In this document: piece after piece, positions 1 through 64,000 of the stretch
How positions within the stretch are numbered: the stretch's first letter is position 1
Layout: every line of letters starts with the position of its first letter
NCBI RefSeq assembly: GCF_023336905.1
Contig: NZ_JAMBLS010000002.1
Coordinates: 124,001-188,000, forward strand
DNA: 64,000 nucleotides
Origin: Bacteroides sp. ET71
Lineage (GTDB): Bacteria; Bacteroidota; Bacteroidia; Bacteroidales; Bacteroidaceae
Direction of reading: 5' to 3'
Notes under the pieces: model-generated
Told to the model about the DNA's origin: nothing
The model's database searches: none
Seen by the model: only the letters and a program-made list of their open reading frames with translations
Program-made: the position numbers and the translations under genes

Positions 1-2087
1 CTGATTGTTTTTCCCAGGAAAGGAGAATCCTCATCGATACGGAACTGACGCAGGATTGTTTCACTTTTTTCCACTACATCATTATCCATTACACTAGCCT
101 GATCCATAGCCTTCCCAAAGACATTTAATTCAGCATCTGTAGCTATTACCTGAATTTTATCTTCCGGGAAAAGACGAACAGAAGCCCCCGGAATATTAAT
201 ACGCTTCTTGCCTCGCAATATAGACACCACATGAACACCATATTGCTTGCCGAGATTCAAATCGGCCAATGTCTTACCAGCCCACAAAGACTCGCCAGGA
301 ATCACATAATCAGCCAAATGCAGATCTTTTGACAATAAGCGACCTGCATATTGAGGTTTCTTCTCTCCCAAATATTCTGCCTGAATATCACGAGAACGCA
401 AGTTCTGGAAAAAACGACGTTCGATAAGGATAGATTGCCTCTTCAACTGGCGAGATAGTATCATCAGCACAACCAACAAAAAAGCGATGCCCAAAACCAG
501 ACCGACCGAGACCTGGAAAAGCCCGGAGATGACAAACATCAGGAAGCCAACGGCCAGCAGTACACGCAGCACGATGGTGGCCACCAGCGGCGCGCGGTTA
601 CTCCGATCTGCTTTCCACAGCGTGGCAAATTCCACCGAGTGGTTCTTCTTAATCATAATGGCCCGCAAGAATGGTGACAAGCACAAGATGATTAGCACAG
701 CAGCAAGCAGCGAACCCCAAATGCCCGGCAAACTCTCACGGCACAAAGGCACCAGAAAGCGGAAAGCCAAAGCTACCACAGCCACACACACAATGGAGTA
801 AACAAGCGTGATGCGTAGTAATGCCACAATCAGTTTTTTCCACAAACTCTCATGATTAACCGTATGTGAACCTGAAGCGTAACGTGACAAAAAATTCCTC
901 CAACGTTCTGGCAAATGAGCATCAACATAATTAGAAGCAGGTTCGGCAAAACGAATCATATAAGGGGTCAAAAAAGTAGTAATCACGGATACAGCTACCA
1001 CGATTGGATAGAGGAACTGCCCAGTTACGTGCAAGGACACGCCTAAAGAGGCAATGATAAAAGCAAATTCACCAATCTGAGTCAAGCTGAAACCACACTG
1101 CATGGCTGTTTTCAATGGCTGACCGGCTAACAGGACACCCAACGTGCCAAACAATGCCTGCCCCATGATGACTGCCAACGTTATGACCAAGATAGGCACG
1201 GCATAATCCGCAATCATTGACGGGTCTACCATCATACCTACGGAAACAAAGAAAATGGCACCAAACAAATCTTTGACCGGCATTACCAAACGTTCAATAC
1301 GTTCCGCATCAATCGTTTCGGCCAGAATAGACCCCATGATAAAAGCACCAAAGGCTGCCGAGAAACCTGTTTTTGCTGCCAATACGACCATGCCAAAACA
1401 TAAAGCCAATGCTACGATAAGCAAGGTTTCGTCGCTCATCAGTTTACGGCATTTTCTCAAGAAAAGAGGGATAACATAAATTCCTACTACGAACCACAAT
1501 ATAAGGAAGAACAACAGTTTAGCTACGCTTTCCAACATTTGCGTTCCTTCGAAGTTATGACGCACAGCCATGGTAGACAACATCACCATGAGGACGATGG
1601 CCAAAATATCTTCCAGAATCAATATGCTAAGCACCAAACTGGTAAATTGCTTTTTGCGTAAGCCCAAGTCGTCGAACGCTTTATAAATAATGGTTGTGGA
1701 CGACATGGCTATCATGCCACCCAAAAACAAGCTGTCCATCTGGCTCCATCCGAAAGCAGAGCCGACCCCTATTCCCAACATTATCATGCAAAAGATAACG
1801 GTACATGCAGCTATCACTGCCGGACCGCCGACCTTGACTATTTTTTTAAAGCTGAACTCCAGTCCAAGGGCAAACAAAAGGAAGATGACGCCGATGTCTG
1901 CCCAGACCTTCACGCTGGCCTGTTCCATCACCGAGGGAGTGAAAGGCATGTGCGGGCTGGCCAGAAAACCGGCTACAACGTAGCCCAATACTAACGGTTG
2001 TTTCAGCTTTTTAAACACCAAGGTCATAATGCCTGCACAAATCAAAATAAGTGCAAGATCGGATATAAGAGGGGCTAAATCTGACAT
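1..2087 (-). CDS. Kef-type cation/proton antiporter with RCK/TrkA_C domain (3' end outside window)
   Basis: Reading from the ATG at 2087 down to base 1 gives about 695 codons without a stop, so the C-terminus lies outside the window. Residues about 1-390 form a CPA2-type Na+/H+ exchanger core of some twelve hydrophobic segments, with motifs such as LILEDILAI and SLTQIGEFAFI typical of Kef/GerN antiporters. A second hydrophobic block (about 420-545) follows, then a cytoplasmic RCK_C (TrkA_C) domain around IPGESLWAGKTLADLNL and the beginning of another (DEDSPFLGKT). The protein should exchange K+ or Na+ for H+ across the inner membrane, with the RCK domain gating by ligand. The ion is not predictable from sequence. 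A -7 box lies just upstream. Confidence 0.9.
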   Translation of the reverse strand, partial: MSDLAPLISDLALILICAGIMTLVFKKLKQPLVLGYVVAGFLASPHMPFTPSVMEQASVKVWADIGVIFLLFALGLEFSFKKIVKVGGPAVIAACTVIFCMIMLGIGVGSAFGWSQMDSLFLGGMIAMSSTTIIYKAFDDLGLRKKQFTSLVLSILILEDILAIVLMVMLSTMAVRHNFEGTQMLESVAKLLFFLILWFVVGIYVIPLFLRKCRKLMSDETLLIVALALCFGMVVLAAKTGFSAAFGAFIMGSILAETIDAERIERLVMPVKDLFGAIFFVSVGMMVDPSMIADYAVPILVITLAVIMGQALFGTLGVLLAGQPLKTAMQCGFSLTQIGEFAFIIASLGVSLHVTGQFLYPIVVAVSVITTFLTPYMIRFAEPASNYVDAHLPERWRNFLSRYASGSHTVNHESLWKKLIVALLRITLVYSIVCVAVVALAFRFLVPLCRESLPGIWGSLLAAVLIILCLSPFLRAIMIKKNHSVEFATLWKADRSNRAPLVATIVLRVLLAVGFLMFVISGLFQVSVGLVLGIAFLLVVLMILSRQLKRQSILIERRFFQNLRSRDIQAEYLGEKKPQYAGRLLSKDLHLADYVIPGESLWAGKTLADLNLGKQYGVHVVSILRGKKRINIPGASVRLFPEDKIQVIATDAELNVFGKAMDQASVMDNDVVEKSETILRQFRIDEDSPFLGKTI

Positions 2088-2116
2088 AATGTTTCTCTTC
2101 TAAGACTTTCAGACGA

Positions 2117-2124
2117 CAAAGATA
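2117..2124 (-). promoter_or_regulatory. Bacteroides-type -7 box for the antiporter gene
   Basis: The minus strand reads TATCTTTG, an exact TAnnTTTG match. It lies about 30 bp upstream of the antiporter start, so the leader would be roughly 25 nt. No clear -33 element was seen. Confidence 0.7.
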
Positions 2125-2356
2125 CGCAAAAACTCCATATTTTAAGAAAAAAGAAAGAAATATTATCATCTATTCTATCCACCTCACACATCATCCACAC
2201 GCGCATCCTTTTCTGCTCAGTCCGGAAAAACTTTGCAGCCAGGCGAGTCATCCCCCCACCATGTCAGAAAAGACATTGCCCGGGCGAAGTCGCATTTTCT
2301 GTAATCGTGGTCACTGCATCCGTAATTTGTCTACATGCAGAATGGGGCAAAAGTCG

Positions 2357-2364
2357 TATCTTTG
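2357..2364 (+). promoter_or_regulatory. -7 box for the DUF3737/DUF418 pair
   Basis: TATCTTTG matches the TAnnTTTG consensus and sits 35 bp upstream of the ATG at 2399. It falls inside the longer open frame that starts at 2261, which argues that the true start is 2399. The rest of 2088-2356 shows only the opposing antiporter promoter and nothing else recognisable. Confidence 0.65.
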
Positions 2365-2398
2365 CGCCAGAAGAAACAAGATTAAACATTATATAGAT

Positions 2399-3247
2399 AT
2401 GCAACTGATTAAAGACCAAGAATTCGGCGGCGAACGCCCGTTGTTCGCCACTCACGACTTACACCTGGACAACGTTACGATCCTGACCGGCGAATCGGCC
2501 ATCAAAGAGTGCAGCAACATCGTGGCCACCAACTGCCGCTTTGAGGGCAATTATCCGTTCTGGCACGTACACGGTTTCACCATCGACCATTGCTACTTTG
2601 CTGTGGGAGGTCGTTCGGCCTTGTGGTATTCAGACCATTTGGTCATGAAAGATACGGTGATAGACGCTCCGAAGATGTTCCGCGAGATGAACGACATCGA
2701 GATAGAAAATGTACAGATGAATGATGCAGACGAAGTGTTCTGGCGCTGCGACCGCATCCACATCAAGAACCTGAAACTGCACGACGGCACCTACCCGTTC
2801 ATGTTCAGCAACAACATCTACGTGGACGGCCTGGAGAGTGACAGCAAGTACGTCTTCCAGTATGTGAAGAACGTGGAGATTCACAACGCCAAGATAACCA
2901 CCAAAGACGCCTTCTGGGAGGTGGAGAATGTCACTATCTACGACTCCGAGCTGAACGGCGAATACCTGGGCTGGCACTCGAAAAACCTGCGCCTGGTCAA
3001 TTGCCACATCTCCGGTGAACAACCGCTGTGCTATGCCCACGACCTGGTGCTGGAGAACTGTACCTTCGACCCGTCGTGCGACCGTGCCTTCGAGTACAGC
3101 ACCTTGCAGGCCGACATCCGCGGTGCCATCGCCAACATCAAGAACCCCACGTCGGGTCATATCGTGGCAGACAGCATCGGTTCCGTCACTTTAGACGAAA
3201 ATATCAAAGCACCTGCCAATTGCCTCATCGAAGAACGAAACAAGTAA
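2399..3247 (+). CDS. DUF3737 family right-handed beta-helix protein
   Basis: A 282-residue protein from the ATG at 2399 (MQLIKDQEFGGERPLF). It has no signal peptide and is built of about ten short repeats of the form x-N-h-x-h-x-[NDC], for example VTILTGESAIKECSN and VQMNDADEVFWRCD, consistent with a parallel beta-helix. This matches DUF3737, a family of cytoplasmic helix proteins with no established enzyme activity. The open frame extends upstream to 2261, but that part overlaps the -7 box and is unlike the family. The stop is 6 bp before the next gene, so the two are probably cotranscribed. Confidence 0.8.
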   Translation: MQLIKDQEFGGERPLFATHDLHLDNVTILTGESAIKECSNIVATNCRFEGNYPFWHVHGFTIDHCYFAVGGRSALWYSDHLVMKDTVIDAPKMFREMNDIEIENVQMNDADEVFWRCDRIHIKNLKLHDGTYPFMFSNNIYVDGLESDSKYVFQYVKNVEIHNAKITTKDAFWEVENVTIYDSELNGEYLGWHSKNLRLVNCHISGEQPLCYAHDLVLENCTFDPSCDRAFEYSTLQADIRGAIANIKNPTSGHIVADSIGSVTLDENIKAPANCLIEERNK

Positions 3248-3253
3248 CCCGCG

Positions 3254-4485
3254 ATGAAGCATACTGACAACCTTGCCCCCGTAAAGTCTTCCGAGCGATA
3301 CATCATCCTCGACGCTTTACGGGGGTTCGCTTTGCTGGGCATCTGCATGGCCAACTTCCCGGAGTTTTCGCTCTACACGTTTCTGAAAGCTGAAGTGGCA
3401 GCGGCATTTCCGTCTGCCGGCATGGACTCCATAACCCGCTACCTGCTTTACGTGTTTGTAGACGGAAAGTTTTATACGCTTTTCTCACTGCTGTTCGGCA
3501 TCGGTTTTTCCATCATCATCTCCAACGCAGCCCGGAAAGGTGCCAACGGCTTCCGCATCTTCTACCGGCGCATGTTCCTGCTGGCCTGCATCGGCTTTCT
3601 GCATCTGATGTTCATCTGGAGCGGAGACATCCTGATGCTCTACGCCCTGTTGGGGATGCTGCTTCCCTTGTTTCGCCACGCCTCGGACCGGACGTTGCTC
3701 GTGTGGGCTGCCGCCCTGCTTCTCATACCTGTCGGGATAGACTTGGCCTGCGAACTTTGCAGCGTCTACCCTGCACAACCGGTGGTCAGTCTCCAACAAT
3801 ATTATTGTGCCCGATACGGCATCACAAGCGACAACTTCGCCTATTGGCTGCGCGATGCGCAAGACTACCAAGCCGTCTTCCAGTTTCTCATACAAGGAGC
3901 CTTGGTGCGCGTTCAGGAATTTATCGACGGCAACCGTTATTTCAAAGTGATGGGACTCTTCCTCATAGGCTTCTACATCGGTCGCCGGAAGATATATGCT
4001 TCCCTGGAAGAACGCAAAGAATGGCTTCAAGGGTTATGCCGCTACGGCTTGCTCATCGGGCTTCCACTGTCGCTGGTTTATGCCTGGAGTTGCCAGAATG
4101 GCCATCCGTGGGGGCTGACTGTCCACAGCCTGCTCTACCTGGTCAGCGTCTATCCCACAGGCTTTGCCTACGCGGCAGGTCTTTGCCTACTCTACCTCCG
4201 GTGGAAAAAGGGCGCGCTCTGGCAACCGCTTGCTGCCCCCGGCCGCATGGCCTTGACATGCTACATCGGCCAGTCCGTCATCGCATGTTCCTGTTCTACG
4301 GCATCGGCCTGGGATGGGGCGCCGGCATCGGTTTGCTCCAGACAGAAGGCATCGTGCTGGGCGTATACCTCTTCCAGATGCTGTTCTGCCTGGGATGGCT
4401 CAAATTCTTCCGATTCGGGCCTCTGGAGTGGATTTGGCGCATGCTGACGTACGGACGGTGGTTCTCTCCATTTCGTGAAAAATAA
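3254..4485 (+). pseudogene. DUF418 (YeiB-like) membrane protein, frameshifted near its 3' end
   Basis: The first frame runs from ATG 3254 and reads as a DUF418/YeiB inner-membrane protein (LDALRGFALLGICMANFPEF near the start, then about ten hydrophobic helices) as far as LTCYIGQSVI. After about 4282 that frame becomes low-complexity Ser/Ala/Cys sequence ending at 4447. The expected family C-terminus (MFLFYGIGLGWGAG, through to FSPFREK, stop 4483-4485) continues in the next frame. One missing base between 4282 and 4285 explains both. Restored, the protein would be about 410 residues, normal for the family. It could be a true null allele or a sequencing error. DUF418 proteins are implicated in transport but the function is unproven. 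Confidence 0.8.
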
Positions 4486-4561
4486 CAACATATAGAACAA
4501 CAGTTTGTTTAAAACTATCACCCATTTCCTTTACCGCCACAGACAGGCTCCTGCACCACTC

Positions 4562-4643
4562 CTTCTCCTCCGTTAACATATAATAAAAATAGCGGAGGAG
4601 AAGCGAAGGTGTAGCGAAGGTGAAGCGAAGGTATAGCGAAGGT
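4562..4643. repeat. Hairpin plus four tandem 11-bp units
   Basis: An exact 11-bp inverted repeat (CTTCTCCTCCG at 4562-4572 and its complement at 4593-4603) encloses a 20-bp AT-rich spacer. Its right arm runs into four head-to-tail copies of an 11-bp unit, NNAGCGAAGGT, at 4600-4643. The hairpin lacks a T tract. The 11-bp step is half of the 22-bp step seen at other loci in this window. Confidence 0.85.
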
Positions 4644-4904
4644 AAAGCAAATTTTAAGGAAAAATAAAGCCATTTCTTTGAAAGATCAGCACTTAAAAGA
4701 GCCCAGAATACGTCTCAAATGTCCAAATTCATCTACGAGGCTTAAAACAAGTCGAAGGGGCATAGCAAGCGTTTTGCCCCGTTTTTATCGCTACGGAACA
4801 AACATTAAGTAAGCTATTTTCAGCACCTATTTATTACAAATATTTTCACAACACCCAAAGCAAGTACAGATAATGCAGATTCATAAGGGTCTGCTTAAAA
4901 TTCA

Positions 4905-5045
4905 TTGCCACAGCCATCCCGAGCGTTGTTCTTCCCCGACAAACAGGGGAAAGCAAAAGGAGGTCTCGAGGAATCCCACTCAACACATGAGAAGTATCAG
5001 GCAGATGTTTCGACTCCGCTTCGCTCTTCTCAACATGACAGAAAA
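4905..5045. repeat. Candidate interspersed intergenic repeat
   Basis: The segment carries phrases such as GATGTTTCGACTCCGCTTCG and CTTCTCAACATGACAG, of the kind found repeatedly in non-coding spacers of Bacteroides-like genomes. This is recognition, not a search. Open frames through it look non-coding. The remainder of 4486-5295 (4644-4904 and 5046-5295) shows no gene I can support. Confidence 0.4.
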
Positions 5046-5295
5046 ACGATTTTTAAGCGCCAGACTTTAATGAATTATCCGTGAAAATTCCCTTCATCTG
5101 TAGCATCTGCGGTTCAAATGCTCAGACAAAATCCGCTCGTCTGTTCTTTATGTGCAGCTTTACACTTTATATGCACTCTTCCGATAAATTAATTGCCGAT
5201 TTATTTCTTTATTTTGCAAGAAATGCCTTTCTTTGTAGGACTTTACACCCTTATCATCCTTATGGATAAAGGGAAAACAAATTAAACTTACCAAT

Positions 5296-5712
5296 ATGAA
5301 GATTTCGCACATCGAACACCTGGGCATTGCCGTTACGAGCATTGAAGAAGCCCTCCCCTATTACGAAAACGTACTGGGGCTGAAATGTTACAACATTGAA
5401 ACAGTAGAAGACCAAAAAGTCCGGACCGCCTTCCTGAAAGTAGGCGAAGTGAAAATCGAACTCCTCGAACCGACGTCGCCGGAAAGCACCATCGCCAAGT
5501 TCATCGAAAAGAACGGCGGCAAGGGTGGCATGCACCACTTGGCTTTTGCCATTGAAGACGGAGTGGCCAACGCCTTGGCATATGCCGAAGAAAAAGGCGT
5601 ACGCCTTATCGACAAAGCTCCCCGCAAAGGCGCCGAAGGCCTGAACATCGCCTTCCTGCACCCGAAATCGACGCTGGGCGTGCTGACCGAACTCTGCGAG
5701 AAGCCCGAATAA
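5296..5712 (+). CDS. mce: Methylmalonyl-CoA epimerase
   Basis: A 138-residue glyoxalase/VOC-fold enzyme that interconverts (R)- and (S)-methylmalonyl-CoA. The N-terminal HIEHLGIAV supplies the first metal His, the central GGMHHLAF the second, and the second betaalphabetabetabeta repeat ends in ELCEKPE; the length is normal for the family. In succinate-to-propionate fermenters it links methylmalonyl-CoA mutase to the decarboxylase encoded directly downstream. Only 67 bp separate it from the carboxyltransferase gene, so it probably starts the operon. The start ATG follows a short AT-rich leader. Confidence 0.95.
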   Translation: MKISHIEHLGIAVTSIEEALPYYENVLGLKCYNIETVEDQKVRTAFLKVGEVKIELLEPTSPESTIAKFIEKNGGKGGMHHLAFAIEDGVANALAYAEEKGVRLIDKAPRKGAEGLNIAFLHPKSTLGVLTELCEKPE

Positions 5713-5779
5713 ACACGGCTCTCCGCCCGGAGAGTGAATCTACTAAAACAGAAGCAAATCATAAAAACATATATTAAAG

Positions 5780-7333
5780 ATGAGTAATCAACTGGAAAAA
5801 ATAAAAGAACTCATTGACCGCCGCGCGGCAGCACGCCTGGGCGGTGGCGAGAAAGCTATTGCCAAGCAACACGATAAGGGTAAATACACGGCACGCGAAC
5901 GCATAGCCATGTTGCTGGACGAAGGCAGCTTCGAAGAAATGGACATGTTCGTGGAACACCGCTGCACCAACTTCGGCATGGAAAAGAAGCACTATCCCGG
6001 CGACGGCGTAGTGACTGGCTGCGGCACCATCGACGGGCGACTGGTCTATATCTTCGCACAAGACTTCACCGTATCGGCCGGCTCACTGTCCGAGACCATG
6101 TCACTGAAGATTTGCCACATCATGGACAAAGCCATGAAGATGGGGGCACCGGTCATCGGCCTGAACGACTCGGGCGGCGCCCGTATCCAAGAAGGCATCA
6201 ACGCCTTGGCTGGCTATGCCGAAATCTTCCAGCGCAACATCCTGGCTTCGGGCGTCATTCCGCAGATTTCCGGTATCTTCGGACCGTGTGCGGGCGGTGC
6301 CGTTTATTCTCCGGCCTTGACGGACTTCACGCTGATGATGGAAGGCACGTCCTACATGTTCCTGACCGGGCCGAAGGTGGTAAAGACCGTGACCGGCGAG
6401 GACGTGACGCAAGAAAACCTGGGTGGTGCCAGCGTACATTCAAGCAAGTCTGGTGTGACCCACTTTACAGCCTCTACCGAAGAAGACGCCCTCAAGCTCA
6501 TCCGCAAACTGTTGAGCTACATCCCCCAGAACAACCTGGAAGAGCCTCCCTATATAGATTGCACCGACCCCATCGACCGTCTGGAAGATTCGTTGAATGA
6601 AATCATCCCGGACAATCCCAACAAGCCTTACGATATGTATGAAGTCATCGGAGCCATCATCGACAACGGTGAGTTCCTGGAAGTGCAGAAAGACTATGCC
6701 AAGAACATCATCATTGGCTTTGCACGCTTCAACGGCCAGTCGGTGGGCATCGTAGCCAACCAGCCCAAATACCTGGCCGGTGTATTGGACAGCAATGCTT
6801 CGCGCAAGGGTGCCCGCTTTGTCCGCTTCTGCGATGCGTTCAACATCCCCATCGTTTCGCTGGTAGACGTTCCCGGTTTCCTGCCCGGCACAGGCCAGGA
6901 GTACAACGGCGTCATCCTGCACGGTGCCAAGCTGCTGTATGCCTACGGCGAAGCCACCGTGCCCAAGGTAACGGTAACACTGCGCAAGTCCTACGGCGGC
7001 TCGCACATCGTGATGAGTTGTAAGCAACTGCGTGGCGACATGAACTACGCATGGCCCACGGCCGAAATTGCCGTAATGGGTGGAGCCGGTGCCGTAGAAG
7101 TACTCTATGCCCGCGAAGCCAAGGAGCATGAGAACCCTGCCCAGTTCCTGGCCGAAAAGGAAGCCGAATACACCAAGCTGTTCGCCAACCCGTACAATGC
7201 GGCCAAGTATGGCTACATCGACGACGTCATCGAACCGCGCAACACACGTTTCCGCATCATCCGTGCCCTGCAACAGTTGCAGACCAAGAAACTGACGAAC
7301 CCGGCCAAGAAGCACGGTAATATTCCTCTTTAA
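5780..7333 (+). CDS. mmdA: Methylmalonyl-CoA decarboxylase carboxyltransferase subunit (acyl-CoA carboxylase beta type)
   Basis: A 517-residue protein with both crotonase-like carboxyltransferase halves: [19 protein letters not shown] and [14 protein letters not shown] in the N-half, and [15 protein letters not shown] and [13 protein letters not shown] in the C-half. It transfers CO2 from (S)-methylmalonyl-CoA to biotin on the carrier protein. On sequence alone a propionyl-CoA carboxylase beta subunit would look the same. The neighbouring OadG, biotin carrier and OadB genes, with no biotin carboxylase, point to the sodium-pumping decarboxylase. It acts on the cytoplasmic face of the membrane complex. 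Confidence 0.93.
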
Positions 7334-7357
7334 ACAAACTTTAAACAGATGATTACG

Positions 7358-8299
7358 ATGAAAAAGTTTCATACAGGAATATTCTTCTCCCTGCTGCTGA
7401 CGCTGGGGCTTTTCTCTTCGTGCAAACAAGATTCGGAGAGTAAGCTGCTGCTGAACGAGGTGCTGGTGGATAACAAGACTAACTTCCAGGACGACTACGG
7501 CGTGCACAGCGCATGGATTGAGATATTCAACAAATCGTACGGCACGGCCGACCTGGCCGGATGCTACCTGAAGCACAGCAGCCAGGCGGGCGACACGGCC
7601 GTGTACTTCATCCCCAAAGGGGACGTGCAGACCAAAGTGGCCCCGCGCCAACACGCGCTGTTCTGGGCTGACAACAAGCCCAACCGGGGCACATTCCACA
7701 CCAACTTCCTGCTGGAAGCTGACAAGGAGAACTGGATTGGCCTATACGACTCGGGCCGCAAGCTGCTGGACCAGATTACCATCCCGGCCGGACTGCTGAA
7801 AGCGGACTATTCGTATGCCCGCGTAGACGATGCGGCTGCCGAATGGGAAGTGAAAGACGAATCTCCTGAGAAGTATGTGACGCCCAGCACCAACAACAAG
7901 ACGCTGGACAAGAATGTGAAGATGGAGAAGTTCCAACTACACGACAGCGTGGGCATCGGCATGTCGGTCACGGCCATGCTCGTAGTGTTTGTGGGGCTTA
8001 TCCTGCTGTACATCTCCTTCAAATTCATCGGCAAGGCATCGGTGCGGCTGCGCACGACGCGTGCCATGAAGGCCAAAGGCATCACCGACCGCGAGGTGGC
8101 CAAGGAGAAAATGCTGGGACATGCGCCGGGCGAAGTGTATGCAGCCATCGCCATGGCTTTGCACGAGATGCAGAGCGACGTGCATGACGTAGAGGAGACG
8201 GTGCTCACCATCACCCGCGTCAAGCGGAGCTACTCGCCGTGGAGTTCGAAGATCTACACGCTGCGTGAGACACCGCAACATACACCGCATAAGAAATAA
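7358..8299 (+). CDS. Lamin-tail-domain lipoprotein fused to OadG-type decarboxylase gamma subunit
   Basis: A 313-residue protein (start at the ATG 7358; another in-frame ATG lies at 7349). A signal peptide ends in the lipobox-like LFSSC. A lamin-tail-like beta domain follows (LLLNEVLVDNKTNF, AWIEIFNKSYGTADLAG, ending near residue 180), then a membrane helix (about 200-225) and an OadG-like cytoplasmic tail (IGKASVRLRTT and beyond). OadG normally anchors and assembles the sodium-pumping decarboxylase and is about 80-100 residues. The added periplasmic lamin-tail part is the odd feature. It lies 15 bp after mmdA, in the position expected of the gamma subunit. Confidence 0.85.
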   Translation: MKKFHTGIFFSLLLTLGLFSSCKQDSESKLLLNEVLVDNKTNFQDDYGVHSAWIEIFNKSYGTADLAGCYLKHSSQAGDTAVYFIPKGDVQTKVAPRQHALFWADNKPNRGTFHTNFLLEADKENWIGLYDSGRKLLDQITIPAGLLKADYSYARVDDAAAEWEVKDESPEKYVTPSTNNKTLDKNVKMEKFQLHDSVGIGMSVTAMLVVFVGLILLYISFKFIGKASVRLRTTRAMKAKGITDREVAKEKMLGHAPGEVYAAIAMALHEMQSDVHDVEETVLTITRVKRSYSPWSSKIYTLRETPQHTPHKK

Positions 8300-8310
8300 A
8301 AAAAGAGACA

Positions 8311-8382
8311 AGTTGACGAGTTGACGAGTTGACAAGTTGACGAGGGAACGAGTCAATCAGGATACGGGTCGACGGGTCTCGA
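8311..8382 (+). repeat. 8-bp tandem repeat between the gamma-subunit and biotin-carrier genes
   Basis: About nine head-to-tail 8-bp units: four copies of AGTTGAC[GA], then progressively degenerate copies (AGGGAACG, AGTCAATC, AGGATACG, GGTCGACG, GGTCTCGA). They lie within the 118-bp gap inside the operon, so they are presumably transcribed. Such arrays can expand or contract by slippage. Confidence 0.85.
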
Positions 8383-8417
8383 CAAGGGTAAACAACTTAT
8401 TAAACAGATAGCTAACA

Positions 8418-8858
8418 ATGAAAGAGTATAAATACAAAATCAACGGCAATGTGTACAAGGTGACCGTTGGAAACGTAGAGGGGAACATTGCCGAAGTAGA
8501 AGTGAACGGCACCCGTTACAAGGTAGAGATGGAGAAGGCTCCGGAACCGAAGCCGGTGGTTGTGAAACCCGTGGTGCGCCAGGCGGCCACCACACCGGCG
8601 CCACAGGCCACGCAGGTGTCGAAGCCGGCGGCTGCGTCGGCGGGTAAGTCGGGCGTGAAATCACCGCTGCCGGGCGTCATCCTGGAAATCAAGGTAAACG
8701 TGGGCGACGAGGTGAAGAAGGGCCAAACGGTGGTCATCCTGGAGGCCATGAAGATGGAGAACAGCATCAACGCCGACCGCGACGGCAAAGTGTCGGCCAT
8801 CAATGTCAAGCAGGGCGACTCCGTGCTTGAAGGTACTGACCTTGTAATCCTTGAATAG
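8418..8858 (+). CDS. mmdC: Biotin carboxyl carrier protein of the decarboxylase
   Basis: A 146-residue protein with a short N-terminal beta region, an Ala/Pro/Lys linker (about 55-80) and a C-terminal biotinyl domain. The motif EAMKMENSI supplies the biotinylated lysine of the AMKM signature. It shuttles the carboxyl group from the carboxyltransferase to the membrane beta subunit. It lies 3 bp before the OadB gene, so translation of the two is probably coupled. The length and Pro/Ala linker are typical of Na+-decarboxylase carriers. Confidence 0.95.
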   Translation: MKEYKYKINGNVYKVTVGNVEGNIAEVEVNGTRYKVEMEKAPEPKPVVVKPVVRQAATTPAPQATQVSKPAAASAGKSGVKSPLPGVILEIKVNVGDEVKKGQTVVILEAMKMENSINADRDGKVSAINVKQGDSVLEGTDLVILE

Positions 8859-8860
8859 TT

Positions 8861-10021
8861 ATGGGAGAGTTCATTGATTTCTTAGGAAACAACCTGGCCG
8901 ACTTCTGGACCTACACGGGCTTTGCCAATGCCACCGTGGGGCATCTCATCATGCTGGTGGTGGGCCTGTTTTTCATCTACTTGGCCATTGCCAAGGAGTT
9001 TGAACCCATGTTGCTGATTCCCATCGGGTTCGGCATCCTGGTCGGCAACATCCCCTTCAACATGGACGCCGGTCTGCAGGTCGGCATCTACGAGCAAGGG
9101 TCTGTACTGAACATCTTGTACCAGGGCGTCACGTCCGGCTGGTACCCGCCGCTCATCTTCCTGGGCATCGGGGCGATGACGGACTTCTCGGCGCTCATCT
9201 CCAACCCGAAGCTGATGCTGATAGGGGCGGCTGCCCAGTTCGGCATCTTCGGGGCCTACATGATTGCGCTGGCCATCGGGTTCGACCCGATGCAGGCGGG
9301 TGCCATCGGCATCATCGGCGGGGCCGACGGCCCGACGGCCATCTTCCTGTCGTCCAAGCTGGCGCCGAACCTGATGGGTGCCATCGCCGTGTCGGCCTAC
9401 TCGTACATGGCGCTGGTGCCGGTCATCCAGCCCCCCATCATGCGCCTGCTGACGACGAAGAAGGAACGCCTCATCCGCATGAAGCCGCCGCGCGTGGTGT
9501 CGCACACGGAGAAGGTCATCTTCCCCATCGTGGGTTTATTGCTGACGTGCTTCCTGGTGCCGTCCGGCCTGCCGCTGCTGGGCATGCTGTTCTTCGGCAA
9601 CCTGCTAAAAGAGAGCGGCGTGACGCGCCGTCTGGCCAACACTGCCAGCGGCCCGCTTATCGACACCATCACCATCCTGCTGGGTCTGACAGTGGGCGCC
9701 TCGACGCAGGCTTCCGAGTTCCTGACCGTAAACTCGGTGCTGATATTCGTCTTGGGCGCACTGTCCTTCTTCATCGCCACCGCCTCGGGCGTGCTGTTCG
9801 TGAAGATATTCAACCTCTTCCTGAAGAAAGGCAACAAGATTAACCCGCTCATCGGCAACGCAGGCGTGTCGGCCGTGCCCGACTCGGCCCGCATCTCGCA
9901 GATTGTCGGCTTGGAATACGACCCGACCAACTACCTGCTGATGCACGCCATGGGTCCGAACGTGGCCGGCGTCATCGGCTCGGCCATCGCCGCAGGTATC
10001 CTGCTGGGCTTCCTCCTCTAA
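8861..10021 (+). CDS. mmdB: Sodium-ion-translocating decarboxylase beta subunit
   Basis: A 386-residue polytopic membrane protein of the OadB/MmdB/GcdB family. The signature GAIGIIGGADGPTAIFLSSKLAP contains the Asp of the sodium channel (GGADGPT), and GNAGVSAVPDSAR lies near the C-terminus. It decarboxylates carboxybiotin and exports Na+ across the inner membrane, conserving energy from succinate-to-propionate conversion. It is the last gene of the operon and is followed by a strong terminator. Confidence 0.95.
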   Translation: MGEFIDFLGNNLADFWTYTGFANATVGHLIMLVVGLFFIYLAIAKEFEPMLLIPIGFGILVGNIPFNMDAGLQVGIYEQGSVLNILYQGVTSGWYPPLIFLGIGAMTDFSALISNPKLMLIGAAAQFGIFGAYMIALAIGFDPMQAGAIGIIGGADGPTAIFLSSKLAPNLMGAIAVSAYSYMALVPVIQPPIMRLLTTKKERLIRMKPPRVVSHTEKVIFPIVGLLLTCFLVPSGLPLLGMLFFGNLLKESGVTRRLANTASGPLIDTITILLGLTVGASTQASEFLTVNSVLIFVLGALSFFIATASGVLFVKIFNLFLKKGNKINPLIGNAGVSAVPDSARISQIVGLEYDPTNYLLMHAMGPNVAGVIGSAIAAGILLGFLL

Positions 10022-10055
10022 AGGAGCAGGGCAGACACTTTTGATTAGACCACCG

Positions 10056-10103
10056 CGAGGGGCGCGACCTGGAGAAATCCGGGTGCGCCCCTCGATTTTT
10101 TTT
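10056..10103 (+). terminator. Rho-independent terminator of the decarboxylase operon
   Basis: An exact 10-bp stem (CGAGGGGCGC at 10056-10065 and its complement at 10085-10094) with a 19-nt loop is followed by A and eight T residues. The region between this terminator and the next (10104-10373) shows no gene or motif I recognise. Confidence 0.9.
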
Positions 10104-10373
10104 CGCCCGCTTGTTTGGAAATAGCCTTACCTTGTCGCTCGAAAAGGTAAACCAAGCACCGTCACCTGGGTAGATGACCGATGACAGACGTGGTCACTAG
10201 CAAAGATAGACCGAAGTACCTCCGCTTGGAAGAGCAAGGTGAACAAACAAGCCACCGGACAACCCCTGCCCGACACCGGCAGCACCGATGACGGCGACGA
10301 CAGCGGACAGGGCACCTTTGGCTGAGCCATCCGCCCCCTTCCCCACGTCCTCGCAGGAACGCGGGGAAACAAA

Positions 10374-10403
10374 AAGGGGCCGCCTCTCACGAAGCGGCCC
10401 CTT
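10374..10403 (-). terminator. Terminator of the aldolase gene
   Basis: The 10-bp arms AAGGGGCCGC (10374-10383) and GCGGCCCCTT (10394-10403) pair exactly. On the minus strand the stem is followed by a short T run, 48 bp beyond the aldolase stop. Confidence 0.85.
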
Positions 10404-10450
10404 CAAGCAAAGTCATGCATTAAGTATGATAAAAAATAAACATCGATGGG

Positions 10451-11455
10451 TTATTTAGCCAACTTGCCGTTCGAACCCAGCACGTTGATGATTTTGTGCT
10501 TGTACAGCTTCTCCATCTCATCGCGGGCCGGACCCAGATACTTGCGCGGGTCGAACTCAGCCGGCTTCTCGGCAAACACCTTGCGAACGGCAGCCGTCAT
10601 AGCCAGACGCGAGTCAGAGTCGATGTTAATCTTGCAAACGGCACTCTTGGCAGCCTTACGCAGCTCGTCCTCGGGGATACCGATAGCAGCCTCCAGCTTG
10701 CCGCCGTACTGGTTGATCATGTCCACATACTCCTGAGGAACAGAAGAAGAACCGTGCAGCACGATGGGGAATCCCGGAAGTTTCTCCATCACAGCATCCA
10801 ACACGTCAAATGCCAAAGGAGGAGGAACCAGACGGCCCGTAGCGGGGTCAACGTGGCACTGCTCGGGTTTGAACTTGTAAGCACCGTGCGACGTACCGAT
10901 AGAGATAGCCAAGCTGTCACAACCCGTACGCGTAGCAAAATCGATAACCTCCTCAGGATTTGTATAAGTATGGTGCTCGGCAGAAACCTCGTCCTCAACG
11001 CCGGCCAACACGCCCAGCTCGCCCTCAACAGTCACATCATACTGATGAGCATACTCAACCACCTTCTTCGTCAGAGCCACATTCTCCTCATAAGGCAGGT
11101 GAGAACCGTCAATCATCACCGAAGAAAAGCCCATGTCCACGCAAGACTTGCACAGCTCGAAGCTGTCGCCGTGGTCCAGATGCAGGACGATTTCCGGATG
11201 TTCACAACCCAGTTCCTTGGCATACTGAACGGCACCCTCGGCCATGTAGCGCAGCAACGTCTGGTTGGCATAGTTGCGGGCGCCTTTGGACACCTGCAGG
11301 ATAACCGGGCTCTTCTCCTCAGAAGAAGCCTTGATGATAGCCTGCAACTGCTCCATGTTGTTGAAGTTGAAAGCCGGAATGGCATATCCACCCTTGATTG
11401 CACGCGCAAACATCTCTCTGGTGTTTACGAGGCCTAATTCTTTGTAATTAACCAT
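10451..11455 (-). CDS. fba: Class II fructose-1,6-bisphosphate aldolase
   Basis: A 334-residue TIM-barrel enzyme that cleaves fructose-1,6-bisphosphate to glyceraldehyde-3-phosphate and DHAP in glycolysis, or runs in reverse in gluconeogenesis. HLDHGDSFE (residues 92-100) carries Zn-binding residues, VEGELGVLAGVEDEV the mid-barrel glutamate motif, and IGTSHGAYKF and LHGSSSVP the phosphate-binding and further metal-His loops. Length and motif order are normal. It is transcribed alone, with its own -7 box and terminator. Confidence 0.96.
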   Translation of the reverse strand: MVNYKELGLVNTREMFARAIKGGYAIPAFNFNNMEQLQAIIKASSEEKSPVILQVSKGARNYANQTLLRYMAEGAVQYAKELGCEHPEIVLHLDHGDSFELCKSCVDMGFSSVMIDGSHLPYEENVALTKKVVEYAHQYDVTVEGELGVLAGVEDEVSAEHHTYTNPEEVIDFATRTGCDSLAISIGTSHGAYKFKPEQCHVDPATGRLVPPPLAFDVLDAVMEKLPGFPIVLHGSSSVPQEYVDMINQYGGKLEAAIGIPEDELRKAAKSAVCKINIDSDSRLAMTAAVRKVFAEKPAEFDPRKYLGPARDEMEKLYKHKIINVLGSNGKLAK

Positions 11456-11495
11456 GTTGTTTTAAAATTTATTGTTAGTGAATCAAAATTCTATG

Positions 11496-11503
11496 CAAAA
11501 GTA
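11496..11503 (-). promoter_or_regulatory. -7 box of fba
   Basis: The minus strand reads TACTTTTG, an exact TAnnTTTG match, about 41 bp upstream of the fba ATG. Confidence 0.6.
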
Positions 11504-11546
11504 AACATTCTCCTTCAAATACGGAAAAGGCAGAAGCAATAATTTA

Positions 11547-12572
11547 CTAATGTTTACGCAAATAAACGATGGTAGGCAAGTGGTCACTGTATCCGTTCAG
11601 CCACTTGCGCCCGCCATGCGTCCGCAAAGGATAGCCCTCATACTTATCGTCATGCTGGAACAGATAGTCCGGACGAAAGACTTCATTGCCATCATAAAGC
11701 AAGCCCCCCTGCCCCTCCAGCAGTGGGCGTGTCAGCACAATCTGGTCGAACAGATTCCACTTGCCACGATAGCACAACGTCCCTATCCCGTCATCCTCCA
11801 GCGTCTTCCACCAAGGATTATAAAACTCCTGCTCGCCCACCTGCTCCCTGTCCTTGCGGGCACCCAGCACCTGCAAACTCTCATCCATCGGGTCATCATT
11901 CAAGTCACCCATGACAATCAGCTTCAAATGCCGGTCCTCGCGGAACAACGAATCCTTCAAAGCCTTTACCTGGCGGGCAGCATGAATACGATATTCCTCA
12001 CCGCTGCCACGCGAAGGCCAGTGGTTGACAATAAGACACAGGCGCTCACCGGCCAAGCTACCGTCCACCACCAGGAAGCCACGGGTCAAATCAGTGGTAT
12101 CGCCCTCAAAAGGAGCGGAATAAACCAGCTTAGAGTGCTTTACCTGAAATTGGAGCGAGTCATACAACAGAGCACAATCAATGCCCCGCTCATCCGGTCC
12201 CTCATAATGCACATATCTATATTGAGAAAGTGCCGGTTGCTTCAGCAAGTCATCCAAGACTCGCTTGTTCTCCACTTCCGCCACGCCAATGCATGCCGGG
12301 CCTTGCGTCACCTTTCCGCGCGAAAGTTCAGACAATACATGAGCCAAGTTCTTCAACTTTGCCTCGTATTTTGTCGTGTTCCAAGCATACCGTCCGTCAG
12401 GCAAAAAATCATAATCATTCTTCCCGTCATCGTGAATCGTGTCAAACAGGTTCTCCAAATTATAAAATGCCACGCTATACAGCTCAGACTTACGCTTCCC
12501 GCATCCCTGTGCAAGCAACAGATAAACACAGAGAGCAAGCATCGACAATCTCAAAAGGTACTTTCTTTTCAT
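11547..12572 (-). CDS. Endonuclease/exonuclease/phosphatase-fold lipoprotein
   Basis: A 341-residue protein from the ATG at 12572; the two codons upstream would need a TTG start. A lipoprotein signal ends in LLAQGC. The mature part has EEP (DNase I/sphingomyelinase) motifs: FYNLENLFD, IGVAEVENKRVLDDL with the metal Glu, VNHWPSRGSG, VMGDLNDDP with the catalytic Asp-x-Asn, and GYSDHLPTIV with the final Asp-His pair. It is therefore a Mg2+-dependent hydrolase tethered outside the cytoplasm. The substrate (DNA, phosphoester or lipid) cannot be told. It sits between fba and rpmE, probably as a single gene. Confidence 0.88.
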   Translation of the reverse strand: MKRKYLLRLSMLALCVYLLLAQGCGKRKSELYSVAFYNLENLFDTIHDDGKNDYDFLPDGRYAWNTTKYEAKLKNLAHVLSELSRGKVTQGPACIGVAEVENKRVLDDLLKQPALSQYRYVHYEGPDERGIDCALLYDSLQFQVKHSKLVYSAPFEGDTTDLTRGFLVVDGSLAGERLCLIVNHWPSRGSGEEYRIHAARQVKALKDSLFREDRHLKLIVMGDLNDDPMDESLQVLGARKDREQVGEQEFYNPWWKTLEDDGIGTLCYRGKWNLFDQIVLTRPLLEGQGGLLYDGNEVFRPDYLFQHDDKYEGYPLRTHGGRKWLNGYSDHLPTIVYLRKH

Positions 12573-12666
12573 AACCAAACAATCTTAATCGGGTGCAAAA
12601 GTCAGAAATTAAATGGGATAAACCTATTTTTAGGAGAACTTTTTTCTTTATTCAAAAGAAATGCCT

Positions 12667-12674
12667 TATCTTTG
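12667..12674 (+). promoter_or_regulatory. -7 box of rpmE
   Basis: TATCTTTG matches TAnnTTTG exactly. It lies 78 bp before the L31 start, giving a leader of about 70 nt, long enough for post-transcriptional control. No specific fold was recognised in the leader. Confidence 0.7.
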
Positions 12675-12752
12675 CCCCCCGAAATCAAAGACCATTACAC
12701 TACTTTATTACCAAAAGTAACCGCATAGTAAAACTAAAAAAGAAAATAGGAA

Positions 12753-13007
12753 ATGAAAAAAGGTATCCATCCTGAGAATTATCGTCCGGTAGTATTCAAA
12801 GATATGTCCAACGGCGACATGTTTTTGTCACGCTCTACTTGCAACACGAAAGAGACCATTGAGTTCGAAGGCGAAACTTATCCGCTGATTAAACTCGAAA
12901 TCTCCAGCTCTTCACATCCGTTCTACACAGGTAAGTCTAAACTGGTAGACACAGCCGGTCGCGTAGATAAGTTCATGAGCCGCTACGCCAAGAGCACAAA
13001 GAAATAA
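12753..13007 (+). CDS. rpmE2: 50S ribosomal protein L31, type B
   Basis: An 84-residue protein starting [19 protein letters not shown] with [23 protein letters not shown], the hallmark C-terminal part of L31. The N-terminal zinc-ribbon CxxC pairs of type A are absent, so this is the zinc-independent type B form. It is a monocistronic gene with its own promoter and terminator. Confidence 0.96.
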
Positions 13008-13024
13008 ATTCAAACAAATCTTTC

Positions 13025-13064
13025 AAGGGGCTGTCATCCATAAAAGAAGACAGCCCCTTTTCTT
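13025..13064 (+). terminator. Terminator of rpmE
   Basis: An exact 11-bp stem (AAGGGGCTGTC at 13025-13035 and its complement at 13049-13059) with a 13-nt loop and a T-rich 3' side. It sits between the convergent rpmE and beta-helix genes and may serve both. Confidence 0.85.
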
Positions 13065-13073
13065 TGTCCACAC

Positions 13074-14636
13074 TTAAGGATGGTCAAGCACTTGTATGTC
13101 GGCTTCACTCACGCCATAGTCCGCCGGCACATATATCTTCCCTTTATTGGGGAAAGGCATGAATTGCCCGCTGCCCAGCAAATCATATACGACAGGAGTG
13201 AATGAGCCTCCTTTCCGGCTACGGAACATCCACACACAAAAATCGCCGTGCAGCGCATAGCCTAATTCCACTTGTCCGTCGTCATTTCCTTCGAACTCGT
13301 AACTGAACACATTCAGGCCGTTTCCTTTAAATCCAAAACGGAGTTTGGCCCGCAACTCATCAGTCAGGTCTATCTCGAGGAAATTCTGCAACGGCGATGC
13401 TACAACTGCTCCCAGCACATACCATTGTGAACCCGAATCGTCCAGCCGGTTCCACATCAATCCGTCTGCTGCCTTACCACGAAGACGTTGCAAAAGGGTC
13501 AAATCATACGGAGAAAGATTGTGTAAACCGTCGACCACACAGTTCACGAACGAAAATTTATCCGCAATGTCCCAACCCACCATGCCGGGCGAGTAATCCA
13601 GGAGCTTGTAGTCCTTGTTTCTCAATGTAAAAGTAGAATTGGAAATTTTCACACGCAAATTGGGACTATTGGCTCCGGCATGCAAAAAGCAAGTACCGAA
13701 GTCGTTCAGATATGAATACGAAATCTGCTGGTCGAGCAACAAGTCGGGGCTGAAATTATCATCCACCACGATGCCACGGTCCATCGTATCGTAATAAACC
13801 TGATTGAACACGAAGAAACCTCCAGTAGAAATACGGATACCTACCGTTTCTTTAAAGTTCTCTCCGTCTGCCCGTACAGTTCCTCCGGTAGTATTCATGG
13901 CCAGAAGATGCACGTTATTTAAGATATGCCCCGCAGACTTGGTTACGATGGCTTCTTTGGTACCATAAATAAAGGTGTCGGAAATCTTACAGTCGCAGCA
14001 GGATTTATCGATATAGATGCCATAGACATCATCGTTCGACGATATGCCTTGTATGGTCACGTTGTCTATCTTGGTGTCCGAGCTGCCTGTCCCGCCCGGT
14101 TCGGGCAGATGGATACGTATGTGGGTATTCCGTCCCCGGACCAAGCTCATGTTACGGATTTGTACCAACTGCTTTCTCCCGTCTATCAGGATGCCGTTAT
14201 CTGCGTTGTAGCAGTCCAGAATACCTCCTTCGATGTACGAAAAACGCCTGTGCGTGACATCTACGAAATAAACCTCCGAGTAGCCGACTTTGATAAGGGC
14301 ATCCAGATGGGTATCAGATTTCAGCAGGGCATTCTTGTCAAATGCCAGGTTCACATTCTTCGTATAGTCCATAGGCAGCACAATCGGTTCGGTCAAGTTG
14401 TATGTTCCGGCCGGGAAGAATACGGTTTTGCCATACGATTGCTTTATCAGGCGGTTCAGCTCAGGGCCGATAGGTGTCCCGTCGTTCCGGATACCATGGC
14501 CGACGGCAGAAATAATTCCGGCAAGTTCTGCTGATTGCTCTGTCGTGTTTGTGTATTGCCTGAGCTGCTGCTTATCCTGTCCATAAGCCGGACAAAGGAG
14601 AAAGAAGCCGAACAGGAAACAGATAGTTTGTTTCAT
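13074..14636 (-). CDS. Secreted right-handed beta-helix protein (pectate-lyase/GH28-related)
   Basis: A 520-residue protein with a cleavable signal peptide (MKQTICFLFGFFLLCPAYG). An N-terminal cap follows (GIRNDGTPIGPELNRLIKQ, then KTVFFPAGTYNLTEPI), the usual start of a pectate-lyase-superfamily beta-helix. Repeating strands run to about residue 390, ending in a C-terminal beta domain. I see no GH28 catalytic Asp signature, so it could be a lyase, a tailspike-like binder or a structural protein. No SusC/SusD pair is adjacent, so nothing ties it to a polysaccharide locus. Known family: surface or periplasmic polysaccharide-active helices. Confidence 0.75.
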   Translation of the reverse strand: MKQTICFLFGFFLLCPAYGQDKQQLRQYTNTTEQSAELAGIISAVGHGIRNDGTPIGPELNRLIKQSYGKTVFFPAGTYNLTEPIVLPMDYTKNVNLAFDKNALLKSDTHLDALIKVGYSEVYFVDVTHRRFSYIEGGILDCYNADNGILIDGRKQLVQIRNMSLVRGRNTHIRIHLPEPGGTGSSDTKIDNVTIQGISSNDDVYGIYIDKSCCDCKISDTFIYGTKEAIVTKSAGHILNNVHLLAMNTTGGTVRADGENFKETVGIRISTGGFFVFNQVYYDTMDRGIVVDDNFSPDLLLDQQISYSYLNDFGTCFLHAGANSPNLRVKISNSTFTLRNKDYKLLDYSPGMVGWDIADKFSFVNCVVDGLHNLSPYDLTLLQRLRGKAADGLMWNRLDDSGSQWYVLGAVVASPLQNFLEIDLTDELRAKLRFGFKGNGLNVFSYEFEGNDDGQVELGYALHGDFCVWMFRSRKGGSFTPVVYDLLGSGQFMPFPNKGKIYVPADYGVSEADIQVLDHP

Positions 14637-14660
14637 CAGATGGATGTTTCAGGATTGAAT

Positions 14661-14707
14661 AAAAAACCTCCTTAGCTGCTTCTGCAAGGAAAGCAAGATA
14701 AGGAGGT
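14661..14707 (-). terminator. Terminator of pepT-gcvT
   Basis: On the minus strand, just after the gcvT stop, CCTCCTTA pairs with TAAGGAGG (14667-14674 and 14699-14706) and is followed by six T residues. Confidence 0.8.
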
Positions 14708-14714
14708 GTAACAC

Positions 14715-15806
14715 TTATTTAGCTGTGCGGAAAGGCGGCTTCACCACTTGCGCTTTCAGCTTGCGGCCGCGCACGTCAATGCAGATTTCCGTCCCCGGCT
14801 TGGAATACTCCGGTTTGACATAACCCATTCCGATGCCAATCTTACGCATGGGCGACATGGTGCCCGAAGTGACCGTGCCGATGGCATTTCCTTCGGCATC
14901 GCAAAGGCCATAGCCATGACGTGGGATGCCGCGGTCTATCATCTCGAATCCCACCAATTTGCGGGTAACACCTTCGCGCTTCTGCTGCTCCAGCATGGGG
15001 CGGTTGATGAAATTCTTTCCTTCCACAAACTTGGTAATCCAGCCCAAACCGGCCTCGATGGGCGAAGTGGTATCATCCAAATCGTTGCCGTACAGGCAGA
15101 AGCCCATCTCCAAGCGGAGCGTGTCGCGGGCACCCAGCCCGACGGGTTTAATGCCAAATTCGGCACCTGCCTCGAAGACGGCATCCCAAATCTTCAAGGC
15201 AGCTTCGGGATAGAAATACAGTTCGAAACCTCCGGCACCGGTATAGCCCGTGTTGGAAATGATGACATCCGGCTCGCCGGCAAATTCGCCGTGCGTAAAG
15301 TGATAGTAAGGAATGGCCGAAAGGTCAATGGAAGTCAGTTTTTGCAATGCTTTAATAGCCAATGGGCCTTGCACGGCCAACTGTGCCATGCGTTCGGAGG
15401 CATTCTCCAGCTCGGCTCCTTCGGTGTTATGAGCCACGCACCAATTCCAGTCTTTCTCTATATTGGCTGCATTCACTACCAACAGATACTTTTCCGGTTC
15501 GTATTGATAGACCAGCAAGTCATCTACGATGCCTCCTGTTTCGTTGGGAAAGCAAGTGTATTGCACCTTGCCCGGCACCAAAGCCGCCACGTCGTTAGAG
15601 GTCACTTTCTGTAAAAAAGGTAGGGCTTTCGGGCCTTTTACCCAGAACTCGCCCATGTGGGAAACATCAAACACGCCGACGGCGTGGCACACGGTCAGGT
15701 GTTCGTCAATGATGCCGGAATACTCGATAGGCATGTTATAGCCGGCAAACTCGTGCATCTTTGCGCCCAACGCAATATGCTTCTCTGTAAATGGAGTCGT
15801 TTTCAT
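14715..15806 (-). CDS. gcvT: Glycine cleavage system T protein (aminomethyltransferase)
   Basis: A 363-residue folate-dependent enzyme. It takes the aminomethyl group from the H-protein lipoyl arm and makes methylene-THF and ammonia. [10 protein letters not shown], the folate-binding [13 protein letters not shown], and [19 protein letters not shown] with the catalytic Asp region are all present. The length is normal. GcvH and GcvP are not nearby, so the operon is split in this genome. It lies 38 bp downstream of pepT with no terminator between, so the two are probably cotranscribed. Confidence 0.96.
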
Positions 15807-15844
15807 TCGATTATGGTTTTGATTAAGGGTTTATAGCACAACGT

Positions 15845-17068
15845 TCAACGGGCTGCGGTCAGCTCGGCAATCTTCACAATCACGTTCATGGCTTTCTCCA
15901 TGCTCTGAATGGGCACGAACTCGTAACGCCCGTGAAAATTCAGTCCCCCGGCAAAGATGTTGGGGCAGGGCAAGCCCTTGAACGAGAGCTGCGCACCGTC
16001 CGTCCCCCCGCGTATGGCCTTCACGTGCGGCTCTACACCGGCCGCTTTCATGGCTTCGAAAGCGATGTCGATGACGTGCATGACCGGTTCTATCTGCTGG
16101 CGCATGTTGTAATACTGGTCCTTGAGTTCCAACGTGACCACTTGCTCGCCATATTCCGCGTTAACGAGGTCGGCCAGACGCTGCATTTCGGCCTTGCGGG
16201 CTTCGAAACGCACACGGTCGTGGTCGCGAATGATATAAGAGACGGTGGTTCGTTCCACATCGCCGCTCACGCCTATCAGGTGATAGAAGCCCTCGTAACC
16301 GTCGGTATGTTCAGGCGTTTCGCTGTCAGGCAGGAAAGACATGAAACGGTTGGCCACACGCAACGAATTTATCATCTTGTTCTTGGCATAGCCGGGATGC
16401 ACATTGCGACCCTTGAACAGCAATTTTGCCGAAGCGGCATTGAAGTTCTCAAACTCCAGCTCACCCACTTCACCGCCATCCATCGTATAGGCCCAATCGC
16501 AAGCAAACTTCTCCACGTCAAACTTATGAGCCCCCAAGCCGATTTCTTCGTCAGGATTGAAACCGATGCGTATCTTGCCATGCTTTATTTCAGGATGCTG
16601 TTGCAGGTAAACGACGGCCGAAACAATCTCGGCAATGCCAGCCTTGTCGTCAGCCCCCAACAGCGTCTTGCCGTCGGTCACAATCAAGTCTTCACCCACA
16701 TGAGCCAGCAGCTCCGGGAACTGGGCGGGAGACAGTACGATGTTTTCATCCGCACACAGCGTAATGTCCCCACCGTCATAATTCCGCACGATGCGGGGCG
16801 AAACGCCCTTGCCACTCATGTCCGGACTGGTGTCCATGTGGGCAATAAAGCCGACCACGGGCACTTCCTCGTCTGTATTGGCTGGCAAAGTGGCAAAAAG
16901 ATAACCGTTGTCATCCAGCGTCACCTCCTGAAGTCCCAACGACTCCAATTCATCTTTCAAATACCTGGCAAATACCATCTGCCCCGGCGTACTGGGTGTC
17001 ACGCCGGTTTCTTCGCTTGACTGCGTGTCGAAGCTCACGTACTTCAAAAATCGTTCTAACAATGTCAT
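15845..17068 (-). CDS. pepT: Peptidase T (tripeptidase)
   Basis: A 407-residue M20-family dizinc aminopeptidase that removes the N-terminal residue of tripeptides in the cytoplasm. Metal-site motifs are [32 protein letters not shown] and, near the C-terminus, [19 protein letters not shown]. The start is the ATG at 17068; an upstream extension would need TTG at 17077. It is the first gene of the pepT-gcvT pair. A 22-bp periodic repeat lies upstream in its 5' region. Confidence 0.95.
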
Positions 17069-17125
17069 ACTAAACAAATATTTACTTTCTTAAATAAAGG
17101 ACGAAGCACGAAGGCCAACGCCCCC

Positions 17126-17190
17126 GCTTCTCACGGACCAGAGCCTTCCTTCTTACGGACAAGAAGCGCGCCTCTTCCGAACAAGAGATT
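17126..17190. repeat. Three-unit 22-bp dyad array upstream of pepT
   Basis: Three copies step by exactly 22 bp, judged on the centre ACGGAC, ACGGAC, CCGAAC at 17133, 17155 and 17177. Each is a short inverted repeat: CTC/GAG, CTTCTT/AAGAAG and CTCTT/AAGAG. The units resemble the array at 42376-42460 (CTTCTCCGnnnAAGAGCC-like). Nothing else was seen in 17069-17253. Confidence 0.7.
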
Positions 17191-17253
17191 CTCTCCTCCT
17201 GCACGAAGCACACATGCACATGCCTACGCCCTGTTTATCGCTGTAAAATTAAG

Positions 17254-17297
17254 AAAAGAGGCGTGAACTGCCAAGCAATTCACGCCTCTTTTTTTCA
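17254..17297 (-). terminator. Strong bidirectional terminator after the PurF-like gene
   Basis: The 14-bp arms AAAAGAGGCGTGAA (17254-17267) and their complement (17279-17292) are T-flanked on both strands. It ends the PurF-like transcript. Confidence 0.9.
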
Positions 17298-17319
17298 TTT
17301 CCATACACCAGTATGGCAC

Positions 17320-18729
17320 TCAAAAGCAACCCGTTCCGTCGAAACAATGGGTACACAATTTACATTTAGGCAACCCGATAGATTCTACCAGCGTTTCCAG
17401 CGTATTGAATTTCAAAGAATTCAGTCCGAAACGCTGGCGGATGATATCCACCAACTTCTCATACTCCGGCGAACCGGTCCGGGCATACTTCTCCAGATTC
17501 TTATTCTCGTCACCTTCCAGCTCTTTGATAATGCGCCGCGTAATCAGCTCAAGATTACTGCGCGAAGCCGTAAAACCGATGAATGGACAAGCATAAATAA
17601 GCGGCGGACAAGCAATGCGGATATGCACCTCGCGGGCACCACACTCATAAAGCACCTTCACATTGTCCCGCAACTGTGTGCCGCGCACGATGGAGTCATC
17701 GCAAAACAACAACCGCTTGCCTTGCAACATGGAACGATTGGGAATCAATTTCATCTTGGCCACCAGGTTACGCAACTCTTGCCGGCTCGGCGTAAAACTA
17801 CGCGGCCAGGTAGGCGTGTACTTGGCAATGGCCCGATGATAAGGCACCCCCTTGCCTTCTGCATAACCCAGCGCCATGCCTACGCCCGAATCGGGAATAC
17901 CACAAGCACAATCCACTTCCGAAGTGTCCGTCTGCCCCATTTTCAATCCGGACAAGAAACGGACTTCCTCCACATTGCGGTCTTCATAACACGAAGTAGG
18001 GAAACCATAATATACCCACAGGAAAGAACAAACCTGCATCTGCTCATTAGGCTTGCGCAACTGTTCCACCCCGTCTGCACACAAACGAACAATTTCGCCC
18101 GGCCCCAGGTAAGAATGTATCTCATAGTCCAAGTTCGGGAAACTGCTTGACTCACTGCTGGCTGCGTACGCCCCCTCCTTTCGGCCTATCACGATAGGTG
18201 TACGTCCCCATTTGTCGCGGGCAGCAATAATGCCATCCTCCGTCAGCAACAACATAGAGCAAGAACCCTTGATGCGATTATAAACATTTTCAATGCCCTC
18301 TACAAAAGTCTTCCCTTGAATAATGAGCAAGGCTACCAGCTCCGTCTGGTTCGTTTTACCCGAACTAAGCTCTGCAAAATGCATATTGCGAGACAACAGC
18401 TCGGCCTCCAGTTCGTCCATATTCTGTATTTTTGCCACCGTAACAATAGCAAACCGGCCTAAATGAGAATTTATAATAATGGGCTGGGCATCTGTATCAC
18501 TAATGATGCCTATGCCCGAATTGCCGACAAACTTGTTCAACTCGTCTTCAAATTTAGTCCGGAAATACGTACTTTCCAAGTTATGGATGGAACGGGTGAA
18601 TTGTTTTTTTTCCGCATCATACGTAGCCATACCGCCACGTCTGGTTCCCAAATGCGAATTATAATCAGTGCCGTAAAACAAATCGGTCACACATTGCGCC
18701 TTGGATACTGTTCCGAAAAAGCCTCCCAT
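17320..18729 (-). CDS. Amidophosphoribosyltransferase (PurF) homologue lacking the N-terminal Cys nucleophile
   Basis: A 469-residue protein with PurF architecture: an N-terminal Ntn-glutaminase-like half and a C-terminal phosphoribosyltransferase half with a good PRPP motif, LLFCDDSIVRGTQ (341-353). Active PurF begins MCGI, and Cys2 is the glutaminase nucleophile. This one begins MGGFFGTVSK, with Gly at positions 2 and 3. It should not hydrolyse glutamine. It may use ammonia, partner with another glutaminase or have a new substrate. The C-terminus is Cys-rich (CKLCTHCFDGTGC), suggesting a metal site. It is transcribed alone from its own promoter. Homology is clear; function is not. Confidence 0.85.
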   Translation of the reverse strand: MGGFFGTVSKAQCVTDLFYGTDYNSHLGTRRGGMATYDAEKKQFTRSIHNLESTYFRTKFEDELNKFVGNSGIGIISDTDAQPIIINSHLGRFAIVTVAKIQNMDELEAELLSRNMHFAELSSGKTNQTELVALLIIQGKTFVEGIENVYNRIKGSCSMLLLTEDGIIAARDKWGRTPIVIGRKEGAYAASSESSSFPNLDYEIHSYLGPGEIVRLCADGVEQLRKPNEQMQVCSFLWVYYGFPTSCYEDRNVEEVRFLSGLKMGQTDTSEVDCACGIPDSGVGMALGYAEGKGVPYHRAIAKYTPTWPRSFTPSRQELRNLVAKMKLIPNRSMLQGKRLLFCDDSIVRGTQLRDNVKVLYECGAREVHIRIACPPLIYACPFIGFTASRSNLELITRRIIKELEGDENKNLEKYARTGSPEYEKLVDIIRQRFGLNSLKFNTLETLVESIGLPKCKLCTHCFDGTGCF

Positions 18730-18770
18730 AAGAAATGATGTATTGTATTTAAATTTAGCATTTATGCGTG

Positions 18771-18778
18771 CAAAGGTA
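18771..18778 (-). promoter_or_regulatory. -7 box of the PurF-like gene
   Basis: The minus strand reads TACCTTTG, about 42 bp upstream of the ATG. The spacer 18730-19046 otherwise holds a second plus-strand TACCTTTG (18916-18923) and small inverted repeats such as AAGCTT-N8-AAGCTT. I found no fluoride-riboswitch signature. Confidence 0.6.
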
Positions 18779-18987
18779 CGAAAAAGTCAGCACTGACGAC
18801 AAAGGAGACTTGCTTTTTTCAATGCACATACGAAAAGAAGCCGCTCCACCAGTCCCAAACAGACTTACAGAAACGGCTTCCCAAAACTAACACCTGCATG
18901 AAAACTACAACCTTTTACCTTTGTAGCTTTATATAAGCTTGCAAATATAAGCTTTTCCGTTCAAACAGCCAACTATAAAGCCATTTC

Positions 18988-19019
18988 TTTTTGACGCAAC
19001 AACAAAATACTTATCTTTG
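18988..19019 (+). promoter_or_regulatory. Promoter of crcB (-33 TTTTTG, -7 TATCTTTG)
   Basis: TTTTTG at 18988-18993 and TATCTTTG at 19012-19019 are spaced by 18 bp, matching the Bacteroides consensus. The -7 box overlaps the upstream extension of the open frame, fixing the crcB start at 19047. Confidence 0.75.
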
Positions 19020-19046
19020 CACGTTTTTAACTCCATTTTCCATTAT

Positions 19047-19427
19047 ATGACGAAGACACTGCTCTTAATTTTCCTGGGCGGAGGCACAGGCAGCCTTTTA
19101 CGTTATGCCGTACAACTGATGACCGACCAGCACCAACGTTTCTCCTCTCCCACACTCTTCCCGTGGTCCACCTTCTGCGTCAATCTCTTAGGCAGCTTCC
19201 TCATCGGCTTGTTCTACGCATGGGCTTCCCGCTTCAACTTATCAATAGAAACTCGTCTATTGCTTACCACAGGTTTATGCGGCGGTTTTACAACCTTCTC
19301 CACCTTCAGCTACGAAAGTATGAATCTGCTACGCCAAGGTTACTATATGATATTTATAGCCTATATCAGCGCCAGTATCTCATTAGGAATAGTAGCTACG
19401 CTGGCTGGAGGATGGATAGGCAAATAA
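19047..19427 (+). CDS. crcB: Fluoride exporter CrcB/Fluc
   Basis: A 126-residue protein with four membrane helices. GGGTGSLLRY near the N-terminus, the pore motif VNLLGSFLIG and the GLCGGFTTFSTFSYE signature with the phenylalanine box are all present. It forms a dual-topology dimer that passes F- out of the cell. A single gene usually means a homodimer. The start at 19047 follows from the promoter just upstream. Confidence 0.95.
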   Translation: MTKTLLLIFLGGGTGSLLRYAVQLMTDQHQRFSSPTLFPWSTFCVNLLGSFLIGLFYAWASRFNLSIETRLLLTTGLCGGFTTFSTFSYESMNLLRQGYYMIFIAYISASISLGIVATLAGGWIGK

Positions 19428-19467
19428 AAAAGGAAGGACATGCTCTGACAGCACATTCTTCCTTTTT
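19427..19467. terminator. Bidirectional terminator between crcB and tRNA-Thr
   Basis: The exact 10-bp arms AAAAAGGAAG (19427-19436) and CTTCCTTTTT (19458-19467) provide a T tract on either strand. It starts at the last base of crcB and ends 5 bp from the 3' end of the tRNA gene. Confidence 0.85.
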
Positions 19468-19471
19468 CCTG

Positions 19472-19545
19472 AGCCTCTTGTCGGATTCGAACCAACGACC
19501 CCGAGATTACAAATCACGTGCTCTGGCCAACTGAGCTAAAGAGGC
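19472..19545 (-). tRNA. tRNA-Thr (anticodon TGT)
   Basis: A 74-nt cloverleaf on the minus strand: acceptor GCCTCTT/AAGAGGC, D arm GCTC/GAGC, anticodon loop TTTGTAA (TGT, threonine) and T arm GTTGG-TTCGAAT-CCGAC. CCA is not encoded. One base pair in the anticodon stem looks mismatched (T-T). It lies 4 nt after the SRP RNA, presumably on one transcript. Confidence 0.93.
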
Positions 19546-19549
19546 GGGT

Positions 19550-19645
19550 GGGTAAGCTTACTACATCGCGCCGCTACAACCTGCTACCTTTGCTGCGGTC
19601 AAGCCCTGGAGGATTCACAGGGAGCTGGCCGTGTAGGACTTACCC
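19550..19645 (-). ncRNA. ffs: Small signal recognition particle RNA (4.5S type)
   Basis: On the minus strand the ends GGGTAAG and CTTACCC pair over a 96-nt RNA. The core CAGGGCTTGACCGCAGCAAAGGTAG (given here in parts: CAGGGC, TTGACC, GCAGCAAAGGTAG) lines up base for base with bacterial domain IV, CAGGGC-CGGAAG-GCAGCAAGGGTAG, keeping the CAGG and AGCA Ffh-contact sides. The 3' half (TTGTAGCGG, GATGTAG) also resembles 4.5S RNA. The usual GGAA tetraloop position reads TGAC, a URRC-type loop. A -7 box precedes it, supporting this strand. Confidence 0.8.
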
Positions 19646-19658
19646 GTTTTTGCGGGTG

Positions 19659-19666
19659 CAAAGGTA
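19659..19666 (-). promoter_or_regulatory. -7 box of the SRP RNA/tRNA-Thr unit
   Basis: The minus strand reads TACCTTTG, ending 13 bp before the SRP RNA body. This places the start of transcription near 19652. Confidence 0.7.
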
Positions 19667-19751
19667 GGCATTTTTTTCATACGCACAATACATCCGCCAA
19701 ACTTTTTTCAACTTTAACAAGTCGGCACACCTGTACATACAATATTATTTA

Positions 19752-19759
19752 TACCTTTG
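19752..19759 (+). promoter_or_regulatory. -7 box of the DUF4199 gene
   Basis: TACCTTTG lies 23 bp before the ATG at 19783, with a very short leader. Confidence 0.65.
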
Positions 19760-19782
19760 CAGCACATTTCAAAGGAACAAAA

Positions 19783-20337
19783 ATGGCAGAAAACAGAGGT
19801 TATATACAACGCTACGCCATGCTCTTCGGAGCTTATTTAGGCGTATATTGGATTATCGGAGCAGTATTCTTCCCTTTAGGCCTTGCCAACCCGCTGCTCT
19901 TTTTACTATTCATCGCCTTTGTGATAGGCGGCCCTTTTGTGGGTTATTATTATGTAAAGACATATCGTAAACAGGCTTGCGGAGGTTACATTTCATTCTC
20001 TCATGCGTGGCTTTTTTCCATGTTGATGTACGTTTTTGCAGCCTTGCTTGCAGCAGCCGCTCATTACATTTATTTCCGTTTCATCGACGGAGGATACATC
20101 ATCAATACGTACACGAGCCTGATTAACGACTTTTTCAGCCAAAACACAACGGCTGCCGACATGACGCCCTACAAAGAACAAATGGAGCAAGCCTTGGAAC
20201 AATTATCCAAGTTTACCCCCATAGATATCACGATGCAAATATTTTCGAACAATATCTTCTGGGGAATATTACTGGCCATTCCAACAGCCCTCTTCGCCAT
20301 GAAGAAAAACAATGGAGCCAATCCGATTCAATTTTAA
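19783..20337 (+). CDS. DUF4199 family membrane protein
   Basis: A 184-residue protein with four hydrophobic segments (about 10-30, 35-60, 72-98, 157-175) and a polar loop rich in Gln/Glu between the third and fourth. It matches DUF4199, a Bacteroidota inner-membrane family of unknown role often found directly before a GT2 glycosyltransferase, as here. The 18-bp gap to that gene suggests a transcriptional unit, possibly in membrane or cell-envelope lipid glycosylation (inference from context). Confidence 0.8.
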   Translation: MAENRGYIQRYAMLFGAYLGVYWIIGAVFFPLGLANPLLFLLFIAFVIGGPFVGYYYVKTYRKQACGGYISFSHAWLFSMLMYVFAALLAAAAHYIYFRFIDGGYIINTYTSLINDFFSQNTTAADMTPYKEQMEQALEQLSKFTPIDITMQIFSNNIFWGILLAIPTALFAMKKNNGANPIQF

Positions 20338-20355
20338 TCAAAATTTATAGACCGA

Positions 20356-21312
20356 ATGGACATTTCAGTAATCGTACCTTTATATAATGAAGAAGAATCC
20401 CTGAAGGAGTTATTCACCTGGATTGAACGGGTGATGAACCAACACGGCTTCACCTACGAAGTAATCTTTGTGAGTGACGGAAGCACAGACCACTCCTGGG
20501 AAATCATCGAAGAGCTGCACCAACAACACCCCGAGGTCGTGAGGGGTATAAAGTTCCGCAGAAACTACGGCAAATCGCCGGCTTTGTATTGCGGCTTCAA
20601 ACAAGCAGAAGGGAACGTAGTCATTACCATGGATGCCGACCTGCAAGACAGCCCGGACGAAATTCCCGAACTCTACCGCATGATTACGGAAGAAGGCTAT
20701 GACCTGGTATCCGGCTGGAAGAAGAAACGCTACGACCCCTTGTCCAAAACGCTGCCCACCAAGCTGTTCAACGCCACGGCACGCCGAGTCTCAGGCATAA
20801 AAAATCTGCATGACTTTAACTGCGGATTAAAAGCCTACCGCAAAGAAGTCATCAAGAACATCGAAGTCTATGGGGAGATGCACCGCTACATCCCCTACCT
20901 GGCCAAGAGTGCAGGATTCAATAAAATTGGCGAGAAAGTAGTACATCACCAAGCCCGCAAATTCGGTAAAACCAAATTTGGCGGCTGGAACCGCTTCTTC
21001 AACGGATATTTGGATTTAATTTCTCTCTGGTTCCTTTCCACTTTTGGCATCAAGCCCATGCATTTCTTCGGATTCTTAGGCTCGTTGATGTTCATCCTCG
21101 GTTTTATTTCCGTCATCATCGTAGGCGCCAGCAAACTATATTACATGCACAATGACATGCCCTACCGCTTAGTGACTGAGTCACCTTATTTTTATCTGGC
21201 ACTGACAGCCATGATCATTGGCACCCAACTGTTTTTAGCAGGCTTTTTGGGTGAACTTATCTCACGCAATGCTACCGGACGCAATAACTACCAAATAGAA
21301 AAAAACATTTAA
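20356..21312 (+). CDS. Family 2 glycosyltransferase, polyprenyl-phosphate sugar synthase type
   Basis: A 318-residue protein. The GT-A domain starts ISVIVPLYNEEESL, with the donor-binding VSDGSTD and the DxD-like MDADLQDSPDEIP, followed by VSGWKKKRYD. Two membrane helices (about 233-258 and 278-302) end the protein, the architecture of GtrB/DPM1-type enzymes that move a sugar from a nucleotide to a polyprenyl phosphate at the cytoplasmic membrane face. The sugar cannot be inferred. It is followed within 7 bp by the DUF6452 gene. Confidence 0.9.
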   Translation: MDISVIVPLYNEEESLKELFTWIERVMNQHGFTYEVIFVSDGSTDHSWEIIEELHQQHPEVVRGIKFRRNYGKSPALYCGFKQAEGNVVITMDADLQDSPDEIPELYRMITEEGYDLVSGWKKKRYDPLSKTLPTKLFNATARRVSGIKNLHDFNCGLKAYRKEVIKNIEVYGEMHRYIPYLAKSAGFNKIGEKVVHHQARKFGKTKFGGWNRFFNGYLDLISLWFLSTFGIKPMHFFGFLGSLMFILGFISVIIVGASKLYYMHNDMPYRLVTESPYFYLALTAMIIGTQLFLAGFLGELISRNATGRNNYQIEKNI

Positions 21313-21319
21313 CGCTCCT

Positions 21320-21802
21320 ATGAAACGACTCATCAGATTAATATTAGCAGGCGTACTGCTTTGCCCGGCAATAGGCTTCATGGCATCTTGTTCGGAAGAA
21401 GCAGACTGTTCCATGAATGAACGTGCCATGACCAACTGCGGAATCTACACCATCGATGCTGATGGATTCATAGCCAATGACACGCTGGATTCGCTTACCG
21501 TAACCGCATTTGGCACAGACAGTATCATTGTCAACAACCAGAAAGACGTTAACGACCTCACCCTACCGTTGCGCTACACGGTCGATTCAACAATTTTGGT
21601 GTTCCGATACAGTCGCTATACAACCGATACGCTTGTCATTCATCACACCAATACGCCCTATTTCTTGTCGATGGACTGCGGATACCAGATGCAGCAACGT
21701 ATCACCTCCGTCACACATACAACCCACCGATTAGACTCTATCTATATCACCAATAACGAAGCCGGCATCTATGGTCAGGAAAATATCCAGTTATTTTATT
21801 AG
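21320..21802 (+). CDS. DUF6452 family lipoprotein
   Basis: A 160-residue protein with a lipoprotein signal ending FMASC, followed by a Thr/Asp-rich beta domain and conserved Cys (ADCSMNERAMTNCGIY, MDCGY). It matches DUF6452, uncharacterised Bacteroidota proteins encoded next to DUF6048, as here. The last 32 bp overlap the start of the next gene, a sign of translational coupling. It probably sits in the envelope with its partner. Confidence 0.75.
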   Translation: MKRLIRLILAGVLLCPAIGFMASCSEEADCSMNERAMTNCGIYTIDADGFIANDTLDSLTVTAFGTDSIIVNNQKDVNDLTLPLRYTVDSTILVFRYSRYTTDTLVIHHTNTPYFLSMDCGYQMQQRITSVTHTTHRLDSIYITNNEAGIYGQENIQLFY

Positions 21803-22544
21803 TCTGCTATGTAGTCTGTTGCTGCTTCTGGCTCTGCCGGCACAAGCACAATATGCTGGCTCATCCTCGACCAAAGACACCCGTCCCGTGGCCAAGAAGA
21901 AGGAGAAGAAACCGGCAGAAATAGAATATCCGCTCTACAACGGAGTGTCCGTAGGATTAGACTTATGGGGCATCGGCAGCAAGCTGTTCGGTGGAGACTT
22001 TCTGAGCAGTGAAGTGATAGCCAGCGTAGATTTGAAACACCGTTTTTTTCCTACTGTGGAAGTCGGCTACGGACAAACAGACGCTTGGAACGATAACGGC
22101 ATACACTACAAGAGCGGTGCTCCCTACTTCCGCATCGGCATGGACTACAATGCACTGTATAAGAAGAAACACGGCCAGATGCTACTTGTCGGATTACGCT
22201 ACGGTTTCAGCAGTTTCAGCTATGACATCGAAAGCATGAGCGTAAGCGACCCCATTTATGGTGGAAGCATCGGCAATCCCAATCTGATTGACGACATATG
22301 GGGAGGCAGCATCTCCTACCGGCACAGCGGAATGACAGGTTCCATGCAATGGCTGGAATTGGGCGTAGGTATACGCGCACACATCTGGAAACCACTATAC
22401 ATGGGCTGGGGACTGCGCTTCCGTTTCAGGTTATCGGCCTCTACCGGACAATATGGGGACCCGTGGTACGTACCCGGATTCGGGACATACAAGTCTAACA
22501 CATTGGGCGTGCAGTACAGTATTATATATAAATTACCTTTCTAA
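21771..22544 (+). CDS. DUF6048 family outer-membrane protein
   Basis: A 257-residue protein with a signal peptide (to ALPAQAQ) and a Lys-rich linker. About eight amphipathic strands of an OmpA/OmpW-like barrel follow, ending in IIYKLPF with a terminal Phe. It matches DUF6048, found coupled with the upstream lipoprotein gene. Role unknown. Confidence 0.75.
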   Translation: MVRKISSYFISLLCSLLLLLALPAQAQYAGSSSTKDTRPVAKKKEKKPAEIEYPLYNGVSVGLDLWGIGSKLFGGDFLSSEVIASVDLKHRFFPTVEVGYGQTDAWNDNGIHYKSGAPYFRIGMDYNALYKKKHGQMLLVGLRYGFSSFSYDIESMSVSDPIYGGSIGNPNLIDDIWGGSISYRHSGMTGSMQWLELGVGIRAHIWKPLYMGWGLRFRFRLSASTGQYGDPWYVPGFGTYKSNTLGVQYSIIYKLPF

Positions 22545-22561
22545 ATCTTCTCTACGTAATT

Positions 22562-23143
22562 ATGACAGAATTAGAAATCTGCCTCTTGGCTGTGGGACTT
22601 GCCATGGATTGCTTCGCCGTGTCCATTGCCAGCGGCATCATACTGAAACGCCCACGTTGGCGCGCCATGCTTACCATGGCCTTCTTTTTCGGTTTTTTCC
22701 AGGCACTCATGCCACTGATAGGATGGGCAGCAGCCAGCCTTTTCAGCCATCTGATAGAGGCCGTAGACCATTGGATTGCTTTTGGTATTCTGGCTTTCTT
22801 GGGCATACGCATGATACGCGAATCGCTCAAAGACGAAGAATGTCGCCACACCTTTGACCCTACCCGTCTGAAAGTAGTACTGGCATTTGCCATAGCTACC
22901 AGCATTGACGCATTGGCCGTAGGGGTATCGTTTGCTTTTGTAGGCATGAATGGGGCGGAAGACATCCTGCCAGCCGTCGGCATAATCGGCATAGTTTCGT
23001 TCATTCTGTCCATGGCCGGGTTACTCTTTGGCATACGGTGCGGATGCGGACTAGCCAAGAAGTTGCGCGCCGAACTGTTGGGAGGGGTCATTCTGGTCAT
23101 TATCGGATGCAAAATACTGATAGAACACTTATTCTTTAACTAA
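22562..23143 (+). CDS. mntP: Manganese efflux pump MntP
   Basis: A 193-residue protein with six membrane helices in two repeats. Each repeat has the transmembrane Asp motif: VGLAMDCFAVSIASG near the N-terminus and ATSIDALAVGVSFAF in the second half, both needed for Mn2+ export in this family. It protects against manganese excess. No yybP-ykoY riboswitch was recognised; the gap to the upstream gene is only 17 bp, so it is probably expressed with it. Confidence 0.93.
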   Translation: MTELEICLLAVGLAMDCFAVSIASGIILKRPRWRAMLTMAFFFGFFQALMPLIGWAAASLFSHLIEAVDHWIAFGILAFLGIRMIRESLKDEECRHTFDPTRLKVVLAFAIATSIDALAVGVSFAFVGMNGAEDILPAVGIIGIVSFILSMAGLLFGIRCGCGLAKKLRAELLGGVILVIIGCKILIEHLFFN

Positions 23144-23159
23144 CCTTTTCTCAACGAAA

Positions 23160-24191
23160 ATGAACAGAAAGACAAAATACAACCTCGCATGGCTGGTGCT
23201 CCTCATTGCAGGGACCGTGTGGATACTGATACGCCACCAGGCTCCTGTTTCCTACCAGAAAGATGAAGGCCTTATATTCGGCACTATCTACAACATTACC
23301 TACCAGCATGACAAGAGTTTAAAAGAAGATATCGAGGCTGAGCTACACCGCTTTGACGCTTCCTTGTCACCTTTTAACGAGGCATCTGTCATCAGCCGCA
23401 TCAACCGTAACGAAGACGTCCGGCCAGATACCTTCTTCACCAACGTCTTCCACCGGAGCGAGCAGATCTCTCAAGAAACCGAAGGCGCCTTCGACATCAC
23501 CGTAGCTCCACTTGTCAATGCCTGGGGATTTGGCTTCAAGGATGGTGTCTTCCCCGACTCAAGCATGATAGACAGCCTGCTCCGGTTTACCGGCTACCGG
23601 AAAGTACGCCTCACTCCCGATGGCCGTATCAAGAAAGACGACCCACGCCTGATGTTGACTTGCAGTGCCGTAGCCAAAGGCTATGCCGTGGACGTAGTGG
23701 CCAACCTGCTGAAACGCCACGGAATACAGAATTTCCTGGTAGACATCGGCGGAGAAGTCGTAGTGCATGGCACCAACCCTCAGTCCCAACCGTGGCGCAT
23801 CGGCATCAATAAGCCCGTAGATGATTCACTGTCTGTCAGCGGAGAGCTGCAAACGGTCTTGCACATCACCAACGCTGCCATGGCCACTTCGGGCAACTAC
23901 CGGAACTTCTACTATCGCGACGGCAAGAAATACGCCCACACCATCGACCCGCGCACAGGGATGCCCGTGCAACACGAAATTCTGTCGGCCACCGTCATTG
24001 CCCGCGACTGCATGAGTGCCGACGCCTATGCCACCGCTTTCATGGTCATGGGCTTACAGGAAGCTATCGCCTTTACCGAAGCACATCCGGAGCTAAACGC
24101 CTATTTCATCTATAACGATGCGGAAGGCCGGATGCAAATCTATCAAACCCAAGGCATGAAGCAATTCCTCTCCCCTCCCCCGGAGAAATAA
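23160..24191 (+). CDS. apbE: FAD:protein FMN transferase
   Basis: A 343-residue ApbE-family enzyme with an N-terminal signal anchor (residues about 8-24). It attaches FMN covalently to Thr of periplasmic flavoproteins such as NqrB, NqrC and RnfG. Family motifs are VSPFNEASVISRINRN-like (here LSPFNEASVISRIN), CSAVAKGYAVDVV, LVDIGGEVVVHG and HTIDPRTGMPV. Located 16 bp after mntP. Confidence 0.94.
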   Translation: MNRKTKYNLAWLVLLIAGTVWILIRHQAPVSYQKDEGLIFGTIYNITYQHDKSLKEDIEAELHRFDASLSPFNEASVISRINRNEDVRPDTFFTNVFHRSEQISQETEGAFDITVAPLVNAWGFGFKDGVFPDSSMIDSLLRFTGYRKVRLTPDGRIKKDDPRLMLTCSAVAKGYAVDVVANLLKRHGIQNFLVDIGGEVVVHGTNPQSQPWRIGINKPVDDSLSVSGELQTVLHITNAAMATSGNYRNFYYRDGKKYAHTIDPRTGMPVQHEILSATVIARDCMSADAYATAFMVMGLQEAIAFTEAHPELNAYFIYNDAEGRMQIYQTQGMKQFLSPPPEK

Positions 24192-24247
24192 CGTCTTCCC
24201 CTTCTGTTCTCAACCCCTAATTCTTAATTTTCAATTCTCAATTTTCA

Positions 24248-24586
24248 ATGTACACCGTTATCAAACGACTGGAAATATCCGCAGCACACAGCCTGCAGCT
24301 CTCCTACCCCAGCAAATGTACCACCTTGCACGGGCACAACTGGATTATCACCATCTACTGCCGCTCGCACGAACTGAACGCCGACGGCATGGTGACCGAC
24401 TTCAGCCACATCAAAGAGCAAGTAGCCGGGAAGCTGGATCACCGCAACCTGAACGACGTGCTGCCCTTCAATCCCACAGCCGAAAACATCGCCCGCTGGG
24501 TGTGCGAACAGGTGGAACACTGCTACCGCGTAGAAGTACAGGAATCGGAAGGAAACACTGCCATTTATGAAAAAGAAGAAGATTAA
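24248..24586 (+). CDS. queD: 6-carboxytetrahydropterin synthase
   Basis: A 112-residue T-fold enzyme that makes 6-carboxytetrahydropterin from dihydroneopterin triphosphate in queuosine synthesis. Zinc ligands His14, His28 and His30 (SAAHS and LHGHNW), catalytic Cys24 (SKCTTLHGH) and the DHRNLND motif are visible. It overlaps queE by 20 bp, so the two are translationally coupled. A run of A/T heptads lies just upstream (24215-24247). Confidence 0.94.
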   Translation: MYTVIKRLEISAAHSLQLSYPSKCTTLHGHNWIITIYCRSHELNADGMVTDFSHIKEQVAGKLDHRNLNDVLPFNPTAENIARWVCEQVEHCYRVEVQESEGNTAIYEKEED

Positions 24587-25121
24587 CGAGATATTTTACA
24601 GCCTGCAAGGCGAAGGGATGCACACGGGTACACCCGCCGTATTCGTCCGCTTTTCCGGCTGTAACCTGCATTGTCCGTTTTGCGACACCCGCCACGAAGA
24701 AGGCATATGGATGAGCAATGAAGAAATTGTCGAAGCAGTAAAGCGCCACCCCTGCCGCTTTGTCATACTGACCGGAGGCGAACCGTCCCTGCAAATCGAC
24801 GAAGACTTGCTGCACCGCCTGCACGATGCCGGACGCTATATCTGCATCGAAACCAACGGCACGCATCCCCTCCCTGCGGGTATCGACTGGGTAACCTGTT
24901 CGCCCAAAGGTGATGCCCCCGTGATGTTGGAAAAGATAGACGAGGTAAAAGTGGTCTATACGGGACAAGATGTAGAAACATACCACAAGCAACTGAAAGC
25001 CGACCACTACAGCCTGCAACCCTGTTCGGGTCTGAACACTGCCGAAACCGTGGCCTATGTACTGGCACACCCTTGGTGGCGGCTCAGTTTGCAGACGCAC
25101 AAACTGATTGATATCCGGTGA
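24567..25121 (+). CDS. queE: 7-carboxy-7-deazaguanine synthase
   Basis: A 184-residue short radical-SAM enzyme that converts 6-carboxytetrahydropterin to CDG, the step after QueD. GCNLHCPFCDT gives the CxxxCxxC cluster cysteines 32, 36 and 39; YSLQGEGMHTGTPAVFVR before it and TGGEPSLQ after it are typical QueE motifs. It starts inside queD. Later queuosine enzymes are not in the window. Confidence 0.94.
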   Translation: MKKKKINEIFYSLQGEGMHTGTPAVFVRFSGCNLHCPFCDTRHEEGIWMSNEEIVEAVKRHPCRFVILTGGEPSLQIDEDLLHRLHDAGRYICIETNGTHPLPAGIDWVTCSPKGDAPVMLEKIDEVKVVYTGQDVETYHKQLKADHYSLQPCSGLNTAETVAYVLAHPWWRLSLQTHKLIDIR

Positions 25122-25157
25122 TTCCCCCAACAAAACAATGTAGGCTTTGAGAAACGT

Positions 25158-25191
25158 AAACAGGGACTTTAGCGAGCCAAAGTCCCTGTTT
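25158..25191. terminator. Bidirectional terminator between queE and the fimbrial locus
   Basis: The exact 13-bp arms AAACAGGGACTTT (25158-25170) and their complement (25179-25191) enclose an 8-nt loop, between convergent genes. Confidence 0.85.
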
Positions 25192-25212
25192 CGGAAGCTG
25201 AAAATAATTATT

Positions 25213-28200
25213 TTACTCTACCATATCACGTACACAGCGAACACTCATTTTATAACTATCCAAATAAACTGAATAATTCAACAAAAAAAGATTACCACTT
25301 TGATAAGCAAATCCTATTCGGCTATGGTTATTACCATTCCAACTCCAATTTGGCGACATTATATTATTAGCATATGGTGTATAATCTTTAAAACTAAAAG
25401 CAGTCTTGCACATATAAATGGCATTCTTATCATTTTCACTAATATTTGTTGAATATTGGTCATTAAATAATGTCGGATAAGTAGTATACAATAACATAAG
25501 TTCTCGTTGATTGGGAATACGATAACCTGGAGGACACGGATAACCATTCCGCTCATTATCATAATAATCTATCCAATCTCCATATCCATAATCATCTTGC
25601 CAATAGTCACTCGTTGAGGAAGGACGGTATAAACCATTAGGAGCATCTGTAGCCGATTCAATAACAGCAAAGCGCCAATAAGGTCTGTTATTTCGATATG
25701 GATCACGTTCTGTCATTTTGGGCAATGGAGTATCAAACGAAGCGGGCCGAACGCAAACGGCATCCATATATGACACATCTACAACCCGTTCTGTATAAGT
25801 CTCACCATTTGCCACATGGGTTTGAGCCGGAAGATCCTGTTTTACATAATCCTGAAAAACAGGTATTTCATTGCTTGACGTCTGCAACTTCAAACCCAAA
25901 TTGCGCACACATCGATAAGCATAGGGTATCTCATATTCATCCTTCAAATATGAACCGCGGGACGCTCCTTCTTCAGCCCAAATAATCCATGGATCGGATG
26001 GTGAATTATTGTAGTAGCTACTGCTTGCTACATGTGATACGGTTACATTTCCATTTTGAACTTCTTTATCATAGAGTTTCGCATTAGGAATAGCATCTTC
26101 ACCTATCCATAAGTCGGTCAATTGGTCAATAGAAGCCAAATACCAGCGTATCTCTTCCGGGTCAACAATATCGTCTCCGTCTAAATCGCGATTACGCAAT
26201 AAACAAGCATACCATATATTCTGATAGCCTTCTCTTAAATCCGGAGTTCGAGTATAAACAGAAACGATATCACTCCATTTCAGTTCTTTCTGATTCAATA
26301 TATTCAAAGTGTTTTCTCTACCATTATCGAGAGTTGTACTTCCCCCAAATATAAAATTATCTCCTATCGAAAGCTCTCCCGTAGGATACTGATTATCGCC
26401 TACCTCCATAATACTTTCTGTCCCCCAAGCAGATTTCAGTTCTGTCAGACTCTCATCAGCATTATAAAAGGTATAAATAGGAGCCTGCGAAATAGTAACC
26501 ACACTTTCCGCCCATGAAGTCTGTCCGTCCGGACTGTATTTGGCACCAGATTTACAAATATGCAGCATACGGTTATCTCCGTTGACCACTTTTTTCCACA
26601 ACATCAAATCTTCCTCACTAATCACCCCCTCCGTATCAACTGCTATTGGTTTCTGATAATATTCTTTTGTCGGATCATAAACATATAAGTATTCGTCTAT
26701 GAACACAGAAATGGTAACAGTTCCGTCTTCATCAAAAATAATGCTATTTTCGTCTTTAGCCTCTCGATATAAATGGTTAAGCAATTGATTGACATCATAA
26801 AGCTTAACTTTCTTGCCATCATAATAAGTTGAAAAAGGAGCATCTTCGTCCGATATTCCAAAGGCAGGAGCCGGTGTTCCTCCTCCTGTCATCCATCCTT
26901 GTCCACCATCATAAGCGGCTTCACCTGGATATTTCAAAACGTCAAGACGACAATAATAGTCATCATGTTGATAACCATGCTCAGAATGATATTCTTTAAA
27001 ATCAATAAAAGGGTACTCTTTATTAATTCCGAACTTTACCCATTTATAATCGTTTAACGAAGCATCTGTTTGCAAATCTGATTCCAGCCGTTCTCCCGCA
27101 ATTACCCTATCGGCTATCTCTGTATCAAATACTTTCATGCCACTTTGGAAAGGTGTACTCACTGCCCAAGAAAGTCCCTCTAAGATTTCATCCTTCCGCA
27201 ATTTTATCAAATCCCGACAATAATGTGCATCCACAGCCCTTACTTCACCACCGGCAACAATAACACTGCCTTCTACCCCTGGACGTGTTTCTTTGGGAGT
27301 TTCTGCAACGACCTCAACACGCATAGATTCTACCCCTGTAATAGTTACAGAATAAATATAGTGGGTATTACGCTCCGTATCATAATTATTAACTAATGTT
27401 TCCTCATTTTCATATCCCGAACCATTGGAACTAGTATTACCGGTATTTCCTAAATGAACAGTATAAATTACATTGGCATGTACAAATTGCCCCTTATATT
27501 CATAAGATAAGTTTCCATATATCTCTACATACGTAGAATGTTCATTAGCAAATACATAAGGCCCTTGCTCATATACCTGCCCCGGCTTTGAAGAATCAGA
27601 TATTTGTTTCCCCTTTTCTTTTTTTTCACGCAATGCATATAAGCTGGAAGCATCAGCATAATAATCACTTATATCTCCTCGTTGACTTTCATCGCTTTTA
27701 ATTTCATTTCGGGGTTTCAGACGATTCTCGGGCAAATAAAATTCAAAATAATGCCATGTTCCTTGACCATCTTCAAAATCTTTCTCACCATCAAAATAGA
27801 GACGTTCTGTATTACTTTCCATAGAAGCATAGCCACTCCCAGGCTGTTGGGCTTCCATTGCTTCTGCATAATCATAATATTTTCCATCCGGCATACTTAC
27901 TTTTTCACGAGGAAGCAAATAAGTTCCTTGTGGAATATTCTTTACCTGATAATACTTAGGAACAAAAACAAAATTAGAATAATCAGGATTATCAACTTTC
28001 ACTCTAAAGGTAATACGAGCATCTACACGTTCCAATGGAACAGGATCATTAGATGCATTCAATATAATACCATCTTCATTGACAGCAATTTGCATTTCTC
28101 CATTCTCATTTTTCATCTGCCCCACCATCAAAAAAGCCCTTCGTTCTATATTCAATGGATTAGTCAGTTGTGAAGCAAGAGCTTCAAATTCGTCCAAACT

Positions 28201-28617
28201 TTGTACGTTACGCAAAGCATCCACATTCAACGTTCCGACACCACTATTTGGATTGCCCACAATGAAGATCTGCTTGTTATTTCCCGAGGTCATGGTGAAA
28301 TCTTCGATAGTACCTGCTCCCGTATCATTATTTACATTTTCATAAGAATTTCTACCGGACACACTACCATCTTCATTGAAAGCTATGACATACAAACGAT
28401 AAATAGTCCGCTCCGTTTCTTCTGACTGAGCTGTTCGTGTCGTTACCTCAACGCTTTCCGGTACACCATATTTCAGTGTAACTTGTACAGGAATACCTTC
28501 TACTATATCATAACGATTCAACTTTACAATGTCATTATCTTGACATGAACAGATACCAGCCAAAACAAATATTCCGACTAAAAAAACATATTTCAGGAAA
28601 GAGCGTTTCATAATCAT
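25213..28617 (-). CDS. DUF4906-type fimbrial protein, candidate tip adhesin
   Basis: A 1134-residue lipoprotein candidate (signal ends ICSC, Cys25) and the last gene of the fimbrial locus. The first half has fimbrillin-like beta sequence with Arg61 (TTRTAQ) where pilins are usually cut. The last part has a Fibrobacter-major-paralogue/lectin-like look: EEIRWYLASIDQL, CPPGYRIPNQRELML and a terminal VRCVRD. This matches DUF4906 proteins of Bacteroidales fimbrial loci; by position it resembles the Mfa5 tip protein of Porphyromonas. The DNA is clearly more AT-rich than flanking housekeeping genes, suggesting an exchanged cassette. Adhesin role is inferred. Confidence 0.75.
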   Translation of the reverse strand: MIMKRSFLKYVFLVGIFVLAGICSCQDNDIVKLNRYDIVEGIPVQVTLKYGVPESVEVTTRTAQSEETERTIYRLYVIAFNEDGSVSGRNSYENVNNDTGAGTIEDFTMTSGNNKQIFIVGNPNSGVGTLNVDALRNVQSLDEFEALASQLTNPLNIERRAFLMVGQMKNENGEMQIAVNEDGIILNASNDPVPLERVDARITFRVKVDNPDYSNFVFVPKYYQVKNIPQGTYLLPREKVSMPDGKYYDYAEAMEAQQPGSGYASMESNTERLYFDGEKDFEDGQGTWHYFEFYLPENRLKPRNEIKSDESQRGDISDYYADASSLYALREKKEKGKQISDSSKPGQVYEQGPYVFANEHSTYVEIYGNLSYEYKGQFVHANVIYTVHLGNTGNTSSNGSGYENEETLVNNYDTERNTHYIYSVTITGVESMRVEVVAETPKETRPGVEGSVIVAGGEVRAVDAHYCRDLIKLRKDEILEGLSWAVSTPFQSGMKVFDTEIADRVIAGERLESDLQTDASLNDYKWVKFGINKEYPFIDFKEYHSEHGYQHDDYYCRLDVLKYPGEAAYDGGQGWMTGGGTPAPAFGISDEDAPFSTYYDGKKVKLYDVNQLLNHLYREAKDENSIIFDEDGTVTISVFIDEYLYVYDPTKEYYQKPIAVDTEGVISEEDLMLWKKVVNGDNRMLHICKSGAKYSPDGQTSWAESVVTISQAPIYTFYNADESLTELKSAWGTESIMEVGDNQYPTGELSIGDNFIFGGSTTLDNGRENTLNILNQKELKWSDIVSVYTRTPDLREGYQNIWYACLLRNRDLDGDDIVDPEEIRWYLASIDQLTDLWIGEDAIPNAKLYDKEVQNGNVTVSHVASSSYYNNSPSDPWIIWAEEGASRGSYLKDEYEIPYAYRCVRNLGLKLQTSSNEIPVFQDYVKQDLPAQTHVANGETYTERVVDVSYMDAVCVRPASFDTPLPKMTERDPYRNNRPYWRFAVIESATDAPNGLYRPSSTSDYWQDDYGYGDWIDYYDNERNGYPCPPGYRIPNQRELMLLYTTYPTLFNDQYSTNISENDKNAIYMCKTAFSFKDYTPYANNIMSPNWSWNGNNHSRIGFAYQSGNLFLLNYSVYLDSYKMSVRCVRDMVE

Positions 28618-28624
28618 TCAAATT

Positions 28625-29638
28625 TTAAGAAAAAGAAGGAACATCTACTGCTACATCCGACCAATCTTTTACTTCCCATTCTATTTTATTTCCCCCTCGG
28701 TCGTCTATTGTTATATCTACTACAATTCGTGTATTCCGCTTGATAAATCTTTGTTGCATAAAAGGTTTAGGATTCATCAATACTCCAGAAGCAACGGTTT
28801 CAATACCCAATGTATAAGGAGTAGGCTCTATATCAGTTCTTTGAGACTCGAGCACATAAAAGACTAGCAATTCCTTATTTTCCCCCTGCTGGATTGTGAC
28901 TCCACTTCCTCCTGAAGTGCGTAAAAATACATGGTTTTGATAAGCCACACCAGAAGGAATAGGCAATTTCCCTCCATCGTCATATGAAAACAAATAAGTC
29001 CGATCAGGCATAAACTCTCCCAAGACTAAACTATATATAGGTATCTCAAAAGGAGCATTATTGGTAAAATTCAATTCAATTTTTGCAACAACCCTTGTTA
29101 TTGGTATTTCTATGGTTTGACTTGCTTGATTTATAAATACCGTTTTTATTCCCGTAATAGGTAATCCATTAATGCCTATATCACGTCTCAATAATGGGAA
29201 ATATTGTTCTGCCATTACAATTTTATTTTCCCATTCGTTTTCCTGTAACACAGAACCTTCACTCACTGCTTGCAAATCCAACCCCAAACTTGCTTCATTA
29301 GCTATAGCATAAAAAGTAACATTCCCGTAAGGAATATCTGAAAATACAATTTCATTTACTTCTGCTATACTGCCTGTAAAGCCCTCTTGATAGAACACAT
29401 TTCCCACTACCGTTCTTGTACTAGTAATAGCGGCAATCACACGTAAAGTCTTTATTCCCTCGTTCGCAGCAGTTGAACCACTCCCTACAGCACGTGTATC
29501 TATATGTAATGTTACCGTAGACGTTTGCTCTTCACTTTTTGCCAAGTCATCAACAGAATCGCAAGAAGTCAAAAAAACACATGCCAACGTAAAAGTAATC
29601 AAAATAATCACTACAATATTATTTTTAAGCATACCCAT
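28625..29638 (-). CDS. Fimbrillin-like accessory subunit
   Basis: A 337-residue protein from the ATG at 29638 (upstream GTG at 29653 possible). A lipoprotein signal ends FLTSC (Cys26), and Arg49 in DTRAVG is a probable maturation site. Two beta-rich domains follow, ending in an IEWEVKDW strand like the C-terminal strand of Mfa/Fim pilins, which completes the next subunit. It lies 8 bp before the DUF4906 gene and directly after the second fimbrillin, the place of Mfa3/Mfa4-type minor subunits. The DNA is AT-rich. Confidence 0.7.
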   Translation of the reverse strand: MGMLKNNIVVIILITFTLACVFLTSCDSVDDLAKSEEQTSTVTLHIDTRAVGSGSTAANEGIKTLRVIAAITSTRTVVGNVFYQEGFTGSIAEVNEIVFSDIPYGNVTFYAIANEASLGLDLQAVSEGSVLQENEWENKIVMAEQYFPLLRRDIGINGLPITGIKTVFINQASQTIEIPITRVVAKIELNFTNNAPFEIPIYSLVLGEFMPDRTYLFSYDDGGKLPIPSGVAYQNHVFLRTSGGSGVTIQQGENKELLVFYVLESQRTDIEPTPYTLGIETVASGVLMNPKPFMQQRFIKRNTRIVVDITIDDRGGNKIEWEVKDWSDVAVDVPSFS

Positions 29639-29643
29639 ATTCT

Positions 29644-31092
29644 TCAATCCCACGTTATACTACCTTCTATCGTTTCTTCCCAATCACATACATACACGCG
29701 AATGTTTATATCACTCACTGTTTCCGGTTTGTCTCCCCCTATCCCACTAATAGAATTTACTTTCAACTGATACAGGTTATTCCGCACAATGGCATACTCC
29801 ATCGGGCTGATGACATTCGGATTACCATCATCGGCATGGCGAATCCAATAGGTGTAGTAGCAGATGCCATCCTTATAGTAACTTACGCCATAAGTAGAAT
29901 AATTATTTCCATCCAAATGTATATTGCCACCCATCGCTGTTTCAACATCGCTAAGTTTTTCATATATCTTTCCAGCATACGAATAAAAAGAAGTTCCTTC
30001 TTTCATTCCGTCAGGAGTATATCGTGCTTTAAATACTACACCAGTGCAGTATTTAGACATAGACTCTTCTACATATTGTACTGTTACGACATTCTCTTCC
30101 GTATAATCCAACGTATGATACTTACCATCTGCCGTTATGGACAACCAAGGAGAAGGTGTCACATTCATTATTCCGTCAAACTGCAACAAATAAATTCTAT
30201 TATTCATCGCAATGGTCTGTGCATCCAAAACATAGTTAGAAGCGATCCCATCATCTGCAACTTTTTCATCGCCCAAATAAATTACTGGTTCAAGGTTTTG
30301 CACATTTTCACTGACACGTTTAAATACATAAGGCGAAGTTTCATGTTTATTCACCAAAGTAGCCTCTGTGATTACTACTTTATCATCGGGAGATTGAACA
30401 GGTTCATACGACGAGTTTATTAGATAGTCTACACGTGCCGCCAGACGCTCTACATTTACTGTTACTATTGAAGGATTATTCTGAGAATTACCGGCAAGAA
30501 TCTCTATTTTATCTATTCCCGACCCCGCAGAAGCCATTAGGAAACACAATCCGTCGGTATCCTCAATTGCTTGCGTCACGCAGGCATCACGTAAGTCAGC
30601 CAGATTCGTAATATTGGATATAGTCTTATTACCCGCATTTGCTACCACCAATATTTCATATGTTTCTCCTACTCGTAAAGCATCTACTTCCGTAGGAGGA
30701 GTCAAATATCGTGTGATTGTCCCCGAAGGTTCCGGAGTCAAATTGTCAAAAAAAACTGAAACCAATTCTATATCAGCTGCAGTATCACTTGTATTAATAC
30801 CTTTCCCATCTGTCGTTTGAAAGAAAAACACATTCAAATCATATACCTTGTTCTCATCCCCCGTGCCGGGTTGAGGGCCATCTCCATATTCTCCCGGCTT
30901 GGGCGAACCGATGGCACGCGACTGTGTCCCCCGGCTATCGGCGGCTGCCACGGAGATGCTCACATACACCCCGCTGCCCTCTTCCTCGTCCGGCGCAGGC
31001 AGGGAAAGCGTCTCACTGTCGGCACAAGCCTCCAACAAGAGAAGGAACAGCAAGGACAGCAGGCTGATGGATGAGAAAAAGATATGTTTCAT
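29644..31092 (-). CDS. Mfa1-type fimbrial subunit (second fimbrillin)
   Basis: A 482-residue protein from the ATG at 31092 (a GTG lies at 31107). The lipoprotein signal ends LLEAC (Cys23), and Arg59 in QSRAIG is a likely cleavage point. The C-terminal CYYTYWIRHADDGN, then YAIVRNNLYQLKVNSISGIG, is the Mfa1_C/P_gingi_FimA signature shared with the 619-residue fimbrillin of this locus. The first 85 codons (30845-31092) are GC-rich while the body is AT-rich, a sharp step inside one gene. Probably a shaft or adaptor pilin polymerised by strand exchange. Confidence 0.82.
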   Translation of the reverse strand: MKHIFFSSISLLSLLFLLLLEACADSETLSLPAPDEEEGSGVYVSISVAAADSRGTQSRAIGSPKPGEYGDGPQPGTGDENKVYDLNVFFFQTTDGKGINTSDTAADIELVSVFFDNLTPEPSGTITRYLTPPTEVDALRVGETYEILVVANAGNKTISNITNLADLRDACVTQAIEDTDGLCFLMASAGSGIDKIEILAGNSQNNPSIVTVNVERLAARVDYLINSSYEPVQSPDDKVVITEATLVNKHETSPYVFKRVSENVQNLEPVIYLGDEKVADDGIASNYVLDAQTIAMNNRIYLLQFDGIMNVTPSPWLSITADGKYHTLDYTEENVVTVQYVEESMSKYCTGVVFKARYTPDGMKEGTSFYSYAGKIYEKLSDVETAMGGNIHLDGNNYSTYGVSYYKDGICYYTYWIRHADDGNPNVISPMEYAIVRNNLYQLKVNSISGIGGDKPETVSDINIRVYVCDWEETIEGSITWD

Positions 31093-31153
31093 TACCAATC
31101 TATTCACGTTAGAATCTCTGTTTTTAAACTAAAAAGCAGCGGAACCGCGCCTG

Positions 31154-32245
31154 TCACAACGATACGTTCTGCACGCGTTTGCTCCAGTCCAGCACACCGA
31201 TGGAGACGTCGACATACTGCCACTCGCCGCCTTTCAGGAAGAAGGTCAGGCGGAAATCATAACCGCGGTCGAGGAACTCTTGCAGGCTGTAGCGCTGTAT
31301 CTCGTCGTAGTTGCGCAACTGGCCCAGCAGGTTGCAGAGGTCGACATCTACCACGTCGTGTTCCGTGGCACGGTGACGGATGGTCAGACGGGCGTTTTCT
31401 TCCGGCAAATCGCTGGCATACAGACGAGAAGTCATGAAGGCGGCATGCGCCGTCTGCCCGGCAACAGTGGCCTGCGGCATGGCGGAAAGCGTCTGCTGGT
31501 CGTCATCGCCGGTGTTCCAAGTGGCGTATGGCGTATAGATGGCCGTGCGGCTGTCGGCCCCGGATACCAGGTCGGCAGCCTCGCGGTCATAAACTTGGAG
31601 GTCACGGTGGGTGATGGCAAAGTCATAATCGGCCACGTTCATGGTTTCGGGTTCGTCAATCTCGCGCATGGAAACGGTGATGGACTTCGTGTCGCGCATC
31701 AGCGAAAGGGTATGCTCCACATAGCGGTCGGCGGCCACGTAGACGGGTTCCGTGCTCACGGCATGCCACAGGGTGTCCAGCGGCTCTTGCTCGTTCTGCA
31801 CCACGGCCCATCCGGCGTCCACTTCATCAGCTTCCAGCGACACGGCGAAGTCGTCCATCGCGTCGCCCGCCACCGGCGTTTCCCACACGAAGTTGGCGCC
31901 CGGGCCGGCCTGCACGCTCTCGAACGAACGCTGCTGCGCCAACGCCAGGAACTGGTAGTTGCCTTCGGGCAGGTCGATGTACATGCGGTAAGGCTGCGTG
32001 CGGCGGATGTCGGGGTCGATGTAGGAGGTGACAAACCGCCCTTGCTCGTCGTAGACAAACACGCCCACGCTGCCCACATGCTCCATCATGTCGGCACGTT
32101 GCAGGTTATAGTCATACTTGAAGGAAAGCCAGATGCCATGCTCGCAACCGTCCCGGTTCTCGTAAATCCAGTCGGAACACGAGGCCAACAGGCAGACCAG
32201 GCCCACGGCCGCACAAAATCTATGTAGGGTCACACTCATTTTCAT
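31154..32245 (-). CDS. FimB/Mfa2-type fimbrial anchor lipoprotein
   Basis: A 363-residue protein from the ATG at 32245 (another at 32239). The lipobox LLASC gives Cys23. SDWIYENRDGCEHGIWLSFKYDYN and FVYDEQGRFV match the FimB/Mfa2 family that anchors fimbriae to the outer membrane and limits shaft length. It keeps its lipid anchor, having no Arg maturation site after the Cys like its neighbours. The open frame extends to 32458, but that part runs through a 23-bp repeat array and is rejected. GC-rich, unlike the genes downstream of it. Confidence 0.82.
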   Translation of the reverse strand: MKMSVTLHRFCAAVGLVCLLASCSDWIYENRDGCEHGIWLSFKYDYNLQRADMMEHVGSVGVFVYDEQGRFVTSYIDPDIRRTQPYRMYIDLPEGNYQFLALAQQRSFESVQAGPGANFVWETPVAGDAMDDFAVSLEADEVDAGWAVVQNEQEPLDTLWHAVSTEPVYVAADRYVEHTLSLMRDTKSITVSMREIDEPETMNVADYDFAITHRDLQVYDREAADLVSGADSRTAIYTPYATWNTGDDDQQTLSAMPQATVAGQTAHAAFMTSRLYASDLPEENARLTIRHRATEHDVVDVDLCNLLGQLRNYDEIQRYSLQEFLDRGYDFRLTFFLKGGEWQYVDVSIGVLDWSKRVQNVSL

Positions 32246-32281
32246 CGCATTGATAAATATTCTTCCGGAAGCACCGCCCGC

Positions 32282-32465
32282 TTGGCAAACCGCCAAAGCC
32301 AGACTTGGCAAGCTGCCAAAGCCGGACTTGGCAAACTGCTGTATCCTAAGGAGGCAAACCGCCGCATACCAAGGAGGCGAACTGCCGCATACTAAGGAGG
32401 CGAACTGCCGCATAGCATAGGTGGGAGTCCACCACCCGGATAGGTGGGACACTGCCACCCGTTAC
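32282..32465. repeat. Eight-unit 23-bp dyad array between major fimbrillin and anchor genes
   Basis: Eight contiguous 23-bp units start at 32282, 32305, 32328, 32351, 32374, 32397, 32420 and 32443. Each opens with an inverted repeat whose arms drift in pairs: TTGGC-N5-GCCAA (unit 1), TTGGCA-N3-TGCCAA (unit 2), GAGGC/GCCGC types (units 4-6), GGTGG-N4-CCACC (unit 7), GGTG-type (unit 8). The remaining 7-8 bp of each unit are spacer. It occupies nearly all of the gap between the major fimbrillin stop and the anchor start. Confidence 0.9.
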
Positions 32466-32529
32466 CCCTACGGTCTGTCAAACGGACGGTACGGAAGAAA
32501 CTGTTTGTTTGTTTTGTTTTACTGTTCGT

Positions 32530-34389
32530 TTAAAGGTCTACGCCCTGCTGACGCTTAGCCCAAGAGAGGACGTTGATTTCGGCACGAATGTAGCCTTCGG
32601 TGTCATCGTCGGATTCATCACCCGGAGTAACGATTTCGGGATCACCGGGTCCACTGATGCTTTGGACATTGATTTCGTACCAGTTGTTGCGTACCACGCC
32701 ATAACGTCCCAGATGGTTCAACGAATGTGTATCACCCGTATTCCAGACAGCTTCCGTATCATTGAAATGCCTAATCAAAGCAGCATAGTAATAGCTTACC
32801 CCACTTTTGTAATACTTGATGGTACCTATTGCGTTCCAGATTGTCTCAGCCTGTTCATCCGTAAGTTCTGTGGATTCACTTATCTTAAACAAATCTTTCA
32901 TTTCAGCAGCACTTTCATAAATTCCGCCATCAGCATCATCTTTCAATTGCAAATCTGGAGCAGAAGTGCTACCAAAAGCAGTTTCCTTTACATGATTAGC
33001 TATACCTTTTATTGTTTGTGCTGGATCCGAACTTGGAACAGTAATATCATTAACAGGATACTTGATTGGAGCTGTTCCACAAATAAAGAAATCACGAGCG
33101 CTCGGAGTTTCATTATCATAGAACTTAACTCTATATTCTGTTTTCAGCAATACACTTGTTGTACGATTCTCAACTTGCTGATTGTAATCCATCGTATTTT
33201 CCAAGCAATACAACGGATGGCTTTCCGCATCATGCTCGGCATCTTCTTCCCAAGTGGCAGGCTGATTAGTATTGGTATAAGTCGTAAAATCAGTTGCAAC
33301 CGTGGTATTATCGCCCGTATAATTCCCATCTATGGCCCAATATATACGGTAATAGGTCTTATTACCTGCCATTGCAATAGTATTTGTTCCTACAAAGCGG
33401 GAAGCGTTATTACTATTGGCTGTATTCAGCCAGTCAGTAGAAGAGAATCCTGTAACGTCACGTACCAATTTCGTCGAGTTATTCGTTACATTCAATGTCC
33501 AGCCCGTAAGTTCAATGACATCTCCATTATAGACACTTTCATCATCGCCATCCGGAACGCTCGTGCTCACCGTGGCAACTTTGGTATATTCACTGTTGTT
33601 GTAAGTAAAACCTGTCAATGTGACCTTCGCTACTATGCGTTCTACATAGATACGGGCTGGATCAGTGTCAGCTTCAGCAGCCTCTTCTGTTTCATAAACC
33701 GTTACGGGCACTAAAGTTTTTGCTTTAGCATCGGTCAAATCTACATTCCCGGCAAGAGTAGACAAAGGCGCATTAACCATCATAAAAGCATTATAATTTG
33801 CACCTGTATAGTCCGTTAAAGTTTGGTTTTGAAGCTTGCTCTGTAAAGTGGCCAAAGTAGAAGTACCAACCGCTAAATTAGTCCCTCCAACGGTCAACAC
33901 ACCCGTTGTCTGATTTACAGATACAACAGCCACATTAGGATTCAAAATAACAAGAGCGTATAGTTGTTCATCATCCTCTACTAACGGAGCTTCCGTTGTT
34001 GATGTCACACGAGTAGATATCTGATCATCTGTCTGGTCATCCTGTTGTGTTAAGCCTTCCAGAGTATAAGCCTTTACAAATTTGGCATTTGCATCAGGAT
34101 CAGTAGGCTCTGCCCCCTGAGCACCTTTAGCATCCTTAAAGAAAACAATGATTCCACTACTTACAGCATACTCATCCTCTAATCCATCATCCAGAATGTT
34201 AGAATCGTCAGCTTTCGTAACAGCTCCATTTGTCGTTGGCATATTAATAGCCACTTTCACATAACCCTCTCCCGTAGCAGGAGTATTGTTGCCCCCGCCA
34301 TTGTCCATGCCGGAATCTTCCAGCGCATCGCTACATGCTGCGAACATACCAGCCGCCAGCATCATTGCTAAAAACTTAACTTTTTTCAT
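32530..34389 (-). CDS. Mfa1-family major fimbrillin
   Basis: A 619-residue lipoprotein precursor (lipobox FAAC, Cys19) with a Gly/Asn-rich linker. Residue K59 (AVTKADD) lies at the usual trypsin-like maturation position. A Thr/Asn-rich body follows, with the C-terminal Mfa1 signature (YYKSGVSYYYAALIRHFND, YGVVRNNWYEINVQSISGPG) and the final strand INVLSWAKRQQGVDL that would be donated in polymerisation. Family: P. gingivalis Mfa1. Ends of the gene are GC-richer than the middle, as in an allele-exchanged surface antigen. Most likely the shaft subunit. Confidence 0.85.
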   Translation of the reverse strand: MKKVKFLAMMLAAGMFAACSDALEDSGMDNGGGNNTPATGEGYVKVAINMPTTNGAVTKADDSNILDDGLEDEYAVSSGIIVFFKDAKGAQGAEPTDPDANAKFVKAYTLEGLTQQDDQTDDQISTRVTSTTEAPLVEDDEQLYALVILNPNVAVVSVNQTTGVLTVGGTNLAVGTSTLATLQSKLQNQTLTDYTGANYNAFMMVNAPLSTLAGNVDLTDAKAKTLVPVTVYETEEAAEADTDPARIYVERIVAKVTLTGFTYNNSEYTKVATVSTSVPDGDDESVYNGDVIELTGWTLNVTNNSTKLVRDVTGFSSTDWLNTANSNNASRFVGTNTIAMAGNKTYYRIYWAIDGNYTGDNTTVATDFTTYTNTNQPATWEEDAEHDAESHPLYCLENTMDYNQQVENRTTSVLLKTEYRVKFYDNETPSARDFFICGTAPIKYPVNDITVPSSDPAQTIKGIANHVKETAFGSTSAPDLQLKDDADGGIYESAAEMKDLFKISESTELTDEQAETIWNAIGTIKYYKSGVSYYYAALIRHFNDTEAVWNTGDTHSLNHLGRYGVVRNNWYEINVQSISGPGDPEIVTPGDESDDDTEGYIRAEINVLSWAKRQQGVDL

Positions 34390-34550
34390 ACTCTCAATTA
34401 TTAATAATTTGTTTGTTTTGCCTTATATCTTGTTTTAAAAATCGCTTCCTTTTCTCCTTCCGCCGTGCGTGGGAAAAACAACGTCCTCCCGCCCACGCTG
34501 CCATACGTGGAGGGGAGGACGGGAAATAATGTCTGCGCGTGTCTGCAATT

Positions 34551-34909
34551 CTATTCGTCGGCGATGCCAGCCCTTTCCTTGGCCAAGGCCAACAACTCGG
34601 CTATGCGGGCAGCAGGCAAAGACTCGCGTTCAGCCTTGTCATAGATGGCCACAGGGTGATGACTCCGTGCTCTTCATCTCTTTCATACACATAAGTGATG
34701 ACACGCGCACCATGGCTCTTGCCACGGTTTTTGCTGGCAATAGACATGCGCACTTTGTGCACCCCGTTACCTAGGTCGACACCTGTAGTTGGGTTAGCTA
34801 ACAAATCTGTTTGTAACTGCACCAAATCTTGCTTCAATGACTTATACTTCTTAGAAAGTCGTTTCACATCTTGCAAAAACCCTGGTTCGGCTATAATACT
34901 ATAATTCAT
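34551..34909 (-). pseudogene. RelE/ParE-family toxin, frameshifted
   Basis: From ATG 34909 the frame gives RelE-like sequence (MNYSIIAEPGFLQDVKRLSKK, VHKVRMSIASKNRGKSHGARVITYVYERDEE) as far as GVITL, then diverges and stops at 34601. The expected tail (AIYDKAERESLPAARIAELLAL and so on, stop 34551-34553) is in another frame. A one-base deletion between about 34649 and 34656 accounts for it. Restored length would be about 119 residues. RelE toxins cleave mRNA on the ribosome; the lost helix and tail should inactivate it. It overlaps the antitoxin gene by 11 bp. Confidence 0.8.
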
Positions 34910-35174
34910 CGATAACTTCTTGCAGGGTTTTACGTTTTATTCCTTCCTTCCGTGCCCGGAACATCTCCGTAAACGCATCGAGCAACATTTCCTCCTGCTC
35001 TTCTTTAGTGATATACTCCACTTCTCCCTCTTTGGGGGCAGCCGTTTCCTTCACCGTCGACAATGCACGCTTCAAAGCGCTCTGTACTTTCTTAATCACA
35101 CTGATGTCGTCCACCTCCAGCAGTTGCCGCAACAAGGCATCACGCTCCACGTACAGGTTTACATCCGTATTCAT
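34899..35174 (-). CDS. Antitoxin of the RelE-type pair
   Basis: A 91-residue protein from the ATG at 35174; an extension to 35213 would need a TTG start. It is acidic and helical, with DVNLYVERDALLRQLLEVDD and a C-terminal RKEGIKRKTLQEVIDEL that probably binds the toxin. Its stop overlaps the toxin start, the classic type II order. It is intact although the toxin is broken. The pair sits inside the fimbrial locus, between the DUF3868 gene and the major fimbrillin. Confidence 0.7.
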   Translation of the reverse strand: MNTDVNLYVERDALLRQLLEVDDISVIKKVQSALKRALSTVKETAAPKEGEVEYITKEEQEEMLLDAFTEMFRARKEGIKRKTLQEVIDEL

Positions 35175-35306
35175 ATTAACTTTGCTGTTTATCAGGTTTG
35201 TAATCTCCGGCAAAGTTACACATTATTTCCCGTTTTCCCACTAAGTCAAAGAGCGAATCTATTTTCATGCAGCAGACAGGACAATGCCTGTCCTGCCGAC
35301 ATACAA

Positions 35307-36716
35307 TCAAAGAATCCGGGCGTTCGCCCCGGCAGCCTCCAGTCCCGCTTCGGCAGCCTCCAGCAGCAAAGGTTGCGCTTCGTCATAACGCCCTTGCAGG
35401 ATGAGAGCCACGCCACGCGCATTCTGCGCCTCCGGGCTGTCGCCTGCCTTCCGCAAGAACGGAAGCGCTTGTTCGACCAAGCCGGCTTCCAACAGGGCAT
35501 TGGCCGCATTCAGGTTGGCCACCGGCTCGTCGGGATAAAGACGCACCGCCACGTCGAACACTTGATTGAACTCACGGCTGCCAGGCTCGTAGGTCTGCGC
35601 CACAGCAAACATCTCCTGCAAACTCAAGTTCTGGGGGCGCGTGCGGATGACCCGTTTGGCCTCTTCCACATTAAAACCGCGCACAACGTAGTGTATGACG
35701 TAATTCGTACGACGCAAGCCTGGATAACACTCGCGCAACAACTGGGCGTACGCCTGTGGATGCTCGCGGCGCAGACGGGCTTCCTTGGCATCCGGTTCTT
35801 CCGAGCTGCCTATCAATGCCAATATCTCGTCTTTATTTTGCAAACCGGTCTGCTGCACATAGTCGCGCAGGCCTTCCCAGTTCTCCGGCTCATAATCCAG
35901 GTGGAACAAAGTGTCAGACAGCGCATAGCGGTCGGTCACGTAACGCTGCAAGGCCTTGGTGCGCCCTTTTGCCAGACGCGTATTCAGCGCATACGTCCCT
36001 TCGGGCGAAGCATAACCTTTCAGGTCGAAAGCAGTCACCCGCACATCCGGGTCGTTACGTACCGTATCTATTGAAGCATGGATTTTGGCCAGTTCGGCAG
36101 GATTGCGACGATAGTCCGGATAAATCTCTGTCCGGTTGACGGGGAAATCCAGGTAGGCAGTCCCCTGCAAGGCGCGTTCCTTCTGCGTTTCCGCTTCCGG
36201 AGTGACATAGGCCAAGTGCGGTCGGAAAGCCACATCGGCCTGCGCCACAGGTTCTTGCCGCATGTTCTGCACCTGTCCGCAACCACACAAGTCTTCGCTG
36301 ACAGTCAGTTTGGCCTGATCCATCCACGGTTTATAGAGCAATGCCGTGCGATAAGCCACCGTCTGTCCGCCGTCTTTATCTTTTTTCACCACGTGCAACG
36401 GATTGTCAGCATAAGTCAGCTCGCCGTTCCGCTCGTAGTACAAGTGGCGGCGACGCCCCATCACCTCAACAGCAGGCAACCATTGCTTGCCCGCCGTGGC
36501 AACCAGCAACGGCTGTAACACAACCGAACGGTTGGAGCGTACCTCCATGCTGTCCAACACGATATCCATGCTCACCACCACACTGTCGCGCACACGGTCG
36601 ATATCAATCCGGCTGACACGTGCACCGCTCTGCAACGCCTGTGCACATACCTGCCCCGGTATTATATAAATAATGTGTAATCCAAGAAAAGCCAGTATAG
36701 AAAGCAAAGTCTTCAT
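35307..36716 (-). CDS. DUF3868/OmpA-like fimbrial-locus protein
   Basis: A 469-residue protein with a signal peptide (to CAQA). Residues about 25-165 match DUF3868; about 185-300 form an OmpA-like peptidoglycan-binding fold (VNRTEIYPDYRRNPAEL, FDLKGYASPEGTYALNTRLAKGRTKAL). The C-terminal 100 residues are helical, TPR-like (NLNAANALLEAGLVEQALPFLRKAGD, VALILQGRYDEAQPLLL). In Bacteroidales such genes accompany Mfa-type fimbriae with DUF3575 partners; a role in assembly or cell-wall anchoring is inferred. It follows the DUF3575 gene by 23 bp. Confidence 0.82.
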   Translation of the reverse strand: MKTLLSILAFLGLHIIYIIPGQVCAQALQSGARVSRIDIDRVRDSVVVSMDIVLDSMEVRSNRSVVLQPLLVATAGKQWLPAVEVMGRRRHLYYERNGELTYADNPLHVVKKDKDGGQTVAYRTALLYKPWMDQAKLTVSEDLCGCGQVQNMRQEPVAQADVAFRPHLAYVTPEAETQKERALQGTAYLDFPVNRTEIYPDYRRNPAELAKIHASIDTVRNDPDVRVTAFDLKGYASPEGTYALNTRLAKGRTKALQRYVTDRYALSDTLFHLDYEPENWEGLRDYVQQTGLQNKDEILALIGSSEEPDAKEARLRREHPQAYAQLLRECYPGLRRTNYVIHYVVRGFNVEEAKRVIRTRPQNLSLQEMFAVAQTYEPGSREFNQVFDVAVRLYPDEPVANLNAANALLEAGLVEQALPFLRKAGDSPEAQNARGVALILQGRYDEAQPLLLEAAEAGLEAAGANARIL

Positions 36717-36739
36717 ATCTCAAATCTCCCCGCTAATGA

Positions 36740-37318
36740 TTAGAACACATAAATCAAGTTGATGGCAGCCTTTGTCGGGCCAAAATAATGGTGAGGCTTA
36801 TCATCCTCCAACTTGTCACCACAACGCGGACATTCATACTTGTCAGACTGCGTATAAATATAGCCTATGCCTATTTCCGCTTCCAGACTCCAATGCCTGC
36901 TCAGCATCCAGTGGTAACCATATGCCAAGCCCACTCCGGCCATCCATCCTTCGAAACGGTGGTCTTTCAACTGGCCGAAATCCGTGCCCAGCAGTTTGAA
37001 ATCGGCATTCACGTTGCCCACATTATAGACGCCTCCCAGGACATGTGCCCCCAGAAAGCTTCCATTGAAGCGTTCGCACAGCCAATAACGTACCTCGGGC
37101 TGCACCAACCAATGCCTCCATTTCTTGTTTTCACTAAAATTCCATGCGTTCAAATTACCCGACAAATCAATTGTCCATCGGGGTGCCACACCGAACTCCA
37201 CCCCCAGATTAACGGTGGCAGTGGCATCATACAAAAGATTGGTTTTCACTGCTGCTTGTTGTGCCTTAGCAGGCAGGAAAAAACACATACAGCATATTAT
37301 CCATGCATATTGTCTCAT
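36740..37318 (-). CDS. DUF3575 outer-membrane protein
   Basis: A 192-residue protein with a signal peptide (to AKAQ) and about eight amphipathic strands of a small barrel: VKTNLLYDATATVNLGVEFG, IDLSGNLNAWNF and AEIGIGYIYTQSD. A CxxC pair (ECPRCGDK) lies in a late loop, and it ends INLIYVF with a terminal Phe. It is DUF3575 and the first gene of the fimbrial transcript. Its usual partner, the DUF3868 protein, follows. Probably an outer-membrane component for fimbria export or anchorage; unproven. Confidence 0.82.
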   Translation of the reverse strand: MRQYAWIICCMCFFLPAKAQQAAVKTNLLYDATATVNLGVEFGVAPRWTIDLSGNLNAWNFSENKKWRHWLVQPEVRYWLCERFNGSFLGAHVLGGVYNVGNVNADFKLLGTDFGQLKDHRFEGWMAGVGLAYGYHWMLSRHWSLEAEIGIGYIYTQSDKYECPRCGDKLEDDKPHHYFGPTKAAINLIYVF

Positions 37319-37382
37319 TCCTCTATATAAAATAGGTGTTCGTTTGTTTTGTTTTTCTAACCTTCTCTTCCAGAAGTTTCCG

Positions 37383-37412
37383 CAAAAATACGCAAAAATG
37401 TTTTACTAACAA
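37383..37412 (-). promoter_or_regulatory. Promoter of the fimbrial locus
   Basis: On the minus strand TTG (37410-37412) and TATTTTTG (37383-37390) are separated by 19 bp, the classical Bacteroides -33/-7 arrangement. Transcription would start near 37377, with a leader of about 58 nt. I saw no inverted repeats flanking it that would mark an invertible promoter. Confidence 0.7.
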
Positions 37413-37569
37413 GAATCCCTCAATAAAAAAAGAACAGAAAGTTACGTTATAAATCCTTAAAAGACCAGCTATGCCGAAGAACTGCCCTATTTTGCAAAAT
37501 CACCAAAGAATCACGGAAAACAGACTGAAGTTAACCAACCCTTGCCCACCCCCAACGGGACATAAATCA

Positions 37570-37605
37570 AAAAGCCGCCATAAATCATGATTTATGGCGG
37601 CTTTT
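37570..37605 (-). terminator. Terminator of tRNA-Trp
   Basis: A 36-bp perfect palindrome whose arms begin AAAAGCCGCCATAAATCA. On the minus strand it ends in a T run just past the tRNA gene. The rest of 37413-37569 shows nothing I recognise. Confidence 0.85.
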
Positions 37606-37610
37606 GACAG

Positions 37611-37683
37611 CACGGGAGGAGAGGCTCGAACTCCCGACACCCGGTTTTGGAGACCGGTGCTCTACCAACTGAGCTACTCCCGT
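37611..37683 (-). tRNA. tRNA-Trp (anticodon CCA)
   Basis: A 73-nt cloverleaf on the minus strand: acceptor ACGGGAG/CTCCCGT, D arm GCTC-AGTTGGTA-GAGC, anticodon loop CTCCAAA (CCA) between ACCGGT and ACCGGG, T arm GTCGG-GAGTTCGAGC-like, and discriminator G. CCA is not encoded. Confidence 0.96.
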
Positions 37684-37694
37684 ATTTGCGGCTG

Positions 37695-37702
37695 CAAAGG
37701 TA
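37695..37702 (-). promoter_or_regulatory. -7 box of tRNA-Trp
   Basis: The minus strand reads TACCTTTG, ending 11 bp upstream of the tRNA 5' end. Confidence 0.7.
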
Positions 37703-37767
37703 ATGCAAAGTTTTAAATCCGCAAGGCTTTTACCGCTTTTTTTGCCGAAAACCGGCAGGCCGAAGAT

Positions 37768-38352
37768 TTATAACAGGCCTAATTCACGATACATGACACG
37801 ATAAGCGGCCGCTTTTTTATCTAAAGACAAAGGATAGGCACGCGAAGACGAAGGCATACGATAGAGACGCAAGGGACGTCCATCGAAAGCAAACCCGACA
37901 AAATCTCCTACTTTGGGCTTTTCCAGCGAGAACTGCGTACAGAGAGTTTCGGTAGCCTTTTCGCCCGTCGTGACTATCGCCCGACAAAGGGGCAGACGCC
38001 GTAAAAGCGATGCCACATCGGTAGGCGTGACAACTTCCAAGAACTTGTCAGACGCATTGTCCTGCAAGCGACGGACAGCCGAAGCCGTGTCATACAAGGC
38101 AATGCCTTTTTCTTGCAGAAAGGCTTCCAGACGCTCTTTGCAGAAAGCCTTGCGCCCTGCGTCTACAAAATAATCTTTATCTGCAAAAAATAATAAACCA
38201 ACGATACGCCACATGTCATTGTTCCAATTCGGGTAATAAAAATCCATCGACCAACGTTTGCGCTGAGGTGGGAAGCTGCCCAGCATCAGCAAACGTGCAT
38301 GGGCAGGCAAAAAAGGTACAAGAGGGTGTTGTTCTATTTCCATTGTTATCAT
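37768..38352 (-). CDS. Uracil-DNA glycosylase family protein
   Basis: A 194-residue protein from the ATG at 38352 (38343 also possible; an extension to 38382 needs TTG). LLMLGSFPPQRKRWSMDFYYPNWNNDMW contains the GSFP-like loop of family 4/MUG-type glycosylases. IVTTGEKATETL resembles the central G-x-x-A loop, and YRMPSSSRAYPLSLDKKAAAYR the C-terminal SPS/leucine-loop region. It should remove uracil or mispaired bases from DNA. The canonical catalytic residues of UNG are not all evident, so the substrate is open. No terminator-like structure separates it clearly from the repair pair upstream. Confidence 0.75.
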   Translation of the reverse strand: MITMEIEQHPLVPFLPAHARLLMLGSFPPQRKRWSMDFYYPNWNNDMWRIVGLLFFADKDYFVDAGRKAFCKERLEAFLQEKGIALYDTASAVRRLQDNASDKFLEVVTPTDVASLLRRLPLCRAIVTTGEKATETLCTQFSLEKPKVGDFVGFAFDGRPLRLYRMPSSSRAYPLSLDKKAAAYRVMYRELGLL

Positions 38353-38494
38353 TAAAAAACAGGCGGACACAGGCCGCCCCAAAATTAGGCTTTCTTCGTA
38401 CTTTATTCGTCTCTTTAGATTCGAAACAAATACGAACTTGGTACGAATTTGGTACGAAGCTGAAACTTTCTTCCGGTGAAAGGCACTACAAGCA

Positions 38495-39274
38495 TCAGTC
38501 TCCTTGTTTCTCTGTCAAAAATTTCCAATAACGCACAGGCATATCGGCACGTTGCTTGCGTGGATTGGCCCGCTCGCGGATGCAAATGGCTTTAAAGTAG
38601 GTTTTCCACAACGACTGGAATAACCGCTCGTCTTCGGCCATCAGAGCACTGTCCAGTTTACCGTCCACCAGATGACGAGGCAATCCGTCAGATTCGTCAA
38701 ACGTGATGCGCCGGACTTCTTTCCGGTCATAGTAAAAGCCATAAGTCCGTCCTACGTCGTAAATCACCCAAGGCTGGTCGGCAAAGCGGTCGCGAAAATG
38801 AGACACGATAAGCGGAAGAGCATTCTTCTCCGGCTCTACGGCAGCAAAATAAACGCCGTCGGCCGCTTTCTGGAAACGGATGAATTGCAACAAGCGTGTC
38901 CGTTCACGCTCTACACGCTGCCACATGCGGGTAAAGGCCAACACGTCGGCATCGCCAAAGTCTGTCTCTATGCTGCGGGAAGTGTCGATGACCTTGCGGA
39001 TGAAGCGGAACAGGACGATGGGCGTATCCACTTCTTCGGCCAACCAACAGCCGGCTACGCAGCGCATGGCTGTCGATGACAACTTGCGGCCCAGACCTTG
39101 CCATACACGGGAAGCCTTGGCTTCATCAGTGACGACAGTCAGAAGCTCTTCGCAAAACAAAGGAAGCACCGCCCCTTCCGGCACGAGAATGTCGGGAAAG
39201 GTGTGGCGGGCATAGGCTTCGAAGACTGCCGTCAGCAGCCCTTCCAATGTATTATCGAAACGAAATGCTGTCAT
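38495..39274 (-). CDS. TIGR03915/DUF4130-type DNA-repair-associated protein
   Basis: A 259-residue protein starting MTAFRFDNTLEGLLTAVFEAY. It matches the TIGR03915 family (SAM/SPASM partner) that is always encoded beside the TIGR03916 radical-SAM protein. The overlap of stop and start with that gene (39271-39274) is typical. The family is proposed to act in DNA repair or base modification; biochemical proof is lacking. No obvious catalytic motif is visible. The C-terminus is basic (ERANPRKQRADMPVRYWKFLTEKQ), fitting nucleic-acid contact. Confidence 0.85.
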   Translation of the reverse strand: MTAFRFDNTLEGLLTAVFEAYARHTFPDILVPEGAVLPLFCEELLTVVTDEAKASRVWQGLGRKLSSTAMRCVAGCWLAEEVDTPIVLFRFIRKVIDTSRSIETDFGDADVLAFTRMWQRVERERTRLLQFIRFQKAADGVYFAAVEPEKNALPLIVSHFRDRFADQPWVIYDVGRTYGFYYDRKEVRRITFDESDGLPRHLVDGKLDSALMAEDERLFQSLWKTYFKAICIRERANPRKQRADMPVRYWKFLTEKQGD

Positions 39275-40533
39275 TCTGAAAAATCAAAACACAATTGACG
39301 TTCATCTTCCGATTTCTTTTTCTTTGGTGCAAGGAGCTGGACAATCCCTTGTGGTGTCAGCTCATGGATGGTCTGCACTGGCAATTCTCGACAAGTAATG
39401 AAATAGCGTGCCCGTTTCAAGACAACTCCCATCTGCTTCAATTGATAGGTGCCCAAGCGGGAGAAACGGCGTGAGGCCACAATGAGACGAGCAGACTTGA
39501 CACCGATGCCCGGCACCCGAAGCAACATCTCGTAGTCCGCCGTATTGACGTCTACCGGGAAATATTCAGGATGACGCAACGCCCAGCCTAATTTGGGATC
39601 GAAGTCCAAGCTCAGATTGGGATGTGCACTATCTACGATTTCATCTACCGTGAAGTGATAATAACGCAAAAGCCAGTCTGCCTGGTACAAGCGGTTCTCA
39701 CGCACCAAGGGAGGTTGTTTCAGGGCAGGCAGGCGTGTGTCGTAAGCATTGACAGGGATATAGCCGGAATAGTAAACGCGCTTCATGGTGGAACGCCGAT
39801 AGAGTGCGGACGAGAGTTGCAGGATGTCCTGGTCGGTCTCGGACGTGGCACCGACTATCATCTGCGTGCTTTGCCCGGCAGGTACAAAACGGGGAGCATG
39901 ACGAAAATGCTTGCGTTCTTCCGCACTTTGCAAGACTCCTTGCTGGATATAGCGCATGGGAGCGAACACGCTCTGATGGTCTTTCTCGGGAGCCAAGCGT
40001 TTCAGGTTTTCTTCTGTGGGAATTTCTATATTCACGCTCATGCGGTCGGCATAAAGCCCCGCTTCGTTTACCAGTTCCCGGCTGGCTCCGGGAATGCTCT
40101 TCAGATGAATGTATCCGTTGAAACGATGCACGGTACGCAAGTCTTTGGCAACACGCACCAGACGCTCCATCGTATAATCGGCATCGCGCACCACTCCGCT
40201 GCTCACGAAAAGCCCCTCGATGTAGTTACGCCGATAGAACTCCATGGTCAGCTCCACCAACTCGCTGACCGAAAAGGTGGCACGCGGGATGTCGTTCGTC
40301 CGGCGGTTGATACAATAGGCACAATCGTAGATACAATAGTTGGTCAGCATGATTTTCAATAGCGAGATGCAGCGCCCGTCGTCCGCAAAGCTGTGGCAGA
40401 TGCCCCACCCTCCTACCGTGTTGCCCAGCATGCCGGCCTTGTTGCGGCGCACAGTGCCACTGGAAGAGCACGACACATCATACTTGGCCGACTCTGCCAA
40501 TATCTTCAGTTTACTTAAAACCTTTTCGTTCAT
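39271..40533 (-). CDS. Radical-SAM putative DNA modification/repair protein (TIGR03916 type)
   Basis: A 420-residue protein from the ATG at 40533. The upstream extension to 40587 runs through a terminator stem and is rejected. NYCIYDCAYCINRRTNDIPRA holds the CxxxCxxC cluster; SVNIEIPTEENLKRLAPEK and VGATSETDQDILQLS are radical-SAM core motifs. A helix-hairpin-helix DNA-binding motif follows near the C-terminus (LLRVPGIGVKSARLIVASRR), supporting action on DNA. It is cotranscribed with the TIGR03915 partner by a 4-bp overlap. Confidence 0.92.
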   Translation of the reverse strand: MNEKVLSKLKILAESAKYDVSCSSSGTVRRNKAGMLGNTVGGWGICHSFADDGRCISLLKIMLTNYCIYDCAYCINRRTNDIPRATFSVSELVELTMEFYRRNYIEGLFVSSGVVRDADYTMERLVRVAKDLRTVHRFNGYIHLKSIPGASRELVNEAGLYADRMSVNIEIPTEENLKRLAPEKDHQSVFAPMRYIQQGVLQSAEERKHFRHAPRFVPAGQSTQMIVGATSETDQDILQLSSALYRRSTMKRVYYSGYIPVNAYDTRLPALKQPPLVRENRLYQADWLLRYYHFTVDEIVDSAHPNLSLDFDPKLGWALRHPEYFPVDVNTADYEMLLRVPGIGVKSARLIVASRRFSRLGTYQLKQMGVVLKRARYFITCRELPVQTIHELTPQGIVQLLAPKKKKSEDERQLCFDFSE

Positions 40534-40551
40534 AGGAGGAAGAATGGGACA

Positions 40552-40581
40552 AAAAAAGACTACCTGACGGCAGTCTTTTTT
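40552..40581 (-). terminator. Terminator of the histone-like gene
   Basis: The exact 10-bp arms AAAAAAGACT (40552-40561) and AGTCTTTTTT (40572-40581), T-ended on the minus strand, lie 26 bp beyond the short gene's stop. Confidence 0.85.
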
Positions 40582-40607
40582 ACACACGAATCAGAGCTAT
40601 GTCTGGT

Positions 40608-40784
40608 TTACTGCTTAGACGCTTCCAAGGATGCTTTGCGGAACTCTTTCATCGTTTTCTCAATTTCCAACGATGCCTTGCGGGCACGAGTGCCGGCAGC
40701 TTTGTTCCCATTTTCCAACTGAGCCTTGGCGTCTTTCTCAAAATCAGCATACAATGCTGCAACTTTTTCAATCAGTTCTTTCAT
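40608..40784 (-). CDS. Histone H1-like protein (short)
   Basis: A 58-residue protein on the minus strand, from ATG at 40784 to the stop at 40608-40610. It begins MKELIEKVAALYADFEKDAK, and its middle GNKAAGTRARKASLEIEK is the signature of Bacteroidota histone H1-like proteins. The protein is helical, Lys/Arg/Ala-rich and of the family's usual length. It probably coats DNA or nucleoid in a non-specific way. It has its own -7 box and terminator. Confidence 0.88.
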   Translation of the reverse strand: MKELIEKVAALYADFEKDAKAQLENGNKAAGTRARKASLEIEKTMKEFRKASLEASKQ

Positions 40785-40818
40785 AATCCTTTTGTATTAC
40801 TTCATTTATAATGCATGG

Positions 40819-40826
40819 CAAAAATA
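40819..40826 (-). promoter_or_regulatory. -7 box of the histone-like gene
   Basis: The minus strand reads TATTTTTG, 34 bp upstream of the ATG. Confidence 0.6.
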
Positions 40827-40919
40827 CAGTCTTTCCTGAAATAAATGCAGAAAAAGGATATTTTTTTTGAAAAGCGACGGCTTTTTTTAGGGAAAATAAG
40901 CATTTCCCTGTTTTTTACC

Positions 40920-40927
40920 TACTTTTG
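40920..40927 (+). promoter_or_regulatory. -7 box almost touching the AlbA-domain gene
   Basis: TACTTTTG matches TAnnTTTG. Only 5 bp separate it from the ATG at 40933, so transcription would begin at or next to the start codon. Confidence 0.55.
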
Positions 40928-40932
40928 CAGCC

Positions 40933-41577
40933 ATGAAATCGACTACAAATACTGATTACATACATGCACTGATAGCTGAAGGAGAACACCAACAGCAGGA
41001 TTTCAAATTCGAGATTTCGGATGCACGCAAGATTGCAAAGACGTTATCGGCATTTGCCAATACCAGCGGGGGACGCTTGCTGATAGGTGTGAAAGACAAT
41101 GGCAAGATTGCGGGAGTACGCTCGGCCGAAGAAGAATATATGATTGAAGCAGCCGCGCAGATGTATTGTATCCCGAAAGCAGTGTGTGAAATGCAGACGT
41201 ACCAGGTGGAAGGAAGAAGCATATTGCTGGTCGACGTCAAAGAAAACCGGCAAAAGCCCGTCTATGCCATCGACGAGGAAGGACGGAAATGGGCTTATAT
41301 CCGCATAGCGGATGAGAACATCCTTGCTACCCCTATCCACTTGCGCATCTGGCAGCAGAATGGAAACCCGGACGGAGAGCTGACAACGTTTACCGAGCGG
41401 GAACAGTCGTTGCTGAAGTTGCTGGAAGAGCATGATAACTTGTCGTTGAATCGATACTGCCGCTTAGCCCATCTCCCGAGGCGGGCAGCCGAACACTTGC
41501 TGGCCAAACTGGTGCGCTATGGTATCATCGAACTGGTTTTCGAAGGACATAAATTTTATTTCCGGCTGAAAAGATAG
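40933..41577 (+). CDS. AlbA_2 (Schlafen-like) DNA-binding domain protein
   Basis: A 214-residue protein. Residues about 15-135 are an AlbA_2 domain: EGEHQQQDFKFEI, the FANTSGGRLLIGVKDNGKIAGV core, VDVKENRQKPVY and YIRIADENILA. A winged-helix region follows in the C-terminal 70 residues (LSLNRYCRLAHLPRRAAEHLLAKLVRYGIIEL). It is a transcription-factor-like architecture found in Bacteroidota; the target is unknown. It is probably a single gene with its own promoter. Confidence 0.85.
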   Translation: MKSTTNTDYIHALIAEGEHQQQDFKFEISDARKIAKTLSAFANTSGGRLLIGVKDNGKIAGVRSAEEEYMIEAAAQMYCIPKAVCEMQTYQVEGRSILLVDVKENRQKPVYAIDEEGRKWAYIRIADENILATPIHLRIWQQNGNPDGELTTFTEREQSLLKLLEEHDNLSLNRYCRLAHLPRRAAEHLLAKLVRYGIIELVFEGHKFYFRLKR

Positions 41578-41608
41578 ACGTCTTGTGGCAAGATTGCAAA
41601 AAATGACT

Positions 41609-41616
41609 TATTTTTG
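41609..41616 (+). promoter_or_regulatory. -7 box of the conserved hypothetical gene
   Basis: TATTTTTG lies 76 bp before the ATG. A TTG at 41584-41586 is a possible -33 element with a 22-bp spacer. Confidence 0.55.
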
Positions 41617-41692
41617 CACACGTAAACGGCTCTGCCGACTAAGAAGAAGCCCGTTTCACATCATCCATATTATTAATGTATAGCAAACCGTT

Positions 41693-42322
41693 ATGGGTAT
41701 CATAGCCAGATTATTCAACAAAAACAAAGAACAAGCTTCCGCCAAAGGCGTGGAAGACTTTATCTCGCTGACACGCGTGTATTTCCAGTCTGTAATAGCT
41801 GTCAACCTGGGCATCACCAACATCCGCTTTATCCCGGACGTGGCCAATTTCAAGCGCTTGTTCAAGATTCCGACTCAAGGAGGACGGCTGGGCCTGGCCG
41901 AAAAGTCTGCTTCGCGCAAGATGTTGATAAACGACTACGGCATCAGCGAGGATTTCTTCAAAGAAATAGACACATCGGTAAAGAAACACTGCCGCACGCA
42001 GAACGACGTACAGTCGTACCTCTTCATGTACCAGGGGTTCTCTAACGACCTTATCATGCTGATGGGTAACCTGATGCAGTGGAAATTCCGCATCCCCTCC
42101 GTCTTCAAAGGAGCCTTGCGCACCATGATACAGAAGACCATGCACGATGTGTGCACGAAAACCGTCTGGAAGAAAGACGACGTGCACAAGACGGCCATGG
42201 CAGTGCGCCAATACAAAGAGCGCTTAGGCTATTCCGAGGCATGGATGTCGGAATATGTCTACAACATCATCATGCTGGCCAAAAAGGAACCTCGCCACAA
42301 ACAGGAGGAGGAAAAGAAGTAA
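41693..42322 (+). CDS. Conserved hypothetical protein
   Basis: A 209-residue soluble protein without signal peptide or clear membrane helix. MGIIARLFNKNKEQASAKGVEDFISLTRVYFQS starts it, NVYFIPDVANFKRLFKIP-like sequence follows, and the rest is helical (YLFMYQGFSNDLIMLMGNLM, MAVRQYKERLGYSEAWMSEYVYNIIML), ending in a charged tail EPRHKQEEEKK. I recall related proteins only as Bacteroidota hypotheticals. It has its own promoter and is followed by a dyad array and a terminator. Confidence 0.6.
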   Translation: MGIIARLFNKNKEQASAKGVEDFISLTRVYFQSVIAVNLGITNIRFIPDVANFKRLFKIPTQGGRLGLAEKSASRKMLINDYGISEDFFKEIDTSVKKHCRTQNDVQSYLFMYQGFSNDLIMLMGNLMQWKFRIPSVFKGALRTMIQKTMHDVCTKTVWKKDDVHKTAMAVRQYKERLGYSEAWMSEYVYNIIMLAKKEPRHKQEEEKK

Positions 42323-42375
42323 GCTGAAACCGGCCCCCACAGAGGATGCGTTTCGCGGGAAAGGAGGCCGATTGC

Positions 42376-42460
42376 CTTTCTTTCGCAGAGCCTTGCCTTC
42401 TCCGAGGAAGAGCCGCCCTTTTTCCGAAGAAGAGCCATGCTTTCTCCGGACAACGAGCCG
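42376..42460. repeat. Four-unit 22-bp dyad array
   Basis: Four degenerate copies end in GAGCC at 42389, 42411, 42433 and 42456, that is, steps of 22, 22 and 23 bp. The units have CTTC/TTTC left arms and GAAGAG-like right arms around CCG (for example CTTCTCCGAGGAAG and TTTTCCGAAGAAGAG). They resemble the units at 17126-17190. The array is in the 3' region of the preceding gene. Confidence 0.7.
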
Positions 42461-42490
42461 GACATGATAGAAAAACAGAAAAGAACCAGA

Positions 42491-42528
42491 AACGGCTGCT
42501 CCAGTTGAATGCTGAAGCAGCCGTTTTT
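42491..42528 (+). terminator. Terminator after the conserved hypothetical gene
   Basis: The exact 10-bp arms AACGGCTGCT (42491-42500) and AGCAGCCGTT (42516-42525) are followed by T residues. The rest of 42529-42760 shows no feature I can support. Confidence 0.88.
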
Positions 42529-42763
42529 GCATCTGCCGACTGCATCCCCATGAGTAGGTATCTTTCGCCATTCCTTTCTCCCGACCACACCACTTCCGTC
42601 CGGCAACTTTTTCCCGTCTCCTTTCTGCACGTATTTTTCCTTCTTTCTCCTCCACCTTCATTTTTCCACACCGCAAGCAAAATCTCAAAACGGCTCTACA
42701 CGCCTTCTGACAAAGCTTAAAGAAAGTTTCGCCGAAAACAGCCTATAAAAAGTAACAATTTGC

Positions 42764-42794
42764 TTGCACTTTCATCAGGCAATTGATATATTTG
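42764..42794 (+). promoter_or_regulatory. Promoter of the receptor/peptidase cluster
   Basis: TTG (42764-42766) and TATATTTG (42787-42794) are 20 bp apart, the expected -33/-7 spacing. The leader to the ATG at 42922 is about 120 nt, long for this window, so it may carry regulation. No known riboswitch was recognised. Confidence 0.72.
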
Positions 42795-42921
42795 CAATCG
42801 AAATAAAATTTTACCTAAGCTTAACGCATTGTTTATACACATCAAATAAGCAAAAAGAAAGAGAAAGGATACTAACAAATAGGTATTTTTATTTCACGCT
42901 GATTAACCCTAACAAGTAAAT

Positions 42922-45774
42922 ATGATGTTAAAAAAGATCGTTTCAGTCGCAAAAAAGACAAGCCTCTGCTTCTGCTTGCTCGGCCTGGCTGCTGTACAAC
43001 TCCAAGCCCAATCGCCTAGCAACGTAAAGGTGCATGGCACGGTGTATGACGCCGAGCAGCGGGGCAACACTCCGCTGGACTTCGTCTCTGTCGCCTTCCC
43101 CGATTATGCCATCGGTACCACCACAGACGCCAACGGACATTACTCGCTGAGCAACATTCCCCTCGGCAAAGCCCGCATGAGGGTAACTTATCTGGGCAAA
43201 CTGCCCATCGACACCTTAGTGAACGTGACGCAAGACATGCGCCTGGACTTCAGTCTGCATGACGAAAACTTTAAGATTAAAGAGATTGTAGTGACGGCTA
43301 CCTCGAACGAGGCAGGCAAGGCCACTTCGTCCTCTATCTCACGCACTGCCATGGACCACCTGCAAGCGACAAGCCTGAGCGACCTGATGTCACTGCTGCC
43401 CGGCGGTCTGTCTACCAATCCCAGCCTGAACTCGGCGCAGCAAATCAACATCCGCCAAGTCAGTTCCGTCACCGCCAACGAAGACCTGAACGGGCTGGGC
43501 ACTGCCATCATCCGCGACGGGGCACCCATCTCGAACAACGCTAACCTCTCGTCGTTGAACCCCACCGTGGCCGGTTCGGCATCCGCATTGGCGGGAGGAG
43601 CTTCGCCCAGCGGCGGCACCGACGTGCGCAGCATCTCGACGGAAAACATCGAATCTGTGGAAGTTATCCGCGGCATACCCTCGGTGGAATACGGCGACCT
43701 GACCTCGGGCGCCGTCATCATCCGTACCAAAGCCGGACGTGAGCCTCTGCGCATCAAGGCCAAAGCCAATCCCAACGTCTACCAGGCATCCATGGGCACC
43801 GGCTTCGACCTGGGCGGACGCAAGGGCGCGCTGAACGTCAGCGCCGACTACGCCTACAACATTAACGACCCGCGTGCCTCCTACCAGCACTACCAACGTG
43901 CCACCGCCCGTGTGCTCTATTCGAACGTATTCTTCAACAACAAGCTGCGCAGCAACACTTCGTTGGACTTCACCTACGGTAAGGACACCCGCGACCGCAA
44001 TCCCGACGACGAGCGCACGCAGACCGCCTCGGACGGACGCGATGCCGGATTTACCTTCAACACCAACGGCACTTGGAACATCAACCACGGCTGGTTGCAG
44101 AACCTGCGCTACGTCGCCTCGGCCACCTATACGGACAAGAGCAGTTTCTACGAGCAAGTCTACTCACAGGCCAACTCCTACTACTCGATGACCACCACCG
44201 ACGGAGCCATCCTGTCCAACACGGCCGGGCAACACCTCTACGATGCCGACGGCAATGAAATTACCCACTTCGGCGACGCCGACGCCCAACACTACGCCCA
44301 ATACCTGCCCGCCAGCTACAAGGGCCGTTACGACATCGACAGCAAGGAAATCAACATCTACGCCAAACTGACGGCCAACCTCTTCAAACGCTCGGGCAAT
44401 ATCTACAACCGCATCCTCTTCGGCGCAGACTTCAAGAGCGACGGCAACCGGGGCGACGGCAAAACCTTCTCGCCCAACACGCCGCCCTACCGCAACCTGA
44501 ACCAGAAGAACGCCAGCTTCCGTCCCCGCGCCTACAAGGACATCCCTTTCATCAACCAAGTGGGCGCCTTTGCGGAAGAGAATTTCAACTGGCAAATAGG
44601 CGAGCGCAACTTCACCCTGCAAGCCGGCGTGCGCTACGACCACGTGTCCGTGGCCGGAGGAGCCTTTTCGCCCCGCGCCAATGCCTCGTTCGACATCATT
44701 CCACACCACCTGACCATCCGCGGAGGCTACGGTATCACGGCCAAGATGCCTACCCTGCTTTATCTTTATCCGGAGAAAGCCTACTTTGAATATGCCAACC
44801 TCAACGAACTGGCCAACGAAGCCATCCCCGAAGACGAACGCCTGCTCATCACAACCACCCGAGTATTCGACGTGCAGAACCGCGACCTGAAGATAGCCAA
44901 GAACCACAAGGCCGAGGTGGGCTTCGACCTCCGCTGGGGGCAGATGCGCCTGGGGGTCACCGCCTATCAGGAAAAGCTAAAGAACGGCTATTCGCTGGGG
45001 CAGGACTTCACGACTTTCCGCCCTGTGAACTACGACGTGTACGAACGCAATGAAGACAACCAGTTGGTTCTGTCCGGCAGCTATCCCGTATTGGCCGACT
45101 ATTACAAGCCGGGCAACAACCGCTTCATCACCAACCGGGGCATTGAGTTCGACCTCGACTTGGGACGCATCGACGCCATCCGCACCGCCTTCAGCCTGAC
45201 CGGAGCCTGGATGCGCACCGAAAGTTGGAACAACAGCTACGTATTCTACGACGAGAGTGGCAGTGCCGCCGAGGGGCGCACCGACGTGGCCATCTATGCC
45301 CCGGGCAGTTCCAAACGGCACGACCAGCAGTTTGCCACGACCCTACGCGCCACACACAACATCCCCAGCATCGGATTCGTAGTCACCCTGTCCGCGCAAG
45401 CCGTCTGGCAAGAAGCCAACTGGACGACGTATGGCAACGACTCCATACCACTGGGTTACCTCTCTGTACAAGACGCCTCTGTCCACATGTTCGAACCTGG
45501 ACAGTTCACCACACGCGACGAAGTGTCCGAGGCCGGCTACGACTACCTGCTGCGCAACGTCAGCCACAATGCAGGCATCAAAGAGTCCTACTCGCCCTAT
45601 TTCAACTTCAACATTAACGTGACGAAAGAAATCAGCGACAACTTCCGCGTCTCCTTCTTCGCCAACAACATGTTCCGGAGCTACCCGCGCCGCGAGTCGA
45701 AACGCAACCCCGGCGACTTTACGACGCTGAACAACCGCTTCTTTTTCGGACTGGAACTGTCACTAACCCTTTAA
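42922..45774 (+). CDS. TonB-dependent outer-membrane receptor with carboxypeptidase-like N-domain
   Basis: A 950-residue protein. A signal peptide (to LQAQ) is followed by a CarboxypepD_reg-like domain (VHGTVYDAEQRGNTPLDFVSVAFPD) and a plug (TSLSDLMSLLPGGLSTNPSLN, ENIESVEVIRGIPSVEYGDLTSGAVIIRTKAG). A 22-strand-type barrel ends in RFFFGLELSLTL. It imports a substrate too large for porins, using the TonB/ExbB/ExbD complex. It is not paired with a SusD gene; a DUF4876 lipoprotein gene follows 15 bp later, so glycan import is unlikely. The substrate is unknown. Confidence 0.9.
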   Translation: MMLKKIVSVAKKTSLCFCLLGLAAVQLQAQSPSNVKVHGTVYDAEQRGNTPLDFVSVAFPDYAIGTTTDANGHYSLSNIPLGKARMRVTYLGKLPIDTLVNVTQDMRLDFSLHDENFKIKEIVVTATSNEAGKATSSSISRTAMDHLQATSLSDLMSLLPGGLSTNPSLNSAQQINIRQVSSVTANEDLNGLGTAIIRDGAPISNNANLSSLNPTVAGSASALAGGASPSGGTDVRSISTENIESVEVIRGIPSVEYGDLTSGAVIIRTKAGREPLRIKAKANPNVYQASMGTGFDLGGRKGALNVSADYAYNINDPRASYQHYQRATARVLYSNVFFNNKLRSNTSLDFTYGKDTRDRNPDDERTQTASDGRDAGFTFNTNGTWNINHGWLQNLRYVASATYTDKSSFYEQVYSQANSYYSMTTTDGAILSNTAGQHLYDADGNEITHFGDADAQHYAQYLPASYKGRYDIDSKEINIYAKLTANLFKRSGNIYNRILFGADFKSDGNRGDGKTFSPNTPPYRNLNQKNASFRPRAYKDIPFINQVGAFAEENFNWQIGERNFTLQAGVRYDHVSVAGGAFSPRANASFDIIPHHLTIRGGYGITAKMPTLLYLYPEKAYFEYANLNELANEAIPEDERLLITTTRVFDVQNRDLKIAKNHKAEVGFDLRWGQMRLGVTAYQEKLKNGYSLGQDFTTFRPVNYDVYERNEDNQLVLSGSYPVLADYYKPGNNRFITNRGIEFDLDLGRIDAIRTAFSLTGAWMRTESWNNSYVFYDESGSAAEGRTDVAIYAPGSSKRHDQQFATTLRATHNIPSIGFVVTLSAQAVWQEANWTTYGNDSIPLGYLSVQDASVHMFEPGQFTTRDEVSEAGYDYLLRNVSHNAGIKESYSPYFNFNINVTKEISDNFRVSFFANNMFRSYPRRESKRNPGDFTTLNNRFFFGLELSLTL

Positions 45775-45789
45775 CTACGCAGAAACGAC

Positions 45790-47067
45790 ATGAACAAATA
45801 TATGAAATGGCTGTTGGTTACCGCATGGATGGTGGCCTCCAGCGCTTGTGAAGACTTCAGGGATGCCAACCAGGCAGACACGGTGGCGTCCATTCGGGCA
45901 AACGTCACCCTGACCTTGGCCGTGGAAAACGTGGCATCGACGCAAGACTTCGTTGTGAAGTTCGACAACTACGATGAGAACCTGCACATCAGCGAAGAGT
46001 GTAACGGCACGGAAAGCGTAACGATAGAAGGCCTTATCCCCGGCATCTATACCGTCACCGTGTCAGGCACCGTATTCGACACAGAGGGCGACGAGTATTA
46101 CGTCAACGGCAATGTCGTGAACCAAGCCATCCTCCAAGACGACACGTCCTTGGACATCACCGTCCAAGGGTTGAAGGTCAGCCCGTTGGTGCTGAAGGAA
46201 ATCTATTATGCCGGCAGCCGAACGCCCACGAACGGAGTTTACTTCCGCGACCAATTCTATGAGATATACAACAACTCTGCCCAGACGCAATACTTGGACG
46301 GGGTTTACTTCGCCAACCTGGTCCCGGGCAAGTCTTCCACCACCCTGCCCGTCTGGCCCGAAAGCGACGGCAACAATTATGCCTATGCCGAACGTGTCTG
46401 GCGTATTCCCGGCAACGGGACAGACTATCCGCTGGAGCCGGGCGAATCGTGCGTCATCTCGCAGTTCGCCGCCAACCACCAGTTGGAGATATACAACCCG
46501 AACTCGCCCATCGACGGCAGCATCTCGGAATTTGAGTTCAACATGAACAACGCCACTTATCCGGACCAGCCGGCAGTGGACATGATACACATCTTCTACA
46601 ACGGTCTGGCAAGTATGGGCAGCATCCCGCAGTACCTGACATCGGTGTTCGGCCCCGCCATCGTCATCTTCCGCGTCCCCGAAGGCGATAACTACGACCC
46701 CGTGAACGACCCGAACTTGAAGACGACCGACCTGAGCAAGCCGAACAGTTCGACCTATTATGCCAAGATACCCATCAGCTACGTGCTGGATGCCGTGGAG
46801 TGCATAGATAACGCCACGGCCGTCAACGCCAAGCGCGTACCCGCCGCCTTGGATGCCGGAATGACCTACGTCGGTTCGACCTACTGCGGGCTGAGCGTGG
46901 CGCGGAAGCCCCTGACGGACGAGAACGGCGAATATATGTACAACGCCGTGGGAGCGTTGATGTTCCAAGACACGAACAACAGCACGGACGACTTCGAGGG
47001 TGGAGTGGTGCCGATGATCCGCCGGTACGACACAGGAATGCCTGCCTGGAACCATACATTGCAATAA
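45790..47067 (+). CDS. DUF4876 family lipoprotein
   Basis: A 425-residue lipoprotein (signal ends SSAC, Cys20). Residues about 40-120 form an Ig-like beta domain (VTIEGLIPGIYTVTVSGTVFD). Residues about 135-250 have lamin-tail character (LVLKEIYYAGSRTPTNG, FYEIYNNSAQTQYLDGVYFA, LEPGESCVISQFA). It matches DUF4876, usually next to a TonB receptor, as here. It is probably surface- or periplasm-tethered and may capture a ligand for the receptor, in the SusD-like position (inferred from gene order). It lies 9 bp before the next gene. Confidence 0.82.
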   Translation: MNKYMKWLLVTAWMVASSACEDFRDANQADTVASIRANVTLTLAVENVASTQDFVVKFDNYDENLHISEECNGTESVTIEGLIPGIYTVTVSGTVFDTEGDEYYVNGNVVNQAILQDDTSLDITVQGLKVSPLVLKEIYYAGSRTPTNGVYFRDQFYEIYNNSAQTQYLDGVYFANLVPGKSSTTLPVWPESDGNNYAYAERVWRIPGNGTDYPLEPGESCVISQFAANHQLEIYNPNSPIDGSISEFEFNMNNATYPDQPAVDMIHIFYNGLASMGSIPQYLTSVFGPAIVIFRVPEGDNYDPVNDPNLKTTDLSKPNSSTYYAKIPISYVLDAVECIDNATAVNAKRVPAALDAGMTYVGSTYCGLSVARKPLTDENGEYMYNAVGALMFQDTNNSTDDFEGGVVPMIRRYDTGMPAWNHTLQ

Positions 47068-47076
47068 CCGAAGGAG

Positions 47077-48666
47077 ATGACCCAAACAATAAAGAATAAC
47101 ATGATACGAATGATGAACAAGATAACGAAGAAGCTGCTGGCCTGCGCCATCGTCTGCGCCGGATGCAGCACGCAGGCCATAGCCCAAGGCTGGACGCCGG
47201 CCGGCATGGAATGGTTGAAGGAACAACGGCTGTGGTTCCAGTCGCAAAATGCGGCCGGCACGGTGTTCGACAACACAGACAATTACTCGGACGTGAAACT
47301 GAACTACCAACGGACGGGCGGCAACTTTGCCCGCCCGCAAGAGGGGGCGGACGAGCAGAGCATCGGCGTGAGCAGCGAGGGTTTCCTGAACTTGGACGAC
47401 GCCTACGTGTGGGGCGCTTTCAGCTTCAGGCAAGAAAACAAGTGGGATGCGGGCTACAACGCTTCCATCACCGACCCCTTCCGCGGCATGCCTTACTACG
47501 TGGCGGACAAGTATCTGAGCGACTGGCGCAACCAGTATTACGACCTGAGCTTCCGGGCTGCCACGCCGTTGTATTGGAACCGCGTGGCCTTTGGAATAGA
47601 AGGGACATACCAGGCGTCATTGGCCGCCAAGCAGCGTGACCCGCGCGTGGACACCCGCTTCTACAATTTGGAGCTGAAACCCGGCGTGACCTACGCCATC
47701 AACCCACGCCACCGAGTGGGCGCAAACTTCATATATGCCTCCATCAAGGAAGACTCGCGCATGAGCAACAGCGACTCTTACACTGACCAGGACTATTACG
47801 AGTTGTATGGCCTCGGCGTGGCGGTGGCCGGCATCGGCTCGGGACGCACCACGAACTACCACGGCGACAAGGTGGGGGCAGCGGTGCAATACGGCTTCTC
47901 CTGCCCTACGGTCGACCTGCTGCTGGAGGGCAGCTACACGATGAAGGTGGAGAATGTCGAGGTGTCCTACACATCGCCCAAGAAAGATGCGGCCGTCAAC
48001 GACCAGACCGTGCAGGCAGCCGTGAGCCTCATCGAACGCGGGGAACGTACGTCGCACTCCTTCCGCCTGGGCTACACCTACCGGCACATCGACGGCATAC
48101 AGTACATCAGCCAGCGCGACAACAGCGAAGCGATGACGGGATGGATAGCATTGTATCACAACGTGCGTTCGACGTATGAGACGAATGCAGTCGACGTGCG
48201 TTACGCCATCATCCGCCCCAGAGGCGAGGAATATGACTGGCGGGTTGACCTGGCAGGACGTTATGAGAAGCAAAACGACACGTACCTGATGCCCCGCTCG
48301 ACCAAGAACCACGAGAACCTGTATGTCGAAGCCTGTGGCAAGAAGAACTTCGTGCTGGGGCAAAAGCTGACCCGCCGCCTGCTGGTGGAGGCCCATGCCG
48401 CGTATAACAAAAACCTGAACGGAGGCTACCACTACGGAGGCTCGAACGCCGACTACGTGACGGTGACGGAGATGGAGACGCTCGACGCGCTCTACCTCAC
48501 CTCGGACTACTACCGCCTGGGACTGAGTGCCACCTATTCGCAGCAGCTCAAGGAACACAGCCACACGCATCTCTTCGCCAAGGCTGCCTTCGACTACACC
48601 CATGCGCAGGAAGACCGGTTCAGCCACCGCAGCGTGCTGTCCGTCAGCCTGGGATGCAACTTCTAA
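47077..48666 (+). CDS. DUF6850 family outer-membrane beta-barrel protein
   Basis: A 529-residue protein. The start could also be the ATG at 47101 or 47110, which begins a normal signal peptide (to AIAQG). The mature part is a long series of amphipathic strands (NYSDVKLNYQRTGGNFARP, WDAGYNASITDPFRGMPYYVADKY) ending LSVSLGCNF with the terminal Phe of outer-membrane barrels. DUF6850 barrels are found downstream of TonB receptors plus DUF4876. Possibly a second pore or receptor partner; no function known. Confidence 0.8.
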   Translation: MTQTIKNNMIRMMNKITKKLLACAIVCAGCSTQAIAQGWTPAGMEWLKEQRLWFQSQNAAGTVFDNTDNYSDVKLNYQRTGGNFARPQEGADEQSIGVSSEGFLNLDDAYVWGAFSFRQENKWDAGYNASITDPFRGMPYYVADKYLSDWRNQYYDLSFRAATPLYWNRVAFGIEGTYQASLAAKQRDPRVDTRFYNLELKPGVTYAINPRHRVGANFIYASIKEDSRMSNSDSYTDQDYYELYGLGVAVAGIGSGRTTNYHGDKVGAAVQYGFSCPTVDLLLEGSYTMKVENVEVSYTSPKKDAAVNDQTVQAAVSLIERGERTSHSFRLGYTYRHIDGIQYISQRDNSEAMTGWIALYHNVRSTYETNAVDVRYAIIRPRGEEYDWRVDLAGRYEKQNDTYLMPRSTKNHENLYVEACGKKNFVLGQKLTRRLLVEAHAAYNKNLNGGYHYGGSNADYVTVTEMETLDALYLTSDYYRLGLSATYSQQLKEHSHTHLFAKAAFDYTHAQEDRFSHRSVLSVSLGCNF

Positions 48667-48680
48667 AGAACCAAGTTTTT

Positions 48681-48715
48681 GGGTATCCGAGATTCCGAAA
48701 CAATCTCGGATACCC
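48681..48715. repeat. 14-bp-stem hairpin between the barrel and first peptidase genes
   Basis: The perfect arms GGGTATCCGAGATT (48681-48694) and their complement (48702-48715) enclose a 7-nt loop. No T run follows on the plus strand, so it is not a clear terminator. It could be an mRNA processing or stability element. Confidence 0.75.
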
Positions 48716-48728
48716 ATCTGCAACAATC

Positions 48729-48820
48729 GTAGATAGTAATCTACAACACTTGTAGATACTAATCTACAACATTCGTAGATACTAAGCTACAACATTTGTA
48801 GATACTAAGCTACAACAGCC
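48729..48820. repeat. Four-unit 23-bp dyad array before the first peptidase gene
   Basis: Units start at 48729, 48752, 48775 and 48798, each beginning with GTAGAT-N4-ATCTAC (units 1-2) or GTAG-N8-CTAC (units 3-4) and a CAACA-rich spacer. A partial unit tail (CTGCAACAATC) precedes them at 48718-48728. It fills the gap between the DUF6850 stop and the peptidase start at 48846. Confidence 0.92.
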
Positions 48821-48845
48821 ATAACTTATTATACAAACAATCTTC

Positions 48846-51029
48846 ATGAAAGTAGTAAAAACCATCACAACGGTCGGCCTGCTATGCTTCGCCTTAGGCG
48901 TCACGGCACAAACCATCATCCGGCCGGAAAACCAGGGCAAAAGCCCTACCTTCGCCATCTTCACCGACGAGCAGACCTGGCAACACTGCCGCGAAGAGCT
49001 GGAAGCCTATCGCGACGTGCTGGGCGAAGAACAACTGCCGACCTACATCATCTACAACAACTGGCAACGCCCGGAGGAAGTGAAAAACCTCATCTGCAAG
49101 CTGCACCGCCGCAACAGGCTGGAAGGAGCCGTCTTCGTGGGCGACATCCCCATCCCTATGATACGCAAGGCGCAACACCTGACCTCGGCGTTCAAGATGG
49201 ACGAAACCGTCGACCGCCGCGAATCATCCGTGCCCAGCGACCGTTTCTACGACGACCTGCACCTCGAGTTCGAACCCTTGGGGCAAGACTCGCTCAACCC
49301 GCAGTTCTTCTACTACAACCTCGACGTGCACTCGCCCCAACACATCCGTTGCGACATCTACACAGGGCGCATCAAACCCGTGGCCGACGGCACAGACCCC
49401 TACGAGCAAATCAGCCGCTACCTGCGTAAAGCCGTACACGAGCACCGCACGCCCAATGCCCTCGACCAGTTCTTCTCCTACACCGGCCACGGCTCCTACT
49501 CCAACTCACTGACCGCCTGGATCATGGAGCCCTTCACCCTACGCGAGCAGATGCCGGGCATATTCGATCGCAACGGCCGCGCCCGCTTCATGCGCTTCAA
49601 CATGTACGACTATCCCAAAGACGAAGTAAGCCACATGCTGCGGCGCGAAGACCTCGACCTGGCCATCTTCCACGAACACGGCACGCCCGACCGCCAATAC
49701 CTGTCCGGCAATCCATCCACCCACGACACAGAGGGACACATTCGCGCCATGCAGGCCGACCGCCGATACTACGCCCGCACCTGGACGAAAGACACCGAAA
49801 GCCTCCGGAAAGCCTACCGCCAACTGGACACCGACTATGGCCTGGACTCCACCTGGTTCGCCCGCTACAACGACCCAACCCAAACAGCCCAAGACTCATT
49901 GGACGACCTCCGCACAGGCCTCGTACTGACAGACATCAGCCGCATAGCCCCCAACGTGCGCATGGTCATCTTCGACGCCTGCTACAACGGAGATTTCCGT
50001 GAAGACGACTACATCGCCGGACGATACATCTTCTCACAAGGCCGCAGCGTCGTGGCATTTGCCAACAGCGTCAACGTCTTGCAAGACAAGCAAGCCAACG
50101 AACTGCTGGGACTGCTCGGCATGGGAGCCCGCGTGGGCCAGTGGGCACAACTGACCAACATACTGGAATCACACGTCATCGGCGACCCCACCCTGCGCTT
50201 CACCTCCTTCACCCCTGACGTGGACGGCACCGACCTGTGCAACCGCCCCTACAAGGAACAAGAAATGCTCGACCTCCTGGCATCTCCCTACGCCGACGTA
50301 CAAAACCTGGCCCTACATCGCCTGTACAGACATGGATACCCAGGCATCTCACAGCTCTTGCGCCAGAAGTTCCAGACCTCTCCCCAGGCCACGGTCCGTT
50401 ACACCTGTCTAGCACTGCTGGAAAAACTGGGTGATGAAAACTTCTGCGACATACTCATCCCCGCCCTCACAGACGCCAACGAATTTATCCGCCGCACCGC
50501 CGTGCGCAAAATGGCAGCCGTAGGCCGCAACGACTACGTCCCCCATCTCATAAAAGCCTACATCGAAGACCATCACTCCGTACGCCTGGCCTTCAACATA
50601 CAGTTGGCTCTTTATGTATTCGACGAACAACCCGTACGACAAGCCATCGACAGTGTCTTGCAGCACTCCTACGTCATAGACAAAGAAAAATTCCGCCAAG
50701 AACTGCTGTCAGCCTATAAACAAAGGACCTCGTCGGACAATGCCATCATAGGCAAACAAGAAAAAGAACGCTGGCGGATACTCTACATCAGTTCCCTGCG
50801 CAACTATCCCATCCACGGGTCTGTCGGAGACTACTTGCGCATCCTGCAAGACCCGAAGGAATCAGAAGAGCTGAAAATAGCCATGCTGCAAGCACTGGCA
50901 TGGTACAGGCTGTCGCGGAAAAGACAAAACATAGCCCAAGCATGCCGTCGGCTACAACGAGACAAACACGCTTCTCCTGCCGTACGTACGGAAGCAGAAC
51001 GAACTTATTACAGACTGATAAACGAATAA
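48846..51029 (+). CDS. Gingipain-fold (C25) peptidase with HEAT repeats, paralogue 1
   Basis: A 727-residue protein with a signal peptide (to GVTAQ). Two strand-HG motifs are present: SYTGHGS (His215) and LAIFHEHGTP (His276, His278). VIFDACYNGDF (Cys379) follows, like gingipain ACVNGDF and the clan CD strand-DAC signature. VGDIPIPMIRKAQHL and SSVPSDRFYDD are shared by all three paralogues. The C-terminal third is alpha-helical, HEAT-like (LALHRLYRHGYPGISQLL, RRTAVRKMAAVGRNDYVPHLIKAYI). No T9SS C-terminal domain, so periplasmic residence is likely. Arg/Lys specificity cannot be told. Confidence 0.82.
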   Translation: MKVVKTITTVGLLCFALGVTAQTIIRPENQGKSPTFAIFTDEQTWQHCREELEAYRDVLGEEQLPTYIIYNNWQRPEEVKNLICKLHRRNRLEGAVFVGDIPIPMIRKAQHLTSAFKMDETVDRRESSVPSDRFYDDLHLEFEPLGQDSLNPQFFYYNLDVHSPQHIRCDIYTGRIKPVADGTDPYEQISRYLRKAVHEHRTPNALDQFFSYTGHGSYSNSLTAWIMEPFTLREQMPGIFDRNGRARFMRFNMYDYPKDEVSHMLRREDLDLAIFHEHGTPDRQYLSGNPSTHDTEGHIRAMQADRRYYARTWTKDTESLRKAYRQLDTDYGLDSTWFARYNDPTQTAQDSLDDLRTGLVLTDISRIAPNVRMVIFDACYNGDFREDDYIAGRYIFSQGRSVVAFANSVNVLQDKQANELLGLLGMGARVGQWAQLTNILESHVIGDPTLRFTSFTPDVDGTDLCNRPYKEQEMLDLLASPYADVQNLALHRLYRHGYPGISQLLRQKFQTSPQATVRYTCLALLEKLGDENFCDILIPALTDANEFIRRTAVRKMAAVGRNDYVPHLIKAYIEDHHSVRLAFNIQLALYVFDEQPVRQAIDSVLQHSYVIDKEKFRQELLSAYKQRTSSDNAIIGKQEKERWRILYISSLRNYPIHGSVGDYLRILQDPKESEELKIAMLQALAWYRLSRKRQNIAQACRRLQRDKHASPAVRTEAERTYYRLINE

Positions 51030-51031
51030 AC

Positions 51032-53242
51032 ATGATGAAAATAGCTTTCCTTGCCCTGTGTCTGCTGCTGTCCGTAGGAAGCCAGGCACAGACAGTCATA
51101 GAAACACCTACGCAGACACAGCCAACCGCTTTTGCCATCGTCATAGACAACGCCACATACCGTGCAACGCGCAATGCCGTCATGCAGTACAGAGATGCCG
51201 TGCAACAAGATGGTTTGGCTGCCTACATCGTCCGAGGCGACTGGAAGAACCCGGATGAAGTAAAAACAGACATTGCCAAAGTCTATCGGCAGGCCCCTGC
51301 CTTGGAAGGCATTGTGCTGGTGGGAGACATCCCCGTGGCCATGATTCGCAACGCACAACACATGACCACCGCTTTCAAAATGAACGAAACGACGTTCCCC
51401 TTTCCGCAATCGTCCGTACCCAGCGACCGGTTCTACGATGACCTGCACCTGAAGTTCAAGTTCATCCGGCAGGACAGTGTAGCTCCGCACCTGTTTTATT
51501 ACGAACTGGCAGAAGACAGTCCGCAGACATTGAATCCCACGTTCTACTCAGCGCGAATCAAGTATCCTGAAGCCTGGGGCGGAGACAAATACCAGGCCAT
51601 TGCAGATTTCTTGGAGAAAGCCGCCCGCCTCAAGCAGCAACAGAAGACCAACCGCCTGGATGAAGTAGTGTCCTTCAACGGAGGTTCCTACAACTCCGAC
51701 TGCCTCGTTGCCTGGATGGACGAAGAAAAAGCTTACCGCGAAAACTTCCCCTTAGCCTTCCGCAACAGCACGTCGTTCAAGCACTGGAACTTCCGCATGG
51801 ACAACGCCATGAAGTACAGCCTTTTCGACGAACTGCAACGCCCGGAGGCAGACCTCTTTATGTTCCACGAACACGGACTGCCTACTCAGCAGCTCATCAA
51901 CAACGAACCCGTAGGAGACTCGTTCGGCTCGCGTCATGCCTTGTTCAAAAACGCCCTCTACCACCAAGTGCGCGAAGCCGTGGAAGAAGGTGAAAACGAA
52001 GACTCGCTGATTCTGGCCTTCACCCATAAGTACCACCTGACTGCCCCATTCTGGAAAGAGCTGCACGACGATGCCTTCTGGCAAACTGACTCGACAAGCT
52101 ATGCCGACATGTACATCAACCCAGCCGACTTGCGAGGGAAAGAAACCCGGCCGACCTTCGTCATGTTCGACGCCTGCTACAATGGTTCTTTCCACGAATC
52201 GGATTACCTGGCAGCCTACTATCTGTTCAACAACGGCACGACCGCCGTGACCCAGGGCAATACACGCAACGTGCTGCAAGACCGATGGACCATCGAAATG
52301 ATAGGACTGCTGTCGCACGGCGTACGCGTAGGGCAATACAACCGCCTGATAGCCACGCTGGAAGGGCACCTGCTGGGTGATCCTACGGTACGTTTTTCTC
52401 CGTTGGAAAAAGACTGTACGCTGAGCACAGACATCACGCTGCGCCAGGATGACATTGCTTATTGGCAGACCTTGCTTGAGGCTCCGTATGCCGATGTGCA
52501 GAGCCTGGCTTTGCGCATGATAGCCGATGCCGACCCCGACCGTCAGTTTTCCAAGCAGTTGCTGCACATATTTCGCCACACGCCTTTCAACACCGTACGC
52601 ATGGAGGCGCTGAAACTCCTAAGCCGATACAACAACGCTGACTTCACAGAAGCGGTGGCAGAAGGTCTGGAAGATGCCTACGAACTGGTGGCCCGGCAGA
52701 GTGCCAACTATGCCGGAGAGATTGGCGATACCGGCCGGCTGCTGAAACCCTACATACGTGCATGCATCGAAGATACCGAACGTCAACGGGTGAACTACCT
52801 GCTGAGCACGGGGCTGCCCCTCTTCCCACAAAGTGCCGTACAGGAAGCCATAGAAAACTACTATGCCTCCACCTACCGGCTGGATGCACCAGAAGAAAAG
52901 GCCGCCGTCCTGAAAGGTGTCGCCGCCCAGTTTGCCCGCGTAAAGCGCAACAACCAACGCATTTCCGACCCGTCCTTGTCTCCGAACAAGCGTATCTCGG
53001 CCATCCGCCTGCTGCGCAACAATCCGTATCACCCCTACGTAGAGCAATACCTGCAGGTGCTGCAAGATGAAGCCACACCCACCGAAGTACGCGTCGCCCT
53101 GGCCGAAGCGTTGGGTTGGTTCATCCACTCCGTCCGCCGGACAGACATCGCAAAGACCTGCCGCACCCTGCTCCAAACGCAGCAGCCCGAAGCACTGCGA
53201 CAGGAACTGATACAGACGCTCGGACGACTGGAACAACCGTAA
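51032..53242 (+). CDS. Gingipain-fold (C25) peptidase with HEAT repeats, paralogue 2
   Basis: A 736-residue protein from the ATG at 51032 (51035 also possible); the open frame back to 50900 overlaps paralogue 1 and is unlike the family. A signal peptide (to SQAQ) is followed by the same fold: FMFHEHGLP (His279, His281) and VMFDACYNGSF (Cys382). The first strand-HG motif is altered: FNGGSY replaces YTGHGS, losing that His. HEAT-like helices end the protein. It starts 2 bp after the stop of paralogue 1, so they are cotranscribed. Confidence 0.82.
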   Translation: MMKIAFLALCLLLSVGSQAQTVIETPTQTQPTAFAIVIDNATYRATRNAVMQYRDAVQQDGLAAYIVRGDWKNPDEVKTDIAKVYRQAPALEGIVLVGDIPVAMIRNAQHMTTAFKMNETTFPFPQSSVPSDRFYDDLHLKFKFIRQDSVAPHLFYYELAEDSPQTLNPTFYSARIKYPEAWGGDKYQAIADFLEKAARLKQQQKTNRLDEVVSFNGGSYNSDCLVAWMDEEKAYRENFPLAFRNSTSFKHWNFRMDNAMKYSLFDELQRPEADLFMFHEHGLPTQQLINNEPVGDSFGSRHALFKNALYHQVREAVEEGENEDSLILAFTHKYHLTAPFWKELHDDAFWQTDSTSYADMYINPADLRGKETRPTFVMFDACYNGSFHESDYLAAYYLFNNGTTAVTQGNTRNVLQDRWTIEMIGLLSHGVRVGQYNRLIATLEGHLLGDPTVRFSPLEKDCTLSTDITLRQDDIAYWQTLLEAPYADVQSLALRMIADADPDRQFSKQLLHIFRHTPFNTVRMEALKLLSRYNNADFTEAVAEGLEDAYELVARQSANYAGEIGDTGRLLKPYIRACIEDTERQRVNYLLSTGLPLFPQSAVQEAIENYYASTYRLDAPEEKAAVLKGVAAQFARVKRNNQRISDPSLSPNKRISAIRLLRNNPYHPYVEQYLQVLQDEATPTEVRVALAEALGWFIHSVRRTDIAKTCRTLLQTQQPEALRQELIQTLGRLEQP

Positions 53243-53249
53243 CACTTTG

Positions 53250-53341
53250 TTCGGTTCAACCGAACCGAGCCTTTCGAGCCAATCGAACCGAGCCTTTCGA
53301 CTCAATCGAACCGAGCCTTTCGAACCAATCGAACAAGAAAG
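53250..53341. repeat. Four-unit 23-bp dyad array between peptidase paralogues 2 and 3
   Basis: Units start at 53250, 53273, 53296 and 53319. Each opens with a 15-bp dyad: TTCGG-TTCAA-CCGAA in unit 1, then TTCGA-N5-TCGAA in units 2-4, followed by CCGAGCCT spacer. The paired change G-C to A-T in the arms keeps the dyad intact. It fills the intergenic gap. Confidence 0.92.
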
Positions 53342-53377
53342 ACATAAAATAATCTCACTAAAAATAACCTATTGAAT

Positions 53378-55588
53378 ATGAAACAACCATTATCCATTCT
53401 ACTACTTGCCTTAGGCATCAGCCTTCAAGCACAAGCTCAACAAGTCATCCGCCCCGTGGTGAAGACCCCTACCACCTTCGCCATCGTAGTGGATTCCACC
53501 AGTTACGAACAAGCCAAAGACGCCCTGACGGCCTACAAACAAAGCATCGAAGCCGACGGGCTGGGCACCTACCTGCTGATAGACAACTGGGCATCGCCCG
53601 AAGACATCCGGCAATGGCTGGTGAAGCTCCATGCCGACAAAACGCCCCTGGAAGGCTGCGTGCTGGTGGGCGACATACCCATACCCATGCTGCGCGACGC
53701 GCAACACCTGACCTCGGCCTTCAAGATGGACCAAAAGCGCGACTGGAAAGAATCGAGTGTCCCCTCCGACCGCTACTATGACGACTTCGGGCTGAAGTTC
53801 GATTTCCTCAAACAAGACGCCGACCAGCCACTGTACTTCTACTACTCCCTGCGCGCCGACTCCAAACAATACCTCTCTCCCGACATCTACTCGGCACGCA
53901 TCAAACCCCTCGAGCTGGAAGGCACAGACAAATACCAGCTCCTGCGCGACTACTTGCAAAAAGTGGTTGCAGAAAAAAGAGACAATGCCTCTAACGTGGT
54001 AGACAACCTTAGCATGGGACGCGGCCACGGCTACAATTCGGAAGACCCATTAGCCTGGTCCGGCGAACAAATAGCCCTGCGCGAACAGTTTCCCAAACTC
54101 TTCCAACCAGGAGGTACTGTCAAGTTCTTCGAATTCGATTCCGAATTTCCCATCAAGAACACCTATCTGAACGAAGTACAAAGCAAAGGTCTCGACATCA
54201 TGCTTTTCCACCACCACGGCGCCCCCGACACCCAATACCTCAACGGATATGAGAACGTCAGCGCCGCCCAGCCCAGCATTGAGAATGTCAAGCGTTTCCT
54301 GCGCAGCAAAGTACCTTCCATGGCCCGTAAGAAAGGAAAAGAAGCAGCCATCGACTACTATATGAAATCCTATGGAGTGCCCCGCGAATGGTGCGAAGAA
54401 GCCTTCGACCCTGCCAAACAAGAAGAAGACTCGCTGTTCAACCTTACGCTCGACATCTATACCACAGACATCCACCCTCTGAAACCACAAGCACGCTTCA
54501 TCATGTTTGACGCCTGCTTCAACGGCTCATTCTACGAGAAAGACTACATAGCCGGGGCCTACCTCTTCAACTCCGGAAAAACCATCGCCACCCAAGGAGG
54601 CACCGTCAACACCATCCAAGACAAGTGGCCCGACGAATTTCTGGGACTGCTGGCAGCAGGCATGCGCATCGGACAGTTCAACCGCCTCGTGTGCTTCCTC
54701 GAAAACCACATCATGGGAGACCCGACATTCCACTTCGCCAACAACTCCTTGCCAGGCTTCGACGTAAACCAAGCCCTCGTCCTGAAAGAAGGCGACCTGA
54801 AGTTCTGGAAGAAACAACTGGCGAAGAATCCCCTGCCCGACATGCAGGCCCTTGCCCTGCGCGAACTGGCCAAAGGCGGACAAAAGGACATGCCATCGCT
54901 GTTGGAACACACCTATTTTCACTCCGGCAACTTTGTTGTACGCCTCGAAGCCATGCGCCTGCTCGCCCTCAACTATCCCGAGCAAGCCATAAAAGTCTTG
55001 CAAGCCGCTATCAACGACAGCTATGAACTAATCCGCCGTTTTGCAGCCGAATACATCGAAAAAAATGCCGACCCACAACTGGTACCCGCTTTCATCCAAG
55101 CCTACATCAGCCGCAACCACGAAACACGCCTGATGTTCAAAATCCAATCAGGACTCTCAGCTTTCGAACCCGAAGTCCTGCTGGCAGAAATAGACCGGCA
55201 AATCAAAGACAAAATCTTTTACAACGCCGCTTATGTCGAACAACTGAAAAAACAAATCACCAATTCTGCCAAAGGCAAACAAAGAGACTTGGATGAACTG
55301 GCAGACCCGACAGCCAAGCCCAGCCGCCAACGCCTGGACATCGTGGTCTTCCGCAACCACCCCAGCGCATCGGCCATCGACCCTCTCCTGAAGTTCATTG
55401 CTGATGACACACGAGACAAACAACTCCGCCTCAGTGCCATCGAAACACTTGGATGGTTTAACGAAAACTATCGCCGCCAGGAAATCATCAGTGGCCTGCA
55501 AAACATCTCAACCGACGACCCGGACTTGCAGAACGAAATAAAGAAAACTATACGCCGCCTCAGCCCGGACGGAAACACCCACGAATAA
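53378..55588 (+). CDS. Gingipain-fold (C25) peptidase with HEAT repeats, paralogue 3
   Basis: A 736-residue protein from the ATG at 53378; an upstream TTG at 53372 is less likely. A signal peptide (to AQAQ) precedes the same core: GRGHGYNSE (first strand-HG), IMLFHHHGAPDTQYL (His278-280) and IMFDACFNGSFYEKDYIAG (Cys380). The C-terminal part is HEAT-like (LALRELAKGGQKDMPSLLEH, LIRRFAAEYIEKNADPQLVPAFIQAYI). It is the last gene of the cluster, ending in a hairpin. It lacks a T9SS C-terminal domain, like the other two. Confidence 0.82.
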   Translation: MKQPLSILLLALGISLQAQAQQVIRPVVKTPTTFAIVVDSTSYEQAKDALTAYKQSIEADGLGTYLLIDNWASPEDIRQWLVKLHADKTPLEGCVLVGDIPIPMLRDAQHLTSAFKMDQKRDWKESSVPSDRYYDDFGLKFDFLKQDADQPLYFYYSLRADSKQYLSPDIYSARIKPLELEGTDKYQLLRDYLQKVVAEKRDNASNVVDNLSMGRGHGYNSEDPLAWSGEQIALREQFPKLFQPGGTVKFFEFDSEFPIKNTYLNEVQSKGLDIMLFHHHGAPDTQYLNGYENVSAAQPSIENVKRFLRSKVPSMARKKGKEAAIDYYMKSYGVPREWCEEAFDPAKQEEDSLFNLTLDIYTTDIHPLKPQARFIMFDACFNGSFYEKDYIAGAYLFNSGKTIATQGGTVNTIQDKWPDEFLGLLAAGMRIGQFNRLVCFLENHIMGDPTFHFANNSLPGFDVNQALVLKEGDLKFWKKQLAKNPLPDMQALALRELAKGGQKDMPSLLEHTYFHSGNFVVRLEAMRLLALNYPEQAIKVLQAAINDSYELIRRFAAEYIEKNADPQLVPAFIQAYISRNHETRLMFKIQSGLSAFEPEVLLAEIDRQIKDKIFYNAAYVEQLKKQITNSAKGKQRDLDELADPTAKPSRQRLDIVVFRNHPSASAIDPLLKFIADDTRDKQLRLSAIETLGWFNENYRRQEIISGLQNISTDDPDLQNEIKKTIRRLSPDGNTHE

Positions 55589-55612
55589 AGCAGCCCGACT
55601 GATATCAACAAA

Positions 55613-55652
55613 AATAGCGGGCTACCTTCCTCACCGAAGATAGCCCGCTATT
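55613..55652. terminator. Hairpin ending the peptidase cluster and the cbpAM unit
   Basis: The perfect 12-bp arms AATAGCGGGCTA (55613-55624) and their complement (55641-55652) lie between convergent genes. T tracts are weak, so termination is probable but not certain. Confidence 0.7.
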
Positions 55653-55684
55653 ATCATCACTCCTTATCTATTCTATATCCGCAC

Positions 55685-55981
55685 TCAAAAGTCCTCGCCA
55701 AAGAACCGCAACCTACTGCGCAGATTATCTATTTCACATTGCATCTCTCTCATCTGCTCCAACAAATGGTGAATGGCATCGATGCCTTCAATATTGATAT
55801 CCAAGTCATAATACATACGGCTATAACGCTCTACGTCCGGCAACTGAGAAAACGGCAAACAACGCTCCCCATCTGCCATTTGGGTACCAATCAGATCCCA
55901 GCTTTCCAGAAGATCTATGAATGAAGGTTCTATGTGACATTTATCACAATAATCCGTTACTATAATCATATCGTTTCGCAT
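55685..55981 (-). CDS. cbpM: Chaperone modulator CbpM
   Basis: A 98-residue protein (the ATG at 55969 is a possible shorter start). CbpM inhibits the CbpA co-chaperone by binding its J domain. A short MerR-like/helical region contains CHIEPSFIDLLESWDLIG, followed by a two-helix coil (MYYDLDINIEGIDAIHHLLEQMREM, then LRSRLRFF). It lies 16 bp after cbpA, the normal pairing. Confidence 0.85.
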   Translation of the reverse strand: MRNDMIIVTDYCDKCHIEPSFIDLLESWDLIGTQMADGERCLPFSQLPDVERYSRMYYDLDINIEGIDAIHHLLEQMREMQCEIDNLRSRLRFFGEDF

Positions 55982-55997
55982 GGTGTCATTCCTCCTA

Positions 55998-56954
55998 TCA
56001 ATTCAAGTTCTTAATCTGTTGCAACAAGTCGCGCTGACGTTCACTCAAATGCTCAGGCAGATGAACCTGATAAGTGACAATCAAATCACCCGCTTGCCCT
56101 TCTTGCTTATACATCGGGAAGCCTTTACCCTTCAAGCGGACTTTACTGCCTGGCTGCGTACCCGGCTTAACTATCAGCTTCACCTGACCATCCAACGTGT
56201 TCACCAACTGCTCTCCACCCAGCAAAGCCGTGTAGAGGTCAATAGTGACATTCTCATACAAATCATCTCCTTGACGTCGGAATACCGGGTCATCCTCAAT
56301 GACGAAAGTGATATACAAGTCCCCTGCCGGGCCCCCGTTCATACCCTCTGCGCCATAGCCTTTCAGTTTAATGACTTGACCATCGGCCACACCCGCCGGA
56401 ATAGTAATTCGCACCTGTTTACCGTTGATGTTCAGCACCTCTTTGTGCGTATGCGCCGCATCACGCAAAGTCAAATGCAACTCCGACTGATAGTCCTGCC
56501 CACGGAAACCTCGCTGTGAGCCGGCACTTCTCCGTCCCGTCCTGTGTCCAAACAGTTCTTCGAAGAAATCCGAGAAACCGTCTGCACCATGACCCGAAAA
56601 CTCTTGTCCATCCGATGAATACCAATAAGTGCCGTTCCCATCCGTATGGAATCCCTGATTACCCGAACCAAAGCCACCGAATCCCCCTCGGGCTTGCTGA
56701 GCCTTTCTTTGGGCTTCAAACTCTTCAGCATGCTTCCAGTTCTCACCATATTCGTCATACTTCTTACGCTTCTCCGGATCACTCAGCACTTCGTTGGCCT
56801 CATTAATCGCTTGAAACTTCTCCTTGGCCGTAGGATCATTCGGATTCAAATCTGGATGATACTTGCGGGCCAACTTACGAAAAGCCTTCTTAATATCATC
56901 CTGAGATGCCGTTTTGTCCACTCCAAGTACTTTATAATAATCAATATATGCCAT
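55998..56954 (-). CDS. cbpA: DnaJ-class co-chaperone CbpA
   Basis: A 318-residue type II J protein. The J domain has [17 protein letters not shown], the HPD motif in RKYHPDLNP and [15 protein letters not shown] Gly/Phe-rich linker follows (about 85-150), then two beta-rich substrate-binding domains ([42 protein letters not shown]). No zinc finger. It stimulates DnaK in protein folding. Cotranscribed with cbpM. Confidence 0.93.
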
Positions 56955-57033
56955 AGTTCATAGTTTTAGCTAACGCAAGGTTAAATGCAAAATATGCACC
57001 AACCTGCCTTTTTAATCGTTAAAATAGTCAAAT

Positions 57034-58053
57034 TCAGAAACAAGACTTCACATCACGCACGAATGTCGCAATGTCTTCATCTGTCGTATCAAATGAAGTA
57101 ACCAGACGGATTTCGTTGGCAGCCTCGTTCCAGAAATAAAAGAAATATTTCTGCAACAACCGGTCAATAACAGGACGGGGCAACGTCAGAAAAAGCTGAT
57201 TACTCTCCACCGGCTGTGTGAAATGCACCTCTGGCAAATCTTTCAAAGCAACATACAGCTTTTGAGCCATCCTGTTGGCATGAGTGGCATTCTTCCGCCA
57301 TAGCTCATCGGTCAGATACGCCGTAAACTGACATGACAGAAAACGGAGTTTCGATGCCAATTGTGCCGACTGCTTACGCACAAAGCGAGCTTTGTCTTTT
57401 AATGCAGGGTTAAAAATAACCGCACACTCACCCATCATCAAGCCATTTTTCGTACCGCCAAAACTCAACACATCCACTCCGCAATCCACCGTCATTTCTC
57501 TAAAGCTCTTCTCCAGGGCAACACAGGCATTGGCCAAACGGGCTCCATCCATATGCAGAAACATGCCATACGGATGAATCATATCCGCCAAAGCACGGAT
57601 TTCCTCCGGCTTATAAACAGTACCCAGCTCGGTGCACTGCGAAATATAGACAACTCCCGGTTGCGAATGATGCTGTTCGCCAAAATTGCAAAGATAAGGA
57701 CGAAGCAATTCAGGAGTCAGCTTACCATCCGGAGTCAAGATTGGACGAATCTGACATCCTGTCATGCGAACCGGCGCTCCACACTCATCTACATAGATAT
57801 GGGCAGTCTCCGCGCAAAGAATAGAGTTGTAAGGCGACGTACACAATTGCAAAGCCACGACATTGCTGCCTGTACCGTTAAACACAAACAAAGGCTCACA
57901 ATCCGGTGTAAAGGCTTCCCGGATTTTCTGTACTGCCTCTTCCGTCCAAGGGTCGTCACCATAACCAACGGCATGATTCTGATTGGCCCTGTTCAAAGCC
58001 TCCATGACCAAAGGGTGAACTCCCGAATTATTGTCTGATGCAAAACTTCTCAT
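57034..58053 (-). CDS. ltaE: Low-specificity L-threonine aldolase
   Basis: A 339-residue fold-type I PLP enzyme that cleaves threonine (and allo-threonine) to glycine and acetaldehyde. SFASDNNSGVHP starts it, VFNGTGSNVVALQL and the PLP Lys202 in VLSFGGTKNGLMMGE are family hallmarks, and HMDGARLANA holds the PLP-Asp. Length is normal. The gene stands alone between cbpA and groEL. The ATG at 58053 follows a spacer rich in inverted repeats. Confidence 0.92.
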   Translation of the reverse strand: MRSFASDNNSGVHPLVMEALNRANQNHAVGYGDDPWTEEAVQKIREAFTPDCEPLFVFNGTGSNVVALQLCTSPYNSILCAETAHIYVDECGAPVRMTGCQIRPILTPDGKLTPELLRPYLCNFGEQHHSQPGVVYISQCTELGTVYKPEEIRALADMIHPYGMFLHMDGARLANACVALEKSFREMTVDCGVDVLSFGGTKNGLMMGECAVIFNPALKDKARFVRKQSAQLASKLRFLSCQFTAYLTDELWRKNATHANRMAQKLYVALKDLPEVHFTQPVESNQLFLTLPRPVIDRLLQKYFFYFWNEAANEIRLVTSFDTTDEDIATFVRDVKSCF

Positions 58054-58076
58054 AGTTGTTCTTAAATGATAATTTG

Positions 58077-58197
58077 GCGGGCTTTGCCCGCAGTGGTTAA
58101 TGATAAATGGTTAATGGTTAATACGTGACAAAATGGCTCATGTACAGACTATTAACCACTTATCATTAACCATTGACCATTGTGTGCTCCGCGCACA
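58077..58197. repeat. Cluster of inverted repeats upstream of ltaE
   Basis: Three nested elements lie here. GCGGGC-TTT-GCCCGC (58077-58091) is a hairpin. A 21-bp inverted repeat with one mismatch (58095-58115 against 58151-58171) is built of GGTTAATGATAA-like words. A further small hairpin lies at 58183-58197. It resembles a miniature mobile-element relic or a composite terminator, but no target duplication was identified. Confidence 0.7.
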
Positions 58198-58256
58198 TAA
58201 ATTCCCATTTCCCTGCAAAGAAAACAATATTCCCACACATACAGAACAAATGGTAC

Positions 58257-58291
58257 AAAAAACCGCGGCTCCTCTAAAAGAAACCGCGGTT
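58257..58291 (-). terminator. Terminator of groESL
   Basis: The arms AACCGCGG (58261-58268) and CCGCGGTT (58284-58291) pair. On the minus strand six T residues follow. It ends 35 bp beyond the groEL stop. Confidence 0.85.
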
Positions 58292-58325
58292 CTTATAAAT
58301 ATGAAGACCTAAGGGAAATCCGTCA

Positions 58326-59966
<1,641 letters not shown>

Positions 59967-60008
59967 TCAGTTTTTTTAAGTTCGTTAAGTTATTAAATGA
60001 ATTGCAGA

Positions 60009-60281
60009 TTATCCCAATACAGCAAGCACATCGCTCTGACGCATGATAAGGTATTTTGTTCCGTCCAGCTCCAGTTCCGTACCGGCATACTTGCCATACA
60101 ACACTTGGTCACCGACTTTCAATACCATTTCTTCGTCTTTCGTTCCCGTACCGGCTGCTACGACTTCACCTCTCAACGGTTTTTCTTTAGCGGTGTCAGG
60201 AATGATAATGCCACCGATTGTCTTTTCTTCTGCAGGTGCAGGGAGTATCAGCACTCTGTCTGCCAATGGTTTAATGTTCAT
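60009..60281 (-). CDS. groES: Co-chaperonin GroES (Hsp10)
   Basis: A 90-residue protein. [31 protein letters not shown] has the mobile loop ([13 protein letters not shown]); [27 protein letters not shown] follows. It caps GroEL. It is the first gene of the operon. A repeated 12-bp motif lies upstream. Confidence 0.97.
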
Positions 60282-60340
60282 AATTTTACATTTTTATATT
60301 GTTATACATATTTGTTCTATGAATAATGATGTATTCATAT

Positions 60341-60391
60341 CTTGCGTGCCAAACGCAAGCGGTAAACATACTACGAAAAGCGTGCCAAACG
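60341..60391. promoter_or_regulatory. Candidate operator upstream of groES: repeated GCGTGCCAAACG
   Basis: The 12-mer GCGTGCCAAACG occurs at 60344-60355 and 60380-60391. The first copy is inside a perfect 7-bp dyad, CTTGCGT-GCCAA-ACGCAAG (60341-60359). Neither a CIRCE element nor a TAnnTTTG box is visible. Position suggests heat-shock control by an unknown factor. Confidence 0.55.
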
Positions 60392-60955
60392 AGTAAGCGA
60401 CATATTTGTCAGGATGAGAAGTGACAAAAAGGCAGAAGAATATGACGTTTTGAAGCGGTACTATCCCTAAAAACTATTTTATTTTTCCATGCTTAAAGCC
60501 CCAGCCCGACAAAATTCCATATTAAGTCCACATGGAGAAAAACAGGGCAAAACAGCGGCAAGCAGTCGCAAATTGGCAATCACAAGTACCTGATTTTCAA
60601 ATAATATACTTAAACAAACGAAGAAATAGACTATTACGTTTAGTCCTTATTGGAGTAAATTTGCACCACAACTGTACATCATCGGAGGGAGCGTTAACGA
60701 GATGACTATGCAGAGAACCGACAGCCATTTGACGAAATAAAACATCGCCATACACTCAAAGAGGTTGGCGATGTCGCGGAAGGTCGGTATGATTGGAAGA
60801 TTGAGAGAGGACATGAACAAGAAATATCAATGTGAAAAACGGAAATGCTTTCTATCCTATACAAAAAAACTATTTTTACCTATGTTTATTACCTTATCAG
60901 ATGGTTTTCATTTTGGAATAAAAAACTACTCAATTTTGATAGCGGATAAAAGTTT
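60392..60955. other. Intergenic stretch with a promoter-like box, a short peptide frame and a hairpin
   Basis: TAAATTTG at 60656-60663 matches the -7 consensus. Beyond it GGAGGGAG and an ATG at 60692 open a 12-codon frame ending in TAA. CATCGCCA (60743-60750) pairs with TGGCGATG (60766-60773). No longer gene is supported. It looks like a truncated gene start or degraded DNA. Confidence 0.4.
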
Positions 60956-60991
60956 TTGCGTTATTTTGCAATAAAAATAAATATTAGATTT

Positions 60992-61765
60992 ATGCTAAGG
61001 AATTTGTTTCATGTTTGCTTGTTTTTACTGTTTTGCAATAAATTGGAGGGTCAAAATTTGTCAAACATAATTGATAGCTGTTATTATTATCTTGATATGC
61101 AAGATACTACATCATTTAACAATACCTATATTGAACTTCTTGATGCATACGAAAAAGAATACAATGCAGAACTATATTCTATTGAAAATGAATTAGAAGA
61201 AATGAGAATCAAGGACCAGAGTATACGTCTGTTGTTGATTGACGCTCGAAAGAAGAATCAAGATGTCGATAAAATACAAAAAATAATGCATGACATAGAT
61301 AGTAAAAATGCTATCAGAGTTACTGAAATTATTGACCAATATGGCTGGCTTGCACCCGATGAAATTGGCTATAAAGCAAATGAAGCTCTTTTCCTTTGTA
61401 TACAGCATTCGCAAGACTCTATAATTCAGAATAAGTATTTACCTATATTGAAAGAAGCAGTCCTAAAAGGTGCGGCTCAAGGATGGCAATATGCTTTTTT
61501 AACAGACAGATGCCTTATGAATCAAGCACAAAAACAAATTTATGGTACGCAAAGAATAACCAAAGATGGGATAGATTATTTAGTCCCTTTACAAGATATT
61601 GACAAAGTTGATTCACTCCGAAAGGAAATGGGACTTGAGCCTTTGAATGAATATATGAACGATTGTGGACTAAAAAACGGATGGAGCAAAGAGTTTTACA
61701 AAAGCAATATAAAACTGCATGAATCAATTTTTAATTCATGGTATCAATCATTCAAACAACACTAA
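60992..61765 (+). CDS. DUF6624-like secreted protein
   Basis: A 257-residue protein from the ATG at 60992; upstream extension needs TTG. A signal peptide (MLRNLFHVCLFLLFCNKLEG) is followed by a helical region (LDAYEKEYNAELYSIENELEEM) and a C-terminal half with DQYGWLAPDEIGYKANEALFLCIQHSQDS, then AAQGWQYAFLTDRCLMNQAQKQIYGTQ, which fits DUF6624. Unknown role. Base composition is much more AT-rich than flanking genes, suggesting acquisition by transfer. No neighbour suggests a pathway. Confidence 0.6.
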   Translation: MLRNLFHVCLFLLFCNKLEGQNLSNIIDSCYYYLDMQDTTSFNNTYIELLDAYEKEYNAELYSIENELEEMRIKDQSIRLLLIDARKKNQDVDKIQKIMHDIDSKNAIRVTEIIDQYGWLAPDEIGYKANEALFLCIQHSQDSIIQNKYLPILKEAVLKGAAQGWQYAFLTDRCLMNQAQKQIYGTQRITKDGIDYLVPLQDIDKVDSLRKEMGLEPLNEYMNDCGLKNGWSKEFYKSNIKLHESIFNSWYQSFKQH

Positions 61766-61862
61766 AAGTATAATCCGCAAATCCGCCCGATTGCGTTTTT
61801 AGAACGAAGCGACTGTTTTTTGGTGATGACAAACGGTATTCAAATGGTGATTGTCACCTGCG

Positions 61863-62021
61863 CTGTATGAAATCAAAAAGTTGGTGAATGACCCTGCCCT
61901 TACGCTGACTGACATTGTCGACCGGATGTGTTTCTATAACTTGTCGCATTTCAGTCGTTATGCCAAACGGGTATTGGGGGTATCACCTGCTGAATACAGA
62001 AAGAAAGGACAAATAATATAG
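61863..62021 (+). pseudogene. C-terminal remnant of an AraC-family regulator
   Basis: A 52-codon frame without start, LYEIKKLVNDPALTLTDIVDR, MCFYNLSHFSRYAKRVLGVSP, AEYRKKGQII, stop at 62019-62021. This is the second helix-turn-helix of AraC/XylS regulators. Upstream sequence in the same frame loses similarity, so the gene has been truncated at its 5' side. It is a relic, not a gene. Confidence 0.75.
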
Positions 62022-62549
62022 AATTTTCTATGTCGGCGGCTAATTTCTTAGCCGCCATTTCTATTCATTTGTACCTCTATTGCTCCATAAAATATATAAA
62101 ACAGTGGGGTTCAGTAATAGTTAATAATTCCCCGACAAGTCCTCTGCTGTTTTATCCTTGTTCCGACCGACCTGCGGCAAAGGATAAAAATACCTACCGA
62201 TTGTTAAGTTTTTTGTTAAATCTTCATCTTAACACGCTTCTTCCTCCTATCCGCTCACTCCCTCAAAAAACAGCTTTTATACCCCGTTTCTCCATAGCCT
62301 GATTTTTGTACCTTTATTTTCTTATGTTGCTGATATTCAGCAATAAAAAATCTCTCATATTTATACTCTTGTCCATCTATTGTTGAACGATTATTTACAG
62401 CGCCAAACGAATAAATATATTTTGTTAAGAGGGCACAATAGTTGATGACTTCATGCAGAACATGTTTTTCATCGCAGCCACACACCGCATCTGACACGGG
62501 CTCAAAAAAGGTTCAACAAACCTACAAATCCCTCCTTTATCCGCACCTC
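62022..62549. other. Non-coding spacer
   Basis: I see no convincing gene here. The frame at 62030-62302 lacks coding character, and the sequence is AT-rich. It looks like degraded DNA. Confidence 0.35.
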
Positions 62550-62605
62550 CTCCCTACCTCGTCCTTATCCTATAACAAGGACCAGGTAGGGAGAAGGTAG
62601 GGAGG
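62550..62605. repeat. Hairpin with 11-bp tandem units near the last gene
   Basis: The 17-nt arms 62550-62566 and 62577-62593 pair with one C-C mismatch (CTCCCTACCT-C-GTCCTT). The right arm is part of two 11-bp units, AGGTAGGGAG[AG], at 62584-62605. The layout, a hairpin running into an 11-bp array, is the same as at 4562-4643. Confidence 0.75.
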
Positions 62606-62687
62606 AGAAACGAATTTGGTACGACAATGGCAGGCCGGATGACTTTTTTTTCGTACCTTGGAGGCGGAATTAGAAAAAATGTCCGAT

Positions 62688-64000
62688 ATGAAGAGACTTT
62701 CCGTATTTTTATTTCTGCTTGCAGCCGCCATTTTACTTGCGGCACAAGCGAAAGATGGCAGCGACTCGCTCGCCCTGCTGGAAAACAAGGTGTGGAAAGC
62801 GCAACTTCCGGAAAGCATCCAAACTGCTTATGAAACGGAATTTCGCGGTGGGCAATGGATATCTGCCCTCCTATATCAAGGCAAAAGGTACGAGATGAAC
62901 CGTTCTTATTTTCTGCTGGGAGATACCATCGTAGAATCTGATTCCGGGGAAAAATTCAAAGTCCGAAAACTGACGGACAGCACCCTCGTTTTCCAATACC
63001 TGCCCACCCAGCTAATCATAGGCGGAGGCCCGGTGGTATTTACAACAGACAACAGCGCAGCCGGACAACGAGCCAACGAACATCGCCTGGACAGCATCTG
63101 GCGGCGGGAACTTATCTGGAACCTGGGCGTGTTGGACCAGTCGGGAAAGCCGATGAAAGACACGTCGGCCATCGAACGTCCGCGATGGGTCAACTGGGGG
63201 GAAGATTTGGAACGGTACTGCGTCTCGCAGATGACATATCCCGAAGCGTTGTTGAAACAAAACCGGGCGGGCTATTCCGTAGTGATGTTCACCGTAGACA
63301 CTTTGGGATTGCCGCGAGGCATCAACTGCCTGACAAGCACCCGGGAGGAGTTCGGGCGCGAAGTTGTCCGGCTGCTGAAAGAGCTGCCCCACGGACAACC
63401 GTGCAGGGATGCGACAGGACGACGGATGGAATGTCTGTATGCGGTGTATGTTCCCTTCCTGCCCCAACATTACCGCGACCGGCTGAAGGCGGACAGCATC
63501 CGCGAAGAGGAGCATAAACAGATGTTCATCACCTGGGATGCCCCTGCCCGCTTCCCGGACAAAAATCCCTTGGCCATCCGGAACTACATCGCCCGGCGAC
63601 TGAAGTATGAGCCGAGCCTATTGGGCGAAAAAACGCAGACACGAGGCGTCTATTCCATCAGCATCGACTCTTACGGAGAAGTGAAAGAAGCCAAGGTGAT
63701 ACGGAGTTGCGGCATCGAGGCGTGGGACAAACAGGTGGTGGAAATCATCCGGGGCATGCCGCGATGGATTCCGGCCACCAACAGGCATGGGAAAGGAGAA
63801 TATCAGGACCACTATTTTGCCCTGCCCTTTATCTTCAGGAATGACAAGAGACTGATAGCCCATACGGCGGAAAAACAGTTGGAAGCAGGCGTTCCGGTCT
63901 GTTACCTGAATGAACGGGGCGACACCGTCGTGCCTTACGGGAAATACCGGTTCTGCCAGACAGACACGATACGCCGCATCGGCTTCGTATATGAAAACAA
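62688..64000 (+). CDS. TonB_C-like/WG-repeat protein, 5' part only
   Basis: At least 437 codons to the window edge; the start is ATG 62688 (62679 also in frame). A signal peptide (to LLAAQA) is followed by two TonB C-terminal-like domains: MTYPEALLKQNRAGYSVVMFTVDTLGLPRG and IARRLKYEPSLLGEKTQTRGVYSISI, with VVEIIRGMPRWIPATNRHGKGEY. A WG-repeat-like segment then begins (VCYLNERGDTVVPYGKYRF). It lacks the N-terminal membrane anchor of energy-transducing TonB, so it is probably a periplasmic relative. The role is unknown. (Motifs here are given in separate pieces.). Confidence 0.7.
   Translation, partial: MKRLSVFLFLLAAAILLAAQAKDGSDSLALLENKVWKAQLPESIQTAYETEFRGGQWISALLYQGKRYEMNRSYFLLGDTIVESDSGEKFKVRKLTDSTLVFQYLPTQLIIGGGPVVFTTDNSAAGQRANEHRLDSIWRRELIWNLGVLDQSGKPMKDTSAIERPRWVNWGEDLERYCVSQMTYPEALLKQNRAGYSVVMFTVDTLGLPRGINCLTSTREEFGREVVRLLKELPHGQPCRDATGRRMECLYAVYVPFLPQHYRDRLKADSIREEEHKQMFITWDAPARFPDKNPLAIRNYIARRLKYEPSLLGEKTQTRGVYSISIDSYGEVKEAKVIRSCGIEAWDKQVVEIIRGMPRWIPATNRHGKGEYQDHYFALPFIFRNDKRLIAHTAEKQLEAGVPVCYLNERGDTVVPYGKYRFCQTDTIRRIGFVYEN

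Follow-up and report, generated by a model that had tools for sequence, protein, structure and literature searches.

Five intergenic spacers in a stretch of 64,000 nucleotides from Bacteroides sp. ET71 (contig NZ_JAMBLS010000002.1, positions 124,001 to 188,000; the window) contain tandem arrays whose units repeat every 22-23 bp. The constancy of this step across unrelated sequences raises a testable question: which agent in the cell sets the length? It would be either a mutational mechanism equipped with a ruler or a function responding to structure rather than to sequence.

Arrays in the window

The period given in a preliminary description of the window was found at all five spacers (22, 23, 22, 23 and 23 bp). 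When periods of 10-60 were scanned in the window, 11, 22, 23 and 46 alone exceeded the self-match limit. A short inverted repeat had been claimed for every array, and when each array was compared with 60 column-permuted controls this applied to four of the five, the array at 42387 being the exception (Table 1). The array at 17127-17186 had a best self-match of 70% and was missed by TRF at a score of 30, and the array at 32281-32461 consisted of three joined TRF sub-arrays. Both paired changes quoted earlier, TTCGG/CCGAA to TTCGA/TCGAA at 53250 and TTGGC/GCCAA to GGTGG/CCACC at 32282, were present in the sequence. A one-base register shift accompanied the change at 32282. The sequences are indeed unrelated between most arrays, yet the array at 17127 falls into one cluster with 11 further arrays from its own genome. 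The family of the 32281 array (F1) also occurs on C9, C15 and C16 of the same genome and at loci in the sister species G046. The right arm of the hairpin at 48681 was resembled, by eye, by units of a G046 array.

Table 1. Arrays of the window and one hairpin, with dyad p values from column-permuted controls.
Position	Strand	Feature	Dyad p	Remark
4590..4675	+	period-11/22 array without dyad		same spacing class
17127..17186	-	period-22 array, 2.7 copies, CTTCTT/AAGAAG-type dyad	0.049	belongs to CCGNACAAGAG sequence family; cluster of 12 own-genome arrays
32281..32461	-	period-23 array, family F1; arms TTGGC/GCCAA, GGC/GCC, GGTGG/CCACC, 5-nt loop	0.049	
42387..42453	+	period-22 array, 3 copies	0.61	dyad no better than control
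48681..48715	+	14-bp perfect hairpin directly 3' of the DUF6850 gene stop		overlaps array start; by eye
48694..48817	+	period-23 array, 5.4 copies, dyad GTAGAT/ATCTAC	0.016	
53250..53334	+	period-23 array, 3.7 copies, dyad TTCGA/TCGAA, first copy TTCGG/CCGAA	0.033	close 3' of stop codon

Occurrence in the genome and the genus

Spacers in 864 kb of the same genome contained 39 period-22 and 16 period-23 clusters. A single shuffle of each spacer gave none, and the arrays are therefore not due to chance; the scan against shuffled spacers that had been proposed showed a clear excess. Coding DNA, five-fold larger, gave one such cluster, which ruled out coding repeats as the source. Constant spacing over unrelated sequence is thus present at far more than five loci. 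Periods 11 (6 clusters) and 33 (3 clusters) were also seen in the spacers, and period 21 was rare. In coding DNA of the own-genome sample period 21 was the commonest (4 clusters), possibly from coiled-coil heptads, and no conclusion about a mutational ruler was based on it. The gene caller was home-made, so spacers and gene starts are approximate.

Elsewhere in the genus, 8 of the 12 further genomes sampled had at least three period-22 spacer clusters, and period 22 was the peak in relatives as well. No period-22 spacer cluster was found in 150 kb sampled from E. coli. An assembly artefact is improbable, since the single-contig genomes G155 and G066 carry the same period peak. By a loose mask (self-match of at least 60% at periods 20-25), arrays made up 8% of the spacer DNA examined (22,655 of 278,897 bp in nine genomes), and by this measure they shape the DNA between genes in a major group of gut bacteria.

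Dyads and covariation

Among 157 arrays preselected, like those tested for Table 1, for periods 21-24, the dyad exceeded the column-permuted control in 62 and was not significant in 95, with p values that are rough because related copies were reused. The period is thus general and the dyad common. Stem density was 8.8 per kb inside arrays versus 2.5 per kb in the remaining spacer. The paired changes had been taken as a sign of selection on structure, and a test of arm covariation had been suggested; the outcome was mixed. Within arrays of the same period range, most arm changes were unpaired, and any compensated position was found in 17 of 167 copy-to-copy comparisons (two positions in 3, one in 14). 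Covariation of the arms was observed in two dispersed families, F1 and F2, whose units were chosen by likeness to a dyad-bearing seed, with edge units dropped by eye. One pair in F2 keeps its pairing through a transversion, being G-C in 23 units and C-G in 9. A paired change was also present in the G046 ortholog of the spacer at 48709. Paired changes of this kind are predicted both by selection and by mutation through template copying.

Two relaxed turns of B-DNA take about 21 bp. The observed step exceeds this and period 21 is rare, which does not support the earlier equation of 22-23 bp with two turns. Two turns of supercoiled DNA could be considered, with dyads phased so as to hold a nucleoid or cruciform-binding protein that reads structure rather than sequence. 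The additional periods 11 and 33, the roughly 3.5-fold higher density of dyads than in other spacer and the missing mismatch pattern typical of RNA are consistent with such sites. However, the majority of the arrays have no significant dyad, a candidate protein is lacking, and cruciforms usually need longer stems than the 5-8 bp of the arrays, so that we consider helically phased sites very improbable.

Position relative to genes and RNA folding

Arrays were distributed over spacer orientations as expected from the number of spacer bases (observed and expected: ++ 27 and 23.2, -- 19 and 19.4, -+ 11 and 14.8, +- 5 and 4.6). Within codirectional spacers, 26 of 46 arrays started at most 30 nt from a stop codon, versus 17.0 (sd 2.3) by random placement; the highest of 2000 random placements was 26, equal to the observed count. 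C exceeded G on the sense strand of 59 codirectional arrays, G exceeded C in 36 and the two were equal in 2, a hint of a role at the transcript level. Two of the five window arrays folded clearly as sense-strand RNA (z of -7.7 at 48694 and -3.1 at 53250; -1.6 at 32281, -1.3 at 17127 and -0.7 at 42387), and the antisense strands of these two also folded well (z of -4.6 and -2.9).

Such features, together with the covariation within families, would fit a selected RNA element, in which hairpins of an array transcribed in 3' or intercistronic RNA act on the transcript by stabilising, processing or (Rho-type) terminating it; any sequence would do that preserves the hairpins and the C-rich linkers. 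For the chain of RNA hairpins proposed earlier, the wobble signature expected under selection was absent over all arrays. Over all arrays G-U was not favoured on the sense strand (21 G-U versus 40 A-C, a fraction of 0.34 with a 95% bootstrap interval of 0.22-0.47; in other contexts 15 versus 15), and selection of RNA hairpins through G-U wobble is thereby unsupported. Family F1 leans the opposite way (10 G-T versus 3 A-C), though F2 is balanced (16 versus 16). Furthermore, members of one array family can lie in either orientation, and also in divergent spacers, and the proximity to stop codons may merely mirror avoidance of promoters and ribosome sites. On the sense strand, a T-run followed 1 of 147 array stems versus 97 of 1123 other spacer stems, which also ruled out intrinsic terminators. 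An RNA element is accordingly regarded as unlikely.

Sequence families and dispersal

Clustering of 103 arrays gave 15 clusters of at least two, with 48 members in total and 12 in the largest, some members being orthologous or neighbouring. With 15 multi-member clusters, one unit sequence common to the whole genome was not found. The stretches from G144 and G046 were chosen for matching the own sequence, in part that of the 32281 array, and family counts in these two genomes therefore lean upward. Array sequences recurred elsewhere in the same genome in both orientations (28 plus, 21 minus).

Alternatively, the arrays could form the central part of MITE- or REP-like elements that a transposase mobilises in trans; the families are dispersed and their edges mostly sharp. 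A conserved tail was seen by eye at 8 of 10 F2 loci, as a tail alone, and a period-21 family at three loci of G146 has AAAAGTT...AACTTTT ends, both ends being visible in two of the three stretches. The minisatellite-MITE BrickBuilt (PMC4596501) offers a precedent. Against such mobile repeats, in 49 of 58 pairs of same-genome copies homology reached no more than 25 nt past the array, and these pairs share almost nothing beyond the array and show no leader or tail with terminal inverted repeats. For most of the 103 arrays, no related array turned up in the DNA read. The enzyme search, which covered the Y1 transposase (PF01797) alone, gave no match in the own genome G000 (99.6% complete). Movement by a transposase is regarded as decidedly unlikely.

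Turnover between species

Five of seven orthologous array pairs shared with the sister species G046 differed in array length by at least 23 bp; of the remaining two, that at 17127 differed by a few bases and that at 42387 was equal. With copy numbers that vary from one sister species to the other, the arrays could serve as strain markers. The G046 ortholog of the 48694 array has arms CGGAT/ATCCG instead of GTAGAT/ATCTAC, and that of the 53250 array has about two copies. Four of the six orthologous spacers read in G144 held an array whose period class agreed but whose sequence differed: period 22 at the ortholog of the 42387 spacer and period 23 at those of the 48694 and 53250 spacers, each with zero shared 9-mers. 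This match in period was noticed after the fact, and absences of arrays in G144 and G146 were taken from alignment coordinates and not from the letters. At the spacer L049:13280, 10 of 12 resolved relatives (13 searched) had no array, and G046 and G080 carried another unit. In the spacer upstream of M20, orthologous to 17126 of the window, an array was uncommon, with a period-22/23 self-match of at least 0.64 in 3 of 46 loci. Arrays thus turn over between species and may keep their period at orthologous spacers despite unrelated sequence.

The shared period at the G144 orthologs and the pairing kept through the F2 transversion could reflect selection on architecture. The arrays would then be elements in which the step and the dyad are retained, by a molecular ruler or by selection, as bases are replaced freely across Bacteroides-type genomes. 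If this possible but doubtful reading is true, orthologous spacers keep the period without common sequence.

A proposed origin of the arrays

Tentatively, and at somewhat less than even probability, we favour an origin at the DNA level, in which the loci belong to a class of intergenic dyad minisatellites, spread through genomes of the genus, that amplify, disperse, are re-matched by template copying and are kept where harmless. A short stretch, often a hairpin-forming dyad, would be duplicated in tandem with the observed 22-23-bp step. Replication slippage would let the array grow and shrink, and both copy number and unit were seen to change between sister species. Template switching within a hairpin, which copies one arm into the other, is known as quasipalindrome correction; by this route an arm mutation may sometimes be copied to the partner arm, giving paired changes, and covariation was observed in two families. 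Array DNA alone would sometimes be copied into other spacers, and the dispersal observed does end near the array edges. Constraints of frame and regulation would purge arrays that arise in genes or just ahead of start codons, so that they persist in spacers, to which they are restricted, and often close after stops. The arrays would otherwise be neutral. A counterpoint to this DNA-level origin is that simple slippage does not account for a 22-23-bp step while the size of the dyad varies; the search for an enzyme or ruler, which covered the Y1 transposase, also gave no candidate.

Comparison with known systems

REP, BIME and REPIN elements are short intergenic dyads, sometimes clustered, with conserved sequence and a Y1 (RAYT) transposase. 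The arrays share the short intergenic dyads but neither the conserved sequence nor the transposase, and a RAYT/REP identity was ruled out by the lack of a PF01797 match in the own genome. Bacterial VNTRs and minisatellites are tandem, intergenic and variable in copy number, and here too copy number differs between close relatives. We know of no ordinary minisatellites that share a period across unrelated units, whereas the present arrays have one period over such units. Intrinsic terminators are short hairpins close after stop codons; stop-proximal hairpins are in common, but the arrays lack the T-run (1/147). Known Rfam RNAs were ruled out for the window, where no array had a match at gathering score and one SRP and two tRNA matches lay elsewhere.

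The titles and abstract openings listed by literature searches, outside subscription papers and preprints, gave no description of 22-bp intergenic arrays in Bacteroides. The preliminary description knew of no element with this design, but BrickBuilt of P. gingivalis is one described relative and the closest known system. Its 23-nt unit lies in tandem between genes, with a mention of dyad symmetry, predicted stem loops and a copy number that varies between strains; its 19 loci form a single sequence family and carry a leader, a tail and terminal inverted repeats (PMC4596501). BrickBuilt, likewise from Bacteroidales but from another genus, thus resembles the arrays in its intergenic tandem unit of about 23 nt, its variable copy number and its stem loops. 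It differs in being one family with ends, whereas here many unrelated units, most of them lacking such ends, share a period; the period-21 family of G146, an exception among the arrays, looks BrickBuilt-like.

Intergenic arrays of near-constant step

As the preliminary description had claimed, all five of its intergenic spacers hold a tandem array repeating every 22 or 23 bp, and in a self-match scan of the window over periods 10-60 only 11, 22, 23 and 46 rose above the limit. The genome (3.63 Mb, 189 contigs) belongs to a Bacteroides-type genus with 158 genomes in the comparison set; its nearest named records, judged by the neighbouring M20 peptidase, are uncultured Bacteroides (88%) and Caecibacteroides pullorum (86%). 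Clusters of self-match of at least 70% over 40 bp were tallied per period in the window and 40 further 20-kb stretches (864 kb), comparing 388 spacers (134,881 bp) with one dinucleotide shuffle per spacer and 716 kb of coding DNA. The excess over shuffled spacers was clear, with 39 spacer, no shuffled and one coding cluster of period 22. The corresponding counts were 16/0/0 for period 23, 4/0/0 for 24, 3/0/4 for 21, 14/0/0 for 44, 13/0/0 for 46 and 6/0/0 for 11; the remaining periods from 8 to 51 gave at most three spacer clusters each. At a looser limit 70 arrays of period 21-24 were found, 65 of them outside genes, and the whole genome would hold about 270 intergenic arrays if the sample is typical.

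Coordinates of arrays and other features (L + number: stretch read, with place in it; G + number: other genomes of the genus)
Feature	Place	Remarks
Array	window 17127-17186	
Array	window 32281-32461	member of family F1
Array	window 42387-42453	
Array	window 48694-48817	called 48709 in comparisons
Array	window 53250-53334	
Period-11/22 array TAGCGAAGGTG	window 4590-4675	no dyad; related array in G144 (L216:4128)
13-copy, 24-bp array	L054:1093-1416	two unit-type blocks, CCACATAGAGCTTTGTGG and CATAGAGCGTTGGTG
Array family	L175:15950-16052	six G144 contigs (C1, C17, C20, C66, C74, C86), mostly 82-90% identity; some places hold it twice or in both orientations; also G033 (L256:16664)
21-bp dyad array in short element with inverted-repeat-like ends	L240:19908, L241:15369, L244:7166	G146
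Perfect 14-bp hairpin	window 48681-48715	no T-run; directly after stop codon
Heptamer-type short arrays (TGGTTAA, CATTGAC)	window 58094-58181	repeat class distinct from the 22-bp arrays
tRNA gene adjoining Bacteroidales small SRP RNA gene	window 19472-19652	minus strand
Three consecutive HEAT-repeat paralogs	window 48846-55588	35-36% identity to the first

Dyad arrays lie in two of the spacers upstream of the HEAT-repeat paralogs, which have a relative in five of 60 genus genomes, this one included.

In relatives, sampled at 80-200 kb per genome, period-22 spacer clusters numbered 14 in G146, 12 in G144, eight each in G060 and G155, four each in G015 and G066, three each in G033 and the sister species G046, and one in G030. 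Samples of this size from G018 (one cluster of period 23), G040 and G063 gave none, nor did 150 kb of E. coli. The 46 named-record loci nearest by M20 protein (807 kb; titles mostly Bacteroides, Phocaeicola, Mediterranea and Bacteroidaceae) held 23 clusters of period 22 and 11 of period 44, no other period exceeding six. Farther out, 34 loci totalling 501 kb, for the most part from other Bacteroidales, showed no period-22 peak: three clusters were of period 22, eight of period 8 and seven of period 21.

Dispersal and turnover

Array sequences turn up again at other places. Window array 17127 falls in a cluster of 12 arrays from its own genome. Family F1 has four loci in this genome (window, contigs C9, C15 and C16) and, by BLAST clustering, four in G046, three of which yielded units; family F2 has ten loci in three genomes, orthologous loci being counted apart, and its tail, judged by eye, is conserved at eight of the ten. 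When arrays were aligned with 200-nt flanks, 74 of 107 alignments overlapped both arrays by at least 20 nt, and homology stopped within 25 nt of both arrays in 62 of these 74 pairs. Among pairs inside one genome this was so for 49 of 58, of which 28 had the two arrays in the same orientation and 21 had them opposed. The exceptions to these sharp edges include the period-21 family of G146, whose three loci have matching flanks and ends AAAAGTT...AACTTTT.

Orthologous spacers were found to change quickly. Seven orthologous arrays were compared with G046, where the flanks are 89-99% identical. There, array 48709 has a higher copy number and its arms read CGGAT/ATCCG where the window has TAGAT/ATCTA, array 53250 has about two copies, and the array at L049:13280 has a wholly different unit. 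By eye, the latter spacer lacks an array in ten of 12 resolved relatives (13 searched, G038 unresolved) and holds a third version, of F2 type, in G080. Among 20 readable pairs of array and relative, G046 gave four with a similar unit, one with another unit and two below threshold though the same sequence was present; G144 gave four with another unit and one without an array, and G146 one and two, respectively. The array was absent in all pairs from G060 (three), G015 (one) and G033 (one). From alignment coordinates, the array at L176:6620 is seemingly absent from G144 and G146, and that at L175:8439 from G146. Four of the six G144 spacers read, L049:13280 (no array) included, hold an array; these four match their counterparts in period (22, 23, 23 and 24) and have no 9-mer in common with them.

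Dyads and paired changes

The dyad, described as constant in architecture, proved common without being universal. With hairpin loops of at least 3 nt, 29 of 65 arrays of this genome exceeded column-permuted controls at p<0.05. With loops from 0, 62 of 157 arrays from 12 genomes did so, about eight being expected by chance; these arrays were chosen for periods 21-24, the fixed step being shown by the period spectrum of the window's genome. Arrays held 8.78 stems of at least 6 bp per kb; the density was 2.54 for spacer DNA outside them and 1.36 for shuffled spacers. Dyad size varies, since the best loop among significant arrays lies anywhere from 0 to 12 nt. The right arm of the perfect hairpin at 48681 is resembled by G046 array units, as if the array grew from the hairpin.

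The claim that paired changes keep the dyad had support in two dispersed families; within arrays most arm changes were unpaired. In the 29 dyad arrays of this genome 633 of 691 cells were paired, and shuffling one arm across the copies left a mean of 610.3 (sd 4.8, highest 624). Pair types after the first numbered 12, the shuffles giving 7.8 (sd 1.8, highest 13). When stems were set from one copy and adjacent copies inspected, a Watson-Crick pair was kept in 39 of 71 both-sided changes (one third expected, both directions counted), and one-sided changes numbered 371. With each neighbour counted once, any compensated position was seen in 17 of 167 comparisons. One-sided changes on the sense strand gave 21 G-U and 40 A-C (G-U fraction 0.34, bootstrap 0.22-0.47), the reverse of the balance expected for selected RNA stems; other contexts gave 15 of each.

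Covariation was stronger in F1 and F2. After removal of edge units (three from F1, 13 from F2), 142 of 185 cells were paired in 37 unique F1 units (mean over 2000 shuffles 110.7, sd 3.7, highest 123) and 217 of 272 in 34 unique F2 units (175.3, sd 5.2, highest 193), although these tests overstate significance because the units are related and were chosen by likeness to a dyad seed. Slid registers gave 40-54 cells. Pair types (11 and 17) lay above the shuffle means (8.5 and 13.6) and below the maxima (12 and 18). One F2 pair is G-C in 23 units, C-G in nine, C-C in one and C-A in one. G-T outnumbered A-C by 10 to 3 in F1; in F2 there were 16 of each. The conserved columns of F1 are the loop and inner pairs, the outer arms being variable; in F2 the dyad centre is the least conserved part.

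Position and strand

The distribution of arrays by gene orientation follows spacer bases. Among codirectional arrays, 26 of 46 lie in the first 30 nt after the stop of the upstream gene; 2000 random placements gave a mean of 17.0 (sd 2.3) and a maximum of 26. In a set of codirectional arrays spanning several genomes, C exceeds G on the sense strand in 59 and G exceeds C in 36 (about 0.02, sign test; control windows 291 to 289). This skew is present in the window's genome, G144, G046 and G155, and was not seen in G146 or G060. T-runs are less frequent after array stems than elsewhere. Position and skew give at most a hint of a role in the transcript.

Interpretation and comparison with known systems

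The constant step, the confinement to spacers, the quick turnover and the dispersal of the array alone fit minisatellites that would be amplified as DNA, their copies perhaps re-matched by copying inside hairpins; a ruler for the step is missing from this account. The step had been read as two DNA turns. A period of 21 rather than 22-23 would be favoured by relaxed B-DNA. For negatively supercoiled DNA a turn of about 11 bp has been argued, which would suit periods 11, 22, 33 and 44, not 23. With four orthologous arrays matching in period, and with arms that covary in families F1 and F2, selection on architecture is kept alive as a reading.

The arrays had also been thought to match no described element, and none of the titles and abstract openings searched dealt with intergenic arrays of 22-bp step in Bacteroides. 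One relative is known, however. In the portions of the literature considered, the nearest described system is BrickBuilt of P. gingivalis, a 23-nt intergenic minisatellite (PMC4596501); a further study annotated BrickBuilt and, in the part considered, stated that short repeats (3-31 bp) were left unannotated (PMC5771137). The likeness lies in the 23-nt intergenic step, whereas BrickBuilt, as presented there, is a single sequence family inside a MITE. The period-21 family of G146 looks like BrickBuilt and would be a MITE of that kind in the present genus.
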